Position numbers and translations under genes: made by a program. This document shows, one piece after another, positions 1 through 64,000 of a stretch of 64,000 nucleotides of DNA (the stretch's first letter is position 1; the number at the start of each line of letters is the position of its first letter). Below the pieces are notes generated by a model. That model had not been told where the DNA came from. It searched no databases and saw nothing but the letters and a program-made list of their open reading frames with translations. Source of the DNA: an uncultured Flavobacteriaceae bacterium (GTDB lineage Bacteria; Bacteroidota; Bacteroidia; Flavobacteriales; Flavobacteriaceae); the NCBI GenBank assembly GCA_947494695.1, contig CANLWB010000008.1, forward strand, positions 248,001 to 312,000, given 5' to 3'.

Positions 1-373
1 ACTCCGGACCATCATGAAAAGGCAATGCGACAATTTTATCTTCGAATTCTTGCTTATATAATAACGACCTGGACCATCCGTTTGGAAAATCACTGGGAGC
101 ATTCTTATTGATATAGGGTGTTAAATCTTCTATGGCATTAGAGGTATAAGCCTCGGTAATCCAATCGGTATTTATTAAAGAAACATCCCAGGTCCCGTTC
201 GCTAATCCATCTTCTTTTAAAATGGTATCGTAGAGTGGATGTAAATCCAGAGCTACAGCTTCCAGTTCCATATCACACCCGGTTTCTTCACAAAATGATG
301 TCCAGATTTTATCGATGGCAGATTCGAATGCATCAAATTTTCGGACGGCTATTCTAAATTTGTTTTGTCTCAT
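1..373 (-). CDS. Solute-binding-protein-like protein, 3' end cut by the window edge
   Basis: The first 124 residues are visible. They read like the N-terminal lobe of a family 1 (sugar-type) extracellular solute-binding protein: an early beta strand (FRIAVRKFDAF), a helix, then a WDVSLINTDW segment and an ALPFHDGPE strand. The start ATG overlaps the stop of the upstream CoA-transferase by one base (TAATG), so translation is probably coupled. The N terminus is polar (MRQNKFRIA) and has neither a signal peptide nor a lipobox, which is odd for a periplasmic binding protein. No ABC permease or ATPase is visible. It is the last visible gene of the operon starting at 5111, and a relative lies at 2874-4025. 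The fold assignment is by sequence resemblance; a cytoplasmic binding or enzymatic role is inference. Confidence 0.7.
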   Translation of the reverse strand, partial: MRQNKFRIAVRKFDAFESAIDKIWTSFCEETGCDMELEAVALDLHPLYDTILKEDGLANGTWDVSLINTDWITEAYTSNAIEDLTPYINKNAPSDFPNGWSRSLLYKQEFEDKIVALPFHDGPE

Positions 374-1518
374 TAATCTGCTATTAGTTCTTTTACAATG
401 GCATTCGTATGCTCTCCCAAAGATGGTGAGCCCAAGGTTGATGTTAACACGTTCCCATCAATCCTAATGGGGCATCTTGTTGTCTCATACTCAAAACCAT
501 CTCCCATGACCACGTTTTGAATCATATCCAACACTTTAAACCCATCGTGCTTAAAGAGGGTATCCCAATTCATGACACTAGCACACCAAATATCTGCCGG
601 CTCCAATACCGATAACCATTTTTCTGTAGTATCCGTTTTTAAATGTGTGGCTAAAATGTCTTTTATCTCATCACGTTGTGTGAACCAACTTGCTACTTCT
701 GGGTAATTTTTAAGAGCTTCGCAATCTAACAACGCTCCCAATACAGGAATGGCTCCCATGGCAAGTGCCAAATACCCATTACTGGTTTGATACACCCCAT
801 ATGGCGCTCCCAGATAGGCGTGTGCGTTATTGTTTTTGGTTCGTTCGGTTGGTTGTCCTCCATCATGATAATAGGTTGTGATGGTTTCAAATTGAAAATC
901 TAAAGCAGATTCCAGCATACTGATAGATACTTTAGATCCCTCTCCGGTTTTAGCTCTTTTTATTAGAGCTGCCAAAACCCCCTGAACCAGGTGAGACCCC
1001 GAAAGAATATCCACTATAGCTAATCCCATAGGAACTGGACCCTGATCTGCATTACCACTTAACCAAGCGAGTCCAGACAATGATTGTAACAATAAATCCT
1101 GACCTGGTTTCGACCTCCAGGGACCTTCGTCTCCGTACCCCGTAATATTACCGTAAACGATAGAAGGGTTTACTTTTTTTACAGACTCATAATCTAAGCC
1201 CAAACGTTCTATAACGCCTGGCCTAAAATTATGAATCAACACATCGGCTTTTTCAATTAACTTTAGAACCCGATGTTTATCGGTATCCTCTTTTAAATCG
1301 GCCTGAAAACTTTCTTTATTTCTGTTTATAGCTCTAAACACTGAAGACTCTCCATTTAATATCACATTAGACACGTATAACTGTCTACAGATATCTCCGG
1401 TCTCCGGACGCTCAACTTTTATAACACGAGCTCCTAAATCTGCCATTCTTAAGGTTGCAGATGGCGCCGATAAGAACTGACTTAAATCAACTATTAATAT
1501 ATCTTCTAAGGGTAACAT
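373..1518 (-). CDS. CaiB/BaiF family (class III) CoA-transferase, copy 2
   Basis: A 381-residue protein of typical length for family III CoA-transferases, which move CoA between carboxylic acids through an aspartyl-CoA thioester. Family marks are the N-terminal [18 protein letters not shown] strand, the [14 protein letters not shown] block, the [14 protein letters not shown] block, and KPGQDLLLQ, whose Asp141 is the expected catalytic aspartate. It is clearly a paralogue of the product of 1730-2872, with the same length and the same blocks at the same positions, so the pair arose by duplication. The start ATG lies four bases after the stop of the 67-residue gene, and the stop overlaps the next start (TAATG). 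The acid substrate is unknown; the sugar-transporter neighbour suggests a sugar-derived acid (inference). Confidence 0.85.
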
Positions 1519-1522
1519 CCTT

Positions 1523-1726
1523 TTAACTTTTTTGATTTTTATACTTCACCGTTTGCAGATGCTCACAGTACAATACCACATTATTAAACATCATGGCTTC
1601 CCCTTCTAACATGATTCTCTTAACGGAGTGGTTTTTTTTACCAATTTCAAAACCTTCATAAAACCAATCTTCGGTATGATATACCGGTATATCCTGGTGC
1701 GAATCTAAGGGTGTGCTTTCTGGCAT
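1523..1726 (-). CDS. Small 67-residue protein, possibly a MaoC-like N-terminal fragment
   Basis: A short gene packed between two CoA-transferase genes, with three- and four-base gaps to its neighbours, so it is almost certainly translated. The segment [12 protein letters not shown] followed by a helix resembles the N-terminal part of MaoC/mesaconyl-CoA hydratase-like proteins (pattern 'f-eDfevG..'). The protein stops at 67 residues, before the hot-dog fold could be completed, and there is no room downstream for the rest. It may be a truncated hydratase kept for operon continuity, or a small partner of the CoA-transferases. The family resemblance is weak and rests on one motif. Confidence 0.55.
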
Positions 1727-1729
1727 GTT

Positions 1730-2872
1730 TTAAAGTTTAAATTCTTCTATAATGGCTTCTGTATCCTGCCCTACTTTTGGAGCACCTTTTGAAGCATACA
1801 ACTTCTCATCGTTCAATCTTATTGGACATCGGGTTGTATGTATAGCTTCTCCAGTATGTAATCGTATTTTTTGATCCATTCCCAAAACCTTATAAGCATC
1901 ATGGTTCAGTAATGTTTTATAATCATAAACATCAGAACACCAAATACCTGCCGCTTCTAAAATCAATAGCCAATCGCTTGTATTTTTATTAACCAGAAAG
2001 GTTCTTAAAATATCCATGATCTCATCACGTCGTTCAAACCAGGAATTGGAATCAGTAAAAGCTTCCAAATCCTTGCATTCTAAAACTTTGGCAAGATTTA
2101 TTAATGATCCCATGGCCAGAGACAAATAGCCGTCTTTAGTTTTGTAAACTCCGTAGGGGGCGCCCAAATACGCATGCGCCGAACCTTGTTTTGCACGTTC
2201 AGGTAGTTTATTCCCATCGTTTAAATAGGTAGTAATCACTTCAAATTGAAAGTCTAATATAGACTCCAATAAACTTACCTCTACCAGGGAACCTTTTTGT
2301 GTTTTCCCTCGTTTAATAATGGCCGCCAATACGCCATGAACTAAATGAGTTCCGGTGACCAAATCTGCCGTAGCAAGTCCCATAGGAACGGGTTCATTAT
2401 CTTTATTTCCGGTTAAATTAACCAGCCCAGACATACACTGCACCAATAAATCCTGACCTGGCTTTTTGGCCCAGGGTCCTTTGGTACCATAACCGGTAAC
2501 CGCTGCATAAATTATTTTGGGGTTAATATTCTGAACAGTAAGATAGTCTAACCCAATTTTTTCCATCACACCAGGACGAAAATTATGCGTCATAACATCG
2601 GCTTGTTCTATTAATTTCTTTACACGGCTTAAATCGTCTGCATCTTTTAAGTTTGCTGCATACGATTCTTTATTCCTGTTAACCGTATGAAAAACCAAAC
2701 TACTCCCGTCTACAAACAAATTCTTAATCGCAATTTGTCTACATCCCTCTCCATACTTTGGCCTTTCTATTTTTATCACTCTGGCTCCCAAATCTGCTAA
2801 TCTTAATCCGGCAGATGGCCCAGCCATGAACTGACAAAACTCCAGAACCAGAATACCTTCTAATGGCCTCAT
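1730..2872 (-). CDS. CaiB/BaiF family (class III) CoA-transferase, copy 1
   Basis: A 380-residue class III CoA-transferase. It shares with the second copy the [13 protein letters not shown] block, NRNKES, NFRPGVMEKIGLDY and KPGQDLLVQ with the likely catalytic Asp141. The start ATG lies one base after the stop of the solute-binding-like gene (2874-4025). Two paralogous transferases in one operon could form a heteromer or act on two related acids. The expected role is activation of a carboxylate by CoA exchange in the cytoplasm. The substrate cannot be read from the sequence; L-carnitine, oxalate, benzylsuccinate and mesaconate enzymes all belong to this superfamily. Confidence 0.85.
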   Translation of the reverse strand: MRPLEGILVLEFCQFMAGPSAGLRLADLGARVIKIERPKYGEGCRQIAIKNLFVDGSSLVFHTVNRNKESYAANLKDADDLSRVKKLIEQADVMTHNFRPGVMEKIGLDYLTVQNINPKIIYAAVTGYGTKGPWAKKPGQDLLVQCMSGLVNLTGNKDNEPVPMGLATADLVTGTHLVHGVLAAIIKRGKTQKGSLVEVSLLESILDFQFEVITTYLNDGNKLPERAKQGSAHAYLGAPYGVYKTKDGYLSLAMGSLINLAKVLECKDLEAFTDSNSWFERRDEIMDILRTFLVNKNTSDWLLILEAAGIWCSDVYDYKTLLNHDAYKVLGMDQKIRLHTGEAIHTTRCPIRLNDEKLYASKGAPKVGQDTEAIIEEFKL

Positions 2873-2873
2873 A

Positions 2874-4025
2874 TTAAATATCTAATGACTTTTTATACAA
2901 TTCATTTAATCCGGCCAAGATGCTTTTTTCATCACCACCGTTCATTAAATAATCTCGAATAGGCGTACCTGCTCTATCTTGAAAATACATATGACCATTA
3001 TAACGAGGACGAAGAAATGCACGATCTAATCCCGGTAATGTACTCTTAAAGAAATTTGCTGTCTGACTATTCGTGTACTCATCTGTCCAGGCTTTTCTGT
3101 GCCCCGGTTGTCCACCATTATCAAAGAACACGGTTTTCTGACATGCTTCTGACCCTACATACTCAACATATTTCATCACCATGTCTTTCTCTTTTGTTTT
3201 TGCAGAAACCGCTAAACCGGTTCCTCCAAGGGTAGAAATTGCACCAACACCATTAATTTCCACCATATCATGAAAATACAGCAGTTTACGAGCATAACCT
3301 TTTCTACTATAGTTGGTATATCCGTAAGCCCATGGACAATAGGCATATTTATCGGTAAGAGTCATCGCCTCATATATTTGAATTGGGTTCCAATCGTACA
3401 TTTGAGGATCCATTTCAACCGCCAATGCACGCAACATTTTTAGCGCTTTTACTCCTATGTCTTCACTAACGACATGTTCTTTAGATGTACAAACTTCTTC
3501 ACCTAAATTACAACACATCATATAAAAATTCATTAACGTGTCTTGAGGAATTCCCGGCATGATTACTAATCCTTTTTTAGCCAAAGCCAGTAATTCATCA
3601 TATGTTTTTGGCAGTTCCAAACCTTTTTCTTCGAAAATATCGGGTCTACTGGATGCCACGGGTGTAGCAGCATCTACTGCTAAGGCCCACTGGTGACCAT
3701 TTGACGAATAGCTCTCATGAGAACGCCCAACAGTATGTTTTGCTAAATCATCCAAGAACGCTTTGGGTAAATGCTCATCCAATGGTAAAATCACATTGTT
3801 TTTCCCTGCGAATCCTGCCCAAGGGTGATCTATTATGAGCAAATCGTAACGCTCTGCCAGTTTATTTATAGGTTCATCTGCAAAAGCTTGTAACGATCTT
3901 TTTTCCCAGGTTATATCTACATTTGGATGCAATTCTGAAAAACGTTGCGCAGTGGCAACCATCGATGTAAACCCCCTACTATGATTCCAAGTAATTCCTT
4001 TTAATTGTATTCTTTTTATACTCAT
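2874..4025 (-). CDS. Solute-binding-protein-like protein without signal peptide
   Basis: A 383-residue protein with the layout of a family 1 sugar-binding protein: N-terminal lobe with FSELHPNVDITWE, hinge segment YDLLIIDHPW, ALAVDAATPV, TYDELLALAKKG, and the C-terminal GGTGLAVSAKTKEKDMVMKY pattern typical of ABC-type binding proteins. It begins MSIKRIQLKGITWNHSRG, where binding proteins normally carry a signal peptide; the lobe starts directly, so no export signal fits. No permease or ATPase accompanies it. It follows the RhaT-like gene by 18 bases and precedes the CoA-transferase by one base. A cytoplasmic ligand-binding or scaffolding role is inference. Confidence 0.75.
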   Translation of the reverse strand: MSIKRIQLKGITWNHSRGFTSMVATAQRFSELHPNVDITWEKRSLQAFADEPINKLAERYDLLIIDHPWAGFAGKNNVILPLDEHLPKAFLDDLAKHTVGRSHESYSSNGHQWALAVDAATPVASSRPDIFEEKGLELPKTYDELLALAKKGLVIMPGIPQDTLMNFYMMCCNLGEEVCTSKEHVVSEDIGVKALKMLRALAVEMDPQMYDWNPIQIYEAMTLTDKYAYCPWAYGYTNYSRKGYARKLLYFHDMVEINGVGAISTLGGTGLAVSAKTKEKDMVMKYVEYVGSEACQKTVFFDNGGQPGHRKAWTDEYTNSQTANFFKSTLPGLDRAFLRPRYNGHMYFQDRAGTPIRDYLMNGGDEKSILAGLNELYKKSLDI

Positions 4026-4043
4026 CTTTATATTTTATGTTTG

Positions 4044-5111
4044 CTAGTGTGCTATTATGTCTTCTCCTAACACGGTTCCGTATGCCATAATCACAAAAGA
4101 TATGACCAATATAATTAAGGCTATAATTAGTGTTAAATATGTTTTTTTGGATACTGCGGACCATTCTTTCATAAGAATACCGACTATGTAGCTAAAGAAA
4201 ATTAGCATAGACATGTGTATGACCCAACTGGCATAACCGTAATCCCCCATTTGAACATGTCCGATTCCGTAGAAGAAAAATTGTCCATACCATAAGGCTC
4301 CGCTTAGAACAGACAGTCCGAAATTTAGTGCAAAGCTCTTTTTCCCTATACCTTTAACATCTACTAACTCCTTTAAGGTTCCATTTTTAAGTCCAGATAT
4401 TGTAAACCAAATAAAATTAGTTATAAAAGCACCTCCTGTAGATAAAATTAAATTAGCATTACCTTCAAAATTACCCGCACCATAATTACCTGCAATCTCT
4501 GCAACTGGAGCCCCTACGGTTAACGAAATACCAAAAACAGCCGATAATACCCCGGCAATTATTGTTAAGACTAAACCTTTTTTCATATTAAAAGTGAGCG
4601 CTTCGCCTTCATGTGGTCCCGCAGCTTTTAAATCTTTTTCTTTTTTGTAACCTGCCATGCCACAAATTACAATCCCTATGAGTGCAATGAACATCCCTAA
4701 AAAGATGATCTCTCCACCTGGCTCATTAAACTTTTTAATTAAAGCACCTTCCAAAATTAGTGGCACAATAGTTCCAAAAATAGCCGAAATACCAATTGAA
4801 ATTGTATAGGTTAATGAATATCCAATATGTTTAATAGCAAACCCAAAACACATCCCTCCAAACCCATAAACAGCCCCTAATAATGTGGCGTTTACCAGAA
4901 CATCTGTTGGTGACTCGCTAAATACATCCCATAAATTCGGAACCGTTAAGAATCCAAATAAAAAGGGAAAAATAAACCAGGCAAAAGATGCCTGTAAAAT
5001 CCAATAAGAGTCCCACGACCATTTTTTTACTTTTTGAAAAGGGACATAACATGTAGAAGCTACTACACCTCCAACTCCATGAACCAGGGTACCTATTATA
5101 GGATTTGCCAT
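4044..5111 (-). CDS. RhaT-like sugar/proton symporter
   Basis: A 355-residue inner-membrane protein with about ten hydrophobic segments, matching the length and layout of the L-rhamnose/H+ symporter family (drug/metabolite transporter superfamily). The N terminus (MANPIIGTLVHGVGGVVAST), the KVKKWSWDSYW loop and GAVYGFGGMCFGFAIKHIGYS are characteristic. It is the first gene of the operon running down to the window edge and faces the IclR gene across a 114-base regulatory gap. It would bring a deoxysugar or related monosaccharide across the inner membrane. Rhamnose itself is not certain, because no rhamnose isomerase, kinase or aldolase is present here. Confidence 0.85.
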   Translation of the reverse strand: MANPIIGTLVHGVGGVVASTCYVPFQKVKKWSWDSYWILQASFAWFIFPFLFGFLTVPNLWDVFSESPTDVLVNATLLGAVYGFGGMCFGFAIKHIGYSLTYTISIGISAIFGTIVPLILEGALIKKFNEPGGEIIFLGMFIALIGIVICGMAGYKKEKDLKAAGPHEGEALTFNMKKGLVLTIIAGVLSAVFGISLTVGAPVAEIAGNYGAGNFEGNANLILSTGGAFITNFIWFTISGLKNGTLKELVDVKGIGKKSFALNFGLSVLSGALWYGQFFFYGIGHVQMGDYGYASWVIHMSMLIFFSYIVGILMKEWSAVSKKTYLTLIIALIILVISFVIMAYGTVLGEDIIAH

Positions 5112-5144
5112 AATTTAATTTAGATTAAAAGTTAGTTATAAAAA

Positions 5145-5177
5145 TTTCATATACGAAAATATGTTTTATATATGAAA
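5145..5177. promoter_or_regulatory. Perfect 9-bp inverted repeat, candidate IclR operator
   Basis: TTTCATATA (5145-5153) and TATATGAAA (5169-5177) form a perfect dyad with a 15-base spacer between the divergent RhaT-like and IclR genes. IclR regulators commonly bind palindromes in the divergent region next to their own gene. The dyad is seen in the sequence; the assignment is inference. Confidence 0.45.
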
Positions 5178-5225
5178 TAAACAAGAAGCGAATAGTTTTT
5201 ATTAATATTGCATTATATTTATAAT

Positions 5226-5996
5226 ATGGCAAAAACAACACCTACAAAATACAACGCACCTGCACTGGACAAAGGACTGGATATCATAGAGTACCTATCA
5301 CAAGAAGGCGTTCCTTTAACCCAGGCAGAAATTGCACAAGGCATAGACAGAACACCTAGCGAAATATATCGTATGCTCATTTGTCTGGAAGAGCGTGGTT
5401 ATTTGATACGAGGAACCAGTGCAGGAAAATACAGGTTATCACTAAAAATGTATAACCTTTCGCATACACATACACCTTTTGATGAATTAAGACGTGTGGC
5501 ACATCACCCGATGCAACAATTGGCTGAAGCGACTAGACAATCCTGTCATTTAAGTATCATGAATAACGATCAGCTACTCGTTATTTATCAGATGAGAAGT
5601 CCGAGCCCAGTATCGTTATCTATAGAAGAAGGCACGCATTTCCCTATTTCTATGACAACTTCAGGCAAAACCTTGTTATCTACATTTTCAAAAGAAAAAA
5701 GGGAAACCATTTTAGCTCGCGACAAACACTTTAAAGTTTGGAACAAAAAGCAAAAAGAAACCCTTTTAGCAACTATAAAAGCCATAGAAAAGGATGGCTA
5801 TAAATGCTCTAAAAGTGAATTAACCAGTGGCGTTACAGATATAGCTGTACCCCTCGGCTCAAAAAACTCCTATATCAATGCGGTTTTAGCAATTTCTATT
5901 TTTTCTTCAAGCCTGGAAGGTGAGGTAGATATTGAAACCACACTCAAAGCTTTAAAAAAAACACAACATACTATAAATCAACTCATAGGTAGTTAA
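5226..5996 (+). CDS. IclR family transcriptional regulator
   Basis: A 256-residue regulator with an N-terminal winged helix-turn-helix at about residues 14-75 (KGLDIIEYLS, LTQAEIAQGI, SEIYRMLICLEERGYL) and a C-terminal IclR effector domain (HPMQQLAEATRQSCHLS, then FPISMTTSGKTLLS). The start was placed at the ATG at 5226, where homologous N termini normally begin; a TTG six codons upstream (5208) is in frame but less likely. It is divergent from the RhaT-like/CoA-transferase operon and probably controls it in response to a small acid or sugar. The nearby dyad at 5145-5177 is a plausible site. Confidence 0.9.
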   Translation: MAKTTPTKYNAPALDKGLDIIEYLSQEGVPLTQAEIAQGIDRTPSEIYRMLICLEERGYLIRGTSAGKYRLSLKMYNLSHTHTPFDELRRVAHHPMQQLAEATRQSCHLSIMNNDQLLVIYQMRSPSPVSLSIEEGTHFPISMTTSGKTLLSTFSKEKRETILARDKHFKVWNKKQKETLLATIKAIEKDGYKCSKSELTSGVTDIAVPLGSKNSYINAVLAISIFSSSLEGEVDIETTLKALKKTQHTINQLIGS

Positions 5997-6042
5997 TTTG
6001 TAGTTTTTACACATTCGAAAGACACTTACCGCCCTATTTAAC

Positions 6043-6054
6043 ACAAACGTTTGT
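6043..6054. promoter_or_regulatory. 12-bp perfect palindrome ACAAACGTTTGT
   Basis: The palindrome lies about 110 bases upstream of the lipoprotein ATG at 6163. Its CG-centred AAACGTTT core resembles operators of LacI-type sugar regulators. No LacI gene is in the window, so the binder would be encoded elsewhere. Confidence 0.3.
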
Positions 6055-6162
6055 ATGATTTATCTTCTGTTTTTTTATAATTTTACCTCATAAATCTTCG
6101 AGCTATTTCGACGATTTAAAAACATTCAAAACCATTGTTAACCCCAAATTTAAACTTTGAAT

Positions 6163-6966
6163 ATGAAAACGTTAAGGATTTTACCTAAGCTAACCTATTT
6201 ATGCGGACTTTTTGTAGTCGCATCCTATGTCTCATCCTGTTCTGGAGACGACTCTAATCCTGATCCAAAAGCAGAGGAATGTATTAAAACCTGTGATTCT
6301 GGTTTTGTACTTAATAAGGATACCTGTGAATGTGAGAAAGAGGAGGCCTGTAATAAAACATGTAGCGATGATTTAATTTTAAATACAGACACTTGCGAAT
6401 GTGAAGCATTTGTTGCTAAAGTTCTTGATGTAGATGCTTCTATAGCCACTTTAACAGATGATTGGAAAAAGCAAACCACAATTAACGATTACTCAGGTGA
6501 AGGATATATTGTATGGGAAGGACCTGGCCTAGCCTGGAAGGGCAACATTGGTGCCGTTGGCAAACTAAACTATACTATAGATGTTCCCAGAGCCGGCACT
6601 TACTTATTTCAATGGAGATCTTATATCGCCAAAAAGGCTGCTTCGAACCCTGGAAGTGAGCATAATGATAGCTGGCTTAAGTTTCCCGATGCGGATGATT
6701 TCTTTGCAGTAAGAAATGGTAGTACAATTTACCCAAAAGGTTCTGGAAAAACCCCAAATCCAGCAGGTGAAAGCGGGAATGGTTTTTTCAAAGTATACAT
6801 GAATCAAGTGGATACATGGTCGACAGCCAGTAACACTTCAGATAACAATGCCCATAAAATCTACGTGACTTTCAATGAGGCCAAAACATATACGGTAGAA
6901 ATTGCTGCGAGATCAGATTTTCATGCCATAGATTCATTTAAACTTACTGAGCAAAAACCTGATTAA
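6163..6966 (+). CDS. Cys-rich lipoprotein with a C-terminal carbohydrate-binding-like domain
   Basis: A 267-residue exported lipoprotein: a hydrophobic stretch at about residues 10-22 and lipobox SSC with Cys26, followed by SGDDSNP, the acidic type of tether that directs Bacteroidota lipoproteins to the surface. Residues 40-80 hold two repeats of the form C-x3-C-x10-C-x-C (LNKDTCECE and LNTDTCECE). The rest (about 90-267) is a beta-rich module with GYIVWEGPG, DVPRAGTYLFQWRSYIA and SDFHAIDSFKL, reminiscent of malectin/CBM-type beta sandwiches. It probably binds a galactan at the cell surface. I placed the start at ATG 6163 rather than the in-frame TTG at 6157. I cannot name the domain family. 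A terminator hairpin follows. Confidence 0.75.
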   Translation: MKTLRILPKLTYLCGLFVVASYVSSCSGDDSNPDPKAEECIKTCDSGFVLNKDTCECEKEEACNKTCSDDLILNTDTCECEAFVAKVLDVDASIATLTDDWKKQTTINDYSGEGYIVWEGPGLAWKGNIGAVGKLNYTIDVPRAGTYLFQWRSYIAKKAASNPGSEHNDSWLKFPDADDFFAVRNGSTIYPKGSGKTPNPAGESGNGFFKVYMNQVDTWSTASNTSDNNAHKIYVTFNEAKTYTVEIAARSDFHAIDSFKLTEQKPD

Positions 6967-6981
6967 GGTTCTTTTATTTTT

Positions 6982-7020
6982 AAAAGAGCGCTTATTCTTA
7001 ATAGAAATAAGCTCTCTTTT
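6982..7020. terminator. Hairpin terminator between convergent genes
   Basis: AAAAGAGCGCTTATT (6982-6996) pairs with AATAAGCTCTCTTTT (7006-7020) with one mismatch and a nine-base loop. T-rich sequence follows on the + strand. It sits 15 bases after the lipoprotein stop and can serve transcripts from both sides. Confidence 0.75.
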
Positions 7021-7164
7021 TTATTATTTTGTCCACGTTTTAAATGAGCCGTCAAAAAAGCACTAAACGTCAAAAATTAAACTAAGTGTTTATTCATTTT
7101 GTTCTGAATAACTGCTTTTATACTGCATTTTAAAGAGAGACTGCACCTTATAAACCAAATACGC

Positions 7165-9708
7165 TTACTTTGACTTTAAAACAAGGACATCTGTAGACCA
7201 TGTCCCATTTGATGCTTTCACCTCTATGTCTCCACTTTTATTGGTCGACTGAATGAACACGACAGCCTTTCCGTGGTGCGTTGTTATGCTATTGGTTTTA
7301 TGTGAAGAAACATTTTTCTCCCAGCCATTGTCCACACCTATATTTTCCGCTTCCCCTGTTATGCTGAACGTTATGTCTTCCTCGGCATCTGTAATAAGCT
7401 CCTCATTTTCGTCCAGAAGTTCTATGCTTACTACTGCAACGTCATAGCCATCTGCTTTAAGGTCTTGTTTATTAGATGATATTGCAATTTTCGATAGTTT
7501 GCCCTGACTTTTTAAAGTGTATTCATCTACGGGCTTACCGTTATTGTAGCCGACTACTTTTAACTCTCCTTCCTTGTATGGCACCAACCATTTAATAATG
7601 TTATCGTCCTGAAAATCGGAACGTTTTTGTATTCCAAGAGACGCTCCATTTAAAAACAATTCTGCTTCCTCACAGTTTGTATATGTCTGAACAACAATAT
7701 CTTTATTGACTTCATAATTCCATTTCGGATGCACTTTATACCATTCCCACAAACGCAATTTGTTCCATACAGGCGGTGGGGTTAATTGTATATCGAACTT
7801 CCAGCCTTCTTTTTCGGTAAATGAAAACTCTGATGTTTCGGCCGGAGTCGTCACCATATATACTTTTGGATTTTCTTTCCATAGACATTCAAAAAAGTGA
7901 CCTCTAGGTGTTTTAAAACCGGCATAATCGAAAAACGAAATCTCCAGACCTTTTCTAGGCCAGGGTCCAGCTTCTCCCATATACGCAAAACCTGTCCAGG
8001 CAAAGATTCCTGCAACAAAGTCGCGCTCTTCGCACGCCTTCCACTCTTCATACGCCCCCCAGTTCTCTGAACCCAAAATCTTCAAATTGGGATACTGTTT
8101 ATGTGCTGCATCATAATCTGACATTCTGTAATTAAAACCAAAAACATCTACAGCCGTACCATAGCCACTAACCATGCCAACAGAGGGCAGTACACTTCCG
8201 CAAACTGTAGGGCGACTGGTATCAATGTCTTTAACCCAATTAACCAATTGTTTAGCCGTCGTAGCTAATGGGTCTGAGCCTTCTATATTTTTATCAAAGG
8301 CCTCTTTTATGGCCACTGGGTCGTAATTTGGAACAAAATCGTAACCGTCTGCATTAGATTCTACGTTAACATCATTAAATGTTTTTGAATAATGCGGAAA
8401 TGTCCATTCTATTTCATTACCTATACTCCACATAATTACCGAAGGGTGATTAAAATCACGTAAGATTAAATCTTTTAAATCGCGTTCTGCCCAGGTATTA
8501 AATTCTTCCGGATACGCTTTGGAAGCTTCTTCGGATGCAGCATTATCGCCTAAATAGACTAAGCTTTTCCCTTTTGGGTTATTCCATTCGTCGAAAGCCT
8601 CTGCCATAACCAATACGCCTTTTTCATCACAAACCTCCATCAATTCCACAGCATGGGGGTTATGAGCCATACGTACTGCATTTACTCCAATGGCTTTTAG
8701 CTGATCGATACGATATTCCCAAATGGCTTTTGGAACAGCAGCTCCAACAGCACCGGCATCATGATGTAGATTGACACCTTTTATTTTAAAGTTTTTACCA
8801 TTTAAAGAAAAGCCCTTATTCGCATCAAAATTAAACGTACGAATTCCAAAGACTTCCGATACATCGTCAATGAGTCTATCTTCAACAAATAACTGAGTTT
8901 CTAAAGTGTATAAGTTCGGAACATCTAAGTCCCACAATTTAGGATTTTTAACTTGAAGAATGTCTTTATTCGATGTCTCTAAATTTACAGAGATCGTTTT
9001 TTCTGAAACCAACTTCCCATCTGCATCAATAATAGTATATTTAATTTGCCCTTTTTCAATGAATGCCTCACTTGGGTTTTCAACTTTCGTGGTCACATTA
9101 ACCTCGGCTACTTCGGGAGAAACTTTTGGTGTTGTAATCTGCACACCCCACTGTTTGATATGTAGAGGATTGGTTTTTATTAACTGTACTTTTCTATAAA
9201 TTCCTGAACCTGTATACCAACGAGAATCTACATAAGCTGTTCTATCTACTTTTACGGCTATAATATTTTTCGAGCCGTCAAATTTTAAGTGTTTAGACAA
9301 ATTATAAGAGAATGTGCTATAACCATAGGGTCTTTTTCCCAGAAAATGACCATTTATCCAAACACTTGAATTGTTATAAACCCCATCAAAAACCACTTGA
9401 ATGACGCGCTCTTTATCAGCTTCAGAAAGCGTGAATGCTTTTCGATACCATCCGATACCTCCTGGTACAAAACCACTACTTGCTGCTGTATTTTCTTTTT
9501 GATAGCCTTCTTCTATACTCCAATCATGCGGCACCTTTACCGCTTTCCATTCAGAATCATTAAAATCTGGTTTTGAAGCCGTATCATCATTAACAAGGCT
9601 AAATTTCCAACCATGATTAAAATCTTCTATGTCGCGAACGGTATCGGTTTGCTTGTCTCCGCAAGCAACAAGAGTTATCAAAAAGGCAAAAAGGTAAACA
9701 ATTCTCAT
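7165..9708 (-). CDS. GH2 beta-galactosidase-like lipoprotein
   Basis: An 847-residue glycoside hydrolase of family 2. The lipobox VAC (Cys16) predicts membrane anchoring facing the periplasm. Order: sugar-binding domain (about 25-180), immunoglobulin-like domain (about 185-290, ending in FGIRTF), TIM barrel (about 298-600) and C-terminal beta domains of the DUF4982/invasin type. Catalytic candidates are Glu432 in SIGNEIEW (acid/base) and Glu548 in GSENW (nucleophile). VNAVRMAHNPH is the standard GH2 substrate-site block. It is the last gene of the operon that starts with the alcohol dehydrogenase at 14497, 46 bases after the ferredoxin reductase. It should remove terminal beta-linked galactose, possibly after demethylation, from porphyran oligosaccharides. 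The exact substrate is inference from neighbours. Confidence 0.9.
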   Translation of the reverse strand: MRIVYLFAFLITLVACGDKQTDTVRDIEDFNHGWKFSLVNDDTASKPDFNDSEWKAVKVPHDWSIEEGYQKENTAASSGFVPGGIGWYRKAFTLSEADKERVIQVVFDGVYNNSSVWINGHFLGKRPYGYSTFSYNLSKHLKFDGSKNIIAVKVDRTAYVDSRWYTGSGIYRKVQLIKTNPLHIKQWGVQITTPKVSPEVAEVNVTTKVENPSEAFIEKGQIKYTIIDADGKLVSEKTISVNLETSNKDILQVKNPKLWDLDVPNLYTLETQLFVEDRLIDDVSEVFGIRTFNFDANKGFSLNGKNFKIKGVNLHHDAGAVGAAVPKAIWEYRIDQLKAIGVNAVRMAHNPHAVELMEVCDEKGVLVMAEAFDEWNNPKGKSLVYLGDNAASEEASKAYPEEFNTWAERDLKDLILRDFNHPSVIMWSIGNEIEWTFPHYSKTFNDVNVESNADGYDFVPNYDPVAIKEAFDKNIEGSDPLATTAKQLVNWVKDIDTSRPTVCGSVLPSVGMVSGYGTAVDVFGFNYRMSDYDAAHKQYPNLKILGSENWGAYEEWKACEERDFVAGIFAWTGFAYMGEAGPWPRKGLEISFFDYAGFKTPRGHFFECLWKENPKVYMVTTPAETSEFSFTEKEGWKFDIQLTPPPVWNKLRLWEWYKVHPKWNYEVNKDIVVQTYTNCEEAELFLNGASLGIQKRSDFQDDNIIKWLVPYKEGELKVVGYNNGKPVDEYTLKSQGKLSKIAISSNKQDLKADGYDVAVVSIELLDENEELITDAEEDITFSITGEAENIGVDNGWEKNVSSHKTNSITTHHGKAVVFIQSTNKSGDIEVKASNGTWSTDVLVLKSK

Positions 9709-9754
9709 AATTTTATTTTAAATGAATGATATAAAAATAACAGCAGGTCATGAA

Positions 9755-11017
9755 CTACACCGTTTCTACTAAGAGGTTTTTAGGCTTAAGGGGTATGGTA
9801 ATATCGGCTAGCTTCGACTTATCTATCGTTGTAGCGTCTTTAATAAATTTTGTTCCTAAAACATAGGCTTTAGCATTGTTAACTGCATCAACCGCTAATA
9901 ACTCATCATCTTTAAAATACCAGATGGAAAATTTGACACCTTCACCGGGTTCCTCCCGCTGTAAAATACTAGTATAGCCTTCAGACAAACCTACCATTTG
10001 TAACTTCACATCATATTGATCTGACCAAAACCATGGTATGGAATTATACGTCGGTTTTTTTCCAGAGATAGCCGCAGCAGCAACCTTGGCCTGATCTACG
10101 GCGTTTTGCACTGATTCTAATCGTATACGACGTTTGTAGCGTGGATTGTAATGATATGTACAATCTCCAATAGCATAAATATTTTCATCATTGGTACATG
10201 CTGTTTCATCTACAGCTATACCATTTTCAATGTGCAAACCGGCTTCTTTAGCTAATTCCAGATTAACCTTAATACCTACACCTACAACAATGATATCGGC
10301 TTCGAAAGTAGCTCCGTCTTCACAGATAATAGTATTAACGTGATCTTCGGTCTTAATACCTACAACATTTTTACCTGTTAATATGTCTACTCCATTTGTA
10401 GCATGTAGTTGCTTAAAGAAGCTGGACATTTCCGGAGTGGTGACTCTGGCCAAAATACGTTCTTCCCGTTCTAACACAGTAACAATACCCCCCATCTTCT
10501 TTAAGGATGCGGCGGTTTCCAAACCTATATAACCACCACCTATAACGACTATACGTTTATTGGAACTCGCGCGATAGGCATGACGAATATTTTCGACATC
10601 GTTAGCGGTTCTCAAAGGATACACATGACGCGCATTATCTATTCCCGGTATTGGTGGAATTAGGGGACGTGCCCCTGTGGCCAGAACTAATTTATCGTAT
10701 TTCTGCATATTGCCATCACTCAAAACAACCGTCTTATCATTGCGGTTTATAGCGCTTACAGTAAGACCTAAATTCAAGTTGATGTTCTCATTTTTATAGC
10801 TGTCTGCAGATTTTAACAGGTTTGCCTCAATACCATCTTCACTGGTAAGATATGCTTTTGAAAGTGGAGGACGATGGTACGGAAGTTCAGGGTCCTTATC
10901 AAATAGTATAATATCACCCTCCCAGCCTTCTTTTCGTAGGGAAAATGCGAAGTTAACACCAGCATGACTCGCACCAATGACCACACAAATATGATCCTTT
11001 GTATTATTAGTTTCCAT
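9755..11017 (-). CDS. FAD-dependent ferredoxin reductase of a P450 system
   Basis: A 420-residue pyridine nucleotide-disulfide oxidoreductase of the rubredoxin/putidaredoxin reductase type. Two dinucleotide-binding motifs are visible: VVIGASHAG near the N terminus (FAD) and VVIGGGYIGLETA in the middle (NAD(P)H); IYAIGDC is the conserved FAD-contacting block. It passes electrons from NAD(P)H to the 2Fe-2S ferredoxin encoded 17 bases upstream and thus to the P450. The same reductase/ferredoxin/P450 trio is known for 6-O-methyl-D-galactose demethylation in Zobellia galactanivorans and Formosa agariphila (Reisky et al. 2018). Confidence 0.92.
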   Translation of the reverse strand: METNNTKDHICVVIGASHAGVNFAFSLRKEGWEGDIILFDKDPELPYHRPPLSKAYLTSEDGIEANLLKSADSYKNENINLNLGLTVSAINRNDKTVVLSDGNMQKYDKLVLATGARPLIPPIPGIDNARHVYPLRTANDVENIRHAYRASSNKRIVVIGGGYIGLETAASLKKMGGIVTVLEREERILARVTTPEMSSFFKQLHATNGVDILTGKNVVGIKTEDHVNTIICEDGATFEADIIVVGVGIKVNLELAKEAGLHIENGIAVDETACTNDENIYAIGDCTYHYNPRYKRRIRLESVQNAVDQAKVAAAAISGKKPTYNSIPWFWSDQYDVKLQMVGLSEGYTSILQREEPGEGVKFSIWYFKDDELLAVDAVNNAKAYVLGTKFIKDATTIDKSKLADITIPLKPKNLLVETV

Positions 11018-11034
11018 TAGATATGTTTAGGAAC

Positions 11035-11349
11035 TTAATCTGATTCTGCTACTTGAAGTACCAATCCATCAAGTTTTTCAGTAATTTCAAGTTGACAACA
11101 TAAACGACTGCGCTCGTTCGAGTAATCGTTTAAATCCAACATATCCTCTTCAATCTCACTAGCCTCTCCTGTCTTTTCCAGGTGATCTGGATCAACGTGT
11201 ACATGACAGGTTGCACAGGAGCAAACACCTCCACAATCTCCATCAATTCCAGGAACACTATTATCTACTGCCAATTGCATTACAGAACCCGTAGTTCCTT
11301 CTAATGTTATGGTCTTATCATCGGTTGTTATAAATGTTATCTTTGCCAT
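11035..11349 (-). CDS. 2Fe-2S ferredoxin
   Basis: A 104-residue adrenodoxin/putidaredoxin-type ferredoxin. The cluster ligands are Cys39, Cys45 and Cys48 (C-x5-C-x2-C inside DCGGVCSCATC) plus Cys84 or Cys85 in RLCCQL. GDCGGVCSC and the acidic DLNDYSNERSRL stretch are typical of P450 electron carriers. It sits between the P450 and the reductase genes in the same operon and would shuttle single electrons between them in the cytoplasm. Confidence 0.93.
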   Translation of the reverse strand: MAKITFITTDDKTITLEGTTGSVMQLAVDNSVPGIDGDCGGVCSCATCHVHVDPDHLEKTGEASEIEEDMLDLNDYSNERSRLCCQLEITEKLDGLVLQVAESD

Positions 11350-11393
11350 AGTCTTTAAATTTTAAATGCTTTATAAAAAGGGATCTTAGGTGA

Positions 11394-12551
11394 TTACCTT
11401 TTATGAAATTTCACAGTAAGATTATTAAATCCTACTTTACGTTTAAACTCTCCTAATTCTTCAATATTTTCGTTGTAATCAATGATGTCTATTGATTTCA
11501 CCTTCTTTGCCAGGGTTGTTAATAAGATATTGGTAATCTGACGTGCATGTGTTGCCCCTAAACAATTGTGATGACTAAATCCAAAAGCAACATGCGGGTT
11601 CACTTTTCTATCTAAAACAATATCATTTGGATTTTCAAACACCTTCTCATCTCTATTTGCGGATGCCCAGCATAATGAAATACGGGTATCTTCTTTTATA
11701 GCATGTTCACAGACCTCGGTATCTTCGGTTACAACGCGCCCCATTTGCGTTAACGGTGAGAAATAACGAATTAATTCTTCTACTGCTTTAGTTGTTATCT
11801 CCGGCTCTGCCAGTAATCGATCAAGAGATTCGGGATGTTCGGCGAAATAGGCAACCGAATTTGTTATGGTATTAATTACGGTATCTCGTCCTCCGGCAAA
11901 GGTTAAAATCATAACCCCCTTAACCTCTTCACGAGTTAATTTTTTACCGTTTACCTGAGCGGCCAAAAGCATGGAATATAAATCGTCTCCAGGTTTTTCA
12001 ATAGCTTCTGTTATTTTTTCATCAATATAATCGTAAAGTATATTGGCTTTATCTCCATCTAAAGCTTCTCCCTCACTTCTAAAAACATGGGTTCCCCAGG
12101 AAATCCAAGTTTCAGATTCTTCATAAGGGATATTTAATAAAAGTGTTAGAGCTCGCGATTGTAAACGCAAAGCAAATTCACTAACCACTTCTACAGTGTC
12201 TTGGGCTAATACCTCATCAACAATGTCATTAATTTGCTGTGTTAACGTTGCTTTATATGCTTCTTCCAACGGACGTTTAAACCAGGGGTCTACTAAAGCT
12301 CGAAAATCTTTATGTTCTGGCGGATCTACCTCAAATGGTATTTGTCTGGTATCACGAATGTTAACTTCTGAAGGTATGACAATGCGACCTGGTTCTGCTC
12401 CTGATTGGAATGTTTTCCAATTATGGGCACATTTACGTAAATTTTTTAACCCTAAAATCATGGTAACCGGATCGTTTTGATCATCCATTTCTCCATAGCC
12501 CTTAAGTTCTCTAACCTCCTTAAAAGGATCTGGAAGCTCACTCTTTTCCAT
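11394..12551 (-). CDS. Cytochrome P450, probable 6-O-methyl-D-galactose demethylase (CYP236-like)
   Basis: A 385-residue soluble bacterial P450. The I-helix oxygen motif is AGGRDT (219-224), the ExxR pair is Glu259/Arg262 in EELIRY, and the haem-ligand loop is FGFSHHNCLG with Cys330; the usual second Gly of the loop is Ser. With its own ferredoxin and reductase, an alcohol dehydrogenase and a GH2 in a galactan locus, it fits the CYP236-type monooxygenases that convert 6-O-methyl-D-galactose, abundant in porphyran, to D-galactose and formaldehyde. The substrate call rests on this conserved context and overall resemblance, not on a measured identity. The start ATG lies 10 bases after the esterase stop. 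Confidence 0.9.
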   Translation of the reverse strand: MEKSELPDPFKEVRELKGYGEMDDQNDPVTMILGLKNLRKCAHNWKTFQSGAEPGRIVIPSEVNIRDTRQIPFEVDPPEHKDFRALVDPWFKRPLEEAYKATLTQQINDIVDEVLAQDTVEVVSEFALRLQSRALTLLLNIPYEESETWISWGTHVFRSEGEALDGDKANILYDYIDEKITEAIEKPGDDLYSMLLAAQVNGKKLTREEVKGVMILTFAGGRDTVINTITNSVAYFAEHPESLDRLLAEPEITTKAVEELIRYFSPLTQMGRVVTEDTEVCEHAIKEDTRISLCWASANRDEKVFENPNDIVLDRKVNPHVAFGFSHHNCLGATHARQITNILLTTLAKKVKSIDIIDYNENIEELGEFKRKVGFNNLTVKFHKR

Positions 12552-12561
12552 AGGTATATAT

Positions 12562-13365
12562 TTATTGTTTTAAAATCTCATTAAAAAACACAATAGTTTC
12601 TTTTATGTGTGTTTCCCAGTAAATCCACTCATGTTTTCCTGGGTTTTCTTTATAGATATGAGGAATATTTAAATCGTTTAATTGCTGATGCAAGGTTCTA
12701 TTCCCTTCGATAAGTTCATCATCCTTTCCACAATCAAACCTAAATGGCGGTAGATTTTCTCTATGCTTTAGTATGGTTGCAATAACGGATTCATTTTCTT
12801 TTTCAGTCTGATTATAGGATGTTATCTCTTCTTCAACAAATAAGGCCATTTCGTCAACAACTGTAATGGAAGACAGTCCTGAAACCCCGGAAAACTTATC
12901 ATGATATTTAATCCCCAGGCGTAACGCTCCAAAACCTCCCATAGACAAGCCAGCAATACACAATTTGGAGGCATTGCTTGCCTGTGGAATGAGTTCAATA
13001 ACGGCATTGGGTACATCTTCCACAATCCACTTCTCAAAATCGGAGTTTTCATGGGGTAGATAGGCACTTCCATCTCCCCATAAACCATCCGAGGGCATTG
13101 CTACAATCATATGTCTTATGTCTCCATTTTCAATCCACGCATTCATTTTTAAATGAATTCCGGTTTTCTGCGACCAAATCCAGTGACTTCCATAAACCCC
13201 ATGTAATAGAATAACAATAGGTAAATCGGATAAATTTTCACCAGGTGGAACATAAACACTAATATCTCCCCGATGTTTTAAATGCTTACTTTTTACGGTA
13301 ATATGCCGTAAATTGTTTGCTTCAAAACGAGGGTCTGATAGTTCTGTGGTTTTAAATTTTGACAT
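12562..13365 (-). CDS. Esterase D/S-formylglutathione hydrolase-like alpha/beta hydrolase
   Basis: A 267-residue alpha/beta hydrolase without a signal peptide. Visible are the oxyanion segment VILLHGVYGSHWIW, nucleophile elbow GLSMGG and catalytic His in PGKHEWIYW, as in the putative-esterase family that includes esterase D and S-formylglutathione hydrolase. It lies 13 bases after the alcohol dehydrogenase and 10 bases before the P450, so the three are co-transcribed. Because P450 demethylation releases formaldehyde, a thiol-formyl ester hydrolase is an attractive role; deacylation of an algal sugar ester is the alternative. The family is clear, the substrate is not. Confidence 0.85.
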   Translation of the reverse strand: MSKFKTTELSDPRFEANNLRHITVKSKHLKHRGDISVYVPPGENLSDLPIVILLHGVYGSHWIWSQKTGIHLKMNAWIENGDIRHMIVAMPSDGLWGDGSAYLPHENSDFEKWIVEDVPNAVIELIPQASNASKLCIAGLSMGGFGALRLGIKYHDKFSGVSGLSSITVVDEMALFVEEEITSYNQTEKENESVIATILKHRENLPPFRFDCGKDDELIEGNRTLHQQLNDLNIPHIYKENPGKHEWIYWETHIKETIVFFNEILKQ

Positions 13366-13378
13366 GAATTATCTTTTC

Positions 13379-14497
13379 TTAATCAAATACAATAACGCCC
13401 TTAGCGTTTTTACCAGAGAGCATATCATCAAAAGCCTGTTGCAGACTTTCCAAAGGATATGTTCTGGTGATCATTTCGTCTAGCATGATATCACCGTCCT
13501 TGTAGTGTTGAATGATTTTTGGAAAATCTTTTTGCGGATTGCATTTCCCATATAACGGATTGATATATATTTTATCCCACTCAAACAATTCCATATTAAT
13601 TAAGACCTCTTGTTCGATTCCACTTACCTGAACTGCGGTTCCTGCGTTTCTAACCATGGCTAATGGTGCTGCTCCAAGCTCTGGAATTGCTGTACACTCG
13701 AAAGCATAATCGGCGCCTCGTCCGTTGGTCATTTCTTTTACCTTTTCAGCAGCTTTTAGTAAGCCCTTATCATTTTTATCGGCTAAGATGGTGTGTGTCG
13801 CACCAAATTCTACCGCCATATCTAGTCGAGTTTGATTAATATCTATCGCTATAATTTTAGAGGCTTTAGATACTTTTATACCTTGAATAACATTGAGACC
13901 TACACCTCCAGTTCCTAAAACAACAGCCGAACTGTTCTCGGCTACGCGAGCCGTATTTACCGCAGATCCAAAACCCGTCATAACACCACAGCTTACAATA
14001 CTTGCTGCACTAAAAGACATATCTTGTATTGGGTTTTTAACCACTGCGGACTCTTTTACCAGTGTGTATTCTGCAAGTGTTCCTATATTAAAAGAGCGTT
14101 CTATTGGAGTACCGTTTAAAGTTGCGCCTTCTATATGTGCATGTCCTTCTGTATAACCGTTTGCACCAGCTACTACAGGAGAATTATTTTCACAGATGTG
14201 TTCGTTCTCATTTTCGCATTGAAAACAGGTTCCGCATGGTGTTGCCCAGTTTAATATAACGGCATCACCAACCTTAACACTCGTAATATCGGCTCCCACA
14301 GCTTCTACAATTCCCGCGCCTTCATGTCCCATAATAATAGGCTTTCCCCAGGTTAACGAGTCGTGGTCTGTATGACATAACCCTGCTGCTTTTATAGCTA
14401 CTAGAACCTCATCTCTTTTTGGTTCCTGAACTTCGATTGTATCAATAGAAAAACTACCATCTCCGTGAGCGATGGCTGCTTTGCATTTTAGACTCAT
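13379..14497 (-). CDS. Zinc-dependent alcohol dehydrogenase (class III-like)
   Basis: A 372-residue medium-chain dehydrogenase. Catalytic zinc ligands are in GLCHTDHD, GHEGAGIVE and SCGVMTGFG; the structural zinc lobe has four cysteines in CGTCFQCENENEHIC; the NAD site is VVLGTGGVGLNVIQG. Length and motifs fit class III alcohol/S-(hydroxymethyl)glutathione dehydrogenases. It is the first gene of the P450 operon and faces the AraC gene. An obvious hypothesis is handling of the formaldehyde released by the P450, with the esterase as the next step; a role on another alcohol or aldehyde of algal origin is equally possible. ADH genes accompany the known CYP236 loci. Confidence 0.9.
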   Translation of the reverse strand: MSLKCKAAIAHGDGSFSIDTIEVQEPKRDEVLVAIKAAGLCHTDHDSLTWGKPIIMGHEGAGIVEAVGADITSVKVGDAVILNWATPCGTCFQCENENEHICENNSPVVAGANGYTEGHAHIEGATLNGTPIERSFNIGTLAEYTLVKESAVVKNPIQDMSFSAASIVSCGVMTGFGSAVNTARVAENSSAVVLGTGGVGLNVIQGIKVSKASKIIAIDINQTRLDMAVEFGATHTILADKNDKGLLKAAEKVKEMTNGRGADYAFECTAIPELGAAPLAMVRNAGTAVQVSGIEQEVLINMELFEWDKIYINPLYGKCNPQKDFPKIIQHYKDGDIMLDEMITRTYPLESLQQAFDDMLSGKNAKGVIVFD

Positions 14498-14579
14498 ACC
14501 CTTGTCATTTTTTTATAATAGGTTCAAAATTATGCATAATACACCTTTTAAAAAGTACGTATTCTAACCAAATAATAAT

Positions 14580-14621
14580 GTATTTTGACTATTTTTACTA
14601 TTTTAAACAAAATACTAGTCA
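14580..14621. promoter_or_regulatory. Dyad symmetry between the P450 operon and AraC gene
   Basis: GTATTTTG (14580-14587) pairs with CAAAATAC (14608-14615) over a 20-base spacer, and TGACTA (14586-14591) pairs with TAGTCA (14616-14621). The dyads occupy the 151-base gap between divergent promoters and are a plausible site for the adjacent AraC regulator. Confidence 0.4.
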
Positions 14622-14648
14622 GAATTGAATATTTAAAGTATCCAATAA

Positions 14649-15509
14649 GTGAAAGCACAGTTAGAAAAAATAGCAGCTCCTTTAGAAAACTCGTTTAAAT
14701 CTTTTATTTATCAAAATAACAGATTTGATGCGCCCTGGCATTTTCACCCAGAATTTGAACTCACTTATATTGTTAAAGGCAAAGGGATGCGGTATGTTGG
14801 TAACACGATTCAAAAGTTTGAGGAAGGTGATTTTGTCCTCTTAGGATCGAACCTTCCACATTGCTGGAAGAATACAGAAACCAATGACGGTCTTGTGGAA
14901 TCCATTATTTTTCAATGGGATGAAAACCTCTTAGGTAAGGATTGGATTTTAAAACGTGAATTTTTCGAAATTAAAAAACTCCTACACAAGGCTTCAAAGG
15001 GTATCAAGTTTCACCAAAAAACGGCCGAAAACTATTTAAAAAAACTAAAAGACATCTTAGAACAGCCCCCGTTTAAAAAAATGATTCATTTTTTAGAGTT
15101 TTTAGAAACACTAAGTCAAGTTAAAGAATACGACACCTTATGCTCGCCAAACTTTACCCCTATATTAAATAGAAAAGCAACCAATAGAATTGAAACCGTT
15201 TATCATTTCGTAAGACATAATTATGATAAGAAAATAAAACTCAGTGATGTATCAAATCTGGTTTCTATGAGCGATGAAGCATTTTGTCGTTTCTTTAAAA
15301 AATCATTCGATAAATCCTTTTTCACCTTTATAAATGAATACCGCATAAACTTGGCCTGCAAATTACTTTCTGAAACGAATAAGCAAGTTGGACAAATTGC
15401 ATATGAGTGCGGTTATGAAAGTCTACCTTTCTTTTACAAGCAATTTCAAAAATTCATGAATTGTTCGCCGCTTGTATTTAGAAAATCTTATTTAAAAGTA
15501 AATATTTAG
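14649..15509 (+). CDS. AraC family transcriptional regulator
   Basis: A 286-residue regulator that starts with GTG at 14649. The N-terminal cupin-like sensor has WHFHPEFELTYIVKGKG and GDFVLLGSNLPHCW; the C-terminal double helix-turn-helix (about 180-283) has LSDVSNLVSMSDEAFCRFFKK and IAYECGYESLPFFYKQFQKF. It is divergent from the P450/GH2 operon and most likely senses a galactan-derived sugar. It is a relative of the AraC gene at 58085-58951, with the same domain order and similar HFHPE/HHHRE and LPH motifs, so the two ends of the locus may be controlled by sister regulators. Confidence 0.9.
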   Translation: MKAQLEKIAAPLENSFKSFIYQNNRFDAPWHFHPEFELTYIVKGKGMRYVGNTIQKFEEGDFVLLGSNLPHCWKNTETNDGLVESIIFQWDENLLGKDWILKREFFEIKKLLHKASKGIKFHQKTAENYLKKLKDILEQPPFKKMIHFLEFLETLSQVKEYDTLCSPNFTPILNRKATNRIETVYHFVRHNYDKKIKLSDVSNLVSMSDEAFCRFFKKSFDKSFFTFINEYRINLACKLLSETNKQVGQIAYECGYESLPFFYKQFQKFMNCSPLVFRKSYLKVNI

Positions 15510-15600
15510 ACGCTTCATCGTTTTAAATCTTATTATAAAAGCATTTATGACCAAATTCAACACTTCCGTAACACTTTTGGAAACAAATTCAACCACAACC

Positions 15601-15861
15601 CTATCCATCTATATTGTTAATCTCCAATAAAATATCTGCCAAGTATAGTTCATCTTGAACTTCATTATAAACATTTTTATTTTTATACCCCTGTTCAAAA
15701 AGCGCCTTTGCCTTTTCAAAACATATTCTCGCGCTATCCATCTTATTCAATCTCTTATATGATATCCCTTTATAGAAATAAGCTTCGGCTGAATTGTTCT
15801 TATTACTCACTAAACAGGCATCAAAGTTCTTTACATCGTAATTGCTGTATGGTTTCAGGTC
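15601..15861 (-). pseudogene. Remnant of a TPR protein
   Basis: An open stretch of about 86 codons after an in-frame TGA (15862-15864). It reads as one or two tetratricopeptide units (NFDACLVSNKNNSAEAYFYK, then GISYKRLNKMDSARICFEKA) followed by a YNEVQDELYLADILLE tail. No ATG gives a full-length protein; the first usable codon is a GTG at 15808-15810. It looks like the 3' end of a larger, mostly deleted TPR gene, stranded between AraC and GH16. A short expressed gene is less likely. Confidence 0.45.
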
Positions 15862-15965
15862 TCAAACATAAAAACAGCACACTAGGTTAAACTATAAATG
15901 CACCAAAAATCATCATCAATAGAACACTTTGTAAACTCCTTCACAATCCATGTTAAGATACAATA

Positions 15966-15993
15966 TGTGGTATCTATTTAAACATTTGTTTTC
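15966..15993 (+). promoter_or_regulatory. Degenerate copy of the TGTC-N12-CAAATGTTTT motif
   Basis: TGTGG (15966-15970), 12 bases, then CATTTGTTTTC (15983-15993). The spacing equals that of the three stronger copies at 43850, 45612 and 51854. It ends 68 bases before the ATG at 16061, similar to the 75 bases at 45714. Confidence 0.35.
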
Positions 15994-16060
15994 TTCTATC
16001 ATATAAGAACAGTATACTTTTACGGTTATATGCCTTTACCGCCGTAAATAAACTTCCATT

Positions 16061-16174
16061 ATGAGAAAAAGAATTAGTACTTCTTTATTCCTCCTTTTAT
16101 TGTTAAGGTCGAGTTTTCAAGTTTTGAATGCACAATTATTTGCACCTGAATGGGAGCGTTTAAAAACACATTAG
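16061..16174 (+). pseudogene. 5' remnant of a secreted glycosidase gene, GH29-like
   Basis: A 37-codon reading frame: a signal peptide (MRKRISTSLFLLLLL, cleavage near LNAQ) followed by LFAPEWERLKTH and a TAG stop. The mature start matches the opening of GH29 alpha-L-fucosidases; the intact GH29 in this window begins YEPNWESIKKH. The catalytic domain is gone and the next gene starts 40-50 bases later. It looks like a deletion scar with promoter and leader retained. A functional 37-residue exported peptide cannot be excluded. Confidence 0.5.
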
Positions 16175-16225
16175 TTCTAATTGGTAAAGCTTTAATTCCC
16201 TATAAACAATACAATGATTAGTCGT

Positions 16226-17095
16226 ATGAAAAAACCTTTATTAGTATGCTTAGTTAGCCTTTATTCAGTCGCTTATATGTTTGGTCAGGATCTAACTATT
16301 CCTCCAAAAAATTATGTTGATTCTGTTAACATAGATAAAGCTGTTGTTAGGAACAACGCCAAATTCCCGTTATCTGATCAATCGAATACCAAACAATGGA
16401 CATTATTAAAAAGATACTCTGACGAATTTGATGGTAATACGTTAAATGAGAGAACATGGTATCCAAATAATCCAAAATGGAAAGGTAGACCTCCCACTTA
16501 CTTTCATGGTTCTAATGTTAGTCTGGAACAAGGTGAACTTGTAATACGGGTGAACCAGCATGGTAACGAAAAGATACCTGCGAAGTATACCCATTCCACT
16601 GGTTTTATAAAAAGTAAAAAGAAGTTTTTATATGGTTACTTTGAGGCCGAGCTTAAATTAATGGATGCTCCTTGGGTTTCAGGGTTTTGGATGACCAACG
16701 TAGGTCAGGATTGGTGGACTGAGATTGATATTTGTGAAAATGCTCCAGGCTTGCATTATAACAGGCATGATCTTAATTCTAATATTCATGTGTTTAGAGC
16801 CCCTAAGAATAAGGGGAATATAAAAAAACACTTTTCCAGGACGAAAAAGTACTATTTCCCAAAAGAATTGCAAGCCAATTATCACGTGTGGGGCCTAGAG
16901 TGGACTCCTAAATTTATTCGCTTCTATATAGACGGTATCTTATTTAGAGAGGCCAAAAACACCCATTGGCACCAACCTCTGGAAATTAACTTTAATTGTG
17001 AATCCAATAAGTGGTTTGGCGCCCTTCCTGATGATAATCGCCTGAATGGAACATACCATGTGAAGTATTTTCGCGTTTGGAAACAAAAACCGTAA
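16226..17095 (+). CDS. GH16 beta-porphyranase/beta-agarase-like enzyme
   Basis: A 289-residue secreted endo-hydrolase. I use the ATG at 16226 (MKKPLLVCLVSLYSVAYMFG signal peptide); an in-frame ATG at 16214 is possible. The catalytic motif ExDxxE is WWTEIDICENAP, with Glu166 as nucleophile, Asp168 and Glu171 as acid/base. LYGYFEAELKLMDAPWVSGFWM and the YHVWGLEWTPKFIRFYIDG strand are typical of GH16 galactan-cleaving members. It would cut agar or porphyran chains outside the cytoplasm. Porphyranase is favoured over agarase because of the P450 neighbours, but the substrate-binding residues that separate them were not compared. There are no accessory binding modules or sorting domain. Confidence 0.88.
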   Translation: MKKPLLVCLVSLYSVAYMFGQDLTIPPKNYVDSVNIDKAVVRNNAKFPLSDQSNTKQWTLLKRYSDEFDGNTLNERTWYPNNPKWKGRPPTYFHGSNVSLEQGELVIRVNQHGNEKIPAKYTHSTGFIKSKKKFLYGYFEAELKLMDAPWVSGFWMTNVGQDWWTEIDICENAPGLHYNRHDLNSNIHVFRAPKNKGNIKKHFSRTKKYYFPKELQANYHVWGLEWTPKFIRFYIDGILFREAKNTHWHQPLEINFNCESNKWFGALPDDNRLNGTYHVKYFRVWKQKP

Positions 17096-17422
17096 CACTA
17101 ATGTATTTGTTACTTGCTGTAAGCCGGCGGTCAAGCCCAGTAGATTCGCTTCCTTATTATACTTAGCCCAATATTTACTTTTTTGAGGCTCGACTTTCTT
17201 AAAGACATGGGTTATGCCCTTATGAGACTTATCGAAAGCATGTTATTTCAAGAATAGTGATAGTATATAAAATGGCGAAGTAAAATAAGACATATTGAAA
17301 TCCTTTAAAAATGGGTTCTGGATACTTGTCTTGCCGACAAGGCAGGTATCGAGGACTAATGTCCTCAAAGTCTACCGACTTTGAGGAACGAGAAGGAATG
17401 ACAAATTTTACTCAAAAACGTT
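17096..17422. other. Gap between GH16 and the CIS operon
   Basis: There is no credible coding region. The right half carries two hairpins: CTTGTC-5-GACAAG (17325-17341) and TCCTCAAAGT-6-ACTTTGAGGA (17362-17387). The second resembles a repeat found upstream of the CIS operon (40354-40379). Confidence 0.6.
17325..17387. repeat. Composite hairpin repeat at the 3' end of the CIS operon
   Basis: Two stem-loops lie in tandem. The second has perfect 10-bp arms and a six-base loop (17362-17371 / 17378-17387). Fourteen consecutive bases (AATGTCCTCAAAGT, 17358-17371) recur at 40350-40363 in the same orientation. It may double as a terminator for the CIS or GH16 transcript, or be a dispersed intergenic element. 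Confidence 0.6.
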
Positions 17423-17812
17423 CTAACCATCATTGGTTTGTTCCTGTCCGGGTGAAGTAATAGAAATCTCGCCCTCCCACATACATTCGCAAGTGCTACT
17501 AGCATCTATTACCGTAATGTTATTTATCGACACATCTTCAATTTCAGATTCCCAAGGTGTTGTGGTTGCGGGAACACAGGGCATAGGGGTTAAAACACCC
17601 TGAGCTGCTGTTGTCGCTGTTTCTACCTCTGGATTTGTAAGTGAAGAACACATACCAAAAGACATGATATTTTCTAAAGGCACATAATCCATAATCGTGG
17701 CGGCCGGCATATCGCTTGTATTCACTTTATTGGTTGGTAATATGGTTAATTCTGATGGCGCGTCTCCAAATGTACATGAAAGCACGGCTCCACTGCATAC
17801 TTGTAATCCCAT
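17423..17812 (-). CDS. PAAR-like (DUF4280) spike-tip protein of the CIS
   Basis: A 129-residue protein of the DUF4280/PAAR-like family. It opens MGLQVCSGAVLSCTFG, continues with a PSELTILPTNKV strand, has PCVPATTTPW in the middle and ends with an SSTCECMWEGEISITSPGQ block; the cysteines at both ends fit the small metal-binding cone that caps VgrG-type spikes. It corresponds to the Afp10 position of antifeeding-prophage-like systems. It is the last gene of the CIS operon, six bases after the ATPase. No C-terminal toxin extension is present. Confidence 0.85.
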   Translation of the reverse strand: MGLQVCSGAVLSCTFGDAPSELTILPTNKVNTSDMPAATIMDYVPLENIMSFGMCSSLTNPEVETATTAAQGVLTPMPCVPATTTPWESEIEDVSINNITVIDASSTCECMWEGEISITSPGQEQTNDG

Positions 17813-17818
17813 AATATT

Positions 17819-19159
17819 TTAATTTAATGTTTTATTTGATTTATGATATTCTCGCTTAATTCCGGTAATAATATCGTTTACACTAGTTCTTTTTTCTCCT
17901 TCATTTGCAGCTTTCACTGCACAATACCGGAGTACATTAATCATTTCCCCTCCAGACAACTCATAATCTCTGGCTATTTGATCCAGGGCTTCTGCACCTT
18001 CTTTGACTTCGAAAACCTCGCCTATCATTTTTTTCCATAGCAGTTTGCGTTCTCTATATTTTGGTTTTGGAAAATCGATGGTATTTTGAAAACGCCTTAA
18101 AAAAGCATCGTCTATATTGGTTTGTAAATTGGTAGCCAAAATCACCAGTCCGTCAAAATCTTCAATCCGTTGTAGTAAATAGGCAACTTCCTGATTAGCA
18201 TGACGGTCGTTAGATGAGTTTGTTTGAGTTCGCTTACTAAACAAGGCATCGGCTTCGTCAAAAAATAAAATCCATGACTTTGATGTCGCTTCGTCAAATA
18301 ACCTGCCCAGATTTTTTTCTGTCTCTCCAATATATTTTGAGACCACCATAGAGAGGTCTATTCTAAAAACAGGTTTATTCGTGGCTTTCCCAAGTAATGT
18401 TGCGGCCAAGGTTTTCCCAGTTCCGGGAGCGCCATAGAACAACACCTTATATCCAGGTTTTAAGGTTTTATCCATTTGCCATGTGTGCAAAATAAGATTG
18501 CTATGCTTAAGCCAGGATTGAACTTCATTGAGTTGATTCTTTATCTGATCTTCCAAAATAAGATCGTCCCATGATAATTTGGTTGTAATTTCCTTGGCTG
18601 GGAACTTAGAATTATAAGCCGGCAAATAAGGTTCATCACTAATAATGCTACTTAAATATTCTTCGGATAATCTGAGTTTTTCATGAAGTCCAACAGGGTA
18701 ATTATCAGAATATAAAATGCCTTCTTTGTAAAGGATATGATGTTTACGCATGGCCTTTATAAAAGCGAGGCGTTTTTGTATATCTTTCGCGCCTCCCAAT
18801 ATAAAACAGGCGGTTTCTAAAGTTGGGACAAACCCATACTGTTTTTCGGTTTTAACACCTCCAAATTCTGAGAACTCGCAATCTAAATTCTTGTTTTTAA
18901 TTAAAAACACATCTAAACATTGCGGTTTAACTAAGGGTGCCAGAGCAAGAGCCAGCAGTATGCGTTCTTCGAATTCGAAATTATATTTGTTAAGTAATTT
19001 TGCATAGCCCGAATCTTCATGTCTTAATACCGGTGGTTCTAATGCTCTTACATCACTATAATTGCACTCATTTTCAAAATACAAGATTAAGGCCGTATCT
19101 ATAACCGCTTCCAACCATGCTATTTCTTGTTGTAACAGCATAACGTCTTGTTGTTCCAT
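17819..19159 (-). CDS. AAA+ ATPase of the CIS (Afp15-like)
   Basis: A 446-residue ATPase. Walker A is GAPGTGKT (243-250), Walker B is ILFFDEAD (297-303), and RRFQNTIDFPKP carries the arginine region. The N-terminal half is the variable domain found in CIS-associated ATPases. I chose the ATG at 19159 because it overlaps the stop of the tape measure-type gene as TAATG; in-frame ATGs at 19171 and 19198 would give longer overlaps. In eCIS this ATPase is needed for particle assembly but is not part of the mature particle. Confidence 0.9.
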   Translation of the reverse strand: MEQQDVMLLQQEIAWLEAVIDTALILYFENECNYSDVRALEPPVLRHEDSGYAKLLNKYNFEFEERILLALALAPLVKPQCLDVFLIKNKNLDCEFSEFGGVKTEKQYGFVPTLETACFILGGAKDIQKRLAFIKAMRKHHILYKEGILYSDNYPVGLHEKLRLSEEYLSSIISDEPYLPAYNSKFPAKEITTKLSWDDLILEDQIKNQLNEVQSWLKHSNLILHTWQMDKTLKPGYKVLFYGAPGTGKTLAATLLGKATNKPVFRIDLSMVVSKYIGETEKNLGRLFDEATSKSWILFFDEADALFSKRTQTNSSNDRHANQEVAYLLQRIEDFDGLVILATNLQTNIDDAFLRRFQNTIDFPKPKYRERKLLWKKMIGEVFEVKEGAEALDQIARDYELSGGEMINVLRYCAVKAANEGEKRTSVNDIITGIKREYHKSNKTLN

Positions 19160-22100
19160 TAATTTCTCCATATCACATGAATTAACTTTTTCATCCAACT
19201 TAATTTTAATGTTCCAATACCCCAGGGGATGTGATCCAATAGCATATCAAAGGTCTTTTCTTCGACACTCAATGTGTAACTATCTTCTTCTATATTAAGA
19301 CTTCCGTCTCGGCAAAGGAATGTCTCTCGCAATCCTTCAACCGAAGTGTTCCCAATAGTACTCCATTGTGCAATTACAGCTTTTAGAAGACTCTCCACCA
19401 GCTCCTTTTCTTCAGGGGTTATTGCTATATGTTTTTCAATGGTGTCCTGAATGGACATGCCACAAATAATTTTGTTGAGCGCCAGATTTTGCTCCTCTGC
19501 TCCTTCCTTCCCAGTTACTGCATATTGCAACACGTGCACCGCTTTTTGAGCGCTACTATCATCTTTAAATTTCCCATCTTCTAATACCCCCAATCGCTCG
19601 AATAGCATAGGAATGAAAGGGCTTAAAATCACCATTCCGGCATTAGAAACATAAATAGATTCTCCTATAACTTCTTCTTTTTCTTCTATAACAGCAGCAT
19701 CATTTTTAATGTGCTCCTCATCATTGTTCATAAGATGCTCTACGTCCTGAATTATTTCTGTTGTGTCGTTCGAAATATTTAATGTATCTGCACGAAACGC
19801 ACCCGAAACTATGGTCTCGGGGAATTGTGATATGCTTTTATAAAGTATAACACTCCAATCTTTGGTGATCCACTGCTTTGGTTTATCCATAGCTATTTTA
19901 AGCAATGTAAACTCAACAACATGTTTCCAAACGATTTGGTACTGAGATCCTGAAAATTGTTTACGTAATTTTTCAAGTAAAATTAGAATATTGGAAAAGC
20001 GCGATTGTTCGGCTTCTGATAAAAAACATCTGATAAATTCAATATGTTCCTTATGATCCAACCTTTCTATAATTTGTTTTCTAAATGATGTTCGTTTTAA
20101 ATAAAAGTATAATGCTTTTGGAGTTTTTACCGAAATAGCCTTAAGAACGGGTAAAACTTCTTTTTTGGAAGTATCATTGAAGACCTGCTCCCAATCTTTT
20201 TTATAGCTCGTAAGCTGTTCTAATTTTTTTAACGTTTTAGCAGCGTTTAAATTTGATTTTAGAGCATTACTTAACCACTGTGATACATCTTTTGCCAAGC
20301 GTGATTTTGCATCAACATCGTTAAGTTTTTCCCATATTAAAACCTTAATATCTAAAGCGTCCAATCGATATGTTTTTGCCATGTATTCTATTAAATGGCT
20401 TGTTAATGCTACCGCACTTATCCCTTGGTCTTTATGTATCTCGTTAAGTATTACACATCGAATGTCATACTTCTGTTGTGAAGACACGCTACGAATTCCC
20501 GAAATGCTCTTCTCGATTAAGTCATCGATTATTGTTTTAATGGTAATTATTGAGGTGCTTAGCGTCGGACACATCTGTTTAATAAGGATTTCATAAGCGG
20601 GGTCCTCTATAAATCGAATAAGCTTTCCCTGACCTTTTGCTTCAAGAAACCAGGTTTTAAAATGATCTGGAAAGGCAGCAATTACTTCAGCAAAATAGTC
20701 CCGAAGTTCTTTTATAGATTCACCGTGATTCCACCACGGTAATTTACCATGAATGCACACGTACTGCACAACGTCTCGTTTGTAGGTTCTGCTCTTTTTA
20801 TTAGCAACTGTTGCGTTTTTATAAAATTCCTGATCTTTAAGAATGCCTTTTAAAATATTGTAATCTTCCCCATATGGAATTTGATCTTGTAACTGTGACA
20901 ACACTAACTTCCTTGACATACCGTGCTTCTTGGAAAACACTTCTATTAATTGCGAAACACTTTGGGTCAAGCGACTTCCCGTTCGTTTATGGAACTGTTC
21001 GTATATACGTTCTATAAGGGCATATAATATGGAATTTGAAATACTTTTATCCGGTTTATTTTTGACTTCTGAAAGATGGTATGTTTTTTTCACACCTTCT
21101 TTGATACCCTCTTTAATAACACCATCAACACCCAACTTGTCCATGATGTGCTCCAACTGAGACATTATTAAATCTACAGGTTCTGCTTTATCAGAAAGTT
21201 CCTTTTTTCGTTCTTCTACCCATTGAACAATGTCCCGCTTCGTATACCCCTTCGTTGAAGTACAAACATTTAATAACAACAGCACCATCTGTAACGATAC
21301 TTCTTTTATATCTATGCTTTGAAGGAATTGTTGAAATTCTAATAGGGTAATGGTATGACCTTTATGATGTTCTAAATAAATCTTCTTTGATAATTTAAAA
21401 ATAGACGGCTCTATATGTAGCGATTTTGGCCTTAAATACTCGCCGGTATAAACCATACTCATTTCTCTAATATAAGCCCTTAACGTTTCCTGATTGTTTA
21501 AGCTTATTTTGTGCTCAAACATGTCTAACACTTTAACAAAGGCTTTATCTATTTCTGTATGCTCTATAATAGCATTTAAAAACGCTATAAGATTATTAAC
21601 AGGGGTATTCGATCGCATAAGATATGCTCTTAGGCATATTTCACCCAGTCGTTTTTCAGCGGTTTGCAAAGTCGAAGAGATTATATTCTCCCGATTTGCC
21701 AATGCCCCTATTTGTTTAAGAAAAAGCGCAAACGCTCTTAGAGTTTTATTGGGAGATTTAACCACAATATGATTAAGCACGCTATCTGGAAACCTATCAA
21801 CCCAAAGACCAACATGCTCTACATCAGAAATATGCGCATCAAAAAAAACATAAAATGCTGTTGAATTCTGCATAATATGAGCTTCAATATTTTCATAAAA
21901 CACTTTGTATGACCCCCATTTGTTATTCGCTGGCAAGGAATTATACGTTAAATAGTGTTTTAGAAGTTCAATAAACTTTAAAGGATTATTCTCTTCAAAT
22001 TCAAAATCGGAAACTGCCTTTACATACGCTTCTTCCTCCTCCTCCTGCAACATGATTAGCAACTTCTCGAAATCAATAATTCGAGATTCTTTATTTTGGC

Positions 22101-22908
22101 GACTTTTAACTCCCAAAACCATCATATGCAATAAACTTTTGTATGTTAACCTATATTTCTGAGCTATTTTACGAATCAGGTATTGCAGAAAGTTCTTTTG
22201 GTTAGAATAACTTCTTACTTCAATGAATATATAGGCTAGAGTGATTTCCCAAATGGCATTTCTAAAACTCCCAGAGCCAACTTCTATTAACTTGTACGCC
22301 TTCTGCTGATCTACAATATGTTTGCGATATTGATTAATGTGAGTCGCCTCATTCTCTACCGTTGCAACGACTATATGTTCTAAAAACTCGTCATCCAACT
22401 GGGTGATTAAACGCTTACGAATCGTTTCTTTTCGCCCTAGGTCCTTTAACAGGTCGACTAATCCCTTTTTGTTTTTTTGAAGTAACGCTTTAAATAGTTC
22501 AATAGGTTTATCAGACATCGAAGTATTCCATTCTACATATCCGTTTTTAAGAAAAAATTCAAACTGCTCAATGCGCTTATCGTAAAGTTTTTTACGTTTT
22601 CCCACTTTTAAGGCACCACCCTCATAACTACTGCTTCTAAAAAAATTAGTTAATGCTTCTTCAACCCTATATTCCAATTCTCTTTCAAAACCAGTACTAG
22701 AAACACTTCCCAGATCTAACACAACCTCATCAAACTGATCTAAATATTCGATGTTATCGAATCGATCCATCACGTTTTGTAAAACATGTTGAATCCTGTG
22801 TTCCTGGAGCCTGCTCACTTTAGATTGGTAGGCATATGCTTCCTCTTTATGGTCTAACGTAATTTCGTAACGTTGACTTTTAATAATATGTGTTTGTGCA
22901 TGTTTCAC
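19159..22908 (-). CDS. CIS tape measure-type protein (Afp14 position)
   Basis: A 1,249-residue, mostly helical protein starting with GTG at 22908, overlapping the previous stop as GTGA. The N terminus (THIIKSQRYEITLDHKEEAY, then FDEVVLDLGSV) is that of the Bacteroidota 'contractile injection system tape measure' family; the C terminus has an AGMVILSPFIPMLFERLGVL block also typical of it. Repeated helical units fill the middle. By position between baseplate and ATPase it matches Afp14, expected to set sheath length from inside the tube. The family is confident from its termini; the length-setting role is by analogy. Confidence 0.85.
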   Translation of the reverse strand: MKHAQTHIIKSQRYEITLDHKEEAYAYQSKVSRLQEHRIQHVLQNVMDRFDNIEYLDQFDEVVLDLGSVSSTGFERELEYRVEEALTNFFRSSSYEGGALKVGKRKKLYDKRIEQFEFFLKNGYVEWNTSMSDKPIELFKALLQKNKKGLVDLLKDLGRKETIRKRLITQLDDEFLEHIVVATVENEATHINQYRKHIVDQQKAYKLIEVGSGSFRNAIWEITLAYIFIEVRSYSNQKNFLQYLIRKIAQKYRLTYKSLLHMMVLGVKSRQNKESRIIDFEKLLIMLQEEEEEAYVKAVSDFEFEENNPLKFIELLKHYLTYNSLPANNKWGSYKVFYENIEAHIMQNSTAFYVFFDAHISDVEHVGLWVDRFPDSVLNHIVVKSPNKTLRAFALFLKQIGALANRENIISSTLQTAEKRLGEICLRAYLMRSNTPVNNLIAFLNAIIEHTEIDKAFVKVLDMFEHKISLNNQETLRAYIREMSMVYTGEYLRPKSLHIEPSIFKLSKKIYLEHHKGHTITLLEFQQFLQSIDIKEVSLQMVLLLLNVCTSTKGYTKRDIVQWVEERKKELSDKAEPVDLIMSQLEHIMDKLGVDGVIKEGIKEGVKKTYHLSEVKNKPDKSISNSILYALIERIYEQFHKRTGSRLTQSVSQLIEVFSKKHGMSRKLVLSQLQDQIPYGEDYNILKGILKDQEFYKNATVANKKSRTYKRDVVQYVCIHGKLPWWNHGESIKELRDYFAEVIAAFPDHFKTWFLEAKGQGKLIRFIEDPAYEILIKQMCPTLSTSIITIKTIIDDLIEKSISGIRSVSSQQKYDIRCVILNEIHKDQGISAVALTSHLIEYMAKTYRLDALDIKVLIWEKLNDVDAKSRLAKDVSQWLSNALKSNLNAAKTLKKLEQLTSYKKDWEQVFNDTSKKEVLPVLKAISVKTPKALYFYLKRTSFRKQIIERLDHKEHIEFIRCFLSEAEQSRFSNILILLEKLRKQFSGSQYQIVWKHVVEFTLLKIAMDKPKQWITKDWSVILYKSISQFPETIVSGAFRADTLNISNDTTEIIQDVEHLMNNDEEHIKNDAAVIEEKEEVIGESIYVSNAGMVILSPFIPMLFERLGVLEDGKFKDDSSAQKAVHVLQYAVTGKEGAEEQNLALNKIICGMSIQDTIEKHIAITPEEKELVESLLKAVIAQWSTIGNTSVEGLRETFLCRDGSLNIEEDSYTLSVEEKTFDMLLDHIPWGIGTLKLSWMKKLIHVIWRN

Positions 22909-25775
22909 ACGTTGTCTTGTTGCTCGATTAATCGTTGTAGTATCACGACGAGTTCGTATGCAAGATCCATAAGCTTTTCGTCCTCGCCATCAACCGGTAA
23001 TTGCTCCAACCATTTAAAATAATGTATTTCGAACGTCTTAAGGTTTTCATAGTTCAACCAATGAATATCGTATTTAATATGAATGGGGAATTGTTCGTAT
23101 ATCGTGTTTTCGAACATTCTTCTAAAGTTTTCACTTTGAAAACGAACGGGCCAGGAAGGTGCGATAAATGTTGATTGAAACGAAAAGAAATCCTCATTGA
23201 TTATTGGTTTTCCGTTTCCGTAATTTACATGACAGCAAACAATAGATTCCAGCTCTTCGATGTCCACCTTAGCACCTATTCCCTTTAAAATTTCTATTTC
23301 TTTTTTAAGTGCGTCCTCAGACTGGTATTGATTTTCAGAAACCAGCAGTACGTTCTTTTCGGTCATCGTTTCTACCATCAGACTAATCTCTAAGCTATAT
23401 CCTGTATTTTTATGGATAATCGCATATTCCAAGGTACCGAGAGACAACTGATCTATAAAACCGATAATGATATCGTTTCGTTCCTGACAAGACATCCAGT
23501 GGTTATGCTTAAGTTTTAGGTTTGATTCTAATACCGGAAGTCTTGAGAGGTCTATTTGAAACCCATAGTGAGCTGCTTTATACGGTGGTAATAGTAACAA
23601 GTGTTCCACCATGAAAAAGCCTTCACTTTCTTGATTTAATGTCACCAGTGTTTCTACAGCTTTTTGAATTTCCTTAGATGCGCCATGGCGACTTTTTGCA
23701 AGAAAGGCTATATTATATTCCTGACTCGAATTCTTATAAAGTACGTAGTATTGATATTTCTCTGTTCCTTTTTTAATTTCATAATTACTGGCAATGACTC
23801 CATTTTTTAGTACGTCTTTGAAGACCGTCTCCCGATCTCCCATATAATGCATCGCACTACTAAGGTCTTTTTCCAGTGTTTCATCAACAATCACTTCCTC
23901 AATCTCTATGGTTTCGATGTTCTCCTCGGGAATATAAATAGCTTTAATGTTAACCTGCACTTCCAGGGTTATGGGGCTAATTTTTATTTCGGAATCCTCA
24001 ACCCCCTGTACCAGTGATTTGATTTTATAATCGTGAATATCCATTAAGATAGCCAGTTTGCGCAGTATCCCTGGAATAAGCTGAATATCCTGTCCGACCT
24101 CTGACTCATTATAATTGAACGACCTTGCCCGTCCATAGCTAATAGATCCGTATTCCCGAACCAATTCGCGTTTCGATGCCAATAACTTTTTCTCAAAATC
24201 TTCATTCACCAATATGGCACCGTAACTATTACTGTTTATTTTTCGAAGCGCATATGTTTGGAAGGTTTCATTAAACCTGGCCAACAAATGATTCGCAATA
24301 TGATCATATCGTACCAGGGCCTCATTATCGAAGGTATTATTTATGGTATCTAATACTTGTTTCCATATCTCCAAATCAAAATCTTTTTCTGCCGGTTTTA
24401 TTAAATCCTGCAGTTCTTCTACATCGGGTAACACTTTTGTAAAGTAGGACACTTGATTGTTATCTTTCACATCATACAGCGTATAAATATTATTTAGCTG
24501 GGTTAGAAAGTTTAGCATAACCTGATCGAAAGGCATTAAATAGGCCTGCAACTGCTTTACCTGTGCTCGGCGTAATTCTGTAGCCTCACTACCCAGCCCT
24601 CGATCTCCTATGCCATAGAGTTCTGGAAGTTGCTTTCTTACTGGAAAGTAAGAGACCATATCGAGATAAACGCCTTCTGGAATGGTTATCTTATTTAAAG
24701 CATCGGAAGCCTCTTTAAATCCACCATAGTTTAAAGCTCTTATAAATGCCAATTGTTTCTTGGTTTCCTTGAGATCGGGTTGAAATAGCGTATTGGAATT
24801 TTGAAAAATAATGTGTCTGTTCGATTTGGGAAATGAGACCATCACGTTCGTATTTTTAGGCACCTTAAAACGGTCGCGAATCTCGACTGTTTTTTCAGAA
24901 TCAGACGTTTTATATTGCAAAAAGAAATCATTAACACTTACTATGCCTGCTATTTGAGTAATGATTTTTAGGATATCTGAAATTACAATTTCCTCCAATG
25001 GATTCTTAAGATCTTCATCTAAAATAAACCCCTGAAACAGCTTTGGCCCATTAAAAATGGTATTAACTGGTATATTTTTTTGTTGAAGCTCCCATAAGGA
25101 ATAGTACTTCACATCGGGAGCAAGATAATCGTTTACCTTATTAAAAATTCGTGCTAAAACTTCCTCACCATTCACACTACTAGAAAGTGTAATATTTAAA
25201 CTCATGGTAAGTCGTAGTGGCTTGTAAATTTCCACATCGTAAATATCTTCACATAAATTTCTATTGGAATTATAGATCTCTTTTAATTCTTTGATAATTC
25301 TTTCATTATCATTCGCATCTTCGTCGGCATCTGTTTTATACTGATACTTTTCAACAAACACATGTAGTAACCCCTTAATATTGCTAACATCTCTGGAATA
25401 ATTATCTACTGGATAAACCCATACATTTTTAACATTTACGATTTGATCGATCCATATTTTTCTATAATCGGAAAAGGAAACAGGGCATGTTGTTAAAATA
25501 TCTGAGGCAATAAAAAAGCCATTATCTCCCGATTGTAATGTTTCTCCCTTAGATTTAATTAAGATATCCTCAATAGGCGCCTGTGTCTTATGTGCCAATT
25601 CTGTAATGGCATATACTAAGCTTTCTAAAATGGTTACTCCAGGGTCATGTTCGTTGTAATCGGTCCAGATACCGCTGCTCAACTTTTGGACAATCTCCAA
25701 AGCCTCCAGGTGCAGTGTTTCGTAAAGTCCACTGCCTTCCTTTTTTTTATTAATATACCCTTTTATGTTGTTCAT
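22905..25775 (-). CDS. CIS baseplate component (Afp12-like)
   Basis: A 956-residue protein. Residues 28-60 contain the baseplate-J-like opening (LSSGIWTDYNEHDPGVTILESL), the counterpart of the phage gp6/J signature in which an 'HDPGvTllE' stretch precedes a helix. The remainder is large and beta-rich with little low complexity. It lies 12 bases after the fibre gene and overlaps the tape measure gene by four bases. It should form, with the 1,219-residue partner, the wedges around the spike hub. Confidence 0.85.
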   Translation of the reverse strand: MNNIKGYINKKKEGSGLYETLHLEALEIVQKLSSGIWTDYNEHDPGVTILESLVYAITELAHKTQAPIEDILIKSKGETLQSGDNGFFIASDILTTCPVSFSDYRKIWIDQIVNVKNVWVYPVDNYSRDVSNIKGLLHVFVEKYQYKTDADEDANDNERIIKELKEIYNSNRNLCEDIYDVEIYKPLRLTMSLNITLSSSVNGEEVLARIFNKVNDYLAPDVKYYSLWELQQKNIPVNTIFNGPKLFQGFILDEDLKNPLEEIVISDILKIITQIAGIVSVNDFFLQYKTSDSEKTVEIRDRFKVPKNTNVMVSFPKSNRHIIFQNSNTLFQPDLKETKKQLAFIRALNYGGFKEASDALNKITIPEGVYLDMVSYFPVRKQLPELYGIGDRGLGSEATELRRAQVKQLQAYLMPFDQVMLNFLTQLNNIYTLYDVKDNNQVSYFTKVLPDVEELQDLIKPAEKDFDLEIWKQVLDTINNTFDNEALVRYDHIANHLLARFNETFQTYALRKINSNSYGAILVNEDFEKKLLASKRELVREYGSISYGRARSFNYNESEVGQDIQLIPGILRKLAILMDIHDYKIKSLVQGVEDSEIKISPITLEVQVNIKAIYIPEENIETIEIEEVIVDETLEKDLSSAMHYMGDRETVFKDVLKNGVIASNYEIKKGTEKYQYYVLYKNSSQEYNIAFLAKSRHGASKEIQKAVETLVTLNQESEGFFMVEHLLLLPPYKAAHYGFQIDLSRLPVLESNLKLKHNHWMSCQERNDIIIGFIDQLSLGTLEYAIIHKNTGYSLEISLMVETMTEKNVLLVSENQYQSEDALKKEIEILKGIGAKVDIEELESIVCCHVNYGNGKPIINEDFFSFQSTFIAPSWPVRFQSENFRRMFENTIYEQFPIHIKYDIHWLNYENLKTFEIHYFKWLEQLPVDGEDEKLMDLAYELVVILQRLIEQQDNV

Positions 25776-25787
25776 TAAATATAGTTC

Positions 25788-26543
25788 CTATTGATTAAAT
25801 AGATCCAGGACGCCATTATCCCATAATTTGGTAATATGAAAATGTATCACTTGCGAATTCCCATAATTAGATCGTGTTTTTAGTTGCAACTTAAAATTGT
25901 ATGTTGTTCCCGAAAAACGTATGTCTATTTTGTTCCAAAACCACCCGTAATGTGCCTGGGTTTTTCGAATCTTATGGTGAGATTTACCAAACGTACTTAA
26001 GGCATGCGCATGTAATAATGCATATTTACCAGTCTTTTCTTTCCCTACCTGGGCGAGCACTTCAAAGGCCACACAACCATCTAAATGTGTAAGGATGTCA
26101 TGCCAATTACCATCTGCAGGTACCGATGCCAGTTTATAGGTTCCTATGCGCGTATTTGTACCTAAAACTCCGTCAACTTCTAAAGTTGTTTTTGGGGTCT
26201 TTGTCCCAATGCCTACATGTCCTGTTTTTTGAAAATGTATCACATTGGTAGCCTCTGTCTTTGTTACCGGTGCAATTATGGATAACCCCTTGTCTTCTTC
26301 TTCATCAAGAGTTACACTCCATTGCGGAAGTTCATCTTCTATACTTTCAAAAACACTTAATACACGATCTGATTCTTTTCCCTCGGGAGATAGCATTAAC
26401 CCATCTTCCATATTTTTTGAAATGCCATCATCTAACTTGTTTATAGTAGAATCTATCAAGCTTGAAAAGTTACTTTCCTTGGGTCTTGCTCCTGCTTTAA
26501 ATAATGTTTTAAGACTTTGTCTGTTTAATAACTTGATTTTCAT
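25788..26543 (-). CDS. CIS tail-fibre-like protein (Afp13 position)
   Basis: A 251-residue protein. The N-terminal part (LNRQSLKTLFKAGARPKESN, then a FSSLIDSTINKLDDG helix) is a module seen in Bacteroidota tail-fibre proteins, and HVGIGTKTPKTTLEVDG at about 108-124 is the beta-repeat signature common in fibres. The C-terminal 130 residues form a compact beta-rich domain that could bind a receptor. At 251 residues it is far shorter than the long, phage-fibre-like Afp13, so target binding may use a short or flexible fibre. It sits between the two large baseplate genes. Confidence 0.7.
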   Translation of the reverse strand: MKIKLLNRQSLKTLFKAGARPKESNFSSLIDSTINKLDDGISKNMEDGLMLSPEGKESDRVLSVFESIEDELPQWSVTLDEEEDKGLSIIAPVTKTEATNVIHFQKTGHVGIGTKTPKTTLEVDGVLGTNTRIGTYKLASVPADGNWHDILTHLDGCVAFEVLAQVGKEKTGKYALLHAHALSTFGKSHHKIRKTQAHYGWFWNKIDIRFSGTTYNFKLQLKTRSNYGNSQVIHFHITKLWDNGVLDLFNQ

Positions 26544-26563
26544 ACGACGTGCTTATAAAAGGG

Positions 26564-29500
26564 TTACTTAGTTTTTAAGGTGAGGATGGTATTTAATTTC
26601 GGTTTTGCTTCTTGTGTATCTTCCTGTATTGGTTTCTCTCTTTCTATCTTTTTATCAACGATAGCTGTTTCTGACACCTTAGGTGTTGTAAATTCATTGT
26701 CTCCGGCTATGATATAATCTACTCCAATCTGTAAATCCTGCATCTCCACCTCTTCAATTGTTTCTTCTTCAAGAACAGCAGATAAGAGAATATTATGTTT
26801 TAATTTGGGTACTAATATGGACCATGGTTTAGTGGGTTTGATTTCTTCGTTTTTCTCATGGATATTCATCGAAAAATTATTGAGACCATGCTCTACAATA
26901 TGCTCTACATCTAACCTTTTCACCGATTTAACGTAGGGTAAATTTTCTATATGACTCATTAACATGATGGGAACAATTCCGGTACCTATCCCTTTTAATT
27001 TATCGGTTCGGGTATTAGATAATGGCGATAGGTAATCACTAATAACGGTATTTAATTGCGTCATGTAATACCCACTATCCCCTTCCTCTTCAAATTCTAA
27101 AATGCAATTAACAAGCAACCATTCTACTTCTGGGTTTTGTACTTTTATCCGAATAAATGAATTGGCTCGTTTCTGCAAAAATGTCGTCATGGCAGCAAGG
27201 TCGTTAGCATTGAAGTACTGATGATTTTCGTAAGTCCACAGTGAACTCAGCACAACCACTGTCACTTTGCCCGGCTTTTGTTTGAAATTCCCATCGAGAT
27301 TGGTGCATTTTGCCGCTATAACGTCTCCAAAGTGTTGTAAAATTAAATGTTCATAATCCCATAATGTCACGGCTCTATCCTTGTGTCGGAGTCGTTCACT
27401 CACTTCTGTGTAAAATAATTCGGGGGTTCCCGGAGTCTCCCCACCATAAGACGTTGCCGGCTGCAAAATTTGTTTGAGTGCTGGTATTTTGGTTACAGAT
27501 TTTGTGATCTGTTGTGCCTCAATACGCCTTCCTATAACATTTTCATCTTCACAAATACAAGTAACGGCCACTGCGTTTGGGTATATCCCATTTATAACAG
27601 GATAGGTATAGGCATCCTGTCTGGCCATAAAACGTAATTCGTAAGCCCCATCTGCCAATGGCTGTGTTCCGTATGGAAATTGTAGTTCTATGATTCCAGA
27701 TTTGGTAAATTGATTTGTACCATCAGAGATTAGACATTTTTCTGGTAAGCTTATCCAGTAACCTGATTTTTTATATTGAAAAACAATATTTTCTGATTTT
27801 TCGGGGTGAGTCGGGTCGTTATTTAACATATCGAAAAACATCGAAATCGCGGTATTGGGTTGGACACCCGATAACTTTATATAGATATATCCTTCTCCTT
27901 TATAATCTGAAACCATGGTATCTACAAGTACCTGACCATCGCCAACTATCTTACGAGTACCCGAAGGAGTTATATGGAGATAATCTCCTGTAATTTTACC
28001 AGAACCACTATTCGAAATAGTACTGCTAAAATGGATAACATCCTGTGCCTTGTAGTTTAATTTCACCTCTTTTACTTTAGGAACAAAAGGTTTATTTGGC
28101 AAAGGCATACTTTCGTCGTTACGGGCATTATTTCTAACGACTTTTGCATAAGTGTCCTGATATGCTTTTTGTCCAAATGCATAACGAGGATCACATAGAG
28201 TTAGTTTAAAAAACCCATTCTCTGTATGAATATCATATTTTATGGGATCCTTTAAGTTATAATCCTGAGACAGTTTATAAGGTTCAAAATCGTTGATTGT
28301 AATTGTTCTGTCTTTAGACACAAGCACGCTTTTATATCCCTCTGGGGTTGTCGCTGGCTCTGTTGTATATAAACTTATGGGTTCTGGTGGATGTTCTTCC
28401 ATTGGAAACCAATACCCGTTGGATAATGCTGTAAGTTCTACTTTAAAAGCGTCATTCTTAAAACTAGTGTCGTAATCCTGGTAATAGGTTTCAAACCCTC
28501 CATAATCTTCTGGAACGGCTGCCCAATCTATTTGAATATCCAGGTTTTGGAGTTCTTTCTTAAATAGTTCACTTTTCCCTACCATAAGATAGTCTCCAAC
28601 TGCTGGTAAGGGTCCAAATAGGTCGAAAGATTTGGCAAGTGGCATTTTGCCTACGTTATTATAAAGCGACAGATTTTTAGCTCCGGTTACATTAACATCG
28701 ATGGTCACTGATTCCAGGGCTACGCCCTTAAAAAATGAATAGGCATAAATAGGTGCGTATTCATCAAACACAACCTTAATAAGTGGCCATGATGTGTTTT
28801 CCTCTTCAGTTTTTAATGTGGTTAATGAGGGTTTGGTATTTTCCAGAATAAAACTAATGCTAACCTCGTTGGTGGTTCCGTCTAGTAAAAGATTATAAGC
28901 CGTTACGGGTTCCCAACCTTTCTCTGAAGTGTATGAAATAATGAACGTTCGTTCAAAAACCATATTAAAAACAACATCCAATGGAAAGCCTTCATTAGCT
29001 ACGATTTCATTTACCAATTTCCAAAACACGTTCTTCGATGAGCTTTCTTCCATTTTAAAGGTTAAGGTAATCTCCCGTTTTCCTTCCTCTAAAAAAAGAA
29101 CCGGAGATCCAATCATGAAACCTATATCTGTTATTGTACTTTGAGTTATTCCAGAGTTAATCAGTGTGTTTTTATTCGCACCAAACAGTGACCAGTTCTC
29201 TACACCTTCTAACTTTTTCCCCTTGCTAATGAGCTTATTTTTTATCACATTAGAAATGAGGGATACATTGGTTCCTATTTTGATAAATGGGTTTTCATTA
29301 AAAAACAAAGTTTGCACAGCATCCAATGTTACAGGCGACAGTACTACAGGTCTATCGGTTTCAAACAACACCGCTTTTTTACTTTCAAATAACTTACCTG
29401 CAGAAAACTGAGTACTTTCCGGAAGCAAGGTCATGTTCACCTTAGGGTCAACTTCAAAGCACAAAACAGCATGTGTTGGTTTTCCTTTTCGTAACGTTTG

Positions 29501-30223
29501 CTGAAGTATGTTTTTGTAATAAAAATCTAAATGGCTTTTTGACAGATCATTAAGTGATTCCTGAACCTTTCTGTATAACAATGCAAAGGTGATGTACATG
29601 GCATTATTAGGCATATGGTTATTTCTTTCGAAAATGTAAGCCTTAAGATAGTTTTTTGTAAAGTCCTGAATGTGGAGAATGAGTTCTTTAAACGTATTAA
29701 CCTCCTCGTCTAAGCTTATGCCTTTTTTATTATTATCCTTAGACGAATTTATATAATATTCGGAACTATTGGAATCTGCATTAGAATCTGGTGAATCCTT
29801 TAAATCTTCTATACTATTTTGAATATCATCTTTTCTGGACGCTAGCAGATCAAATAAAATATTACCTATTTTATCAGCTAAAATATCTTCTTCAAAATGA
29901 ACTAAATTCGCGTGCCATCGCTCTATCTTGTTATACCACTCTAGCAAACTGTTCATGGTATTTAAAGGCGTATCAAGAAGATTCACCTTATAAGCTGGTG
30001 CTTTTATAATCTTTACCATGTAAATAACTGGGTCATTTTCTATAATGGTTTGCCAGTTACCATCAATAACATTATTGGTATTGAAAAAGTTTACATATTC
30101 TAAATAGGTGGTAATATACCCCAGGAGATCCTCGAAAGATCTGTCATCAATCTTAAATTTTTGATTGAGCAAATCTTCATTTATTCTTTCAGATTGTATG
30201 GTACCTATTCTTCTTTCTATCAT
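26564..30223 (-). CDS. CIS baseplate J-like protein (Afp11-like)
   Basis: A 1,219-residue protein. The C-terminal third has the baseplate J landmarks: ERLRHKDRAVTLWDYEHLIL, FGDVIAAKCTN, KPGKVTVVVLS and the final SIL/VP tail. The N-terminal region has helical segments and a strongly acidic/Asn/Ser patch (DSPDSNADSNSSEYYINSS) near 145-163. Size and position match Afp11 of eCIS particles. It follows gp25 by 25 bases. It forms wedge subunits that link hub and sheath. Confidence 0.85.
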   Translation of the reverse strand: MIERRIGTIQSERINEDLLNQKFKIDDRSFEDLLGYITTYLEYVNFFNTNNVIDGNWQTIIENDPVIYMVKIIKAPAYKVNLLDTPLNTMNSLLEWYNKIERWHANLVHFEEDILADKIGNILFDLLASRKDDIQNSIEDLKDSPDSNADSNSSEYYINSSKDNNKKGISLDEEVNTFKELILHIQDFTKNYLKAYIFERNNHMPNNAMYITFALLYRKVQESLNDLSKSHLDFYYKNILQQTLRKGKPTHAVLCFEVDPKVNMTLLPESTQFSAGKLFESKKAVLFETDRPVVLSPVTLDAVQTLFFNENPFIKIGTNVSLISNVIKNKLISKGKKLEGVENWSLFGANKNTLINSGITQSTITDIGFMIGSPVLFLEEGKREITLTFKMEESSSKNVFWKLVNEIVANEGFPLDVVFNMVFERTFIISYTSEKGWEPVTAYNLLLDGTTNEVSISFILENTKPSLTTLKTEEENTSWPLIKVVFDEYAPIYAYSFFKGVALESVTIDVNVTGAKNLSLYNNVGKMPLAKSFDLFGPLPAVGDYLMVGKSELFKKELQNLDIQIDWAAVPEDYGGFETYYQDYDTSFKNDAFKVELTALSNGYWFPMEEHPPEPISLYTTEPATTPEGYKSVLVSKDRTITINDFEPYKLSQDYNLKDPIKYDIHTENGFFKLTLCDPRYAFGQKAYQDTYAKVVRNNARNDESMPLPNKPFVPKVKEVKLNYKAQDVIHFSSTISNSGSGKITGDYLHITPSGTRKIVGDGQVLVDTMVSDYKGEGYIYIKLSGVQPNTAISMFFDMLNNDPTHPEKSENIVFQYKKSGYWISLPEKCLISDGTNQFTKSGIIELQFPYGTQPLADGAYELRFMARQDAYTYPVINGIYPNAVAVTCICEDENVIGRRIEAQQITKSVTKIPALKQILQPATSYGGETPGTPELFYTEVSERLRHKDRAVTLWDYEHLILQHFGDVIAAKCTNLDGNFKQKPGKVTVVVLSSLWTYENHQYFNANDLAAMTTFLQKRANSFIRIKVQNPEVEWLLVNCILEFEEEGDSGYYMTQLNTVISDYLSPLSNTRTDKLKGIGTGIVPIMLMSHIENLPYVKSVKRLDVEHIVEHGLNNFSMNIHEKNEEIKPTKPWSILVPKLKHNILLSAVLEEETIEEVEMQDLQIGVDYIIAGDNEFTTPKVSETAIVDKKIEREKPIQEDTQEAKPKLNTILTLKTK

Positions 30224-30248
30224 TAATATGTCGTTGATTCATTTAACC

Positions 30249-30734
30249 TTATTGATCTTGTACTGTATCAATATCTACAGCTGAAAAATCTTTAGGAGAT
30301 CGCACTTGTTTTTTAAATACAGAAGGGATATCGGTTCCTTCCACTTTGTAATAAGGAAATACCAGGTTAAATCTGGTATTGGTTAAAGGAATGATATAAT
30401 CGAGACCAATTCGTATCACACCATCCAAATAGTCCGATTCGTCCATATTAATCTCTATGAGTTTAATACGTGGTTCAAATTTTATAATGGCCGTTCTTAT
30501 AACTTCTGTAATAAGGTGTACTCTGGAATTGGAAATGGACTGAAACAAATAGGTATACAGATCACAGCCATATCTGGGTTCCATAATACGTTCCCCGACT
30601 TTGGTACTGAGTAATATTCTAAGGGATTGTTCGATATCGATTTCATTGGAAACCATATCGACACCCGACTTTCTATCTTTATGAAATGTAGGTGGAAACG
30701 CCCAGCCTGTACCTAAAAATGAGTTATCCTTCAT
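30249..30734 (-). CDS. gp25/GPW-type baseplate protein (Afp9-like)
   Basis: A 161-residue protein with the gp25-like signature: GWAFPPTF near the start, VSNEIDIEQSLRILLSTKVG, ERIMEPRYGCDLYTYLFQ (the EPR motif) and ITEVIRTAIIKFEPRIKL. It nucleates sheath polymerisation at the inner baseplate in phage tails and T6SS. It is five bases downstream of the spike gene. Confidence 0.93.
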   Translation of the reverse strand: MKDNSFLGTGWAFPPTFHKDRKSGVDMVSNEIDIEQSLRILLSTKVGERIMEPRYGCDLYTYLFQSISNSRVHLITEVIRTAIIKFEPRIKLIEINMDESDYLDGVIRIGLDYIIPLTNTRFNLVFPYYKVEGTDIPSVFKKQVRSPKDFSAVDIDTVQDQ

Positions 30735-30739
30735 GTGTT

Positions 30740-32503
30740 TTAATTTAAATTCACCATAGTTCCACTTATATTCGTTTCTCCGCTACTACTGCTCATAGTA
30801 CAACCACTATCTCCACTAATCGAAACCGATTCATCTGCTTTAATAGTTACAGATTTCCCTTGAATAGTTAAATCGTCTGATGCCTTTATAGTCATACTGG
30901 AAGCACTTTCCATAGTAATACCATCACTATTCATTTTTATGGAATTACTATTTTGATCAACGATGCTAATCCCCTCATCTTGATCGCTAATGGTTATAAT
31001 ATTTTTATTTGGAGTTTGTATGGTCATGACTATGTTTTCATCATCAAACTGAATTTCCAGTTGACTTTTAGTCATAAGCGTTTTTATATAATTGTTATCA
31101 TCTTCAATAGTTACAGGTGGTACATTTTTACTACTATAAACACTACCTAGTATGATAGGAAATCTAGGATCTCCATTGATAAACCCAACAATAACCTCAT
31201 CACCCTGCTCTGGAAAGAAAAACGCTCCAAAGCTATTACTGGCATAAAAGGTAGATAGTCTTGCCCATACGGTTTCCGAGTCATTATTAATGACCGGGAT
31301 TTCCAGTTCTACCATATATTCTTTTTCCTGATCTTCATTATCGTCGCTCGGGGATTCATAAATGGATTTAACAGTAGCTGTTTGTAGACCTTTCACACCT
31401 TTTAAAGCTCCTGACGCTGTGGGTCCCATAGAAGGTGATGTTTTTTCACTGAACCAATCTGGAGAAAGTCCTATACTTATCTCTGTTCGCCATTGCCCAT
31501 CACTCATATTATGGGACACACTGGAAACATAAGCGTTTCCATTAAAACGGTCTCCCAGTCCCTCCAGGGAAATTAATGCGTTTGGTTTGATGAGTGCAGA
31601 ACCTTGAAATGTTATGCTTCCTCTAAATTTAGATAATCTGGATTTAAGCATGGCTGCATCTAACCAGGCTTGTGTGGCCTCCTGCGATATGGGCACAGAA
31701 GTATCTAATGTCTCGGTTGATGATAATACATCATCTAAATCTGAATCTGAAAGATCTCCCTGGTCATTTTCTGAAGCGTCGTCTGCTGTGACTTCAACAA
31801 ATTCCTGACTATCAAGATCCCAATAGCTTCCTGTTATGGATTCGTACTGGTTTGAAGCCTCTACTTCGGTGTCCATTTCTAGAATATCTCTTCCGTACAT
31901 TAAACCAATTTCGGGTGTGCTATCAACAGGCGGGGCACTTACCACCAGCTTTCCCATATCTGTGGTAACGACCATCCCATTTAATTCGGCCCTATTAACT
32001 ATAAAATCCCAATCGGTAGCATTGTATTGTACAATAGTATCTTGAGTTACAGACGATGCGCTTACGTCCTTTTCAATCCCCAGATTATCGGCTATTTGTT
32101 CTATGGCGGCACTATCCAGCGACTTGTCCATAACAAGCTTGGATTTGGATTTTGTAGCTTTTACTATGGTGTCTTTACACGTTACTTGTAATGCTGTTCC
32201 AGAGTCGTCCACTTTAATAGATTGTTTGGTTACTACCCCAGAAAACACATCGGTGTTATTGTTATTATAACCTAAGCTAATTTCGATTGTGGCTCCGGGC
32301 TCGAAAGTTTGAGCATCGGTAATTTTGAATAATTGATCGGACGCATTACCATCTCTAATCGAGATTTGTGCCGAAGATATCACATTCACTTCTTGAGATA
32401 TGGATATGCTTAAAACCCCATAAGTATTGGGGATTTCTTCACCATTTGAAGTGATTTTATAAGATATTATATTATCTCCTTTTATTAAAGGTGAATCTGC
32501 CAT
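30740..32503 (-). CDS. VgrG-like spike protein (Afp8-like)
   Basis: A 587-residue fused hub and spike. Residues 1 to about 350 form the gp27-like hub (KITDAQTFEPGATIEISLGY, FSGVVTKQSIKVDD), about 370-460 the OB-fold (WARLSTFYASNSFGAFFFPE, then QGDEVIVGFINGDPRFPIIL), and the C terminus is a repetitive beta-helix (NSIKMNSDGITMES, TIKASDDLTIQGKSVTIKAD). The tip should carry the DUF4280 protein. No effector domain is fused to the C terminus. Eight bases separate it from the LysM gene. Confidence 0.93.
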   Translation of the reverse strand: MADSPLIKGDNIISYKITSNGEEIPNTYGVLSISISQEVNVISSAQISIRDGNASDQLFKITDAQTFEPGATIEISLGYNNNNTDVFSGVVTKQSIKVDDSGTALQVTCKDTIVKATKSKSKLVMDKSLDSAAIEQIADNLGIEKDVSASSVTQDTIVQYNATDWDFIVNRAELNGMVVTTDMGKLVVSAPPVDSTPEIGLMYGRDILEMDTEVEASNQYESITGSYWDLDSQEFVEVTADDASENDQGDLSDSDLDDVLSSTETLDTSVPISQEATQAWLDAAMLKSRLSKFRGSITFQGSALIKPNALISLEGLGDRFNGNAYVSSVSHNMSDGQWRTEISIGLSPDWFSEKTSPSMGPTASGALKGVKGLQTATVKSIYESPSDDNEDQEKEYMVELEIPVINNDSETVWARLSTFYASNSFGAFFFPEQGDEVIVGFINGDPRFPIILGSVYSSKNVPPVTIEDDNNYIKTLMTKSQLEIQFDDENIVMTIQTPNKNIITISDQDEGISIVDQNSNSIKMNSDGITMESASSMTIKASDDLTIQGKSVTIKADESVSISGDSGCTMSSSSGETNISGTMVNLN

Positions 32504-32511
32504 GTCCTAAG

Positions 32512-33189
32512 TTATTTTAAGGGAGGTAAATAGATTTTTGTTCCGGGTTTAATTTCTCTAAAATTTAATATGTTATTAAACGTTGCTACTTCCATATAAT
32601 AGCTACTATCTCCATAAATTCTGTAGCAAATGAGCGGCAAGGTATCGCCTTCTTTTATTTCGACCAGATGCGTGAGATCGGGAGATTGATTATTGGCTTC
32701 TTTGGCAATAAGCCCCTCATCTATAGCTTCTTCAAACGATGCCGTGACTTTGGCTCGCAGCGGTGTACCGTCATTTTTAAAAAGCGTATACGATATATTT
32801 AAAGAGGTTAGTTTACATTTAAAGACCAGGGTTCCCCAAGAGATTATTAAGTAATTAGATTCATGGATGCTCCCGTTATAGGTAAAACAAACGTCCTTAA
32901 ATGTTTTTATTTGATCCTGCACTGTGGCCTGCTTGGCAAACGTAGCTAGACCTCCGGATTTAACGGCTCCGGTGGCATCGAAATAGATATCAAAAGACAC
33001 TTTTTCGGGAGGAATACCTTTAAACCACAGCGTTGTTCCTGGTGATCCCAGTGCCTGTTGATTGTTGTAATTTACCGTGTGTTCGTGTGTATACGATTCG
33101 GGATTTATTTGTACGGTACATGTCGCGGTTCCGGCACCTGAATATTCATTACTATCATAAGCGATTATTTCCATTAAATCCTTACCCAT
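32512..33189 (-). CDS. LysM-domain baseplate protein (Afp7-like)
   Basis: A 225-residue protein with a gpU/gp53-like N-terminal part and a C-terminal LysM-type domain (VEIKEGDTLPLICYRIYGDS through PGTKIYLPPLK, about 174-224). In Afp-type particles this subunit links the tube initiator to the hub. Its start is one base after the stop of the 52-residue gene. Confidence 0.88.
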   Translation of the reverse strand: MGKDLMEIIAYDSNEYSGAGTATCTVQINPESYTHEHTVNYNNQQALGSPGTTLWFKGIPPEKVSFDIYFDATGAVKSGGLATFAKQATVQDQIKTFKDVCFTYNGSIHESNYLIISWGTLVFKCKLTSLNISYTLFKNDGTPLRAKVTASFEEAIDEGLIAKEANNQSPDLTHLVEIKEGDTLPLICYRIYGDSSYYMEVATFNNILNFREIKPGTKIYLPPLK

Positions 33190-33190
33190 A

Positions 33191-33349
33191 CTATCGCTCT
33201 TTTAGTTTATCTAGTTGTTTTTTCACTTCTTTTCGACAAGTAGATTCAATAGTCTTCTTAATCATATTAATATCAATGGTCTCAGATTGCTTATTAATCG
33301 ATTCTTCTACTTTTACTTTTATAACTAACTCTCTTATTTCTATTGGCAT
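33191..33349 (-). CDS. Small CIS protein, DUF5908-like (Afp6 position)
   Basis: A 52-residue protein starting with ATG at 33349 and ending in TAG at 33191. It begins MPIEIRELVIKVKVEE and ends in a Lys-rich helix (KEVKKQLDKLKER). The MPIEI-REL-I-K opening matches DUF5908, a small family in Bacteroidota CIS loci. One-base gaps on both sides show that it belongs to the operon. Its role is unknown; small proteins in this position may adapt the tube or baseplate. Confidence 0.75.
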   Translation of the reverse strand: MPIEIRELVIKVKVEESINKQSETIDINMIKKTIESTCRKEVKKQLDKLKER

Positions 33350-33350
33350 A

Positions 33351-33797
33351 TTATATTACTATAGAATAATCATAGGATAATTCTAATGTTTCAATAAGAA
33401 TTTCATTATTCATTGAGTTTAGTGGTGAGAATTCCCATTTTACAGGCCATGCATTTATAAAACTCCAATTTTTAATTGGGAGTCCATTTTCATTGAGCAG
33501 ACTCAATAAAACAGTCTGGGTTATTAGTGTTGAGGATAAACCGCCACCCAAAGTAGTTTCACACCATAAAGATAGTGGTGAAACCAGCGACGTAATGCCC
33601 CGTTTAAGTACAAGGTTCTGATATTTTGCTCCAGTAGGAACCCGGTGTTTAAACCGGTTTTCCCCACCTTCTGCAATTTCTTCAGTTCCCATCTCCATAG
33701 TCATGCCTGAAACTTCCTTAAACGAGGTATCTACTACACCTAAGCTCAACGGAAATGTAAGCCTGAAATAAAAACCTACTAATGGATAATCACTCAT
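33351..33797 (-). CDS. Tube-end/tube-initiator protein (Afp5-like)
   Basis: A 148-residue tube-fold protein of the T4 gp19-like family: YFRLTFPLSLG, SFKEVSGMTME, FKHRVPTGAKYQNLVLKRGI and WSFINAWPVKWEFSPLN. It is a paralogue of the 153-residue tube protein next door. Its second-copy position and its closer proximity to the baseplate genes match Afp5, which starts the tube on the spike. Confidence 0.9.
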   Translation of the reverse strand: MSDYPLVGFYFRLTFPLSLGVVDTSFKEVSGMTMEMGTEEIAEGGENRFKHRVPTGAKYQNLVLKRGITSLVSPLSLWCETTLGGGLSSTLITQTVLLSLLNENGLPIKNWSFINAWPVKWEFSPLNSMNNEILIETLELSYDYSIVI

Positions 33798-33800
33798 ATT

Positions 33801-34262
33801 CTATCCATTCGCAATTGTTAGCCCTTCGTGAGCTAATTCTAAGGTTTCTACAGCAACTTCATTACCATCTGATTTTAAATCTGTTCCGGTAATTTTTGTT
33901 GGCCATGCATTTGTTAAGGTCCAAGTCATCGTTGGTGCCCCAGTTTGATCCAGCAACTGAATAACTACTGTTTCTCTTTTAATGGTATTCATTTTAATCG
34001 CGTCATACCACTTCCAAAAGTTATTATCCTTAACAAAAATTCCTTTTTTTAGGGTGACATTGCCAAATTTGGCGATACCGGGCATCTTAATTGTACTAAA
34101 GGTTTTACTGTCTCCATGCCTGTATTCTACCACTTGTGTTTCTGTATCTAAACCAGATACTTCCTGAAAAGAGGCCGTGCTATCCTGAGAACCCAGGTTA
34201 ACTTTAAAATAAAATTTAGTTAACGGCCAAATTGCACCTTGTGCTGATCCATCATCTGCCAT
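33801..34262 (-). CDS. Inner tube protein (Afp1/Hcp-like)
   Basis: A 153-residue gp19-like tube subunit: FYFKVNLGS, ASFQEVSGLDTETQVVEYRH, KFGNVTLKKGIF and WTLTNAWPTKITGTDLKSD. Stacked hexamers form the needle that the sheath drives forward. It is three bases from the tube-end gene and 44 bases after the sheath, a gap that might allow a higher expression level through an internal start. Confidence 0.93.
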   Translation of the reverse strand: MADDGSAQGAIWPLTKFYFKVNLGSQDSTASFQEVSGLDTETQVVEYRHGDSKTFSTIKMPGIAKFGNVTLKKGIFVKDNNFWKWYDAIKMNTIKRETVVIQLLDQTGAPTMTWTLTNAWPTKITGTDLKSDGNEVAVETLELAHEGLTIANG

Positions 34263-34306
34263 AATTGTATTTTTTTAAATGATTCTTAATTTATTTTCTG
34301 ATAATT

Positions 34307-35965
34307 TTATCCTTTTTGCATTTCCTGCTGGAACGTAATTTCTATGAATTCTGCAGGATGTGATACGGCTACTTTCACCGCAACAATCATACGTCCTTCG
34401 AGAATATCCTCAGAAGTCATTGTACTTCCAAGTCCAACAGTCACAGAAAAGGCATCTACAGGTTTAGAACCAACAAGACCTCCCTGATTCCATAATCCGA
34501 TAAGGAAGTTGCTTATCATACTTTTTACAGAAACCCATGTACTGGCATCATTAGGAGCAAAAACATAAGCCATTGCTGCATCTTTTACAGACTGTTCAAT
34601 GTATATTAATGTTCTTCTAACATTGATATACCTCCAGTCGTTAGAATTTCCATCCAGTGTTCTCGCACCCCAAACTAAAACACCTTTACCAGGGAATGAT
34701 CTAATCGCACAAACAGATTTCCCATCAATAGGTACATTAAGGTCTTCCTGTGCTTGATGATCTATTTTAATCGATGGTGATACGACACTCTGCACACCTA
34801 CATTGGCCGGAGCAACCCATACACCTTCATTATTATCTACAATGGTATAGATTCCTGCCATGGCAGCACTTGGCGGCATTAAATTAAGTTTTCCTAATAC
34901 GTGATTTAATAACAGCTTATAATTGGCACTCAAATTTTTAAGTACCGAATCTGCCTTATCCTGTGTAATCCCATTGGCCGCGGGCTTCGTTGCGAATAAA
35001 GCTGTAATATACGGTGCTATAGGATTAGGTGTACTGGCATTGGTCTTGGGATCTTTAGTCGCTGGAAACTCTGCATTAAGCAAGGCTTGGACCACCGGAT
35101 AACTGGCTGCCGCTATATTGCGATATGAAATATCACCCAATTGATTTACTGTTGTATTTAACCACGGATAATACACTGCTGCATAACTATTAAACTTAGG
35201 TAAGGTTGGCTCTACAGCGTTTCTAAAACCTTCAACACTCGTGGTTCCAACCAGTGGCTCACTATAGCCTCCAGGCACATCCAATAATGCTACTCTGGAC
35301 TGTTGTATTCCACAATGGTTTATCACCTCTCCTTGTAAAGAGTAACATAAAGCATATTTTTTTGCTAAATCGGTTTGTGTCGGATCACAAAGCTCTACGG
35401 CATCGGGTATCACGATCATGGTTGGCTCGGTTTCCTTAACTAACGCGGTAAGTGCATTTTGAAAAGGCTCCGTATCTGTTAACCCTGTAGATGCATAGTC
35501 GTACCCTCCTACTGAAACGATATAGCAGGTACCTCCTCCGTTTTCATAGAAGAAACGTATGGCGCTATGCAATCTATAATTTACCGTGGATGTGTTTAAT
35601 GTGTACCCTGCGGTTCCAATATAAAAATCGGGAGCCGGAGCGGTACCATCTCCATCACCAGCAGCTGCAGGTGCCTTCTTTTTAGCGGCATCTCCCTGAG
35701 CTGGCGGTTTTGTACTGGCTTTTGCAGCAGCCGCGGCCGTCACACTAAACTCAATTTGAGGTGGTATGCTTCCAAAAATGGCATTAAACTCTGCCAACGA
35801 TGTGACCTTTACAGGCTCATTTACCAAATCTTTACCATTGTAACTGGTCTGTCCCGTATACCCTATAAAAGCAGGTATTGCGGTAGGAACAGGAACAACG
35901 GCATTTCCAAATGCATCCAGTTCCTGGATATAAACCCCTGGGGTTTTCATTGCTGTTACTGACAT
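34307..35965 (-). CDS. Contractile sheath protein (Afp2-4-like), single copy
   Basis: A 552-residue phage-type sheath protein. N terminus MKTPGVYIQELDAFGNAVV and PAFIGYTG, middle RLHSAIRFFYENGGGTCYIV, and C-terminal GKGVLVWGARTLDGNSNDWR and RRTLIYIEQSVKDA are the sheath landmarks. Residues 77-112 are an Ala/Lys/Pro/Gly-rich low-complexity insert absent from the conserved core, probably a surface loop. Only one sheath gene is present, whereas Afp-type systems often have two or three. Confidence 0.93.
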   Translation of the reverse strand: MSVTAMKTPGVYIQELDAFGNAVVPVPTAIPAFIGYTGQTSYNGKDLVNEPVKVTSLAEFNAIFGSIPPQIEFSVTAAAAAKASTKPPAQGDAAKKKAPAAAGDGDGTAPAPDFYIGTAGYTLNTSTVNYRLHSAIRFFYENGGGTCYIVSVGGYDYASTGLTDTEPFQNALTALVKETEPTMIVIPDAVELCDPTQTDLAKKYALCYSLQGEVINHCGIQQSRVALLDVPGGYSEPLVGTTSVEGFRNAVEPTLPKFNSYAAVYYPWLNTTVNQLGDISYRNIAAASYPVVQALLNAEFPATKDPKTNASTPNPIAPYITALFATKPAANGITQDKADSVLKNLSANYKLLLNHVLGKLNLMPPSAAMAGIYTIVDNNEGVWVAPANVGVQSVVSPSIKIDHQAQEDLNVPIDGKSVCAIRSFPGKGVLVWGARTLDGNSNDWRYINVRRTLIYIEQSVKDAAMAYVFAPNDASTWVSVKSMISNFLIGLWNQGGLVGSKPVDAFSVTVGLGSTMTSEDILEGRMIVAVKVAVSHPAEFIEITFQQEMQKG

Positions 35966-35984
35966 TCTTTTTAATGTTTAATAG

Positions 35985-36998
35985 TTATACATAAATTATG
36001 GTTTGAGAGTAAAATATATTCTCATTATTTTGTTTTTTGGTGATTATTCTGGATACACCTGGCACTGGCATTTTCATGTCCAATTCTATGATGGTATCCG
36101 AAAAATCATTCTTATAAAGCATCGTTAACAGGGGACTTGCTCTGGCTCTTTGCTGAAGTTTTATGGTTGCTGGAGAGGTAAATAAACGCCCCTCTTGAGT
36201 TCCTAACATTTTCTTTTCGGGGCCGGTATATATGTCATTGTTAAATCCTTCTATACCTATGTCTTCAACCGTTATTTTTTTGTCTTTTGAAATAACAACG
36301 GCGTATTGCCAATACGACGACCTTGCTGTAAAATTGACTTTAAACGATAGCGCAGTATTCGTTTTTAACGCTTCGACAATAGGTGTCATCTGCATATGCA
36401 ATATGCCATAGCAGTTGTCTTCAACACGTTCTGAAGTCCCAAAAAAGGTTTTAGATAAGGTACCGCCTACCCAGAGTTCATAGACTCCTGTACCAAACAC
36501 ATTAATATCGACAGTCATACCAGACTGTTTTTCCTGTGATGACTGATTAAAAATGTCTTGCCCGGCATGGTTCTTTATGACCACAGAAACTGGTGAATCT
36601 GATGACAGTTTTACCTCAAAGACTAAGGGTTGAACTGGTAAATACGTCGTAATTGGTAAATTCTGATCTACTGATACATGTAATGGTGTAGTTAGATAAA
36701 GTATGGTGTCTTCTTCCCTGGGCGTGGGAACATCTGTATAATTATCGAAATAAGAATCGGTATTAATAAGTTGAAAATAGAGATCATCGATGGTCTCAAG
36801 TGCTTCCCATATGTTTGATGATGATGATTCGGTTCCTATGTATCCACGATACTGATTGACCATCGTATTTATCTGGATACTATAGTTCTTCATGATCCGT
36901 TGGGTAGAGGACATTGGAAGCAGTTTAAAAACAGAGCAAACATCGTTTTCAAAATAATCATGCAGCATCTCTAATGTAAACCAATGTTGAAGATTCAT
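35985..36998 (-). CDS. CIS-associated protein of unknown function, 337 residues
   Basis: I do not recognise the family. The N-terminal third is helical (LQHWFTLEMLHDYFEND); from about residue 100 it is beta-rich, with paired strands (PITTYLPVQPLVFEVKLSSD) that read like one or two immunoglobulin-type domains, then SFKVNFTARSSYWQYAVVIS. There is no signal peptide and no membrane segment. It lies between the sheath and the tail terminator with gaps of 19 and 3 bases, so it belongs to the CIS. A structural cap or sheath accessory protein, or loaded cargo, are both possible. Confidence 0.7.
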   Translation of the reverse strand: MNLQHWFTLEMLHDYFENDVCSVFKLLPMSSTQRIMKNYSIQINTMVNQYRGYIGTESSSSNIWEALETIDDLYFQLINTDSYFDNYTDVPTPREEDTILYLTTPLHVSVDQNLPITTYLPVQPLVFEVKLSSDSPVSVVIKNHAGQDIFNQSSQEKQSGMTVDINVFGTGVYELWVGGTLSKTFFGTSERVEDNCYGILHMQMTPIVEALKTNTALSFKVNFTARSSYWQYAVVISKDKKITVEDIGIEGFNNDIYTGPEKKMLGTQEGRLFTSPATIKLQQRARASPLLTMLYKNDFSDTIIELDMKMPVPGVSRIITKKQNNENIFYSQTIIYV

Positions 36999-37001
36999 AT
37001 A

Positions 37002-37580
37002 TTATCTTTTTTTAGTATCTGCACCTAATCCACTTACAGCTGGTACCTCTTCTTTAATTTCTCCTTTTTGTATTCCAACCATTCTCACTTTATACACCAT
37101 AGATGGCACGTATTTAGCTCCTATCCCGCTCCATACATGACTTAATTCCTGAATGGGAACATTGTAAATTTCAAACGTTAATCGATCAATTAATGGATCT
37201 AAATCCGGATAATCGGATGATGAAAAAACTCTGGAAGCCTGAAAAAAACTAATAACTGCAGAAAGCATTTTTAAAGCCTCCAAATAGTTATCCGAATTGT
37301 AATTTGCCGAAATAAGCAGATATATATTAAGATGTACCGGAGGATTTACCTTATTGAACCCACCTTGATTATCGGGAATATAACCTCCCATATGCTTAAC
37401 AGTTCGCTCATGTTCTAAATTGATTATTGAAATAATAACCTTATTCTCAATATTATCTGTAACACTACCATCGAGATTTATAAGGCTACCAGGAGCCACA
37501 ATATCGTTTGTTAGTCCGAAGGACATTTTTAAATTCCTGTTAAGAATATCGGTTATAAACGTGAGTACTTTATCTAACAT
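37002..37580 (-). CDS. Tail terminator-like protein, DUF4255/Pvc16 N-terminal (Afp16-like)
   Basis: A 192-residue protein of the DUF4255 family: helix MLDKVLTFITDILNRNL, IISIINLEHERTVKHM, PPVHLNIYLLISANYNSDNY and TFEIYNVPIQELSHVWSGIG. In eCIS the Pvc16/Afp16 homologue caps the distal end of tube and sheath and ends assembly. Its position near the start of the operon and its length fit. Confidence 0.88.
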   Translation of the reverse strand: MLDKVLTFITDILNRNLKMSFGLTNDIVAPGSLINLDGSVTDNIENKVIISIINLEHERTVKHMGGYIPDNQGGFNKVNPPVHLNIYLLISANYNSDNYLEALKMLSAVISFFQASRVFSSSDYPDLDPLIDRLTFEIYNVPIQELSHVWSGIGAKYVPSMVYKVRMVGIQKGEIKEEVPAVSGLGADTKKR

Positions 37581-37584
37581 GAAC

Positions 37585-37908
37585 CTATTGTGTTTTACTT
37601 TCTAATTGCGTTTTTATAGCCGTAGCAACGATTCTTGAAAAATAGATTCCTAAGACGCTAATGATATACAGCACCACAAATGGCGGATACCGATTTCCTG
37701 TGATAATATCGAATACCTCGGTTAAATCAATAGCCGAAATATCTATTAAATATGCAAGAATGAATGTGACCGGAACCGCCAGTAAAGCGACAAACAGCGA
37801 CCATAATAATTCCTTGGACAGCGCCTTTTTTACAGCTGCTAGAATCTTTTTTAGTTTTCCTGCATCTGCTTTTAGTTTTTTGGTATCTCCGGTTGAAACA
37901 ACACTCAT
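37585..37908 (-). CDS. Two-helix membrane protein, holin-like in layout
   Basis: A 107-residue protein with a Lys-rich cytoplasmic N terminus (KKLKADAGKLKKIL), two membrane helices (LLWSLFVALLAVPVTFILAY and PFVVLYIISVLGIYFSRIVA) and a short polar tail. Its ATG overlaps the stop of the GH18-like gene by four bases, so the two are translated together. Small size, two helices and a charged N terminus resemble holins and also membrane anchors. It could place the CIS or its wall enzyme at the inner membrane. The family is not recognised. Confidence 0.7.
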   Translation of the reverse strand: MSVVSTGDTKKLKADAGKLKKILAAVKKALSKELLWSLFVALLAVPVTFILAYLIDISAIDLTEVFDIITGNRYPPFVVLYIISVLGIYFSRIVATAIKTQLESKTQ

Positions 37909-39692
37909 GGCAATTCTTTTTTACGGCGTTCAACATACATATTTGCAAGGTAGTAGGTTACTCCTCCCAGTATAAAACCAATAATGAGTATAACAATATT
38001 ATCGTCTATCCAATGTTGCATTCTAAAAATGACAATAAGCAATAGCAGCACAAAGGCAGAGTAGTATCTCTTTAAAGAGGCATTGTTAAAAAAACCAGCT
38101 CTGGTATTGGGAGATGTCATGGCAATCACGAATCCTATGCAAGCAAAGAACAGTGCAAACCACATGAGGTATAAAAGGATGGTTTTGTAATCGGTAATGC
38201 TCGCTAATTTTGTTTCGACCTGATTCACCTTGCTGTTCGGATCATTAAGCCCAAGTTTTTCTGAAATATTCTGCAAAATACCGGAACTTGAACCACTATC
38301 TTGACCATTTGAAGCACTCCCTCCCTGAGCGGTTCCATCTCCATTGGCATTACCTGACCCTCCATTTGACGAAGCGTCTGCTTCTACTTTCTTTTCTTGT
38401 GATAATTCGGTATATATCACATTCCAGATATCATTGTACCCTTTATCGTAACCCAGGGCCCAAAGCCCCAAACCAGCAAGTTTATTTTTTTTGATAAGGT
38501 TTGTCTTGTATACAAAACTCGAATCATTTTCAAACCAACACTGTCTATATTGCGTTTTACTTCCAGAAGTTCTATAGGCACTATAAGCACTTTTACTTAT
38601 AGGATCTATATACACGGCCTCATTTTTTTCGATTTCAGATTTTATATAGCTATAGGTTCTGCTTCCCAAAAACTTTTTCGCCTTAGATTGCAAACTTTGG
38701 CTCTCTGTTTCCCATAAGTTTCCATATGTTGGTAATGCCAGAATAAGTTGAGAATTCGTCACACCTTCATCTAAATAGTACTTTACAGATTCTGTAAGGT
38801 TAAATGGCTCCCAGTCTTTCCCACTAAGCAAAGGTGCTACCGGTCCTGCAATACTACTTGTTTTACCATAATAATCATACCCCATTATGACGAACCTATC
38901 TATAGCCTGATCTAAGGACTTAAAATCCAAAGCATAACTCAGGTTCACGCTGGGTACCGTGATATATATTTTATAATCCTTGTTTGCCTTTTTTAGTCGG
39001 CTAGATAGTGTTAATAAGAATCCCGTATAGTTATCTTTTTGGCTTTTTGGAACGCCCTCAAAATCTATGCAAACCCCATCTGCATTTCTTTTGGTTAAAA
39101 GCTCAATAAGATTATCTATAAGTTTATCAATGGACTTAGAGTTTTTTAAAAATCGCCTATTGTTTCTTTGTCCAAAATTGGTAACAGTAAGGAGTATTTT
39201 TTTGTTAGGATAGGCTCTAATGGAATCTATTAATGGTGTTGTTTCCCAATCATGTGTTGAGATAGCCTCACCATTAGCCGGGTTTACCTCATACGAAAAA
39301 TAGGCCACCGTAGAGAGCAGTGAAAAATTGAGGCTTTTGTAATAGTCATTCTCCCAATATGGATACCAACCAAACACTTCATACCCTAATTCAAAACCTG
39401 TCTCCGCTTTAAAAGCAACACTTTTAATATCAACATCTTCAGCAGCCGATGCAAATGTAGGAGTCTTATTATCTTTTAAGGTTTTATGATGTTGATGAAT
39501 AAACTTTTTAGCAAGTTTTGAAGAATCGTTATGTTTAAATAACTTTTTAAAAAAGCCAAGTTTTTTAGTTTCTTTTTTGAGCTCTGATGGGTCTTGCTGA
39601 AACGTATATGCATTCTCCAAGGACAACGCATAAAGGTTGCCTTGAAGCAAAATCAAACCAGCAAGTAATATCAATAATCTTAAGTAACTCAT
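37905..39692 (-). CDS. Membrane-anchored GH18-like protein heading the CIS operon
   Basis: A 595-residue protein. Residues 1-22 are a signal peptide or signal anchor; about 100-430 form a GH18/spore-germination-YaaH-type barrel (VFGWYPYWEN, KKILLTVTNFG, RFVIMGYDYYG, LALPTYGNLWE) with the catalytic pattern DGVCIDFE at 205-212 (Glu212). A Ser/Gly/Asn-rich linker (438-471) leads to three membrane helices at about 504-525, 544-558 and 565-586. The enzyme domain would lie in the periplasm and act on peptidoglycan- or chitin-like beta-1,4-GlcNAc polymers. It is the first gene of the operon and overlaps the two-helix gene. Wall passage, anchoring or release of the CIS are inferred roles. Confidence 0.85.
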   Translation of the reverse strand: MSYLRLLILLAGLILLQGNLYALSLENAYTFQQDPSELKKETKKLGFFKKLFKHNDSSKLAKKFIHQHHKTLKDNKTPTFASAAEDVDIKSVAFKAETGFELGYEVFGWYPYWENDYYKSLNFSLLSTVAYFSYEVNPANGEAISTHDWETTPLIDSIRAYPNKKILLTVTNFGQRNNRRFLKNSKSIDKLIDNLIELLTKRNADGVCIDFEGVPKSQKDNYTGFLLTLSSRLKKANKDYKIYITVPSVNLSYALDFKSLDQAIDRFVIMGYDYYGKTSSIAGPVAPLLSGKDWEPFNLTESVKYYLDEGVTNSQLILALPTYGNLWETESQSLQSKAKKFLGSRTYSYIKSEIEKNEAVYIDPISKSAYSAYRTSGSKTQYRQCWFENDSSFVYKTNLIKKNKLAGLGLWALGYDKGYNDIWNVIYTELSQEKKVEADASSNGGSGNANGDGTAQGGSASNGQDSGSSSGILQNISEKLGLNDPNSKVNQVETKLASITDYKTILLYLMWFALFFACIGFVIAMTSPNTRAGFFNNASLKRYYSAFVLLLLIVIFRMQHWIDDNIVILIIGFILGGVTYYLANMYVERRKKELP

Positions 39693-40137
39693 TAATGTTT
39701 AATGCTTTGGCCAAAGTTAACAGCGGCGTAATTCTTGAGGTCTGACTATGAAACATTGTAGACATTGGAATTGCTAGATTTAAGGAACTTTAAAAAGTTG
39801 TCATACAATTCACATAAACCTTACTACGTGTAAAACACACCAACATCTGCTGATTTTAGCTAAAGCAATCTAAAGAAAAAATTCAAAAACTACCTGCAAT
39901 AAAAGCATACTAAGTGTATGATTTACACGTACTAAAAATATATTTTTCGCTTACTTTTAGTAAGCAATAAGATCACAAAAAGTAACGAAATAACCTTTAT
40001 GCTATCTTTAATGTCGGTTAAAAACTATTTAAAAATTAAACGTGGCTTTTTGGTTGGGTAAAAATATGTTATCATAAGAATCCTTTCGTATGGTAAACCA
40101 AAATCGGCAGAAATTTTATATGTCTTTTAAATTTCTC

Positions 40138-40161
40138 TGGCTAAGTCTCCAGACTTAGCCA
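40138..40161. repeat. Near-perfect 24-bp palindrome
   Basis: TGGCTAAGTCT and AGACTTAGCCA form 11-bp perfect arms with only two bases between, upstream of the CIS operon and downstream of the response-regulator gene. It is either a strong terminator-like hairpin or cruciform, or a dispersed intergenic repeat. Confidence 0.6.
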
Positions 40162-40353
40162 AACATTAACCAACTAAACGTATAAATTTGAAAAGCAGAT
40201 TACACTATACGAGATCAAGAAAAAACACAGGTCATTATTGCAACAGCAATAGAGTGGATAGATGTCTTTACACGAAAGTCTTAAAAGATATTGTTAATTA
40301 GTTGTTGGGGTTCCGCATGGCGAAAAAAGTGTGGCTCTTTTTAGACAATAATG

Positions 40354-40379
40354 TCCTCAAAGTTGTGAGACTTTGTGGA
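40354..40379. repeat. Second copy of the CIS-flanking 10-6-10 hairpin
   Basis: TCCTCAAAGT (40354-40363) and ACTTTGTGGA (40370-40379), one mismatch, six-base loop. It shares 14 consecutive bases with the copy at 17358-17387 and the same architecture and orientation. The two copies flank the CIS operon. Confidence 0.55.
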
Positions 40380-40526
40380 GCGCGTATGCAAGCCATAGTG
40401 TTTAGCTTTCCGTATAGTAAGGTAATAGGGATTCGTGCGATATCCGAAGTTGATGATAACTTGAAAAGCCAGTTTGACACCTTAAAGTGATGCGCAAACA
40501 ACATGTTGTTTTAATATTAAAAACAT

Positions 40527-41198
40527 CTACAAAAACCCCTTCTTAATAGCAGAACTAATCAAGACATCGCTATCGTTACTCGTCACTCCAAAAAGCTCTT
40601 TTAAATTGCGTCTTCTTTTTTCAATTCCGGCTCGGGATAAAGGTAAGGCCTTGGTTAGGTCTTTTGTTTTGGTACCCTTTGACAACTCATTTAACAACTG
40701 CTTATCGATACGATCCAAAATAATTTTACTTGATATTTTTTTTCGGAGTAACTTTAAAATGGTAGGACTATAAAATGGTATATTTTCAAGAACACTATTC
40801 AATACTTCTGAAATCGTTTCACCCACAACATCACTTTTATAAAGTAATCCTTCTGGATTAATATTTTGTAGCACATCACTTAACAAGAGTAAATTGTAGT
40901 GTCCTGTGATGATAATGATTTTAGTCTTTGGATAATGCTTCCTTATGTAAATACCAATATCTTCCCCAGATTTAATTTTCCCATTTTCCGATTCTGGAAC
41001 TCTTATATCTAAAAACACCAATTCAAATGGTTCCTTGGATGCTTTTAAAACATCAATGGCTCTGTCGGAATCTGTAGCAAAAGAAATCTCAAATTTAAAT
41101 TTTGGATTAAAGGCTTCGTATTGTTTTAAGTGATTTATATAAGCATCAACGATAAAAGGGTGATCATCAATCAATAACGTATCAATAGTCTGGGTCAT
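40527..41198 (-). CDS. Orphan response regulator (REC + helix-turn-helix)
   Basis: A 223-residue protein with an N-terminal receiver domain (LLIDDHPFIVDAY acid pocket, phospho-acceptor Asp in ELVFLDIRVPE, Lys in GLLYKSD) and a C-terminal LuxR/NarL-type helix-turn-helix (LLNELSKGTKTKDLTKALPL, SRAGIEKRRRNLKELFG). I start at the ATG at 41198, where the domain begins; an in-frame ATG at 41216 adds six residues. No sensor kinase is adjacent. It is on the same strand as the CIS operon, 834 bases upstream, and is the most likely local regulator of it. Confidence 0.88.
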   Translation of the reverse strand: MTQTIDTLLIDDHPFIVDAYINHLKQYEAFNPKFKFEISFATDSDRAIDVLKASKEPFELVFLDIRVPESENGKIKSGEDIGIYIRKHYPKTKIIIITGHYNLLLLSDVLQNINPEGLLYKSDVVGETISEVLNSVLENIPFYSPTILKLLRKKISSKIILDRIDKQLLNELSKGTKTKDLTKALPLSRAGIEKRRRNLKELFGVTSNDSDVLISSAIKKGFL

Positions 41199-41449
41199 AA
41201 TATTTACAAATATCATTAAGGGTTAAATATGTAAACTACTATTAAAAAGCGTATTAAAGGGATATAAAGACCAAGATATTTTTTTATATCCAAATCTGCA
41301 AGAAATATTAAGTTATAATTTAAGTTTAAGCATTATAAAACCTTAACTTAATTTGCATTAAAAAGCATAAAGTACTAATTACCCGAACAGTACAAAAATT
41401 GCAATTAAAAAATTATATCGACTAGTTTAACTGTAATAATTTAATCTTC

Positions 41450-43450
41450 TTAGTCTTTATAATATCGAGAAATTAACTCGGGAAGATTTGATTTACAACC
41501 TGCTTTTGAAAAATCGAGCAACTTAATGCCTTTTGATTCGATCAGGGTTATATTATTAGTAGTAAACCGTCCTTGTAAAGCTCCGTTTAACTCTGGTGAG
41601 GTAAACACGGTTCCATCTAATTTTTCTAAAGGCTTCGTTGTAACATAATCGTATTGAGCCAACTGAGTTAAAATTATATCATTAGAAGCGCTATAAAGAA
41701 CATTATTATCCCAGGACGTAATTCCTATGGCTCCCGAATACCCTTTCATTACTTTATTTAATTCTTCTTTGACGAACTCTGGTGAACTTTTATCAGGTCC
41801 TTTAAAATGAATCGCTTTAGCGACTAGAATGTTTCTTTTAAAACTCAAATCTGACGAATTTGCGTAGGCAATTGTCTGCTCACCTTCATCAAGGAACACA
41901 TTATTTTCATACCTGCAATTTCGTGTCATATGTGCCTGTACCGGCACCTTGGCATTATAAGACACGTTTTGTTCTACCAAACAATTTTCACACCCTTCGT
42001 CCAGGTAATAAGCGTATACATTAATGTCTGAATCTGATTTAGAAAGCACCACATTATTTCTAACCACCGTATTTTTATGACCAAACATGTAAATTGCTCC
42101 TCCATCCTGCATAAAGGTTTTTATATTATGAATGATATTGTTTTCGACTAACGAATTATGTCCAATACCATTTATACCACAATAAGGCATATTATATATC
42201 TCGTTATTTTGTATTGTATTATGATCTCCACTACCAAAAATCCCCACGGCACTATTGTATACTAGCCCAATATCATGTAATCGGTTATTAACAATATTTA
42301 CCTGATCTCCCTTATAGCTTATTGCTCCTGCACCACATGTCGCGATGTCACATCCTTTTATGTTTATATGGGTTCCCGACATTTTCACAGCCCATCCTCC
42401 AACATTTTTAATATTTAGATTTTCCAGAGAAATATTATGCACCTCGTTTCCGCTAACTGCACCTTCAAATTTGAGAGCAGCATACCCTCCTGTTACTAAT
42501 TTAGTTGTTGTAGAGGCCAATGTAAATCCCGATATGGTGACATTTTTAACCCCATTATTAAACTTAATAATATTTTGATGGCGAGGTACTACAATGTCCA
42601 GGTCTTCGATCAACTCTTCAGGTTTAGGCCAATAGTACAATCGCTCTCTGGTTCTATCCAAATACCATGTTCCGGGTCTGGTCATCCCTTCAACAGTATT
42701 CCAAACAACATATGTTTGGGCATTAGCATTTCTTTCTGCAAAGGCTCCTGGTGGGTGCTGACTTTCATTATCAAATAGTAAGGTCTTGTTTTCTTTATCA
42801 TGACCTTTTAAACCTACCAGCGACTCATCCCATTCGTGAAAAATGGTTAATTCGGCATTATTAATATCAAGGGAATCACTAAGATCTTCAACTTTGTATT
42901 TTAAGGTGGTTTTCTCTAAGTCTGTTGGTTTTCTCTCCCACCCCCCAGCTTCAGAAGATAACCATTTCACGTCGAACGCATTTAAATGGGTAAAAGCACC
43001 TACCTCTGGAAATCTCGCACGCTCTCGTCTTTCTCCATTAACTTCAAGAACTCTAAAATCCCAACTTCTATCTCTGGTTCCTATAACATCGGCATAGATA
43101 AACCGACCTTCTTTTTTAAAATGTGTTAGTTTTTGACCTCCATATAAGACGGTACCTGTTCCTCCTTCCGACTTCAAAGTCACATTAGAATCTTCCTTAT
43201 CGAACTCCAAATTCACATTAAAATATTTCCCTTCCTTAACGATAATGGTTTTATCACCACTGCTTTTTCGAAACTCTTTTAAGGCTCTGGCAATGGTTAA
43301 AAATGGCGCTGCCTCGGTACCTTCATTAGTATCTTGCCCTGCTGTATCAACATATAAAACTGCTAACGACTCTTGTTTTTCACAACTAGAATTTAACAGT
43401 CCAAAAAAACTTAAGTAAACGAATAATGCAAAATTAGGTGGAAGCTTCAT
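41450..43450 (-). CDS. Right-handed beta-helix lipoprotein, probable polysaccharide-active enzyme
   Basis: A 666-residue lipoprotein (lipobox NSSC near residue 23). It opens with the VLYVDTAGQDTNEGTEAAPF start of parallel beta-helix enzymes, has a beta-sandwich insert with VLEVNGERRERARFPEVG and TWYLDRTRERLYYWPKP, then helix turns (ISGFTLAST, HNISLENLNIKNVGGW, NTIQNNEIYNM, NSLVENNIIHNI, NTVVRNNVVLSKS). The 'V-NG-rR--ARfP' block and layout resemble GH141-type and related beta-helix glycosidases. Substrate and family number are uncertain. It is monocistronic, upstream of the response regulator, with a long regulatory gap before it. Confidence 0.8.
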   Translation of the reverse strand: MKLPPNFALFVYLSFFGLLNSSCEKQESLAVLYVDTAGQDTNEGTEAAPFLTIARALKEFRKSSGDKTIIVKEGKYFNVNLEFDKEDSNVTLKSEGGTGTVLYGGQKLTHFKKEGRFIYADVIGTRDRSWDFRVLEVNGERRERARFPEVGAFTHLNAFDVKWLSSEAGGWERKPTDLEKTTLKYKVEDLSDSLDINNAELTIFHEWDESLVGLKGHDKENKTLLFDNESQHPPGAFAERNANAQTYVVWNTVEGMTRPGTWYLDRTRERLYYWPKPEELIEDLDIVVPRHQNIIKFNNGVKNVTISGFTLASTTTKLVTGGYAALKFEGAVSGNEVHNISLENLNIKNVGGWAVKMSGTHINIKGCDIATCGAGAISYKGDQVNIVNNRLHDIGLVYNSAVGIFGSGDHNTIQNNEIYNMPYCGINGIGHNSLVENNIIHNIKTFMQDGGAIYMFGHKNTVVRNNVVLSKSDSDINVYAYYLDEGCENCLVEQNVSYNAKVPVQAHMTRNCRYENNVFLDEGEQTIAYANSSDLSFKRNILVAKAIHFKGPDKSSPEFVKEELNKVMKGYSGAIGITSWDNNVLYSASNDIILTQLAQYDYVTTKPLEKLDGTVFTSPELNGALQGRFTTNNITLIESKGIKLLDFSKAGCKSNLPELISRYYKD

Positions 43451-43737
43451 AATACTATAAAATAAATTAGTTCTCTTTGTGTATGATCGAAATTAATGAC
43501 CGTAAGCTCATCAATGCATACGGTTCTCAAGACTTTTCTAAAGCTTATTATCAATAACTTACATCGTTTTTATTTGAAATTCTAAAGATTGGTATTATCA
43601 TGGTAACCGCAGGTTTTAGCTATTCGAGCATATTTTACTATATCAACATATCATGTATGATGGCTTAATCTGCGACTCACTTCATTTCATTCTAAACAAA
43701 AACTAGATGTACTGAGTAATTTTGGAATGCATTGACA

Positions 43738-43767
43738 TGGCATAAATGTTTTAACATATTCATGCCA
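43738..43767. promoter_or_regulatory. Nested 30-bp palindrome upstream of the beta-helix gene
   Basis: TGGCAT (43738-43743) pairs with ATGCCA (43762-43767), and inside it ATGTT (43746-43750) pairs with AACAT (43753-43757). It lies about 290 bases upstream of the start at 43450. Candidate operator. Confidence 0.35.
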
Positions 43768-43849
43768 GCTCAACGTTATTTCTACGTCCACGAAAATAAA
43801 AAATAATGAAAATCAGTCACCCCAACTATTTAGTCAAATGAAATAAGCA

Positions 43850-43877
43850 TGTCTTTTTATATACAACAAATGTTTTT
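43850..43877 (+). promoter_or_regulatory. TGTC-N12-CAAATGTTTTT motif, copy A
   Basis: TGTCT (43850-43854), 12 bases, CAAATGTTTTT (43867-43877). It is upstream of the minus-strand beta-helix gene, in reverse orientation to it. AAATGAAATA precedes it at 43836, as also before copy B. Confidence 0.45.
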
Positions 43878-44023
43878 ACAAGGCTTCATCTATATTCAAG
43901 TCCACATATTTCGCTATTTCCCCTCTATTTCTTCATATAAATACTTCGACCTTAGGCGCCCTGATTTTCATTATTTTTTACGACTCTTTTTTTTGAAAAA
44001 GTTATATAAACCTCACAATGTTT

Positions 44024-45430
44024 TTATTTATTAAGTACCTCGATAGCCCTTTCTATTCCGCTATCTTTTTTATTTATTATATCATCATTAGATAAAAAAG
44101 GAACACTATTTTCAGTATCAGGTCCTATTCCAAGGCCCTCATACACCTTTCCTTTTGAATCACTATAAATTTCGTTGGAAAGACCTACTGAAGCGCCGTT
44201 AGGCAATGTATGCAATAAAACATCGGAAAGCACACCATTTGTGCGCTCTCCTACAATAGTTACATGAGGCAAATCTTTTAAGTAAAGTGTAAAAATTTCG
44301 GCCGAGCTTGCTGTTAATGGACCGGTCAATAAAACAATATCTTGAGTAAATTGAAAATCACCTTTTGGGCTTAACGAAATAACCTGATCTTTTGTAAATC
44401 CATCACCTAACCTTGCTTTTTTAGAGAAAGCTACACGTTCCTGGTTCGTAAAACGTGATGCTATTTCAGATGACACCTTATCCACTCCTCCACCATTAAA
44501 GCGAATATCAATAATCAACTTAGACACCCCGGACATCTTAATATCCCTCATAACTTCATCCATAGCCGTATTTAATGAAGATAATTCATTACTTATATCG
44601 GTACCAAACCCATCCATTTCTAATATATTAAGATACATAATATCATTATTTATAGTCCCCCACACCATGGCATCGTTAGCATCTGCTTCAAACGCACCTC
44701 CCAAGTACTCTTTTGCAATGATTGTCGATTTTTGTTCTATAATTAAATCAAAGTCATCTTCCTCCTCAATAATAAGATCTCCTGTTAAATTAGCATTTAA
44801 CCTTTCCATTAAATCAGGCAAACCGGCAGCGATATATATATCTTTTTCTTCATCTTCAATAGTCACGTGTCTATCCTTAAACAAATGCACTAAATCTTCT
44901 AAAACATCATAAAAATTAGCCTCGTTAACTGTGCTGCCAAGATTTTTATAATCTGCCCAATGAACACCCCTTAGTTTGAAAAACGCATAATGATCGTTAA
45001 AAAAATTCCAAAAATAGTCAAAGTTAACCTTCGGGTCTTTCGTGTTTAAAATTTGTTCTGGAAGGCAGCGATCATCCAAATCTGGCAATCGTGTAAACTT
45101 AAGTTTGGAAAGGGCAAGCCGAGAATTCCCCAGGAGTTCATTGGAGTTAACAATCTCTATGTCATAAACAGATTCTTCAAGGTCGAAATCATTTTCTACC
45201 AGTGCGCATCCTGCTGAAGATACATTATATAAAATATTTTCTTTTTTGTTAATGTCCAGGATATAGCCCTTATCGGCTATCAACCAAAACCCATGTGTCG
45301 CATCTTCAGGTGGAGGTTTTATTCCGTCATCATCCGATTTACAGGAAAAAAAACAAATAACTAAAGTGCACAAAGACCATTTCATTGCTTTTCTTAAAAC
45401 GTTTTCTTTTTTCAAATTGAGGCTTTTCAT
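44024..45430 (-). CDS. S41 family peptidase-like lipoprotein
   Basis: A 468-residue protein from the ATG at 45430, which gives a lipoprotein signal (WSLCTLVICFFSC) followed by KSDDDG; a longer in-frame start at 45562 lacks a signal. The C-terminal half is the tail-specific-protease/C-terminal processing peptidase fold: DIRFNGGGVDKVSSEIASRF, IVLLTGPLTASSAEIFTLYL with the nucleophile Ser in TASSAE, and GERTNGVLSDVL. A helical domain with FNDHYAFFKLRGVHWADYKN precedes it, as in other Bacteroidota S41 proteins. It probably faces the periplasm. No PDZ domain is obvious. The role in the locus is unclear; it may process exported enzymes. Confidence 0.88.
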   Translation of the reverse strand: MKSLNLKKENVLRKAMKWSLCTLVICFFSCKSDDDGIKPPPEDATHGFWLIADKGYILDINKKENILYNVSSAGCALVENDFDLEESVYDIEIVNSNELLGNSRLALSKLKFTRLPDLDDRCLPEQILNTKDPKVNFDYFWNFFNDHYAFFKLRGVHWADYKNLGSTVNEANFYDVLEDLVHLFKDRHVTIEDEEKDIYIAAGLPDLMERLNANLTGDLIIEEEDDFDLIIEQKSTIIAKEYLGGAFEADANDAMVWGTINNDIMYLNILEMDGFGTDISNELSSLNTAMDEVMRDIKMSGVSKLIIDIRFNGGGVDKVSSEIASRFTNQERVAFSKKARLGDGFTKDQVISLSPKGDFQFTQDIVLLTGPLTASSAEIFTLYLKDLPHVTIVGERTNGVLSDVLLHTLPNGASVGLSNEIYSDSKGKVYEGLGIGPDTENSVPFLSNDDIINKKDSGIERAIEVLNK

Positions 45431-45611
45431 AATGTTTTTTTTTAAATTAATAATCTCCCATATAGACAGCATGGAAAAGAAAGGGTTGCATATAATGATG
45501 AGTCTAAAAACAAAATGTCGAATCTGGGGTTTATAAATTGGGGATCTCGAGTATAACAACATTCCAAAAAGTCACTATTCCCACCTCTGCACAAATGAAA
45601 TAGACAAAGGG

Positions 45612-45639
45612 TGTCCTTTTCACTATAACAAATGTTTTT
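45612..45639 (+). promoter_or_regulatory. TGTC-N12-CAAATGTTTTT motif, copy B
   Basis: TGTCC (45612-45616), 12 bases, CAAATGTTTTT (45629-45639), ending 75 bases before the ATG at 45714 of the large lipoprotein gene. AAATGAAATA lies just upstream at 45593. Confidence 0.5.
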
Positions 45640-45713
45640 TCTTTCAATTTTTATCAGAAATGTATGCTCTAATTTATATACATTTAAATTTCAATCAAAA
45701 ATGAATCCTTCAA

Positions 45714-47909
45714 ATGAAACATACGTCATTACTCATTATCTGTCTGTTTATTTTAGCATCCTGCTCCAAAGAAAAAGCGGTTAACATAGAATATGACTTA
45801 TCCATTCCACAGGTTAATTTTGCAGTTACCGATTTAACTGAAGCGCTTCAATTAAAATCGTATCAAATATCTAATGATGCCAATGTCGTTATTAAATTTC
45901 AACTCGATCCCGGTAGCAGTAAGCCACAAGGTTTTAAAATTGAAAAGACTTCAGGTTCGGAAATTCTGATAAAATCTATGGACCAAATCGGTTTGATGTA
46001 TGGTGGTTTAGAACTAGCAGAGTTAATAAAAACTGGAACAGATCTAAACGATATTCCCACAATAACAGATAGTCCTTATATTGAAAAAAGAGGGATTAAA
46101 TTTAATATTCCCCTAGATGTAAGAACCTCGAGTTTTGATGATTCGGGAGATTCTGCTCAAAACAACATTGTGGATATGTGGAATATAGAATTTTGGGAAC
46201 AATTCTTTGATAACATGGCTCGTCACCGTTACAATATGATTTCTTACTGGAATGCTCATCCTTTTTCTTCTATGGTAAAACTTGAGGATTATCCGGACGT
46301 TGCTTTACAGGATGTCTGCGGTACTACTGTAAAACCTCAGGAGAATAGTCACTATTGGAATGTTCCTGAAATGCCGAGTAGTAAAGTCATTGCCCATTTA
46401 AAAGTGCTTAAAAAAATGACTATTGATGAGAAAATCGTTTTTTGGCAGCAGGTTATGAAACACGCTAAAAACCGAGGTATCGATATCTATTTTATAACCT
46501 GGAATATCTGTCTAAATGGTGCTTCTCCGCCGGGGCCCAACTGGGAAAACGAAGGACAGGTTGGAAAATATGGTATTACAAACGATTATAAAAACGAAAC
46601 GAGTAAGGACTATTTAAGAAAATCTGTAAAACAGTTTCTCTTAAATTACCCCGATGTTACGGGTATAGGTGTAACTGCTGGTGAAAATATGCGAACGCCC
46701 ATGACCGACGACGACAAAGAGAAATGGCTTTGGGAGACCTACGGCTTGGGGATTTTGGACGCCAAAAAACTTCAGCCGGATAGAACTGTGAATTTTATAC
46801 ATAGATTTTGGTGGACGGACTTCAAATACATCAATAAATATTGGGGAAATTATCCGGATCCTTTAGATATGAGTTTTAAATATGCCAAAGCACATATGTA
46901 TTCAGCCGTAAATCCTCCATTTTATAAATCTTTTTCAGATTGGATGAAACAACACAACCTCAAGTCCTGGTGGAACCTTAGAAATGATGATATTTTTATA
47001 CACCGCTGGGGAGATCCCGATTTTGCGAGTCGTTTTATTAAGCACTTACCAATTGCGCAAACAGCGGGCTACCACATGGGGTCAGACGGTTATGTTTGGG
47101 GACGGGAATTTATCAGTAAGCAACCTGAAACTCCCAGACAATTGGAAATTGATAAGCATTGGTACAAATTTATGCTTTGGGGCAGATTAGGGTATAATCC
47201 AGACATTCCTAACAACAGGTTCGAACGCATTATAGCTTCTAAGTTTCCCGAAACCAATGCATCACTTCTGTTTTCTACCTGGGCAGAAGCCTCTAAAATA
47301 ATTCCTCAGGTTACTCGATTTGCATGGGGAGATTGGGATTTTCACTGGCAACCGGAAGCTTCTATGGATATCTGGAATGATCTAAAACCCATCGATAAAT
47401 TTAGAACCAACCCTACCATGGAAGGCAGTGGTATTTTAAATGCTCATGACTACGTTAAAGCGGTTTTAAACAAAGAACGTATAACGTTAAAGACGCCGCA
47501 AGATGTCGTTAAAAACCTAATGACTTATTCGGCCAATGCTATTAGAAATGCCGAACAACTCATGACTAATGCGACATCTAAAGAATTAAAGCAAACCTTG
47601 TTAGATATTAAATCTATGGGGTTTTTAGGTGAATATTATGCGCATAAAATAAATGCTATTGTTGCCCTGGAGTTTTATAAAAATACTGGCAACACCACTC
47701 AAAAAGCCGAGGCTGTTGCGCATTTAAAACATGCGGTTACAAGTTGGGAAAAATACACAAACATTAACGTACCTCGTTACAAGCGACAAAACTTTGCACG
47801 GTTAAGAACTTTTGATTGGAAAAATCAATTAGAGGCTGTAAAAAAAGACATTGAATTTGCCCAAAACATGACAACATATGAAGAAGACAAAAGGGCAGAC
47901 AAAAAATAA
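45714..47909 (+). CDS. Large lipoprotein, unassigned glycoside-hydrolase-like
   Basis: A 731-residue lipoprotein (lipobox LASC, Cys17). The N-terminal domain (about 25-115) ends with LIKSMDQIGLMYGGLELAEL, the strand-helix pattern of the GH67 N-terminal/GH20b domain that precedes several glycosidase barrels. A TIM-barrel-like region follows: KRGIKFNIPLD, RHRYNMISYWNAHPF, VTGIGVTAGENMRTP, TAGYHMGSDGYVWGREF. A helical C-terminal domain closes the protein. GITAGEN-type acidic residues could be catalytic. I cannot place it in a numbered family. Its own upstream motif and the neighbouring esterase, sulfatase and GH2 genes argue for a role on a galactan or its side groups. Confidence 0.75.
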   Translation: MKHTSLLIICLFILASCSKEKAVNIEYDLSIPQVNFAVTDLTEALQLKSYQISNDANVVIKFQLDPGSSKPQGFKIEKTSGSEILIKSMDQIGLMYGGLELAELIKTGTDLNDIPTITDSPYIEKRGIKFNIPLDVRTSSFDDSGDSAQNNIVDMWNIEFWEQFFDNMARHRYNMISYWNAHPFSSMVKLEDYPDVALQDVCGTTVKPQENSHYWNVPEMPSSKVIAHLKVLKKMTIDEKIVFWQQVMKHAKNRGIDIYFITWNICLNGASPPGPNWENEGQVGKYGITNDYKNETSKDYLRKSVKQFLLNYPDVTGIGVTAGENMRTPMTDDDKEKWLWETYGLGILDAKKLQPDRTVNFIHRFWWTDFKYINKYWGNYPDPLDMSFKYAKAHMYSAVNPPFYKSFSDWMKQHNLKSWWNLRNDDIFIHRWGDPDFASRFIKHLPIAQTAGYHMGSDGYVWGREFISKQPETPRQLEIDKHWYKFMLWGRLGYNPDIPNNRFERIIASKFPETNASLLFSTWAEASKIIPQVTRFAWGDWDFHWQPEASMDIWNDLKPIDKFRTNPTMEGSGILNAHDYVKAVLNKERITLKTPQDVVKNLMTYSANAIRNAEQLMTNATSKELKQTLLDIKSMGFLGEYYAHKINAIVALEFYKNTGNTTQKAEAVAHLKHAVTSWEKYTNINVPRYKRQNFARLRTFDWKNQLEAVKKDIEFAQNMTTYEEDKRADKK

Positions 47910-47951
47910 AACGGTGCGCTTAGAATTAAAAGTAGACGTCACATCAAAGTC

Positions 47952-48088
47952 AAAGAGCGTGTCTAAAAAGTTTTAGAATTGTCATTTTGAGCTCAGCAGA
48001 AAAATCTTAGAACCTTAATCAGTATGCGTTTAATTTCTAATAAATTCTTCAATTCGCTCTGAATGACGCCTTTTTAGACACTTTCTTT
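47952..48088. repeat. Short element with 12-bp perfect inverted ends (MITE-like)
   Basis: GTGTCTAAAAAG (47959-47970) and CTTTTTAGACAC (48070-48081) are perfect inverted ends, extendable to 17 of 19 matches (47952-48088). Inside, GTCATTTTGAGC and GCTCTGAATGAC pair again, so the RNA folds into one long stem. It lies between convergent genes and ends in T-rich DNA, so it could also terminate transcription from both sides. Confidence 0.6.
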
Positions 48089-48093
48089 TTCAC

Positions 48094-48927
48094 TTAATTC
48101 TTCTTATACTGAAATTGTTTATCGAATCCAACGTTTCTATATGCATCGGTATTGGGAAGAACAAATTGATATTCATACATCTCGTCAATTGAAACATCAA
48201 GGGATTCAGAATTAAACGCCATCACATGCCCTCCAAAGGTTCTATCATCTGATATAAAATGCAAATGATACCCAGCCACATTAATATCTCCAATAAATTC
48301 CGGGCAATAAAAACCAACCATAGTTCCCTCTATTGCCTCTGCTTTAAATATAGGCCTGTTTGGGATTAACACATCCAAACCTTCTTTAAAAGGTGGTTCT
48401 TGCTTATTAAGACCTCCACATTTTATATTTTTAAACATACCATGAATCTTAAACCCATAAAACATATTTTTAGTGGGTAATTTTTTGTTAATCTCCACTC
48501 TAAGTGAATCGTAGTTCATTGGATTCGTAATTTTAAAAGTTAGATCGGCATCAAAAAACGTTGTATTTACATAAACAATCTTGTCTTCATCCTTTGCTAC
48601 AGTGACAAGCCCGTCTTCTGTTGCCCGATATGGCACGCCATCAAGCATAATTAATTCGCCGTCCAGTTTCGTATACGACCCAAGGCCAATGTCGCCTTTT
48701 GTCTTTAATTTAGCCACGGTTAAGTCGCCTTCAAAAACCTTATTCACAAAGGCATACCATATGGAATAATGGTAAAACAAATCGCGGTTTACATTTTTTT
48801 CTTCAAGGGCAGGCTGACGTTCCTCAACAACCTGTTTTTCAGGAACGTTCGAACGGTCTTTGCAGGCAGTTAACAGAAAAAGCACACATAAAGAACTAAT
48901 AAAAAATGAGGGGTGTTTAGATATCAT
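48094..48927 (-). CDS. Acetolactate decarboxylase-like lipoprotein
   Basis: A 277-residue protein of the alpha-acetolactate decarboxylase (BudA/AlsD) family: GDIGLGSYTKLDGELIMLDG, then VGFYCPEFIGDINVAGYHLH and FISDDRTFGGHV. The three zinc-ligand histidines (221, 223, 234) keep the H-x-H-x10-H spacing of the family. Unusually it has a lipoprotein signal peptide with Cys22 in LTAC and a charged linker, so the enzyme would work outside the cytoplasm. It is the last gene of a kelch-sulfatase-decarboxylase operon, 11 bases after the sulfatase. The cytoplasmic substrate acetolactate is unlikely there, so a lactone, ulosonic acid or other algal sugar substrate is possible (inference). Confidence 0.88.
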   Translation of the reverse strand: MISKHPSFFISSLCVLFLLTACKDRSNVPEKQVVEERQPALEEKNVNRDLFYHYSIWYAFVNKVFEGDLTVAKLKTKGDIGLGSYTKLDGELIMLDGVPYRATEDGLVTVAKDEDKIVYVNTTFFDADLTFKITNPMNYDSLRVEINKKLPTKNMFYGFKIHGMFKNIKCGGLNKQEPPFKEGLDVLIPNRPIFKAEAIEGTMVGFYCPEFIGDINVAGYHLHFISDDRTFGGHVMAFNSESLDVSIDEMYEYQFVLPNTDAYRNVGFDKQFQYKKN

Positions 48928-48938
48928 TATTGGGGGTT

Positions 48939-50759
48939 TTATAATTTCCTGACATAGACATAGTAGGCCACCTGTTGCGCAGCATGAGTCGTTATAAAAT
49001 TGGCCGTTAAATTCATTTTACCCGGCTTCAGATATACTTTGAAATTGGCCGATTTATCTGTTTCCGAAACAGCGATACTCTGAGTGAGATCTTCACCAAT
49101 CTTAATAGAGGCTTTAGTAACATTTAAATGAACACCTTCAGGAATATCGAATTGTAATCCAGGTAAATCTGTAGCAGTGATTTTAGGTGTTGTGCCGTTA
49201 ATTGGTAAATTAGATTCTTTGGGATACCTTCTTAATGAAATCTCATAGTCTCCTTCCTGCTTTACATTAATACTCCAATATCCCGACCCTACTTTTCCTT
49301 TCCTTATTTGAAGTTGATTCCATGGATAGTCTTCTTTTGAAGAATGCACGTCGTGAGCTGTCAAGGTTACCGGATTTTCGTCTTCTAAACCAATTTGAAA
49401 GAATATTTGTTCATGGAATTTACCTGAAATCCGCGTCCACCAGGTCTCATAAAAATCACGCATCGCCTTTACCTTTTCGGGGTGCTGAGCAGCTATGTTG
49501 TTCGCTTGGCCTTTATCATTTTCAATATTATAAAGCTCGGTTCCATTTATTAAACGCCACGTATTCTGCATCACAGCGCAGTTTTTCCATTTTACCGGAA
49601 TTTCCATGCGCTGCGAATCTGTTACCAGCATTCTATCATTAGAGTTCTGCGTTCCATCTAGCATAGGCACCAAACTCTGTCCGTGAATCTCCAAGTGATT
49701 ATAGGGAAGTTTCAAACCGCATAATTCTGCTATTGTTGGTAAAATATCTATTTGAGCTGTTAGCTCATGAATATCTTTTGCTTCAGCTATGTTTCCATCC
49801 TTCCAATGCATAAAAAACGGCACTCTGTGCCCTCCTTCGTACTCACTCCCTTTAATTCCACGCATACCCGCATTAAATCCGGTAACCTTCGCATTTTTAT
49901 TATAATAACCAGACGATGTCCCATTATCTGACATAAAAATCAAGATGGTATTATCGGCAATATTCATGTCCTTAAGGGTACGTCTTAGTTTTCCAAAATT
50001 ATCATCCACATTGGTAATCATACCGTAAAAACGTTTTTGGGTATCGTTTAAAATAACGTCGCTTAAATCCTTGTACAGGTTATAATATTTTAAAGGCACA
50101 TTGTACGGTCCATGTGGTGCATTGGTTGAAATATAACAGAAGAATGGTGTTTCTTTATTAGATTGAATAAATTTAATGGCTTCTTCAAAAAACACATCCG
50201 TGCAATACCCTTGATATGCAACCGGTTTTCCATTTTTAAAATAGGTATCGTCAAAATAATCGTTATTCCAGTAATCTGGTGTTTGTTGCACACCACCACC
50301 GTAATGCATAACAGTTTCTTGAAAACCACGGTCATGAGCTCGAAACGGATAATTATCTCCCATATGCCATTTACCAAAAGCACCTGTTACATAACCATTT
50401 TCGGTAAACATATCGGCCATAGTTTTTTCATCTTCTCTTAATAGGGATCTCCCTCCAACGGTATGCCAAACCCCTGTACTGTTAGCAAATCTCCCTGTCA
50501 TAAGACCCGATCGTGTTGGTGCGCAGGTGGGATTCACATGAAAATCTGTTAAATGATAACTTTCCCGATAAAAACTATCAATATTTGGTGTTTTAATAAC
50601 GTTGTTTCCATGTGCTCCAATATCTCCATACCCCTGATCGTCTGTAATAACCAGAATCACATTAGGCTTTTTAATACCTTTTTGCACGTCTTCTTTCTTG
50701 GTTTTACAACCAACAAGTATAAAAGCACATGTTAACGCGGCTATTCCTAACCTCTTCAT
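48939..50759 (-). CDS. S1-type formylglycine sulfatase, lipoprotein
   Basis: A 606-residue arylsulfatase-family protein. A lipoprotein signal (VGC, Cys18) is followed by the metal-binding start NVILVITDDQGYGD, and the maturation motif C-x-P-x-R is CAPTR (79-83), with Cys79 converted to formylglycine by an anaerobic- or FGE-type enzyme encoded elsewhere. GKWHMGD, FFCYISTNAPHGP and FMSDNGTSSGYY are further active-site blocks. The C-terminal 130 residues form a beta-rich add-on. It probably removes sulfate from a galactan such as L-galactose-6-sulfate units; position and subfamily cannot be read here. Confidence 0.93.
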   Translation of the reverse strand: MKRLGIAALTCAFILVGCKTKKEDVQKGIKKPNVILVITDDQGYGDIGAHGNNVIKTPNIDSFYRESYHLTDFHVNPTCAPTRSGLMTGRFANSTGVWHTVGGRSLLREDEKTMADMFTENGYVTGAFGKWHMGDNYPFRAHDRGFQETVMHYGGGVQQTPDYWNNDYFDDTYFKNGKPVAYQGYCTDVFFEEAIKFIQSNKETPFFCYISTNAPHGPYNVPLKYYNLYKDLSDVILNDTQKRFYGMITNVDDNFGKLRRTLKDMNIADNTILIFMSDNGTSSGYYNKNAKVTGFNAGMRGIKGSEYEGGHRVPFFMHWKDGNIAEAKDIHELTAQIDILPTIAELCGLKLPYNHLEIHGQSLVPMLDGTQNSNDRMLVTDSQRMEIPVKWKNCAVMQNTWRLINGTELYNIENDKGQANNIAAQHPEKVKAMRDFYETWWTRISGKFHEQIFFQIGLEDENPVTLTAHDVHSSKEDYPWNQLQIRKGKVGSGYWSINVKQEGDYEISLRRYPKESNLPINGTTPKITATDLPGLQFDIPEGVHLNVTKASIKIGEDLTQSIAVSETDKSANFKVYLKPGKMNLTANFITTHAAQQVAYYVYVRKL

Positions 50760-50775
50760 TAAAGTATATTTGGTG

Positions 50776-51765
50776 TTAGTATTTTTCCATAGTATTTAAC
50801 TCTGGCGAACCTCCTCTATTTCCACAACCTGAGGCTATATATAGGCTATTGTTATATACAAACGCCCCTGTACCATGACGACCTCGATTTAAAGAAGGAT
50901 AGCTTCTCCATGTATGTGTTATTGTATTTAAAGCTTCAACTTCATTATGCGCTTTAGGTTGGCTTGCAGACTCTCCACCAATAACAAGTACATCGTTGTT
51001 AAAGATCACTGCCATATTTCCGGCACGTTCCGTAGGAAGGTTGTCATCCAGTGTTATCCAATTTTTCTGTGCGATGTCATAAACATCAACTTCTACAATG
51101 GTCTCGCTAAAGGTTGCATTTGGAGCTTTGGATAATCGTCCAGCCAGAACATAAATCTTATTATCGTGCTCTACGGCCTGAAAATGATCTCTTGCTCTAG
51201 GAGCGTCTGGAAGCACCTCCCAAACTCCGGTTGAAATATTATAGCTGTCCAACCACTTTTTATGTCCACTTACATGCCCGTTACTTATTCCGCAGGATAT
51301 ATACACCATATCGCCTTTGATAACGTTACCGGTAGACCCTCTCTGTCGATCTTCGGGTATTGGATCGCCTTTAATCCAGGTATCATTTATAGTATCGTAA
51401 ATATAAACATGTTCTACAGGTGTTTCCCTTGGATATCTACCGGTTAAAGCGCCGATGATGTATACTTTATCCTGAAACACAACAGGTTGAAAATGATGAA
51501 ACTCAATAGGGGGTCTCTTTCCCTGAGTCCATGTTTTGCTTTCGGTATCAAAAATACTAACAGGTCGTATTCCCCGTCCTCCTAACAAATAAAATTTATC
51601 ACCAACATTTACAAAGGCAGCTTCGTGCCTTGCTACAGGTGTGGAGCCGTTGTTAGATTCTACATAAGTCCATGACCTATCTATCTTAAATGTATCGTAT
51701 TTGCATCCTCCACAGGATAAAACAAACAAAAGAAGTACTATTAAAATTGGGTTTTTGCTAATCAT
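50776..51765 (-). CDS. Kelch-repeat lipoprotein
   Basis: A 329-residue protein with about six kelch repeats (GGRGIRPVSIFDTES-TWTQG, VYIIGALTGRYPRE, VYISCGISNGHVSG, IYVLAGRLSK, VLVIGGESASQP, LYIASGCGNRGGSP) forming a beta-propeller. I start at the ATG at 51765 (MISKNPILIVLLLFVLSCGG, lipobox with Cys); another ATG lies at 51783. Its relatives include N-acetylneuraminate epimerase-like proteins and carbohydrate-binding propellers. It is the first gene of the operon with the sulfatase and the decarboxylase and faces the second GH2 across a 400-base control region. Sugar binding or isomerisation is inferred. Confidence 0.85.
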   Translation of the reverse strand: MISKNPILIVLLLFVLSCGGCKYDTFKIDRSWTYVESNNGSTPVARHEAAFVNVGDKFYLLGGRGIRPVSIFDTESKTWTQGKRPPIEFHHFQPVVFQDKVYIIGALTGRYPRETPVEHVYIYDTINDTWIKGDPIPEDRQRGSTGNVIKGDMVYISCGISNGHVSGHKKWLDSYNISTGVWEVLPDAPRARDHFQAVEHDNKIYVLAGRLSKAPNATFSETIVEVDVYDIAQKNWITLDDNLPTERAGNMAVIFNNDVLVIGGESASQPKAHNEVEALNTITHTWRSYPSLNRGRHGTGAFVYNNSLYIASGCGNRGGSPELNTMEKY

Positions 51766-51783
51766 AATTTGGGTTTTAAGCAT

Positions 51784-52166
51784 TAACTATTTTATGAACT
51801 GATTTAAAATAAAAATAAATGTAAACATAATACCACAAAAAGGTTGATAAATATGTCCAGTATTGTACATCAAATGTTTTTAAAGACTAAAGTGGTTTGT
51901 TTTTTTACCTATGCGAAAATTAGCAATTTTATTCCAAAATGAAGACTTTATGAGGGATATCTTATTACTACGGTCTAATAAAAAGACAAAACATGGGATA
52001 AAAGAGCATTTTGTCGCCAATTATAAAAAATTTAAACCACTTCATGACATACTCACAATTTAAAACCATTTGATATAGATTAAAAAACAATCTTATCAAT
52101 AGTTTTTCGAAAATTTAAATAATTTAGATTCGTAAACTTTCAAATAGTATTTAAAGTATCCTACTC
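51784..52166. other. Control region between the divergent kelch and GH2 genes
   Basis: There is no credible gene. It holds motif copy C (51854-51881) and CTTTATGAGG (51946-51955), a 10-mer also found before the L-galactonate operon at 59030-59039. Promoters for both directions must lie here but no clear -33/-7 pair was identified. Confidence 0.5.
51854..51881 (+). promoter_or_regulatory. TGTC-N12-CAAATGTTTTT motif, copy C
   Basis: TGTCC (51854-51858), 12 bases, CAAATGTTTTT (51871-51881), with the same spacing as copies A and B. It is about 90 bases from the kelch start and 285 bases from the GH2 start. Confidence 0.5.
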
Positions 52167-55049
52167 ATGACTACACTTAAATTAATTAGTCTATCCCTCT
52201 TTTTCACAACGCTGTTGAGCGCTCAAAATAATACAAACCTGCCACAAGGTTATTTAGATACCGAAAGAACAAAAACCAATATTAACCAAGGTTGGAAGTT
52301 TTATTTAGGGTCGCCCGAAGGAAACCCGGGAAGCCTTGATTTTGATGATTCAAAATGGAAAAACGTTTCTGTTCCACATACTCTGGAATTGGTATCCTAT
52401 GAAATAGATAGCATATATGAATCTCATGTACAGGAAACGTATTTAAGAAACATTGGCTGGTATAGAAAATCGATTAAAATTGATGCAAATCCTTCCCAAA
52501 AAGTCTTTATTGAATTTGAAGGCGTCCACAATGCCACCGAGCTTTGGGTAAATGGTAAAAAAGTAGGCAATCATGATATTAACGGCTATATTCCTTTTCA
52601 TTTCGACATAACAAATTTTGTTGAATTTGGTAAGGAGAATAGCATTGCTGTTAAGGCCGATAATCGGTTTAGCAAAACGATTTCTCCAGATCCTCATCGC
52701 ACAGATTACGTCAAATTTGGAGGTCTATACCGAGATGTTTATCTGGTAACTTCCAATAAATTGCATGTTACTTTTAACTGGGAAGCATTTGATGCCGGAG
52801 TGCACATTACCACACCAACCGTGAATAAAAACAACGGAACGGTTTCTGTAAAAACAACAGTTGCAAACGACCATTCTGAAGTGAAATCGTGTAAAATAGA
52901 GACCCGCATTATTGATTCACAGGGCTATGTAATCAAAAAAATAATGAGTCAAACCAATATGGCTCCAAATACCCATTATACCTTTAGACAAACGACAACG
53001 ATCGAAGACCATTATAACTTATGGTCCCCCGATTCACCATATCTATACAGAGTGTATTCTGTAATCTATGATAATGATAATCCGGTAGACTTTGTAGAAA
53101 ACACCTTTGGTTTCAGAACATTTTCATTACAAAAAGGAAAAGGTTTTGTGTTAAACGGTGAACCGATTTTCCTGGTTGGGGCCAATAGACACCAAAACTA
53201 CCCTATTATTGGAGACGCTGTACCAAATTCATTCCATTACAATGAGGCGATGCAATATAAAAAGGCAGGCATGAATATTATAAGATTATCACACTATACC
53301 CAAGATGATGCCTTTATAAAAGCCTGTGATGCGTTAGGGATTATTATTTATGAAGAGGTTTCTACCTGGATAGATTGGGGAGACAAGACCTGGTTTGATA
53401 AGCTAGATGCTGCCACCAGGGTTATGATTCGCAATCACAGAAACCATCCCTCTATAATATTCTGGGGTGCTGGAATAAATCATAGAGGCCCTGTTCCCCG
53501 AATGCAAACTGTGGCAAAAGAAGAAGACCCGTTTCGATTAACAGCTTCGGCTTCAAGTCCGTGGAATGGTGTAAAAAACGAGGGTGTATCAGACATTCAT
53601 GCCACCATGGATTATAGAAGAACAGAATTTCCGGAAACGGCTTTCACCATGGTTATGGAACACGGTAGTTCCCCAAATTCAGAAAAAAATCAGTTTCATA
53701 TATCGCGATACAAGGCCAGCAAAAATAACATTGCTGCTATTGCCTGGGTAGGCGCCGATTATAACCATTTACAAAGAAAAACCAACCCTGAAAACCCGAG
53801 AGACTTCATGACCACTTATGGCGTGTTATCGGCTTATAGAGTGCCTAAACCTGCATATTATTGGTATCAGTCTGAATTTGTTGAGAGCCCCATTGTTCAT
53901 ATTGGAGACGAAACGGCTTCAACAAACGGAAAGGTTAGGGTTTTTAGCAACTGCCAAGAGGTTACATTATATCATAATAACAAACCTATTGCTTCACAAA
54001 AACCAGATAGCGATTTAATTAAATCGAGCTTAAACCACCCCTCTTTCACTTTTAATTATAACTGGAAAGATGGAGAATTAAAAGCCGTTGGCTATAACCA
54101 TGGTAAGATCCTAACCTCGCATACACGAACTAAAGAGGATGCCCCATACCGGATAAAAGTTAAATTTAATATTACGGATCAACCCTTTTATTCGGGTGGA
54201 TCAGACCTCAGGTTAGCCCATGCCTATATTCTTGACAAAAATGGAGAAACCATAACAAGTGCTAAAAACCATATTAAATTTTCGATTTCTGGCGAAGGCG
54301 CATTCATAGACAATGGTAAGATTTATGTAAACCCAGCTGCCCCGCTCAATGGTGTCGCATCTATTTATGTTAGAGCCAATAACAATCCGGGAACTATTAC
54401 CGTTACTGCTAAATCTAAAGGGTTGAAGTCTGGAACAGCTTCAATTTCTACCAAAACATATCATTCCAATGAACTCGAAAATTCGGCCAAACCTATCTAC
54501 GATTACCCTATAACTAAAGTTGATATTGGAGGTATAGATCAATTGGTTCAATTTGAATGGAACGCCTGGACGGGTGGATTGGACAAGGACTTAACATATA
54601 CCATTACTGATTACAATGCCGTAGTCAACATTGACACAAATCATGGTGCTATTAAGTGGTTAGGTGATAAAACCGCCATGTTGGGGGACTTAAGTTTTGT
54701 TGGAACGGATGGTCTATACAACGAAAATGGTCATTTTAAATTAACCATTTCTAACCTTAAGGCTGGTAATTACCATTTAGAAAGCTATCACCATAACAGA
54801 CTCGATAAATCAAAACTAGCCAATAATATTGAGGTTCGTATTAAGGATGCCTCGGGGGAATTGGTTAAAAAGGCTGACGACCATATTGTAGACTACTACA
54901 TAAATAACAATGTAGGAGAACGCAAACCGCTTCATATTAAATCGGTTTTCAAATCTGATGGAAATACACCAGTTTCTTTTGAGTTTAAAAATCTTGAAAA
55001 AGGTAATTTATGGCTAAACGGTTTTATCTTAAAACGGATTAAAAATTGA
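52167..55049 (+). CDS. Divergent GH2-family protein lacking the usual acid/base Glu
   Basis: A 960-residue secreted protein (signal peptide to about SAQ20) with GH2 layout: sugar-binding domain (about 33-195), immunoglobulin-like domain (about 205-316, ending in FGFRTF), barrel (about 322-600), and extra C-terminal beta modules ending in GNLWLNGFILKR. At the acid/base site the other GH2 in this window has WSIGNE; here the block NHPSIIFWGAGINHRG puts Asn438 where Glu is expected. A nucleophile candidate is Glu498 in VMEHG. MNIIRLSHYTQDD also departs from the standard AHNPH. It may use another acid, act on an unusual galactose derivative, or only bind. It overlaps the esterase gene by four bases. 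Confidence 0.85.
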   Translation: MTTLKLISLSLFFTTLLSAQNNTNLPQGYLDTERTKTNINQGWKFYLGSPEGNPGSLDFDDSKWKNVSVPHTLELVSYEIDSIYESHVQETYLRNIGWYRKSIKIDANPSQKVFIEFEGVHNATELWVNGKKVGNHDINGYIPFHFDITNFVEFGKENSIAVKADNRFSKTISPDPHRTDYVKFGGLYRDVYLVTSNKLHVTFNWEAFDAGVHITTPTVNKNNGTVSVKTTVANDHSEVKSCKIETRIIDSQGYVIKKIMSQTNMAPNTHYTFRQTTTIEDHYNLWSPDSPYLYRVYSVIYDNDNPVDFVENTFGFRTFSLQKGKGFVLNGEPIFLVGANRHQNYPIIGDAVPNSFHYNEAMQYKKAGMNIIRLSHYTQDDAFIKACDALGIIIYEEVSTWIDWGDKTWFDKLDAATRVMIRNHRNHPSIIFWGAGINHRGPVPRMQTVAKEEDPFRLTASASSPWNGVKNEGVSDIHATMDYRRTEFPETAFTMVMEHGSSPNSEKNQFHISRYKASKNNIAAIAWVGADYNHLQRKTNPENPRDFMTTYGVLSAYRVPKPAYYWYQSEFVESPIVHIGDETASTNGKVRVFSNCQEVTLYHNNKPIASQKPDSDLIKSSLNHPSFTFNYNWKDGELKAVGYNHGKILTSHTRTKEDAPYRIKVKFNITDQPFYSGGSDLRLAHAYILDKNGETITSAKNHIKFSISGEGAFIDNGKIYVNPAAPLNGVASIYVRANNNPGTITVTAKSKGLKSGTASISTKTYHSNELENSAKPIYDYPITKVDIGGIDQLVQFEWNAWTGGLDKDLTYTITDYNAVVNIDTNHGAIKWLGDKTAMLGDLSFVGTDGLYNENGHFKLTISNLKAGNYHLESYHHNRLDKSKLANNIEVRIKDASGELVKKADDHIVDYYINNNVGERKPLHIKSVFKSDGNTPVSFEFKNLEKGNLWLNGFILKRIKN

Positions 55050-56143
55050 GATTTCTTTTCACCTATACAGTCATCTTTTTTCTGTTTACAGGTTGTAAAC
55101 ATTCAATTTTAAGTGTTAAGCCACTTTCGGTAGAATACAGTAACGAAAATATTATATACCAGGGAAGAATAGGTGTCAATAAAAACCATACAGCTTCAGA
55201 AATATATTGGTCGGGATCATCTATTAAAATAAACTTTGAAGGCACCAGCGCCAAAGCCATTTTAGAAGACGAAAATGGATCCAATTATTTTAATATCATC
55301 ATTGATGGCACCGAGTTTAAAACATTAAAATTAGATCAAGGAAAAAAAACCTATACGCTAGCTGAACATTTACCTTTAGGAGCACATGCTATCGAAATAA
55401 CGAAGAGAAACGACTGGACTTACGGCACAACACTTTTTTATGGTTTTGAAATCACAGGTTCTAAAGTCTTACCTGCTGATAAAAAGAAATCCATTTTTAT
55501 TGAGTTCTATGGGGATTCTATTACAGTAGGCCATGGCAATGAGGATTATTCTGAAAATGACTCCTCTGAAGGTCATGTGAGTAACAATTACAATACATAT
55601 GCTGCCATGACGGCACGCCATATTGATGCAGAATATTCCTGTATAGCCAGAAGTGGCATTGGTATTATGGTAAGTTGGTTTAACATGACCATGCCCGAAA
55701 TGTTTTATCGATTAAACCCAAATGATGCAAATAGTCAGTGGGATTTTTCAGAAAAGCAAGCCGATATCATCGTTGTTAACCTATTTCAAAATGATTCCTG
55801 GTTAGTAAACAGACCAGAACATATTGAATACAAAAGGCGATTGAATGACCAAAAACCTACTGAAAGTTACATTATAAATGCTTATAGAGATTTTATATCA
55901 ACACTTCGCAATAATACCCCAAATGCCCATATAATTTGTCTTCTGGGAAATATGGATATCACAAAACCAGGTTCGAAGTGGCCTGAATATGTTCAAAAAG
56001 CCGTGAACGCGCTACATGACAACAAAGTTCACACTTGCTTTGTCCCTTATAAAAACTCACCCGGACACCCTAAAAAAGAAGAACATGTGTTACTTGCTAA
56101 TACGCTCATACAGTTAATAAAACGCAACATATTGCTAAATTGA
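55046..56143 (+). CDS. CE2-type SGNH esterase lipoprotein
   Basis: A 365-residue lipoprotein starting with TTG at 55046 within the stop region of the GH2 gene (TTGA); lipobox FTGC (Cys16). An N-terminal jelly-roll domain (IIYQGRIGVNKNHTASEIYW, KINFEGTSAKAILED) precedes an SGNH hydrolase domain with FYGDSITVG (nucleophile Ser), IVVNLFQND and GHPKKEEH (catalytic His). This two-domain order is that of carbohydrate esterase family 2. It would remove acetyl or similar esters from galactan oligosaccharides. It is translationally coupled to the divergent GH2, suggesting work on the same substrate. Confidence 0.88.
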   Translation: MRFLFTYTVIFFLFTGCKHSILSVKPLSVEYSNENIIYQGRIGVNKNHTASEIYWSGSSIKINFEGTSAKAILEDENGSNYFNIIIDGTEFKTLKLDQGKKTYTLAEHLPLGAHAIEITKRNDWTYGTTLFYGFEITGSKVLPADKKKSIFIEFYGDSITVGHGNEDYSENDSSEGHVSNNYNTYAAMTARHIDAEYSCIARSGIGIMVSWFNMTMPEMFYRLNPNDANSQWDFSEKQADIIVVNLFQNDSWLVNRPEHIEYKRRLNDQKPTESYIINAYRDFISTLRNNTPNAHIICLLGNMDITKPGSKWPEYVQKAVNALHDNKVHTCFVPYKNSPGHPKKEEHVLLANTLIQLIKRNILLN

Positions 56144-56434
56144 AAGACTATAGACTCTATAATAGGGTCGCTACATGTCTTATTTAATTTTTTTTTCTAT
56201 GTTTTCACACCTCAGTTTAGTAACTGCTCTTGCTCCATAAAACCCGTAAAACACTGGGATAAAGGATTATTATGGTTCTTATTTAAAATCCTACAAGGAA
56301 ATAAAAACCCATTTGTTGTATAATTTTCAACATTCGACATATTCGAAAATCCAATAAAATATGACCTTAGCAGCGTAAATTAACGAGGGAATAACTTATA
56401 AAGTTCTAACCAAAATTATTTAAATTAAAACCTT

Positions 56435-57970
56435 ATGGCTTTAAAGCAAAACAACTTATTATTTATTCTTGCGCTGATTTTTTTAACCTCATGCGGGTCG
56501 AAGAATGATAAAAAAGTCGCGGAAGTTGTTGAAAAAGATTCTACCATGGTGTATGAACCAAATTGGGAATCTATAAAAAAACATTATAAGGACCCGGAGT
56601 GGTTCAACAATCAAAAATTTGGAATCTTTATACATTGGGGAGTCTATGCCGTTCCTGCTTTTGGGTCTGAATGGTACCCACGTAATATGTACATGGATGA
56701 AGACAGACTAAGTGCTACATTGGAGGTAGAAAAAAAGGGAGCAACACGAGAACATTTACATCACGTAAAGACCTATGGCAACCCTAAAGAATTTGGATAT
56801 AAGGACTTTGTACCGCTGTTCAAAGCCGAAAAATTTAATGCAGCAGAATGGATTGATCTCTTTAAAAAATCGGGAGCCAAATATGTAGTTCCAGTAGCCG
56901 ATCATCATGACGGATTCGCCATGTATAAATCGAATACAACACGATGGAATAGTGTGAATATGGGGCCAAAAAAAGATATTATAGGAGAACTATTTAAAGA
57001 AGGTAGAAGAAAAGGTCTTATTATGGGAGCTTCCTCGCATTATGCCTTTAACTGGTCTTTCTATAACAAGAAGGACGCCTTTGATACGACCGATCCCGAG
57101 TTTGCCGATTTATACTCTAAAAAAGGTACAGATCCCAATGAACCCGTTTCTGAAGAATTTAAAGAACAATGGTGGAATCGTACAGTTGATCTTATTGACA
57201 ACTATCAACCAGACATTTTATGGTTCGACTTTATGTTAGACAAGCCTGCTTTTAAGGAGTACAGACCTAAAATCGCAGCATACTATTATAATAAAGGTAT
57301 CGAATGGGGTAAAGAAGTCGTTCTACAAGATAAGAACTTCGATCATGATGCGTTTCCCGAGGGAACGGTTATATATGACCTGGAACGAGGTAAACTGCCA
57401 GGTATTAGAGAATTGCCTTGGCAAACCGATACATCTATTGGTAAAAACTCATGGTGCCATGTTACCGATTGGGAGTCTAAAACGGCCAATCAGTTAATTG
57501 ATGATCTTGTAGATATTGTATCTAAAAATGGAAACTTGTTATTAAATGTTGGTCCAAAGGCAGATGGAACGATTCCCAATGATCAAAAAGATATTCTGTT
57601 AGAAATTGGAGACTGGTTATCTGTTAATGGTGAGGCTATTTATAATACAAAATACTGGGACGTATTTGGTGAAGGCCCTACTGAAGTTGGAAAGGGACAC
57701 CACTCCGAAGGAAAAAATAAAGAATTTACAGGGCAAGATATTCGTTTTACACAAAAAGACGGAAAACTGTTTGCCATTATGATGGCATGGCCTAAAAATA
57801 ATAACGTTAATATTATTTCAGTTAAAAAATCTAAAACTGCAGTTACGGGTGTTAAAATGCTCGGTAGCAATTCTAAGATTAAGTGGTCACAGGATGATAC
57901 CGGTTTAAAGGTAGAAATGCCTGTCGAAAAGCCCTGTAATCACGCATTTGTTTTAGAAATAACTATTTAA
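56435..57970 (+). CDS. GH29 alpha-L-fucosidase-like lipoprotein
   Basis: A 511-residue lipoprotein (Cys20 in LTSC). The mature start YEPNWESIKKH, KFGIFIHWGVYAVPAFGSEW, VPVADHHDGFAMY, and the nucleophile block ILWFDFML (Asp265) are GH29 landmarks; WGxGGNLLLNVGPKADG-type NGNLLLNVGPKADG follows. A small C-terminal beta domain ends the protein. In a red-algal galactan locus the substrate could be alpha-L-galactosides, which resemble alpha-L-fucosides with a 6-hydroxyl, such as L-galactose of porphyran. Fucosidase activity is the family's default. It has its own terminator at 58020-58052. Confidence 0.93.
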   Translation: MALKQNNLLFILALIFLTSCGSKNDKKVAEVVEKDSTMVYEPNWESIKKHYKDPEWFNNQKFGIFIHWGVYAVPAFGSEWYPRNMYMDEDRLSATLEVEKKGATREHLHHVKTYGNPKEFGYKDFVPLFKAEKFNAAEWIDLFKKSGAKYVVPVADHHDGFAMYKSNTTRWNSVNMGPKKDIIGELFKEGRRKGLIMGASSHYAFNWSFYNKKDAFDTTDPEFADLYSKKGTDPNEPVSEEFKEQWWNRTVDLIDNYQPDILWFDFMLDKPAFKEYRPKIAAYYYNKGIEWGKEVVLQDKNFDHDAFPEGTVIYDLERGKLPGIRELPWQTDTSIGKNSWCHVTDWESKTANQLIDDLVDIVSKNGNLLLNVGPKADGTIPNDQKDILLEIGDWLSVNGEAIYNTKYWDVFGEGPTEVGKGHHSEGKNKEFTGQDIRFTQKDGKLFAIMMAWPKNNNVNIISVKKSKTAVTGVKMLGSNSKIKWSQDDTGLKVEMPVEKPCNHAFVLEITI

Positions 57971-58019
57971 TAATTATGCAAAATTTATATTTAACTTAGT
58001 TTTTTGTTTGTTTTAGAAA

Positions 58020-58052
58020 GAAAGAGTGTTTCAATTTTAGGAACACTCTTTC
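58020..58052. terminator. Hairpin terminator between convergent GH29 and AraC genes
   Basis: GAAAGAGTGTT (58020-58030) and AACACTCTTTC (58042-58052) form a perfect 11-bp stem with an 11-base loop, 50 bases after the GH29 stop and 33 bases after the AraC stop. Confidence 0.7.
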
Positions 58053-58084
58053 TACTATAAAATCGTATTTCGATATTATATCAA

Positions 58085-58951
58085 TTATACTTTTTTATAA
58101 TGCTGAATGTAAACCTTAGGAGACATCGCCATAAGCGCTTTAAACCGTCGGTTAAAATTAGAAATATTATTGAATCCCGATTCATAGCAAATTTTGGAAA
58201 CGTTCTTTTTTCGTTCTATTAAAAGCTTGCAAGCATAACCTATCCTGACTTCATTTAAGTACTCAGAAAATGATTTCCCATTAACTTTTTTAAACAGCCT
58301 GCTAAATGACGATGGATTCATACAAGCAATCTTCGCTACATCGACAAGTGTTATTTGCTCTTTAAAATTATTAAATATGTATTCGTAAGCCCGATCCAGG
58401 TTACGATGACTCACTTTATTAAAGGAATTCACAAAACCTTCACTTGCCAACAGTTCATACGTTTCACAATTTGCCAGGTCATGTAGTATGTTTATAAAAC
58501 TCATAATCCTATCAAATCCATTTCGGGTTGAAAGTGTTTTGATTTGAGCTTTTAATTCTGTATCAATGTTTAGGAATTTAATGCCATACTTTGATCGGTT
58601 CAATAAATCGGTAATGGGCTTCATTTCATAAATACCAAAAAACGCCTTTCCCAGAAAATCGTGTTTGAAATGAACGGCTATGGCTTCTGCCCTTAGCCGT
58701 GACCCCGGCTCAAAATAGTCGTCGTCATTTAACCACATATGAGGTAGATCTTTGCCGATTAGTACCAGATCGCCTTCATCAAATTTAAGAATACTGTCCC
58801 CCACAAATCTGGTTCCTTTACTTTTTATGGAAAGCACTAATTCTAACTCACGATGATGGTGCCATACTTTTAAAAAGTACGGATAATTATGGTGAGCCAC
58901 ACTAAATGTATTGTTACTCAGGTCACTCCTATCTATAAAATGAAGTTTCAT
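58085..58951 (-). CDS. AraC family transcriptional regulator
   Basis: A 288-residue AraC regulator: cupin-like sensor (YFLKVWHHHRELELVLSIKS, GDLVLIGKDLPHMW) and C-terminal double helix-turn-helix (ITLVDVAKIACMNPSSFSRL, ISKICYESGFNNISNFNRRF). It resembles the AraC protein at 14649-15509 in order and motifs. It is divergent from the L-galactonate operon (gap 58952-59091) and probably controls it; CTTTATGAGG at 59030-59039 is one candidate element in that gap. Confidence 0.9.
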   Translation of the reverse strand: MKLHFIDRSDLSNNTFSVAHHNYPYFLKVWHHHRELELVLSIKSKGTRFVGDSILKFDEGDLVLIGKDLPHMWLNDDDYFEPGSRLRAEAIAVHFKHDFLGKAFFGIYEMKPITDLLNRSKYGIKFLNIDTELKAQIKTLSTRNGFDRIMSFINILHDLANCETYELLASEGFVNSFNKVSHRNLDRAYEYIFNNFKEQITLVDVAKIACMNPSSFSRLFKKVNGKSFSEYLNEVRIGYACKLLIERKKNVSKICYESGFNNISNFNRRFKALMAMSPKVYIQHYKKV

Positions 58952-59091
58952 AGGTTACTTGAATTGATCATATAATGCAATAATAATCCAAATATCACTT
59001 TAAATGCAATTAAAGTATCGAAAATTGCCCTTTATGAGGTAGATTTCATTAAATAATGCTCTTAATTTTGTTATTCTTAATACTATTTTTT

Positions 59092-60102
59092 ATGAAATAC
59101 ATCGTTTGCGAAAAACCCGGAGAGTTTATTTTAAAAGAAAAAGACGCTCCGGTAAGGAAAGAGCATGAAGCATTATTGCAAATAAATAAAGTGGGGATAT
59201 GCGGTACAGATTTACATGCTTACTCCGGTAACCAGGCCTTTTTTACTTATCCAAGGATTTTAGGACACGAATTAGCCTCTGAAGTTATAGAGATAGGCGA
59301 TAATCCCAGAGGGATAAAAGCAGGAGACAAGGTGGTTGTTATGCCTTATATCAGCTGTGGTAAATGTATCGCCTGTAAGCAAGGAAAAACGAACTGCTGT
59401 ACAAACATTACCGTACTTGGAGTTCATGGAGATGGAGGTATGCAGGAGCAAATAACCGTACCCGCAGATATTTTACTTCCTGCTAATAATCTTTCTAATG
59501 ATGAAATGGCCATCGTTGAACCTTTAGCAATTGGAGCACACGCTATTAGAAGAGCGCAAGTTAAAAAAGACGAATATATCGTCGTTGTAGGTTGTGGGCC
59601 AATTGGTATTGGCATCATGAAATTAGCGCAAATCGCAGGGGCTAAAGTTATTGCTTTAGACTTAAATGACGACCGCCTAAACTATGCAAAAGATAAGATA
59701 GGTGTAGATTATACGGTTAATGTAGGTAATAATCCGGTAAAGCAAATTTCCGACATTACCAATGGAGACATGGCAACTGCTGTGTTTGACGCCTCAGGTC
59801 ATAAAGGTGCTTTAGAAGCCGGACCAAACTATATGGCACACGGTGGAAGGTTTGTTCTTGTTGGTCTTTCAAAAGGAGAACTCACCTATAACCATCCGGC
59901 AGTACACGCTAAAGAAATGACATTAATGTGTAGTAGAAATGCAACTACAGAAGATTTCGAGCACGTTATAAGTGTATTAGACCAATTCCCAACAGACTCG
60001 TTTATAACACATAATGTCCCATTTACAGAAATGATCAATAATTTCGATAGCTGGCTAAAACCAGAAACCGGGGTTATTAAAGCAACTGTAAATTTTAATT
60101 AA
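59092..60102 (+). CDS. Zinc dehydrogenase, probable L-galactonate 5-dehydrogenase
   Basis: A 336-residue medium-chain zinc dehydrogenase. I start at the ATG at 59092 (MKYIVCEKPGEF); an upstream in-frame ATG (59056) would add a hydrophobic tail foreign to the family. Zinc ligands are in GICGTDLHAY and GHELASEV, the structural zinc lobe is CGKCIACKQGKTNCC, and the NAD site is VVGCGPIGIGIMKLAQ. Length and the adjacent altronate dehydratase and tagaturonate reductase genes fit the LgoD/YjjN type that oxidises L-galactonate to D-tagaturonate. Other polyol or aldonate substrates remain possible. Confidence 0.85.
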   Translation: MKYIVCEKPGEFILKEKDAPVRKEHEALLQINKVGICGTDLHAYSGNQAFFTYPRILGHELASEVIEIGDNPRGIKAGDKVVVMPYISCGKCIACKQGKTNCCTNITVLGVHGDGGMQEQITVPADILLPANNLSNDEMAIVEPLAIGAHAIRRAQVKKDEYIVVVGCGPIGIGIMKLAQIAGAKVIALDLNDDRLNYAKDKIGVDYTVNVGNNPVKQISDITNGDMATAVFDASGHKGALEAGPNYMAHGGRFVLVGLSKGELTYNHPAVHAKEMTLMCSRNATTEDFEHVISVLDQFPTDSFITHNVPFTEMINNFDSWLKPETGVIKATVNFN

Positions 60103-60109
60103 AAGATCC

Positions 60110-61762
60110 ATGTCTAAGAATTACGTTCAAATCGATCCAAAAGACAATATCATTGTAGCCATAACACCTCTTGAAAAAGGTACTGTTACAACTATTCAAG
60201 GCTCCCAAGTGACCTTAAAAGAAGATATTAAACAAAAACATAAATTTGCTTTAAACGATTTCGCCATAGGCGATGAGATTTTCATGTACGGTGTACTCAT
60301 CGGTAAAGCTTTAAAACCAATACAAGCAGGGTGTGCCATTACAATAGATAATGTCAAGCATGCTTCGGCCGAGTATAACGATACCAAAGAAAAATTCACA
60401 TGGAATGCTCCCGATATTTCTAAATTTGAAGGGAGAACCTTTAATGGGTACCATAGAAAAGATGGAAAAGTTGGTACAGGAAACTACTGGTTAGTTATCC
60501 CACTAACATTTTGTGAAAATCGTAACGTCGATGTTTTAGAGGGGGCACTTTCCGAAAAATTAGGATATGAGACTAAAAAGGATTTTGCGGTTGACACCGA
60601 TGCTTTAATCCATCAATATAAAGCAGGCGCGTCTAACGACACTATTTTTAACACACCTATTATCACGACTAAGGAAGACATGTCTAAAAACAGAACCTTT
60701 CCAAATGTAGATGGTATTAAGTTTTTAAAACATGATGGTGGCTGTGGCGGTATTAGACAAGATTCTGAGGTGCTGTGTAAACTACTGGCGGGATATATTA
60801 CCAATCCTAATGTTGCAGGTGCCACAATATTTAGTTTAGGATGCCAGAATGCACAAATAGAGATGCTTCAAAGCGCACTAGATGCCATTGATCCAAATTT
60901 AGATAAACCTGTTCATTATCTGGAACAGCAAAAAAGTGAAAGCGAACGAAAACTTATTGAGGAAGCTGTTAAACACACCTTCATTGGGCTCGTAGAAGCC
61001 AATAAAATTACAAGACAACCAGCACCACTAAGCAAATTGGTTTTAGGTTTAGAATGTGGAGGGTCTGACGGGTTTTCAGGAATTTCTGCAAATCCCGCAC
61101 TCGGATATGCGTCAGATTTATTAGTGGCACTAGGCGGTAGTCCTGTATTAGCTGAATTTCCAGAATTAAATGGCGTCGAACAAGACATTATAAACCGTTG
61201 CGAAACAGAAGAAGACTCGAAGAAATTTTACGATCTCATGAGAGCCTATTCTGCGGCGGCAGTGGCTGTGGGGTCTGGATTTGAAAATAATCCTTCTCCT
61301 GGAAATATAAAGGATGGTTTAATTACAGATGCTATGAAATCTGCCGGAGCTGCAAAAAAAGGTGGTACCTCCCCCGTTACTAAGGTTTTAGATTATACCG
61401 AGCAAGTTACCAAACCTGGATTAAACTTATTATGTACGCCTGGAAATGATGTGGAGTCCACCACTGGTTTAGTAGGATCGGGGTGTAATATCGTCGTATT
61501 TACAACTGGACTTGGAACACCGACCGGAAACCCGGTCGCACCAGTGCTAAAGATGTCCAGTAATACACATTTGTATGAAAAAATGAACGACATCATAGAT
61601 ATTAATGCCGGAACTGTAATAAGCGGTGAAGATACTATTTCGTCTATGGGTGAAAAAATATTAGATCATATCATTAAGGTCGCCAGTGGAGACATTCCCT
61701 CTAAAGCCGTCTTGCAAGGAAACAACGATTTTATTCCCTGGAAACGTGGCGTTTCGCTGTAA
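60110..61762 (+). CDS. uxaA: Altronate dehydratase
   Basis: A 550-residue UxaA-family protein of full length. It has an N-terminal SAF-like domain (about 1-95), then FNGYHRKDGKVGTGNYWLVI, the Cys-rich HDGGCGGIRQDSE segment, FSLGCQNAQIEML, and the C-terminal GLECGGSDGFSGISANPALG and GNPVAPVLKMSSNTHLYEKM. It dehydrates D-altronate to 2-keto-3-deoxy-D-gluconate, usually with iron or manganese. It starts seven bases after the dehydrogenase stop. Confidence 0.93.
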   Translation: MSKNYVQIDPKDNIIVAITPLEKGTVTTIQGSQVTLKEDIKQKHKFALNDFAIGDEIFMYGVLIGKALKPIQAGCAITIDNVKHASAEYNDTKEKFTWNAPDISKFEGRTFNGYHRKDGKVGTGNYWLVIPLTFCENRNVDVLEGALSEKLGYETKKDFAVDTDALIHQYKAGASNDTIFNTPIITTKEDMSKNRTFPNVDGIKFLKHDGGCGGIRQDSEVLCKLLAGYITNPNVAGATIFSLGCQNAQIEMLQSALDAIDPNLDKPVHYLEQQKSESERKLIEEAVKHTFIGLVEANKITRQPAPLSKLVLGLECGGSDGFSGISANPALGYASDLLVALGGSPVLAEFPELNGVEQDIINRCETEEDSKKFYDLMRAYSAAAVAVGSGFENNPSPGNIKDGLITDAMKSAGAAKKGGTSPVTKVLDYTEQVTKPGLNLLCTPGNDVESTTGLVGSGCNIVVFTTGLGTPTGNPVAPVLKMSSNTHLYEKMNDIIDINAGTVISGEDTISSMGEKILDHIIKVASGDIPSKAVLQGNNDFIPWKRGVSL

Positions 61763-61833
61763 ATTCGGAATTCTGAGTTTAGAGTTTTGGAATTTAATCA
61801 AAAGTAAAAATTATAGCCAAAAGCTAATAAAAC

Positions 61834-63264
61834 ATGAATGTACTAAATAGAAATACAACAAAAGCCAATACATATACAGAACGAATTATTCAATTTGGAG
61901 AGGGAAACTTTTTAAGGGCCTTCGCAAACTGGATGATTCATGAGATGAATAAACAGGCCAATTTTGATGCCGGTGTCGTGGTAGTACAACCGATAGAACA
62001 GGGTTTGGTAAAGCTGCTAAACGATCAGGATGGTTTGTACACCCTATATTTAAACGGTATTAAAAACGGGCAAGCCATTAGCGAACACGACGTTATCGAT
62101 TGTATTCAACGAAGCATTAACCCCTACGAAAACTATACAGCTTACCTGGCGAATGCCGAAAATCCCGATTTACGTTTCGTGATATCGAATACAACCGAAG
62201 CCGGAATTGCTTACCATGCAGACGACAAGCTAAAAGACACTCCGCAAACCAGTTTTCCTGGGAAGTTGACTGCCTTACTATATAAACGATTCCAAACGTT
62301 TGGAGGTGCTTCAGATAAAGGTTTAATTGTTATTCCTTGTGAGTTAATAGACAAAAACGGTGATAACCTGAAGAAAATTGTTCTACAATATGCTGCAAAT
62401 TGGAATTTGGGAGGCGATTTTGTAGAATGGATCAATGAAGACAATATTTTTTGTAACACCCTTGTTGATAGAATTGTTCCAGGATACCCAAGAGATAAAA
62501 TGGATGCCATTACAGCTGAGTTGGGATATAAGGACAACCTTGTTGTAGAGGGTGAACAATTTCATTTATGGGTTATTGAAGGGCCAGAAGCCGTAAAAGA
62601 AGAAATCCCGGCAGAGGCATGTGGATTAAATATTGTTTTTACCAATAATATGGAACCGTATAGAACACGTAAAGTACGTATTTTAAATGGTGCACACACC
62701 TCTTTAGTTCCAGTTGGATATTTATATGGTATTGATAAAGTTCGCGAATCTATTGAAGATGTTGTTGTTGGCGGTTTCCTTAAAGATGCTATTTTTGAAG
62801 AAATTTGTCCCACCTTGGATCTTTCAAAAGAAGAATTGGATCAGTTTTCTAAAGATGTCTTAGACCGATTTAGAAATCCGTACTTAGAACATGCTTTAAT
62901 AAGTATTTCTCTTAATTCTACATCGAAATACAAAACCAGGGTACTGCCATCTGTACTAGAATATATTAAAAGAAAAAATGAATTACCAAATCGATTATTG
63001 TTCTCTTTAGCTTCTTTAATTGCCTTTTATAGGGGAGATAGAGACGGAGCGCCTATTACTCTAAAGGATGATCAATCTGCGTTAGATTTCTTCGCAGCAC
63101 AATGGGCTACAGGGAATATTCGAGATATAGCAAAAGCAACGTTGTCTAATATTGATTTCTGGGAAACAGATTTAACTCAAATTGAAGGGCTACTGGAAAC
63201 TGTAACAAATCATTTGGAAAACATTATAACACACGGAATGAAGCACGCCTTAAATTCTTTATAA
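61834..63264 (+). CDS. uxaB: Tagaturonate reductase (altronate oxidoreductase)
   Basis: A 476-residue member of the mannitol dehydrogenase-like family at the usual length. IIQFGEGNFLRAFANWMIHE is the conserved UxaB N-terminal NAD-binding block, NTLVDRIVPGYPR and KVRILNGAHTSLVPVGYL are the substrate-site blocks. It reduces D-tagaturonate to D-altronate with NADH. A 71-base gap follows uxaA. With the preceding genes it makes a three-step route from L-galactonate to 2-keto-3-deoxygluconate. Confidence 0.93.
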   Translation: MNVLNRNTTKANTYTERIIQFGEGNFLRAFANWMIHEMNKQANFDAGVVVVQPIEQGLVKLLNDQDGLYTLYLNGIKNGQAISEHDVIDCIQRSINPYENYTAYLANAENPDLRFVISNTTEAGIAYHADDKLKDTPQTSFPGKLTALLYKRFQTFGGASDKGLIVIPCELIDKNGDNLKKIVLQYAANWNLGGDFVEWINEDNIFCNTLVDRIVPGYPRDKMDAITAELGYKDNLVVEGEQFHLWVIEGPEAVKEEIPAEACGLNIVFTNNMEPYRTRKVRILNGAHTSLVPVGYLYGIDKVRESIEDVVVGGFLKDAIFEEICPTLDLSKEELDQFSKDVLDRFRNPYLEHALISISLNSTSKYKTRVLPSVLEYIKRKNELPNRLLFSLASLIAFYRGDRDGAPITLKDDQSALDFFAAQWATGNIRDIAKATLSNIDFWETDLTQIEGLLETVTNHLENIITHGMKHALNSL

Positions 63265-63275
63265 TTCATCATAAT

Positions 63276-64000
63276 ATGATCATAGACGCGCATCAACATT
63301 TTTGGAATTACGAACCAGTAAAGCACGAGTGGATCGACGATGACATGGCTGTTATACGAAGAGATTTTCTACCGTCGGATTTAGAAAAGGTATATCGGGA
63401 CACGGGAGTCGATGGCTGTGTTGCCGTTCAGGCAGATCAAACACGGGTTGAAACCGATTTCCTGCTGGACCTGGCTTCAAAGAACAACTTTATTAAGGGT
63501 GTTGTTGGCTGGGTGGATTTAAGAGCAGATAACCTGGAAGGCCTTCTTGAACACTACAAAGAACATGAACTTTTAAAAGGTTTTAGACATGTAGTACAAG
63601 GAGAACCAGATCATAATTTCTTACTACGTCCTAACTTTTTAAAGGGCATTTCTACTTTAGAAAAATATAACTACACCTACGATATCCTGGTGTTTCCACA
63701 TCAGTTAGGTGCTGTTTTAGAGTTTGTAAACCAATTCCCGAATCATAAATTTGTTATAGATCATATCGCAAAACCCTATATAAAAGATGGTTTTTACGAT
63801 GGATGGGCCTCACTCATGAAAGACATTGCGACACATGAAAATGTCTATTGTAAGTTATCAGGTATGATTACCGAAGCCGATTATACGACCTGGACGCCAA
63901 CTCAAATACACCCCTACATGAATCTGGTTTTAGAATCTTTTGGAAGTAAAAGAACCATGTTCGGATCGGATTGGCCCGTTTGCCTGGTTGCAGGGAATTA
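63276..64000 (+). CDS. Amidohydrolase-family sugar lactonase, 3' end cut by the window edge
   Basis: The visible 241 residues belong to the COG3618 amidohydrolase family of L-fucono-/L-rhamno-/galactono-lactonases: metal-binding start MIIDAHQHFWNYEPVKHEWI, VDGCVAVQADQTRVETDFLL, KGFRHVVQGEPD, FVIDHIAKPYIKDG, CKLSGMITEAD and FGSDWPVCL with the catalytic Asp. It opens 11 bases after uxaB. In this operon it most likely hydrolyses L-galactono-lactone to L-galactonate, with the L-galactose dehydrogenase expected just beyond the window. Confidence 0.9.
   Translation, partial: MIIDAHQHFWNYEPVKHEWIDDDMAVIRRDFLPSDLEKVYRDTGVDGCVAVQADQTRVETDFLLDLASKNNFIKGVVGWVDLRADNLEGLLEHYKEHELLKGFRHVVQGEPDHNFLLRPNFLKGISTLEKYNYTYDILVFPHQLGAVLEFVNQFPNHKFVIDHIAKPYIKDGFYDGWASLMKDIATHENVYCKLSGMITEADYTTWTPTQIHPYMNLVLESFGSKRTMFGSDWPVCLVAGN

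What the first reader, a model, noticed from the sequence alone, without database searches (positions are those of the whole stretch)
17358..40379. A complete CIS operon lies within a red-algal galactan locus, bracketed by matching hairpins
The 17-gene CIS operon (17423-39692) separates GH16/P450 genes from beta-helix, sulfatase and GH2 genes. Beyond its ends lie two 10-6-10 hairpins in the same orientation that share AATGTCCTCAAAGT (17358-17371, 40350-40363). This could mark an insertion or a rearrangement boundary, joining a weapon or signalling device to a polysaccharide-use region. The hairpins and gene order are seen directly; insertion is inferred.
Basis: partly seen in the sequence, partly recalled or inferred. 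Interest (0 to 1): 0.75.

Follow-up and report, generated by a model that had tools for sequence, protein, structure and literature searches.

The report
Injection-system operon inserted in galactan locus
In this marine Flavivirga-type bacterium a whole phage-tail-like injection-machine operon sits inside a red-algal-sugar gene cluster that lacks it in related species, but the matching hairpins beside it are scattered repeats of a transposase-linked family rather than marks of the insertion, and nothing found here ties the machine to the sugar genes.

Summary
A 17-gene contractile injection system (CIS) operon (17423-39692) lies inside a porphyran/agar-type locus, and the 14-mer is at both places, with only two exact copies in 5.49 Mb. 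Insertion is supported: in four genus-mates lacking this CIS the flanking genes are syntenic and the slot behind GH16 holds 1.4, 3.0, 3.0 or 7.5 kb instead of 28.6 kb. The hairpins do not mark it. The right one is one end of a truncated REP/RAYT element (inverted palindromes at 40140 and 40348, 38 transposase codons between) and lies inside the CIS-plus-regulator block that Flavivirga aquimarina keeps elsewhere. The left one is a solitary hairpin of the same family, which has at least 17 places in the genome; two neighbours within 23 kb are then likely by chance (0.70). A weapon-galactan link is not supported: of 12 genomes one has both this CIS and the GH16, three only the CIS, four only the GH16. 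Most interesting by-product: a membrane-anchored GH18 and a coupled small membrane protein head this operon in 24 of 30 named loci, and the eCIS-core cargo genes lie elsewhere.

The parts
16214..17095 (+). GH16 (porphyranase-like), last left-hand gene of the galactan locus; DNA homology to 4 genus-mates ends at 17089/17090
17310..17410 (.). double hairpin in the spacer between convergent GH16 and CIS; its second hairpin (17359-17393, minus strand) is a solitary REP-family palindrome
17423..17812 (-). DUF4280, PAAR-like tip
17819..19198 (-). AAA ATPase
19159..22908 (-). CIS_TMP tape-measure domain protein
22905..25775 (-). baseplate protein, Alg12/All3315-like
25788..26543 (-). 251-aa possibly fibre-like protein; N-terminus weakly like All3316 of the Anabaena CIS
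26564..30223 (-). baseplate J-like protein (Cis11)
30249..30734 (-). gp25-like baseplate wedge
30740..32503 (-). Phage_base_V spike
32512..33189 (-). CIS_tube protein
33191..33349 (-). small conserved CIS gene
   Evidence: sequence; homologues (queried there as 33182-33349)
33351..33797 (-). inner tube (gp19)
33801..34262 (-). inner tube (gp19)
34307..35965 (-). sheath
35985..36998 (-). 337-aa CIS protein of unknown role
37002..37580 (-). Pvc16_N terminator/cap
37585..37908 (-). 107-aa membrane protein with two hydrophobic helices, 4-nt overlap with the GH18 gene
37905..39692 (-). GH18 protein: N-terminal hydrophobic segment (probable signal peptide), GH18 domain, three C-terminal hydrophobic helices; first gene of the operon
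40138..40160 (-). left, inverted REP hairpin of the truncated RAYT element
40192..40305 (+). remnant of a REP-associated tyrosine transposase gene (residues 2-39, 63% identity)
40527..41216 (-). response regulator that accompanies the CIS in F. aquimarina (71% identity)
41450..43450 (-). beta-helix protein, shared with the slot of G004; DNA homology starts at 41457
44024..45562 (-). S41 peptidase, shared with the slot of G011 and G006

Best explanation
A CIS operon with its neighbouring response regulator (about 17.1-41.4 kb) was relocated into an indel-prone slot of a porphyran/agar-type locus in this Flavivirga lineage. The flanking hairpins are REP-family palindromes: on the right the two inverted ends of a deletion-truncated RAYT element in the spacer upstream of the CIS, on the left a solitary copy between convergent genes. 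They moved as REP elements do and did not carry or delimit the CIS. The CIS itself most likely works like AlgoCIS: particles assemble in the cytoplasm and are loaded with eCIS-core cargo made from unlinked genes. Shown: the gene content, the broken synteny, the REP/RAYT homology, the unlinked cargo genes. Inferred: direction of the event (insertion rather than loss in other lineages), how the REP copies moved, particle assembly, loading and release.
For: Left (373-17095) and right (44024-63264) parts are syntenic in G011, G002 and G006, and in the stretch fetched of G004, with slots of 3.0, 1.4, 3.0 and 7.5 kb. F. aquimarina (G005, named through) has 17 of 17 CIS genes in the same order and the regulator beside them, but no GH16 homologue at E up to 1e-30. 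Window 40140-40306 is 85% identical to L168:281-447 and 40348-40382 is 89% identical to L168:965-999; between these L168 holds an intact RAYT (NF047646 101.5 bits, cut-off 80). A REP model finds 26 matches at E up to 0.05 in 17 places, five of them as inverted pairs 95-260 bp apart; one pair, C2:2323-2618, also holds a RAYT remnant. eCIS_core genes: 7 of 7 genus genomes with a sheath match, 0 of 5 without, 0 of 14 control genomes; three in this genome, none in the window.
Against: The regulator as part of the block rests on one other genome; G001, G007 and G082 have the CIS without it. This genome is on a long basal branch of a weakly supported rpoB tree, so loss of an ancestral CIS-in-locus arrangement in the others cannot be excluded. 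Two REP places in one 64 kb window is mildly unusual (0.017), and G007 has an intact RAYT 1.8 kb upstream of its CIS, so a REP/RAYT role in the rearrangement is not ruled out. No vehicle was found: no tRNA in the window, no integrase or transposase among the 44 window ORFs scanned with Pfam (RAYT remnant apart), and no shared word longer than 7 nt between the two homology edges, which every one of 200 shuffles reaches.
Confidence: 0.77

Rival explanations
1. The hairpins are the ends of a mobile unit that carried the CIS into the galactan locus.
For: Only two exact copies of the 14-mer in the genome, one on each side of the CIS; a 15-nt match is reached in 7 of 5000 shuffles.
Against: The right hairpin lies between CIS and regulator, inside the block; it pairs with the hairpin at 40140 around a RAYT remnant; the family has at least 17 places, with which a neighbouring pair within 23 kb has chance 0.70; the family orientation of the two is opposite; the 60 kb fetched around F. 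aquimarina's copy hold no REP match at E up to 1.
Confidence: 0.05
2. CIS and galactan genes are functionally joined: the CIS is induced on, or aimed at, red algae or competitors on them.
For: Physical nesting only; two AraC-type regulators lie in the locus.
Against: Of 12 genus genomes 1 has this CIS and the GH16, 3 only this CIS, 4 only the GH16, 4 neither; the 16-21 kb flanks of the CIS in 4 close relatives hold no galactan-locus homologue; in 30 named sheath loci the only hit to a locus gene is a 30% sulfatase match (these loci reach beyond the operon on the upstream side only).
Confidence: 0.08
3. The CIS was ancestrally in this slot and was lost from it in other lineages.
For: This genome is basal in the midpoint-rooted rpoB tree, and its slot holds both the beta-helix and the S41 gene that others keep singly or not at all.
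Against: The CIS lies elsewhere in G005, G001, G007 and G082; several losses would be needed. The 399-401-aa gene directly behind GH16 in G011, G002 and G006 is missing here.
Confidence: 0.17

Closest known systems
AlgoCIS (Algoriphagus machipongonensis, PMC8894135 and PMC13314943, passages seen)
   Same: Sheath (7adz, 1.2e-90), tube, Alg11/Alg12-like baseplate proteins; DUF4157 cargo
   Different: PMC8894135 places its two DUF4157 cargo genes inside the cluster, and the word search of both main texts found no 'hydrolase' or 'chitinase'; here cargo is unlinked and a GH18/membrane pair heads the operon
Anabaena CIS (7b5h; thylakoid CIS from recall and PMC12210884) and the 9r9h/9rce CIS (one chain named SalCis12)
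   Same: 9r9h is the best sheath and tube hit (1.8e-127, 8.8e-63); All3316 resembles the N-terminus of the 251-aa protein (E 0.0038)
   Different: Different hosts; the 9r9h system could not be found in the paper library
REP/RAYT elements and REPINs (PMC2817692, PMC3116915: search listing with the start of the abstract only)
   Same: Inverted palindromes around a Y1 transposase gene; derivatives keeping little more than the ends
   Different: At least 17 places found here, against the usual more than 100 copies per genome that PMC2817692 states
Streptomyces CisA (PMC12237407, passages seen)
   Same: Membrane protein with an extracytoplasmic domain encoded in a CIS cluster
   Different: CisA has a domain like solute-binding proteins and one helix; here GH18 with three helices plus a two-helix partner

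Membership tests
extracellular-type CIS (eCIS) | sheath, tube, spike, baseplate, AAA ATPase and Pvc16 genes in one operon | tested here: met
extracellular-type CIS (eCIS) | DUF4157/eCIS_core cargo in the genome | tested here: met
   three genes, unlinked to the operon
extracellular-type CIS (eCIS) | tail fibre | tested here: inconclusive
   251-aa protein; modest model (mean pLDDT 71, pTM 0.49), best hits fibre ends at E 8e-6 but TM 0.16
extracellular-type CIS (eCIS) | release of free particles | not testable with these tools
   needs microscopy
REP/RAYT element (40138-40382) | pair of inverted REP hairpins | tested here: met
   the left one scores weakly in the model (E 0.12) but lies in the stretch 85% identical to L168, whose own left REP scores 48.5 bits
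REP/RAYT element (40138-40382) | intact Y1 transposase gene | tested here: not met
   only residues 2-39 remain; intact in relative L168. Filed as a remnant only
REP/RAYT element (40138-40382) | high copy number (more than 100) | tested here: inconclusive
   17 places, but only 150 of 2207 first-look candidates were scored, so a lower bound
mobile unit bounded by the two hairpins | hairpins at both homology edges | tested here: not met
porphyran/agar utilisation locus | GH16 porphyranase-type enzyme, P450 system, GH2, sulfatase | tested here: met
   no SusC/SusD family among the Pfam hits listed for the window; substrate not tested

The most novel reading that the evidence does not exclude
A broad Bacteroidota CIS clade carries its own wall-opening module: a membrane-anchored GH18 related in fold to the SleL cortex enzymes, with the catalytic Glu and its neighbouring Asp kept, translationally coupled to a two-helix membrane protein, heading the operon. 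It would thin the producer's peptidoglycan either to release particles (lysis cassette) or to let an inner-membrane-docked CIS fire through (a CisA-like anchor with muralytic activity).
Probability: 0.3. Interest if true: 0.6.

Novelty: new member of a known kind. Interest (0 to 1): 0.38.

Why it matters
It shows that a striking gene neighbourhood (weapon inside a feeding locus, framed by matching hairpins) can arise from three separate and ordinary things: a variable slot, a relocated CIS and a dispersed REP/RAYT family. It also points to an untested question: how such Bacteroidota CIS particles pass their own cell wall, with a conserved candidate gene pair at the head of the operon, and how unlinked cargo genes serve one machine.

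Tried and rejected
Rfam scan of the window: no match. Terminator scan: none in 16800-17700; in 39600-41500 one site, at 40645-40663 inside the regulator gene and not at the hairpin, so a terminator role of hairpin 1 got no support. A remnant of the F. aquimarina 262-aa gene in the 39693-40526 spacer: only a weak hit on the wrong strand (E 0.034). Shared words at the two homology edges: nothing beyond shuffles. PADLOC: no hit for five proteins. F. aquimarina's CIS flanks searched in this genome fall on different contigs, mainly C6, C9 and C2, so no empty site for that copy was shown; only 40 of 141 and 40 of 193 first-look candidates were scored. Paper searches: CIS with polysaccharide utilization loci gave one paper (listing only), CIS with GH18 two Pseudoalteromonas papers (listing only), CIS with chitinase and operon four (passages of PMC8213781 mention a Dickeya toxin tentatively predicted to be a chitinase), SalCIS and CIS with Salinibacter none. 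That the GH18/membrane pair was not found described rests on these searches and on passages of five further CIS papers. The first count in my notebook (25 of 30) was wrong; one search gives 24 of 30.
Full report
What is there. The window is G000:C8:248001-312000 of a 5.49 Mb genome in 77 contigs. Its genus contains Flavivirga aquimarina (G005) and F. amylovorans (G007), by matching contig lengths; the species of the window itself was not named. On the minus strand 17423-39692 holds 17 genes with the structural set of a CIS. The best solved relatives of the sheath are 9r9h, AlgoCIS (7adz) and the Anabaena CIS (7b5h). The left and right neighbours form a porphyran/agar-type locus: GH2, P450 with ferredoxin and reductase, GH16, sulfatase, alpha-L-fucosidase and sugar-acid enzymes.

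Is it an insertion? Window proteins were compared with stretches of nine other genomes. G011, G002, G006 and G004 have the GH16 (82-84% identity) but no close relative of this CIS: G011 and G006 have no sheath match at E up to 1e-20, G002 and G004 one of another type (55-56% over the C-terminal part). In them the genes left and right of the CIS are neighbours. The GH16-to-45714 slot measures 3.0, 1.4, 3.0 and 7.5 kb there and 28.6 kb here. Its content varies: a 399-401-aa gene with (G011, G006) or without (G002) an S41 peptidase, or two small genes, a beta-helix protein and a 1014-aa protein (G004; a 68-aa ORF there was not counted). The slot is therefore variable in its own right. The CIS, 17 of 17 genes in order, lies elsewhere in G005, G001, G007 and G082; in G005 alone the response regulator accompanies it (71% identity). 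None of the four has a galactan-locus homologue at E up to 1e-10 within the fetched 16-21 kb on each side. DNA homology to the locus ends at 17089/17090 in four of four genomes and resumes at 41457 (G004); homology to F. aquimarina's CIS and regulator reaches from 17431 to 41209. CIS proteins of this genome and F. aquimarina differ by 3-45% and rpoB DNA by 12%, so neither part looks newly acquired. The rpoB tree leaves the root weak; loss in the others is less likely but not excluded. No vehicle was seen at the edges.

What the hairpins are. A pattern with the hairpin core gives 0 to 6 matches per genome and occurs in 6 of 12 genus genomes. Comparing the spacers with the 171 loci then held showed that window 40140-40306 is 85% identical to L168:281-447 (G005:C103), and 40348-40382 is 89% identical to L168:965-999. 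Between these ends L168 encodes a 199-aa protein that passes the NCBIfam cut-off for REP-associated tyrosine transposases (101.5 against 80 bits) and Pfam Y1_Tnp (28.5 against 23). The window keeps residues 2-39 (63% identity, E 4e-10) and lacks about 0.5 kb. The second hairpin is thus the right end of a truncated RAYT element; the hairpin at 40138 is its left end, inverted. Hairpin 1 resembles three relatives' REP hairpins at 92% over 25 nt on its minus strand (E 0.003) and less well on the plus strand; in the model it scores 38.9 bits on the minus and 30.2 on the plus strand, but the model was built with it on the minus strand. That model, from 14 hairpins which include the two of the window and were collected by likeness to them, gives 28 matches at E up to 1, of which 26 at E up to 0.05 fall in 17 places. 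Only 150 of 2207 first-look candidates were scored, so this is a lower bound. Five places are inverted pairs, and C2:2323-2618 also holds a RAYT remnant. With 17 random places the chance that some neighbours lie within 23 kb is 0.70, and more places would raise it; the chance of two or more in a given 64 kb is 0.017. So the pair is mildly unusual for one window but ordinary for a genome. In F. aquimarina the matching spacer holds a 262-aa gene with an eCIS-cargo-like leader instead (no Pfam domain), and no REP match at E up to 1 was found in the 60 kb fetched.

Against this reading. F. amylovorans has an intact RAYT (67.6% identical to that of L168) at 380172-380774, 1.8 kb before its CIS operon, with weak REP-like matches at 379415, 379816 and 382132 (E 0.016 to 0.21); G001 has one at 3660892, about 0.4 kb before its CIS (E 0.0067). 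A recurrent REP/RAYT presence upstream of this CIS is possible and was not tested further. Family Y1_Tnp has 1 to 11 matches in each of the 12 genus genomes, 3 in this one.

How the CIS probably works. The sheath is the only one in this genome at E up to 1e-20. eCIS_core genes occur in the 7 genus genomes with a sheath match and in none of the 5 without; here there are three, on C3, C11 and C19, each with only that Pfam domain at E up to 0.01. Two of three show the leader motif that I scanned for (a motif of my own choosing, from the F. aquimarina genes). I infer cargo loading as in AlgoCIS (PMC8894135, passages). The operon begins with a GH18 protein: a probable signal peptide and three C-terminal helices by hydropathy, and a GH18 domain with Asp210 and Glu212 invariant and Cys208 where the usual motif has Asp (23 sequences; the two shortest of 24 relatives were left out there; motif from recall). 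PDB sequence hits include chitinases, YdhD and YaaH. It is followed, with a 4-nt overlap, by a 107-aa protein with two hydrophobic helices. The pair is present in 24 of 30 named sheath loci and overlaps in 18 of those 24. The GH18 model (mean pLDDT 71) matches chitinase-like folds and the SleL cortex enzymes alike, so the fold alone does not decide the substrate.

Link to the galactan locus. In 12 genus genomes: this CIS and the GH16 1, only this CIS 3 (G001, G005, G007), only the GH16 4, neither 4. No positive association is seen; numbers are small, and the locus was scored by its GH16 alone.

Verdict.

Noticed in passing
window 37585-39692; L120-L140, L142, L145, L147: GH18 with three membrane helices plus a coupled two-helix protein head the CIS operon in 24 of 30 named loci; no description found in the searches made.
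   Followed up: partly
G000:C3:162239, C11:187813, C19:39209: Three eCIS_core cargo genes unlinked to the single CIS; in the genus such genes are in 7 of 7 genomes with a sheath match and 0 of 5 without.
   Followed up: partly
G007:C9:380172-380774 and 382132; G001:C1:3660892: Intact RAYT and weak REP-like hairpins just upstream of the same CIS in two relatives.
   Followed up: partly
window 17095-45714 and the same slot in G002, G004, G006, G011: The slot behind the GH16 gene differs in content and length between genomes; only G011 and G006 are alike.
   Followed up: yes
window 25788-26543: 251-aa protein well conserved (69-82% in the 13 closest of 23 relatives); its model weakly resembles Bdellovibrio fibre ends and T4 gp9.
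   Followed up: partly
G000:C2:2323-2618: A second inverted REP pair with a RAYT remnant, like that of the window.
   Followed up: partly
G008:C28:62000-122000 and 454590: A more distant CIS (sheath 46-52% identical) with a different gene order, and a second sheath match on the same contig.
   Followed up: no
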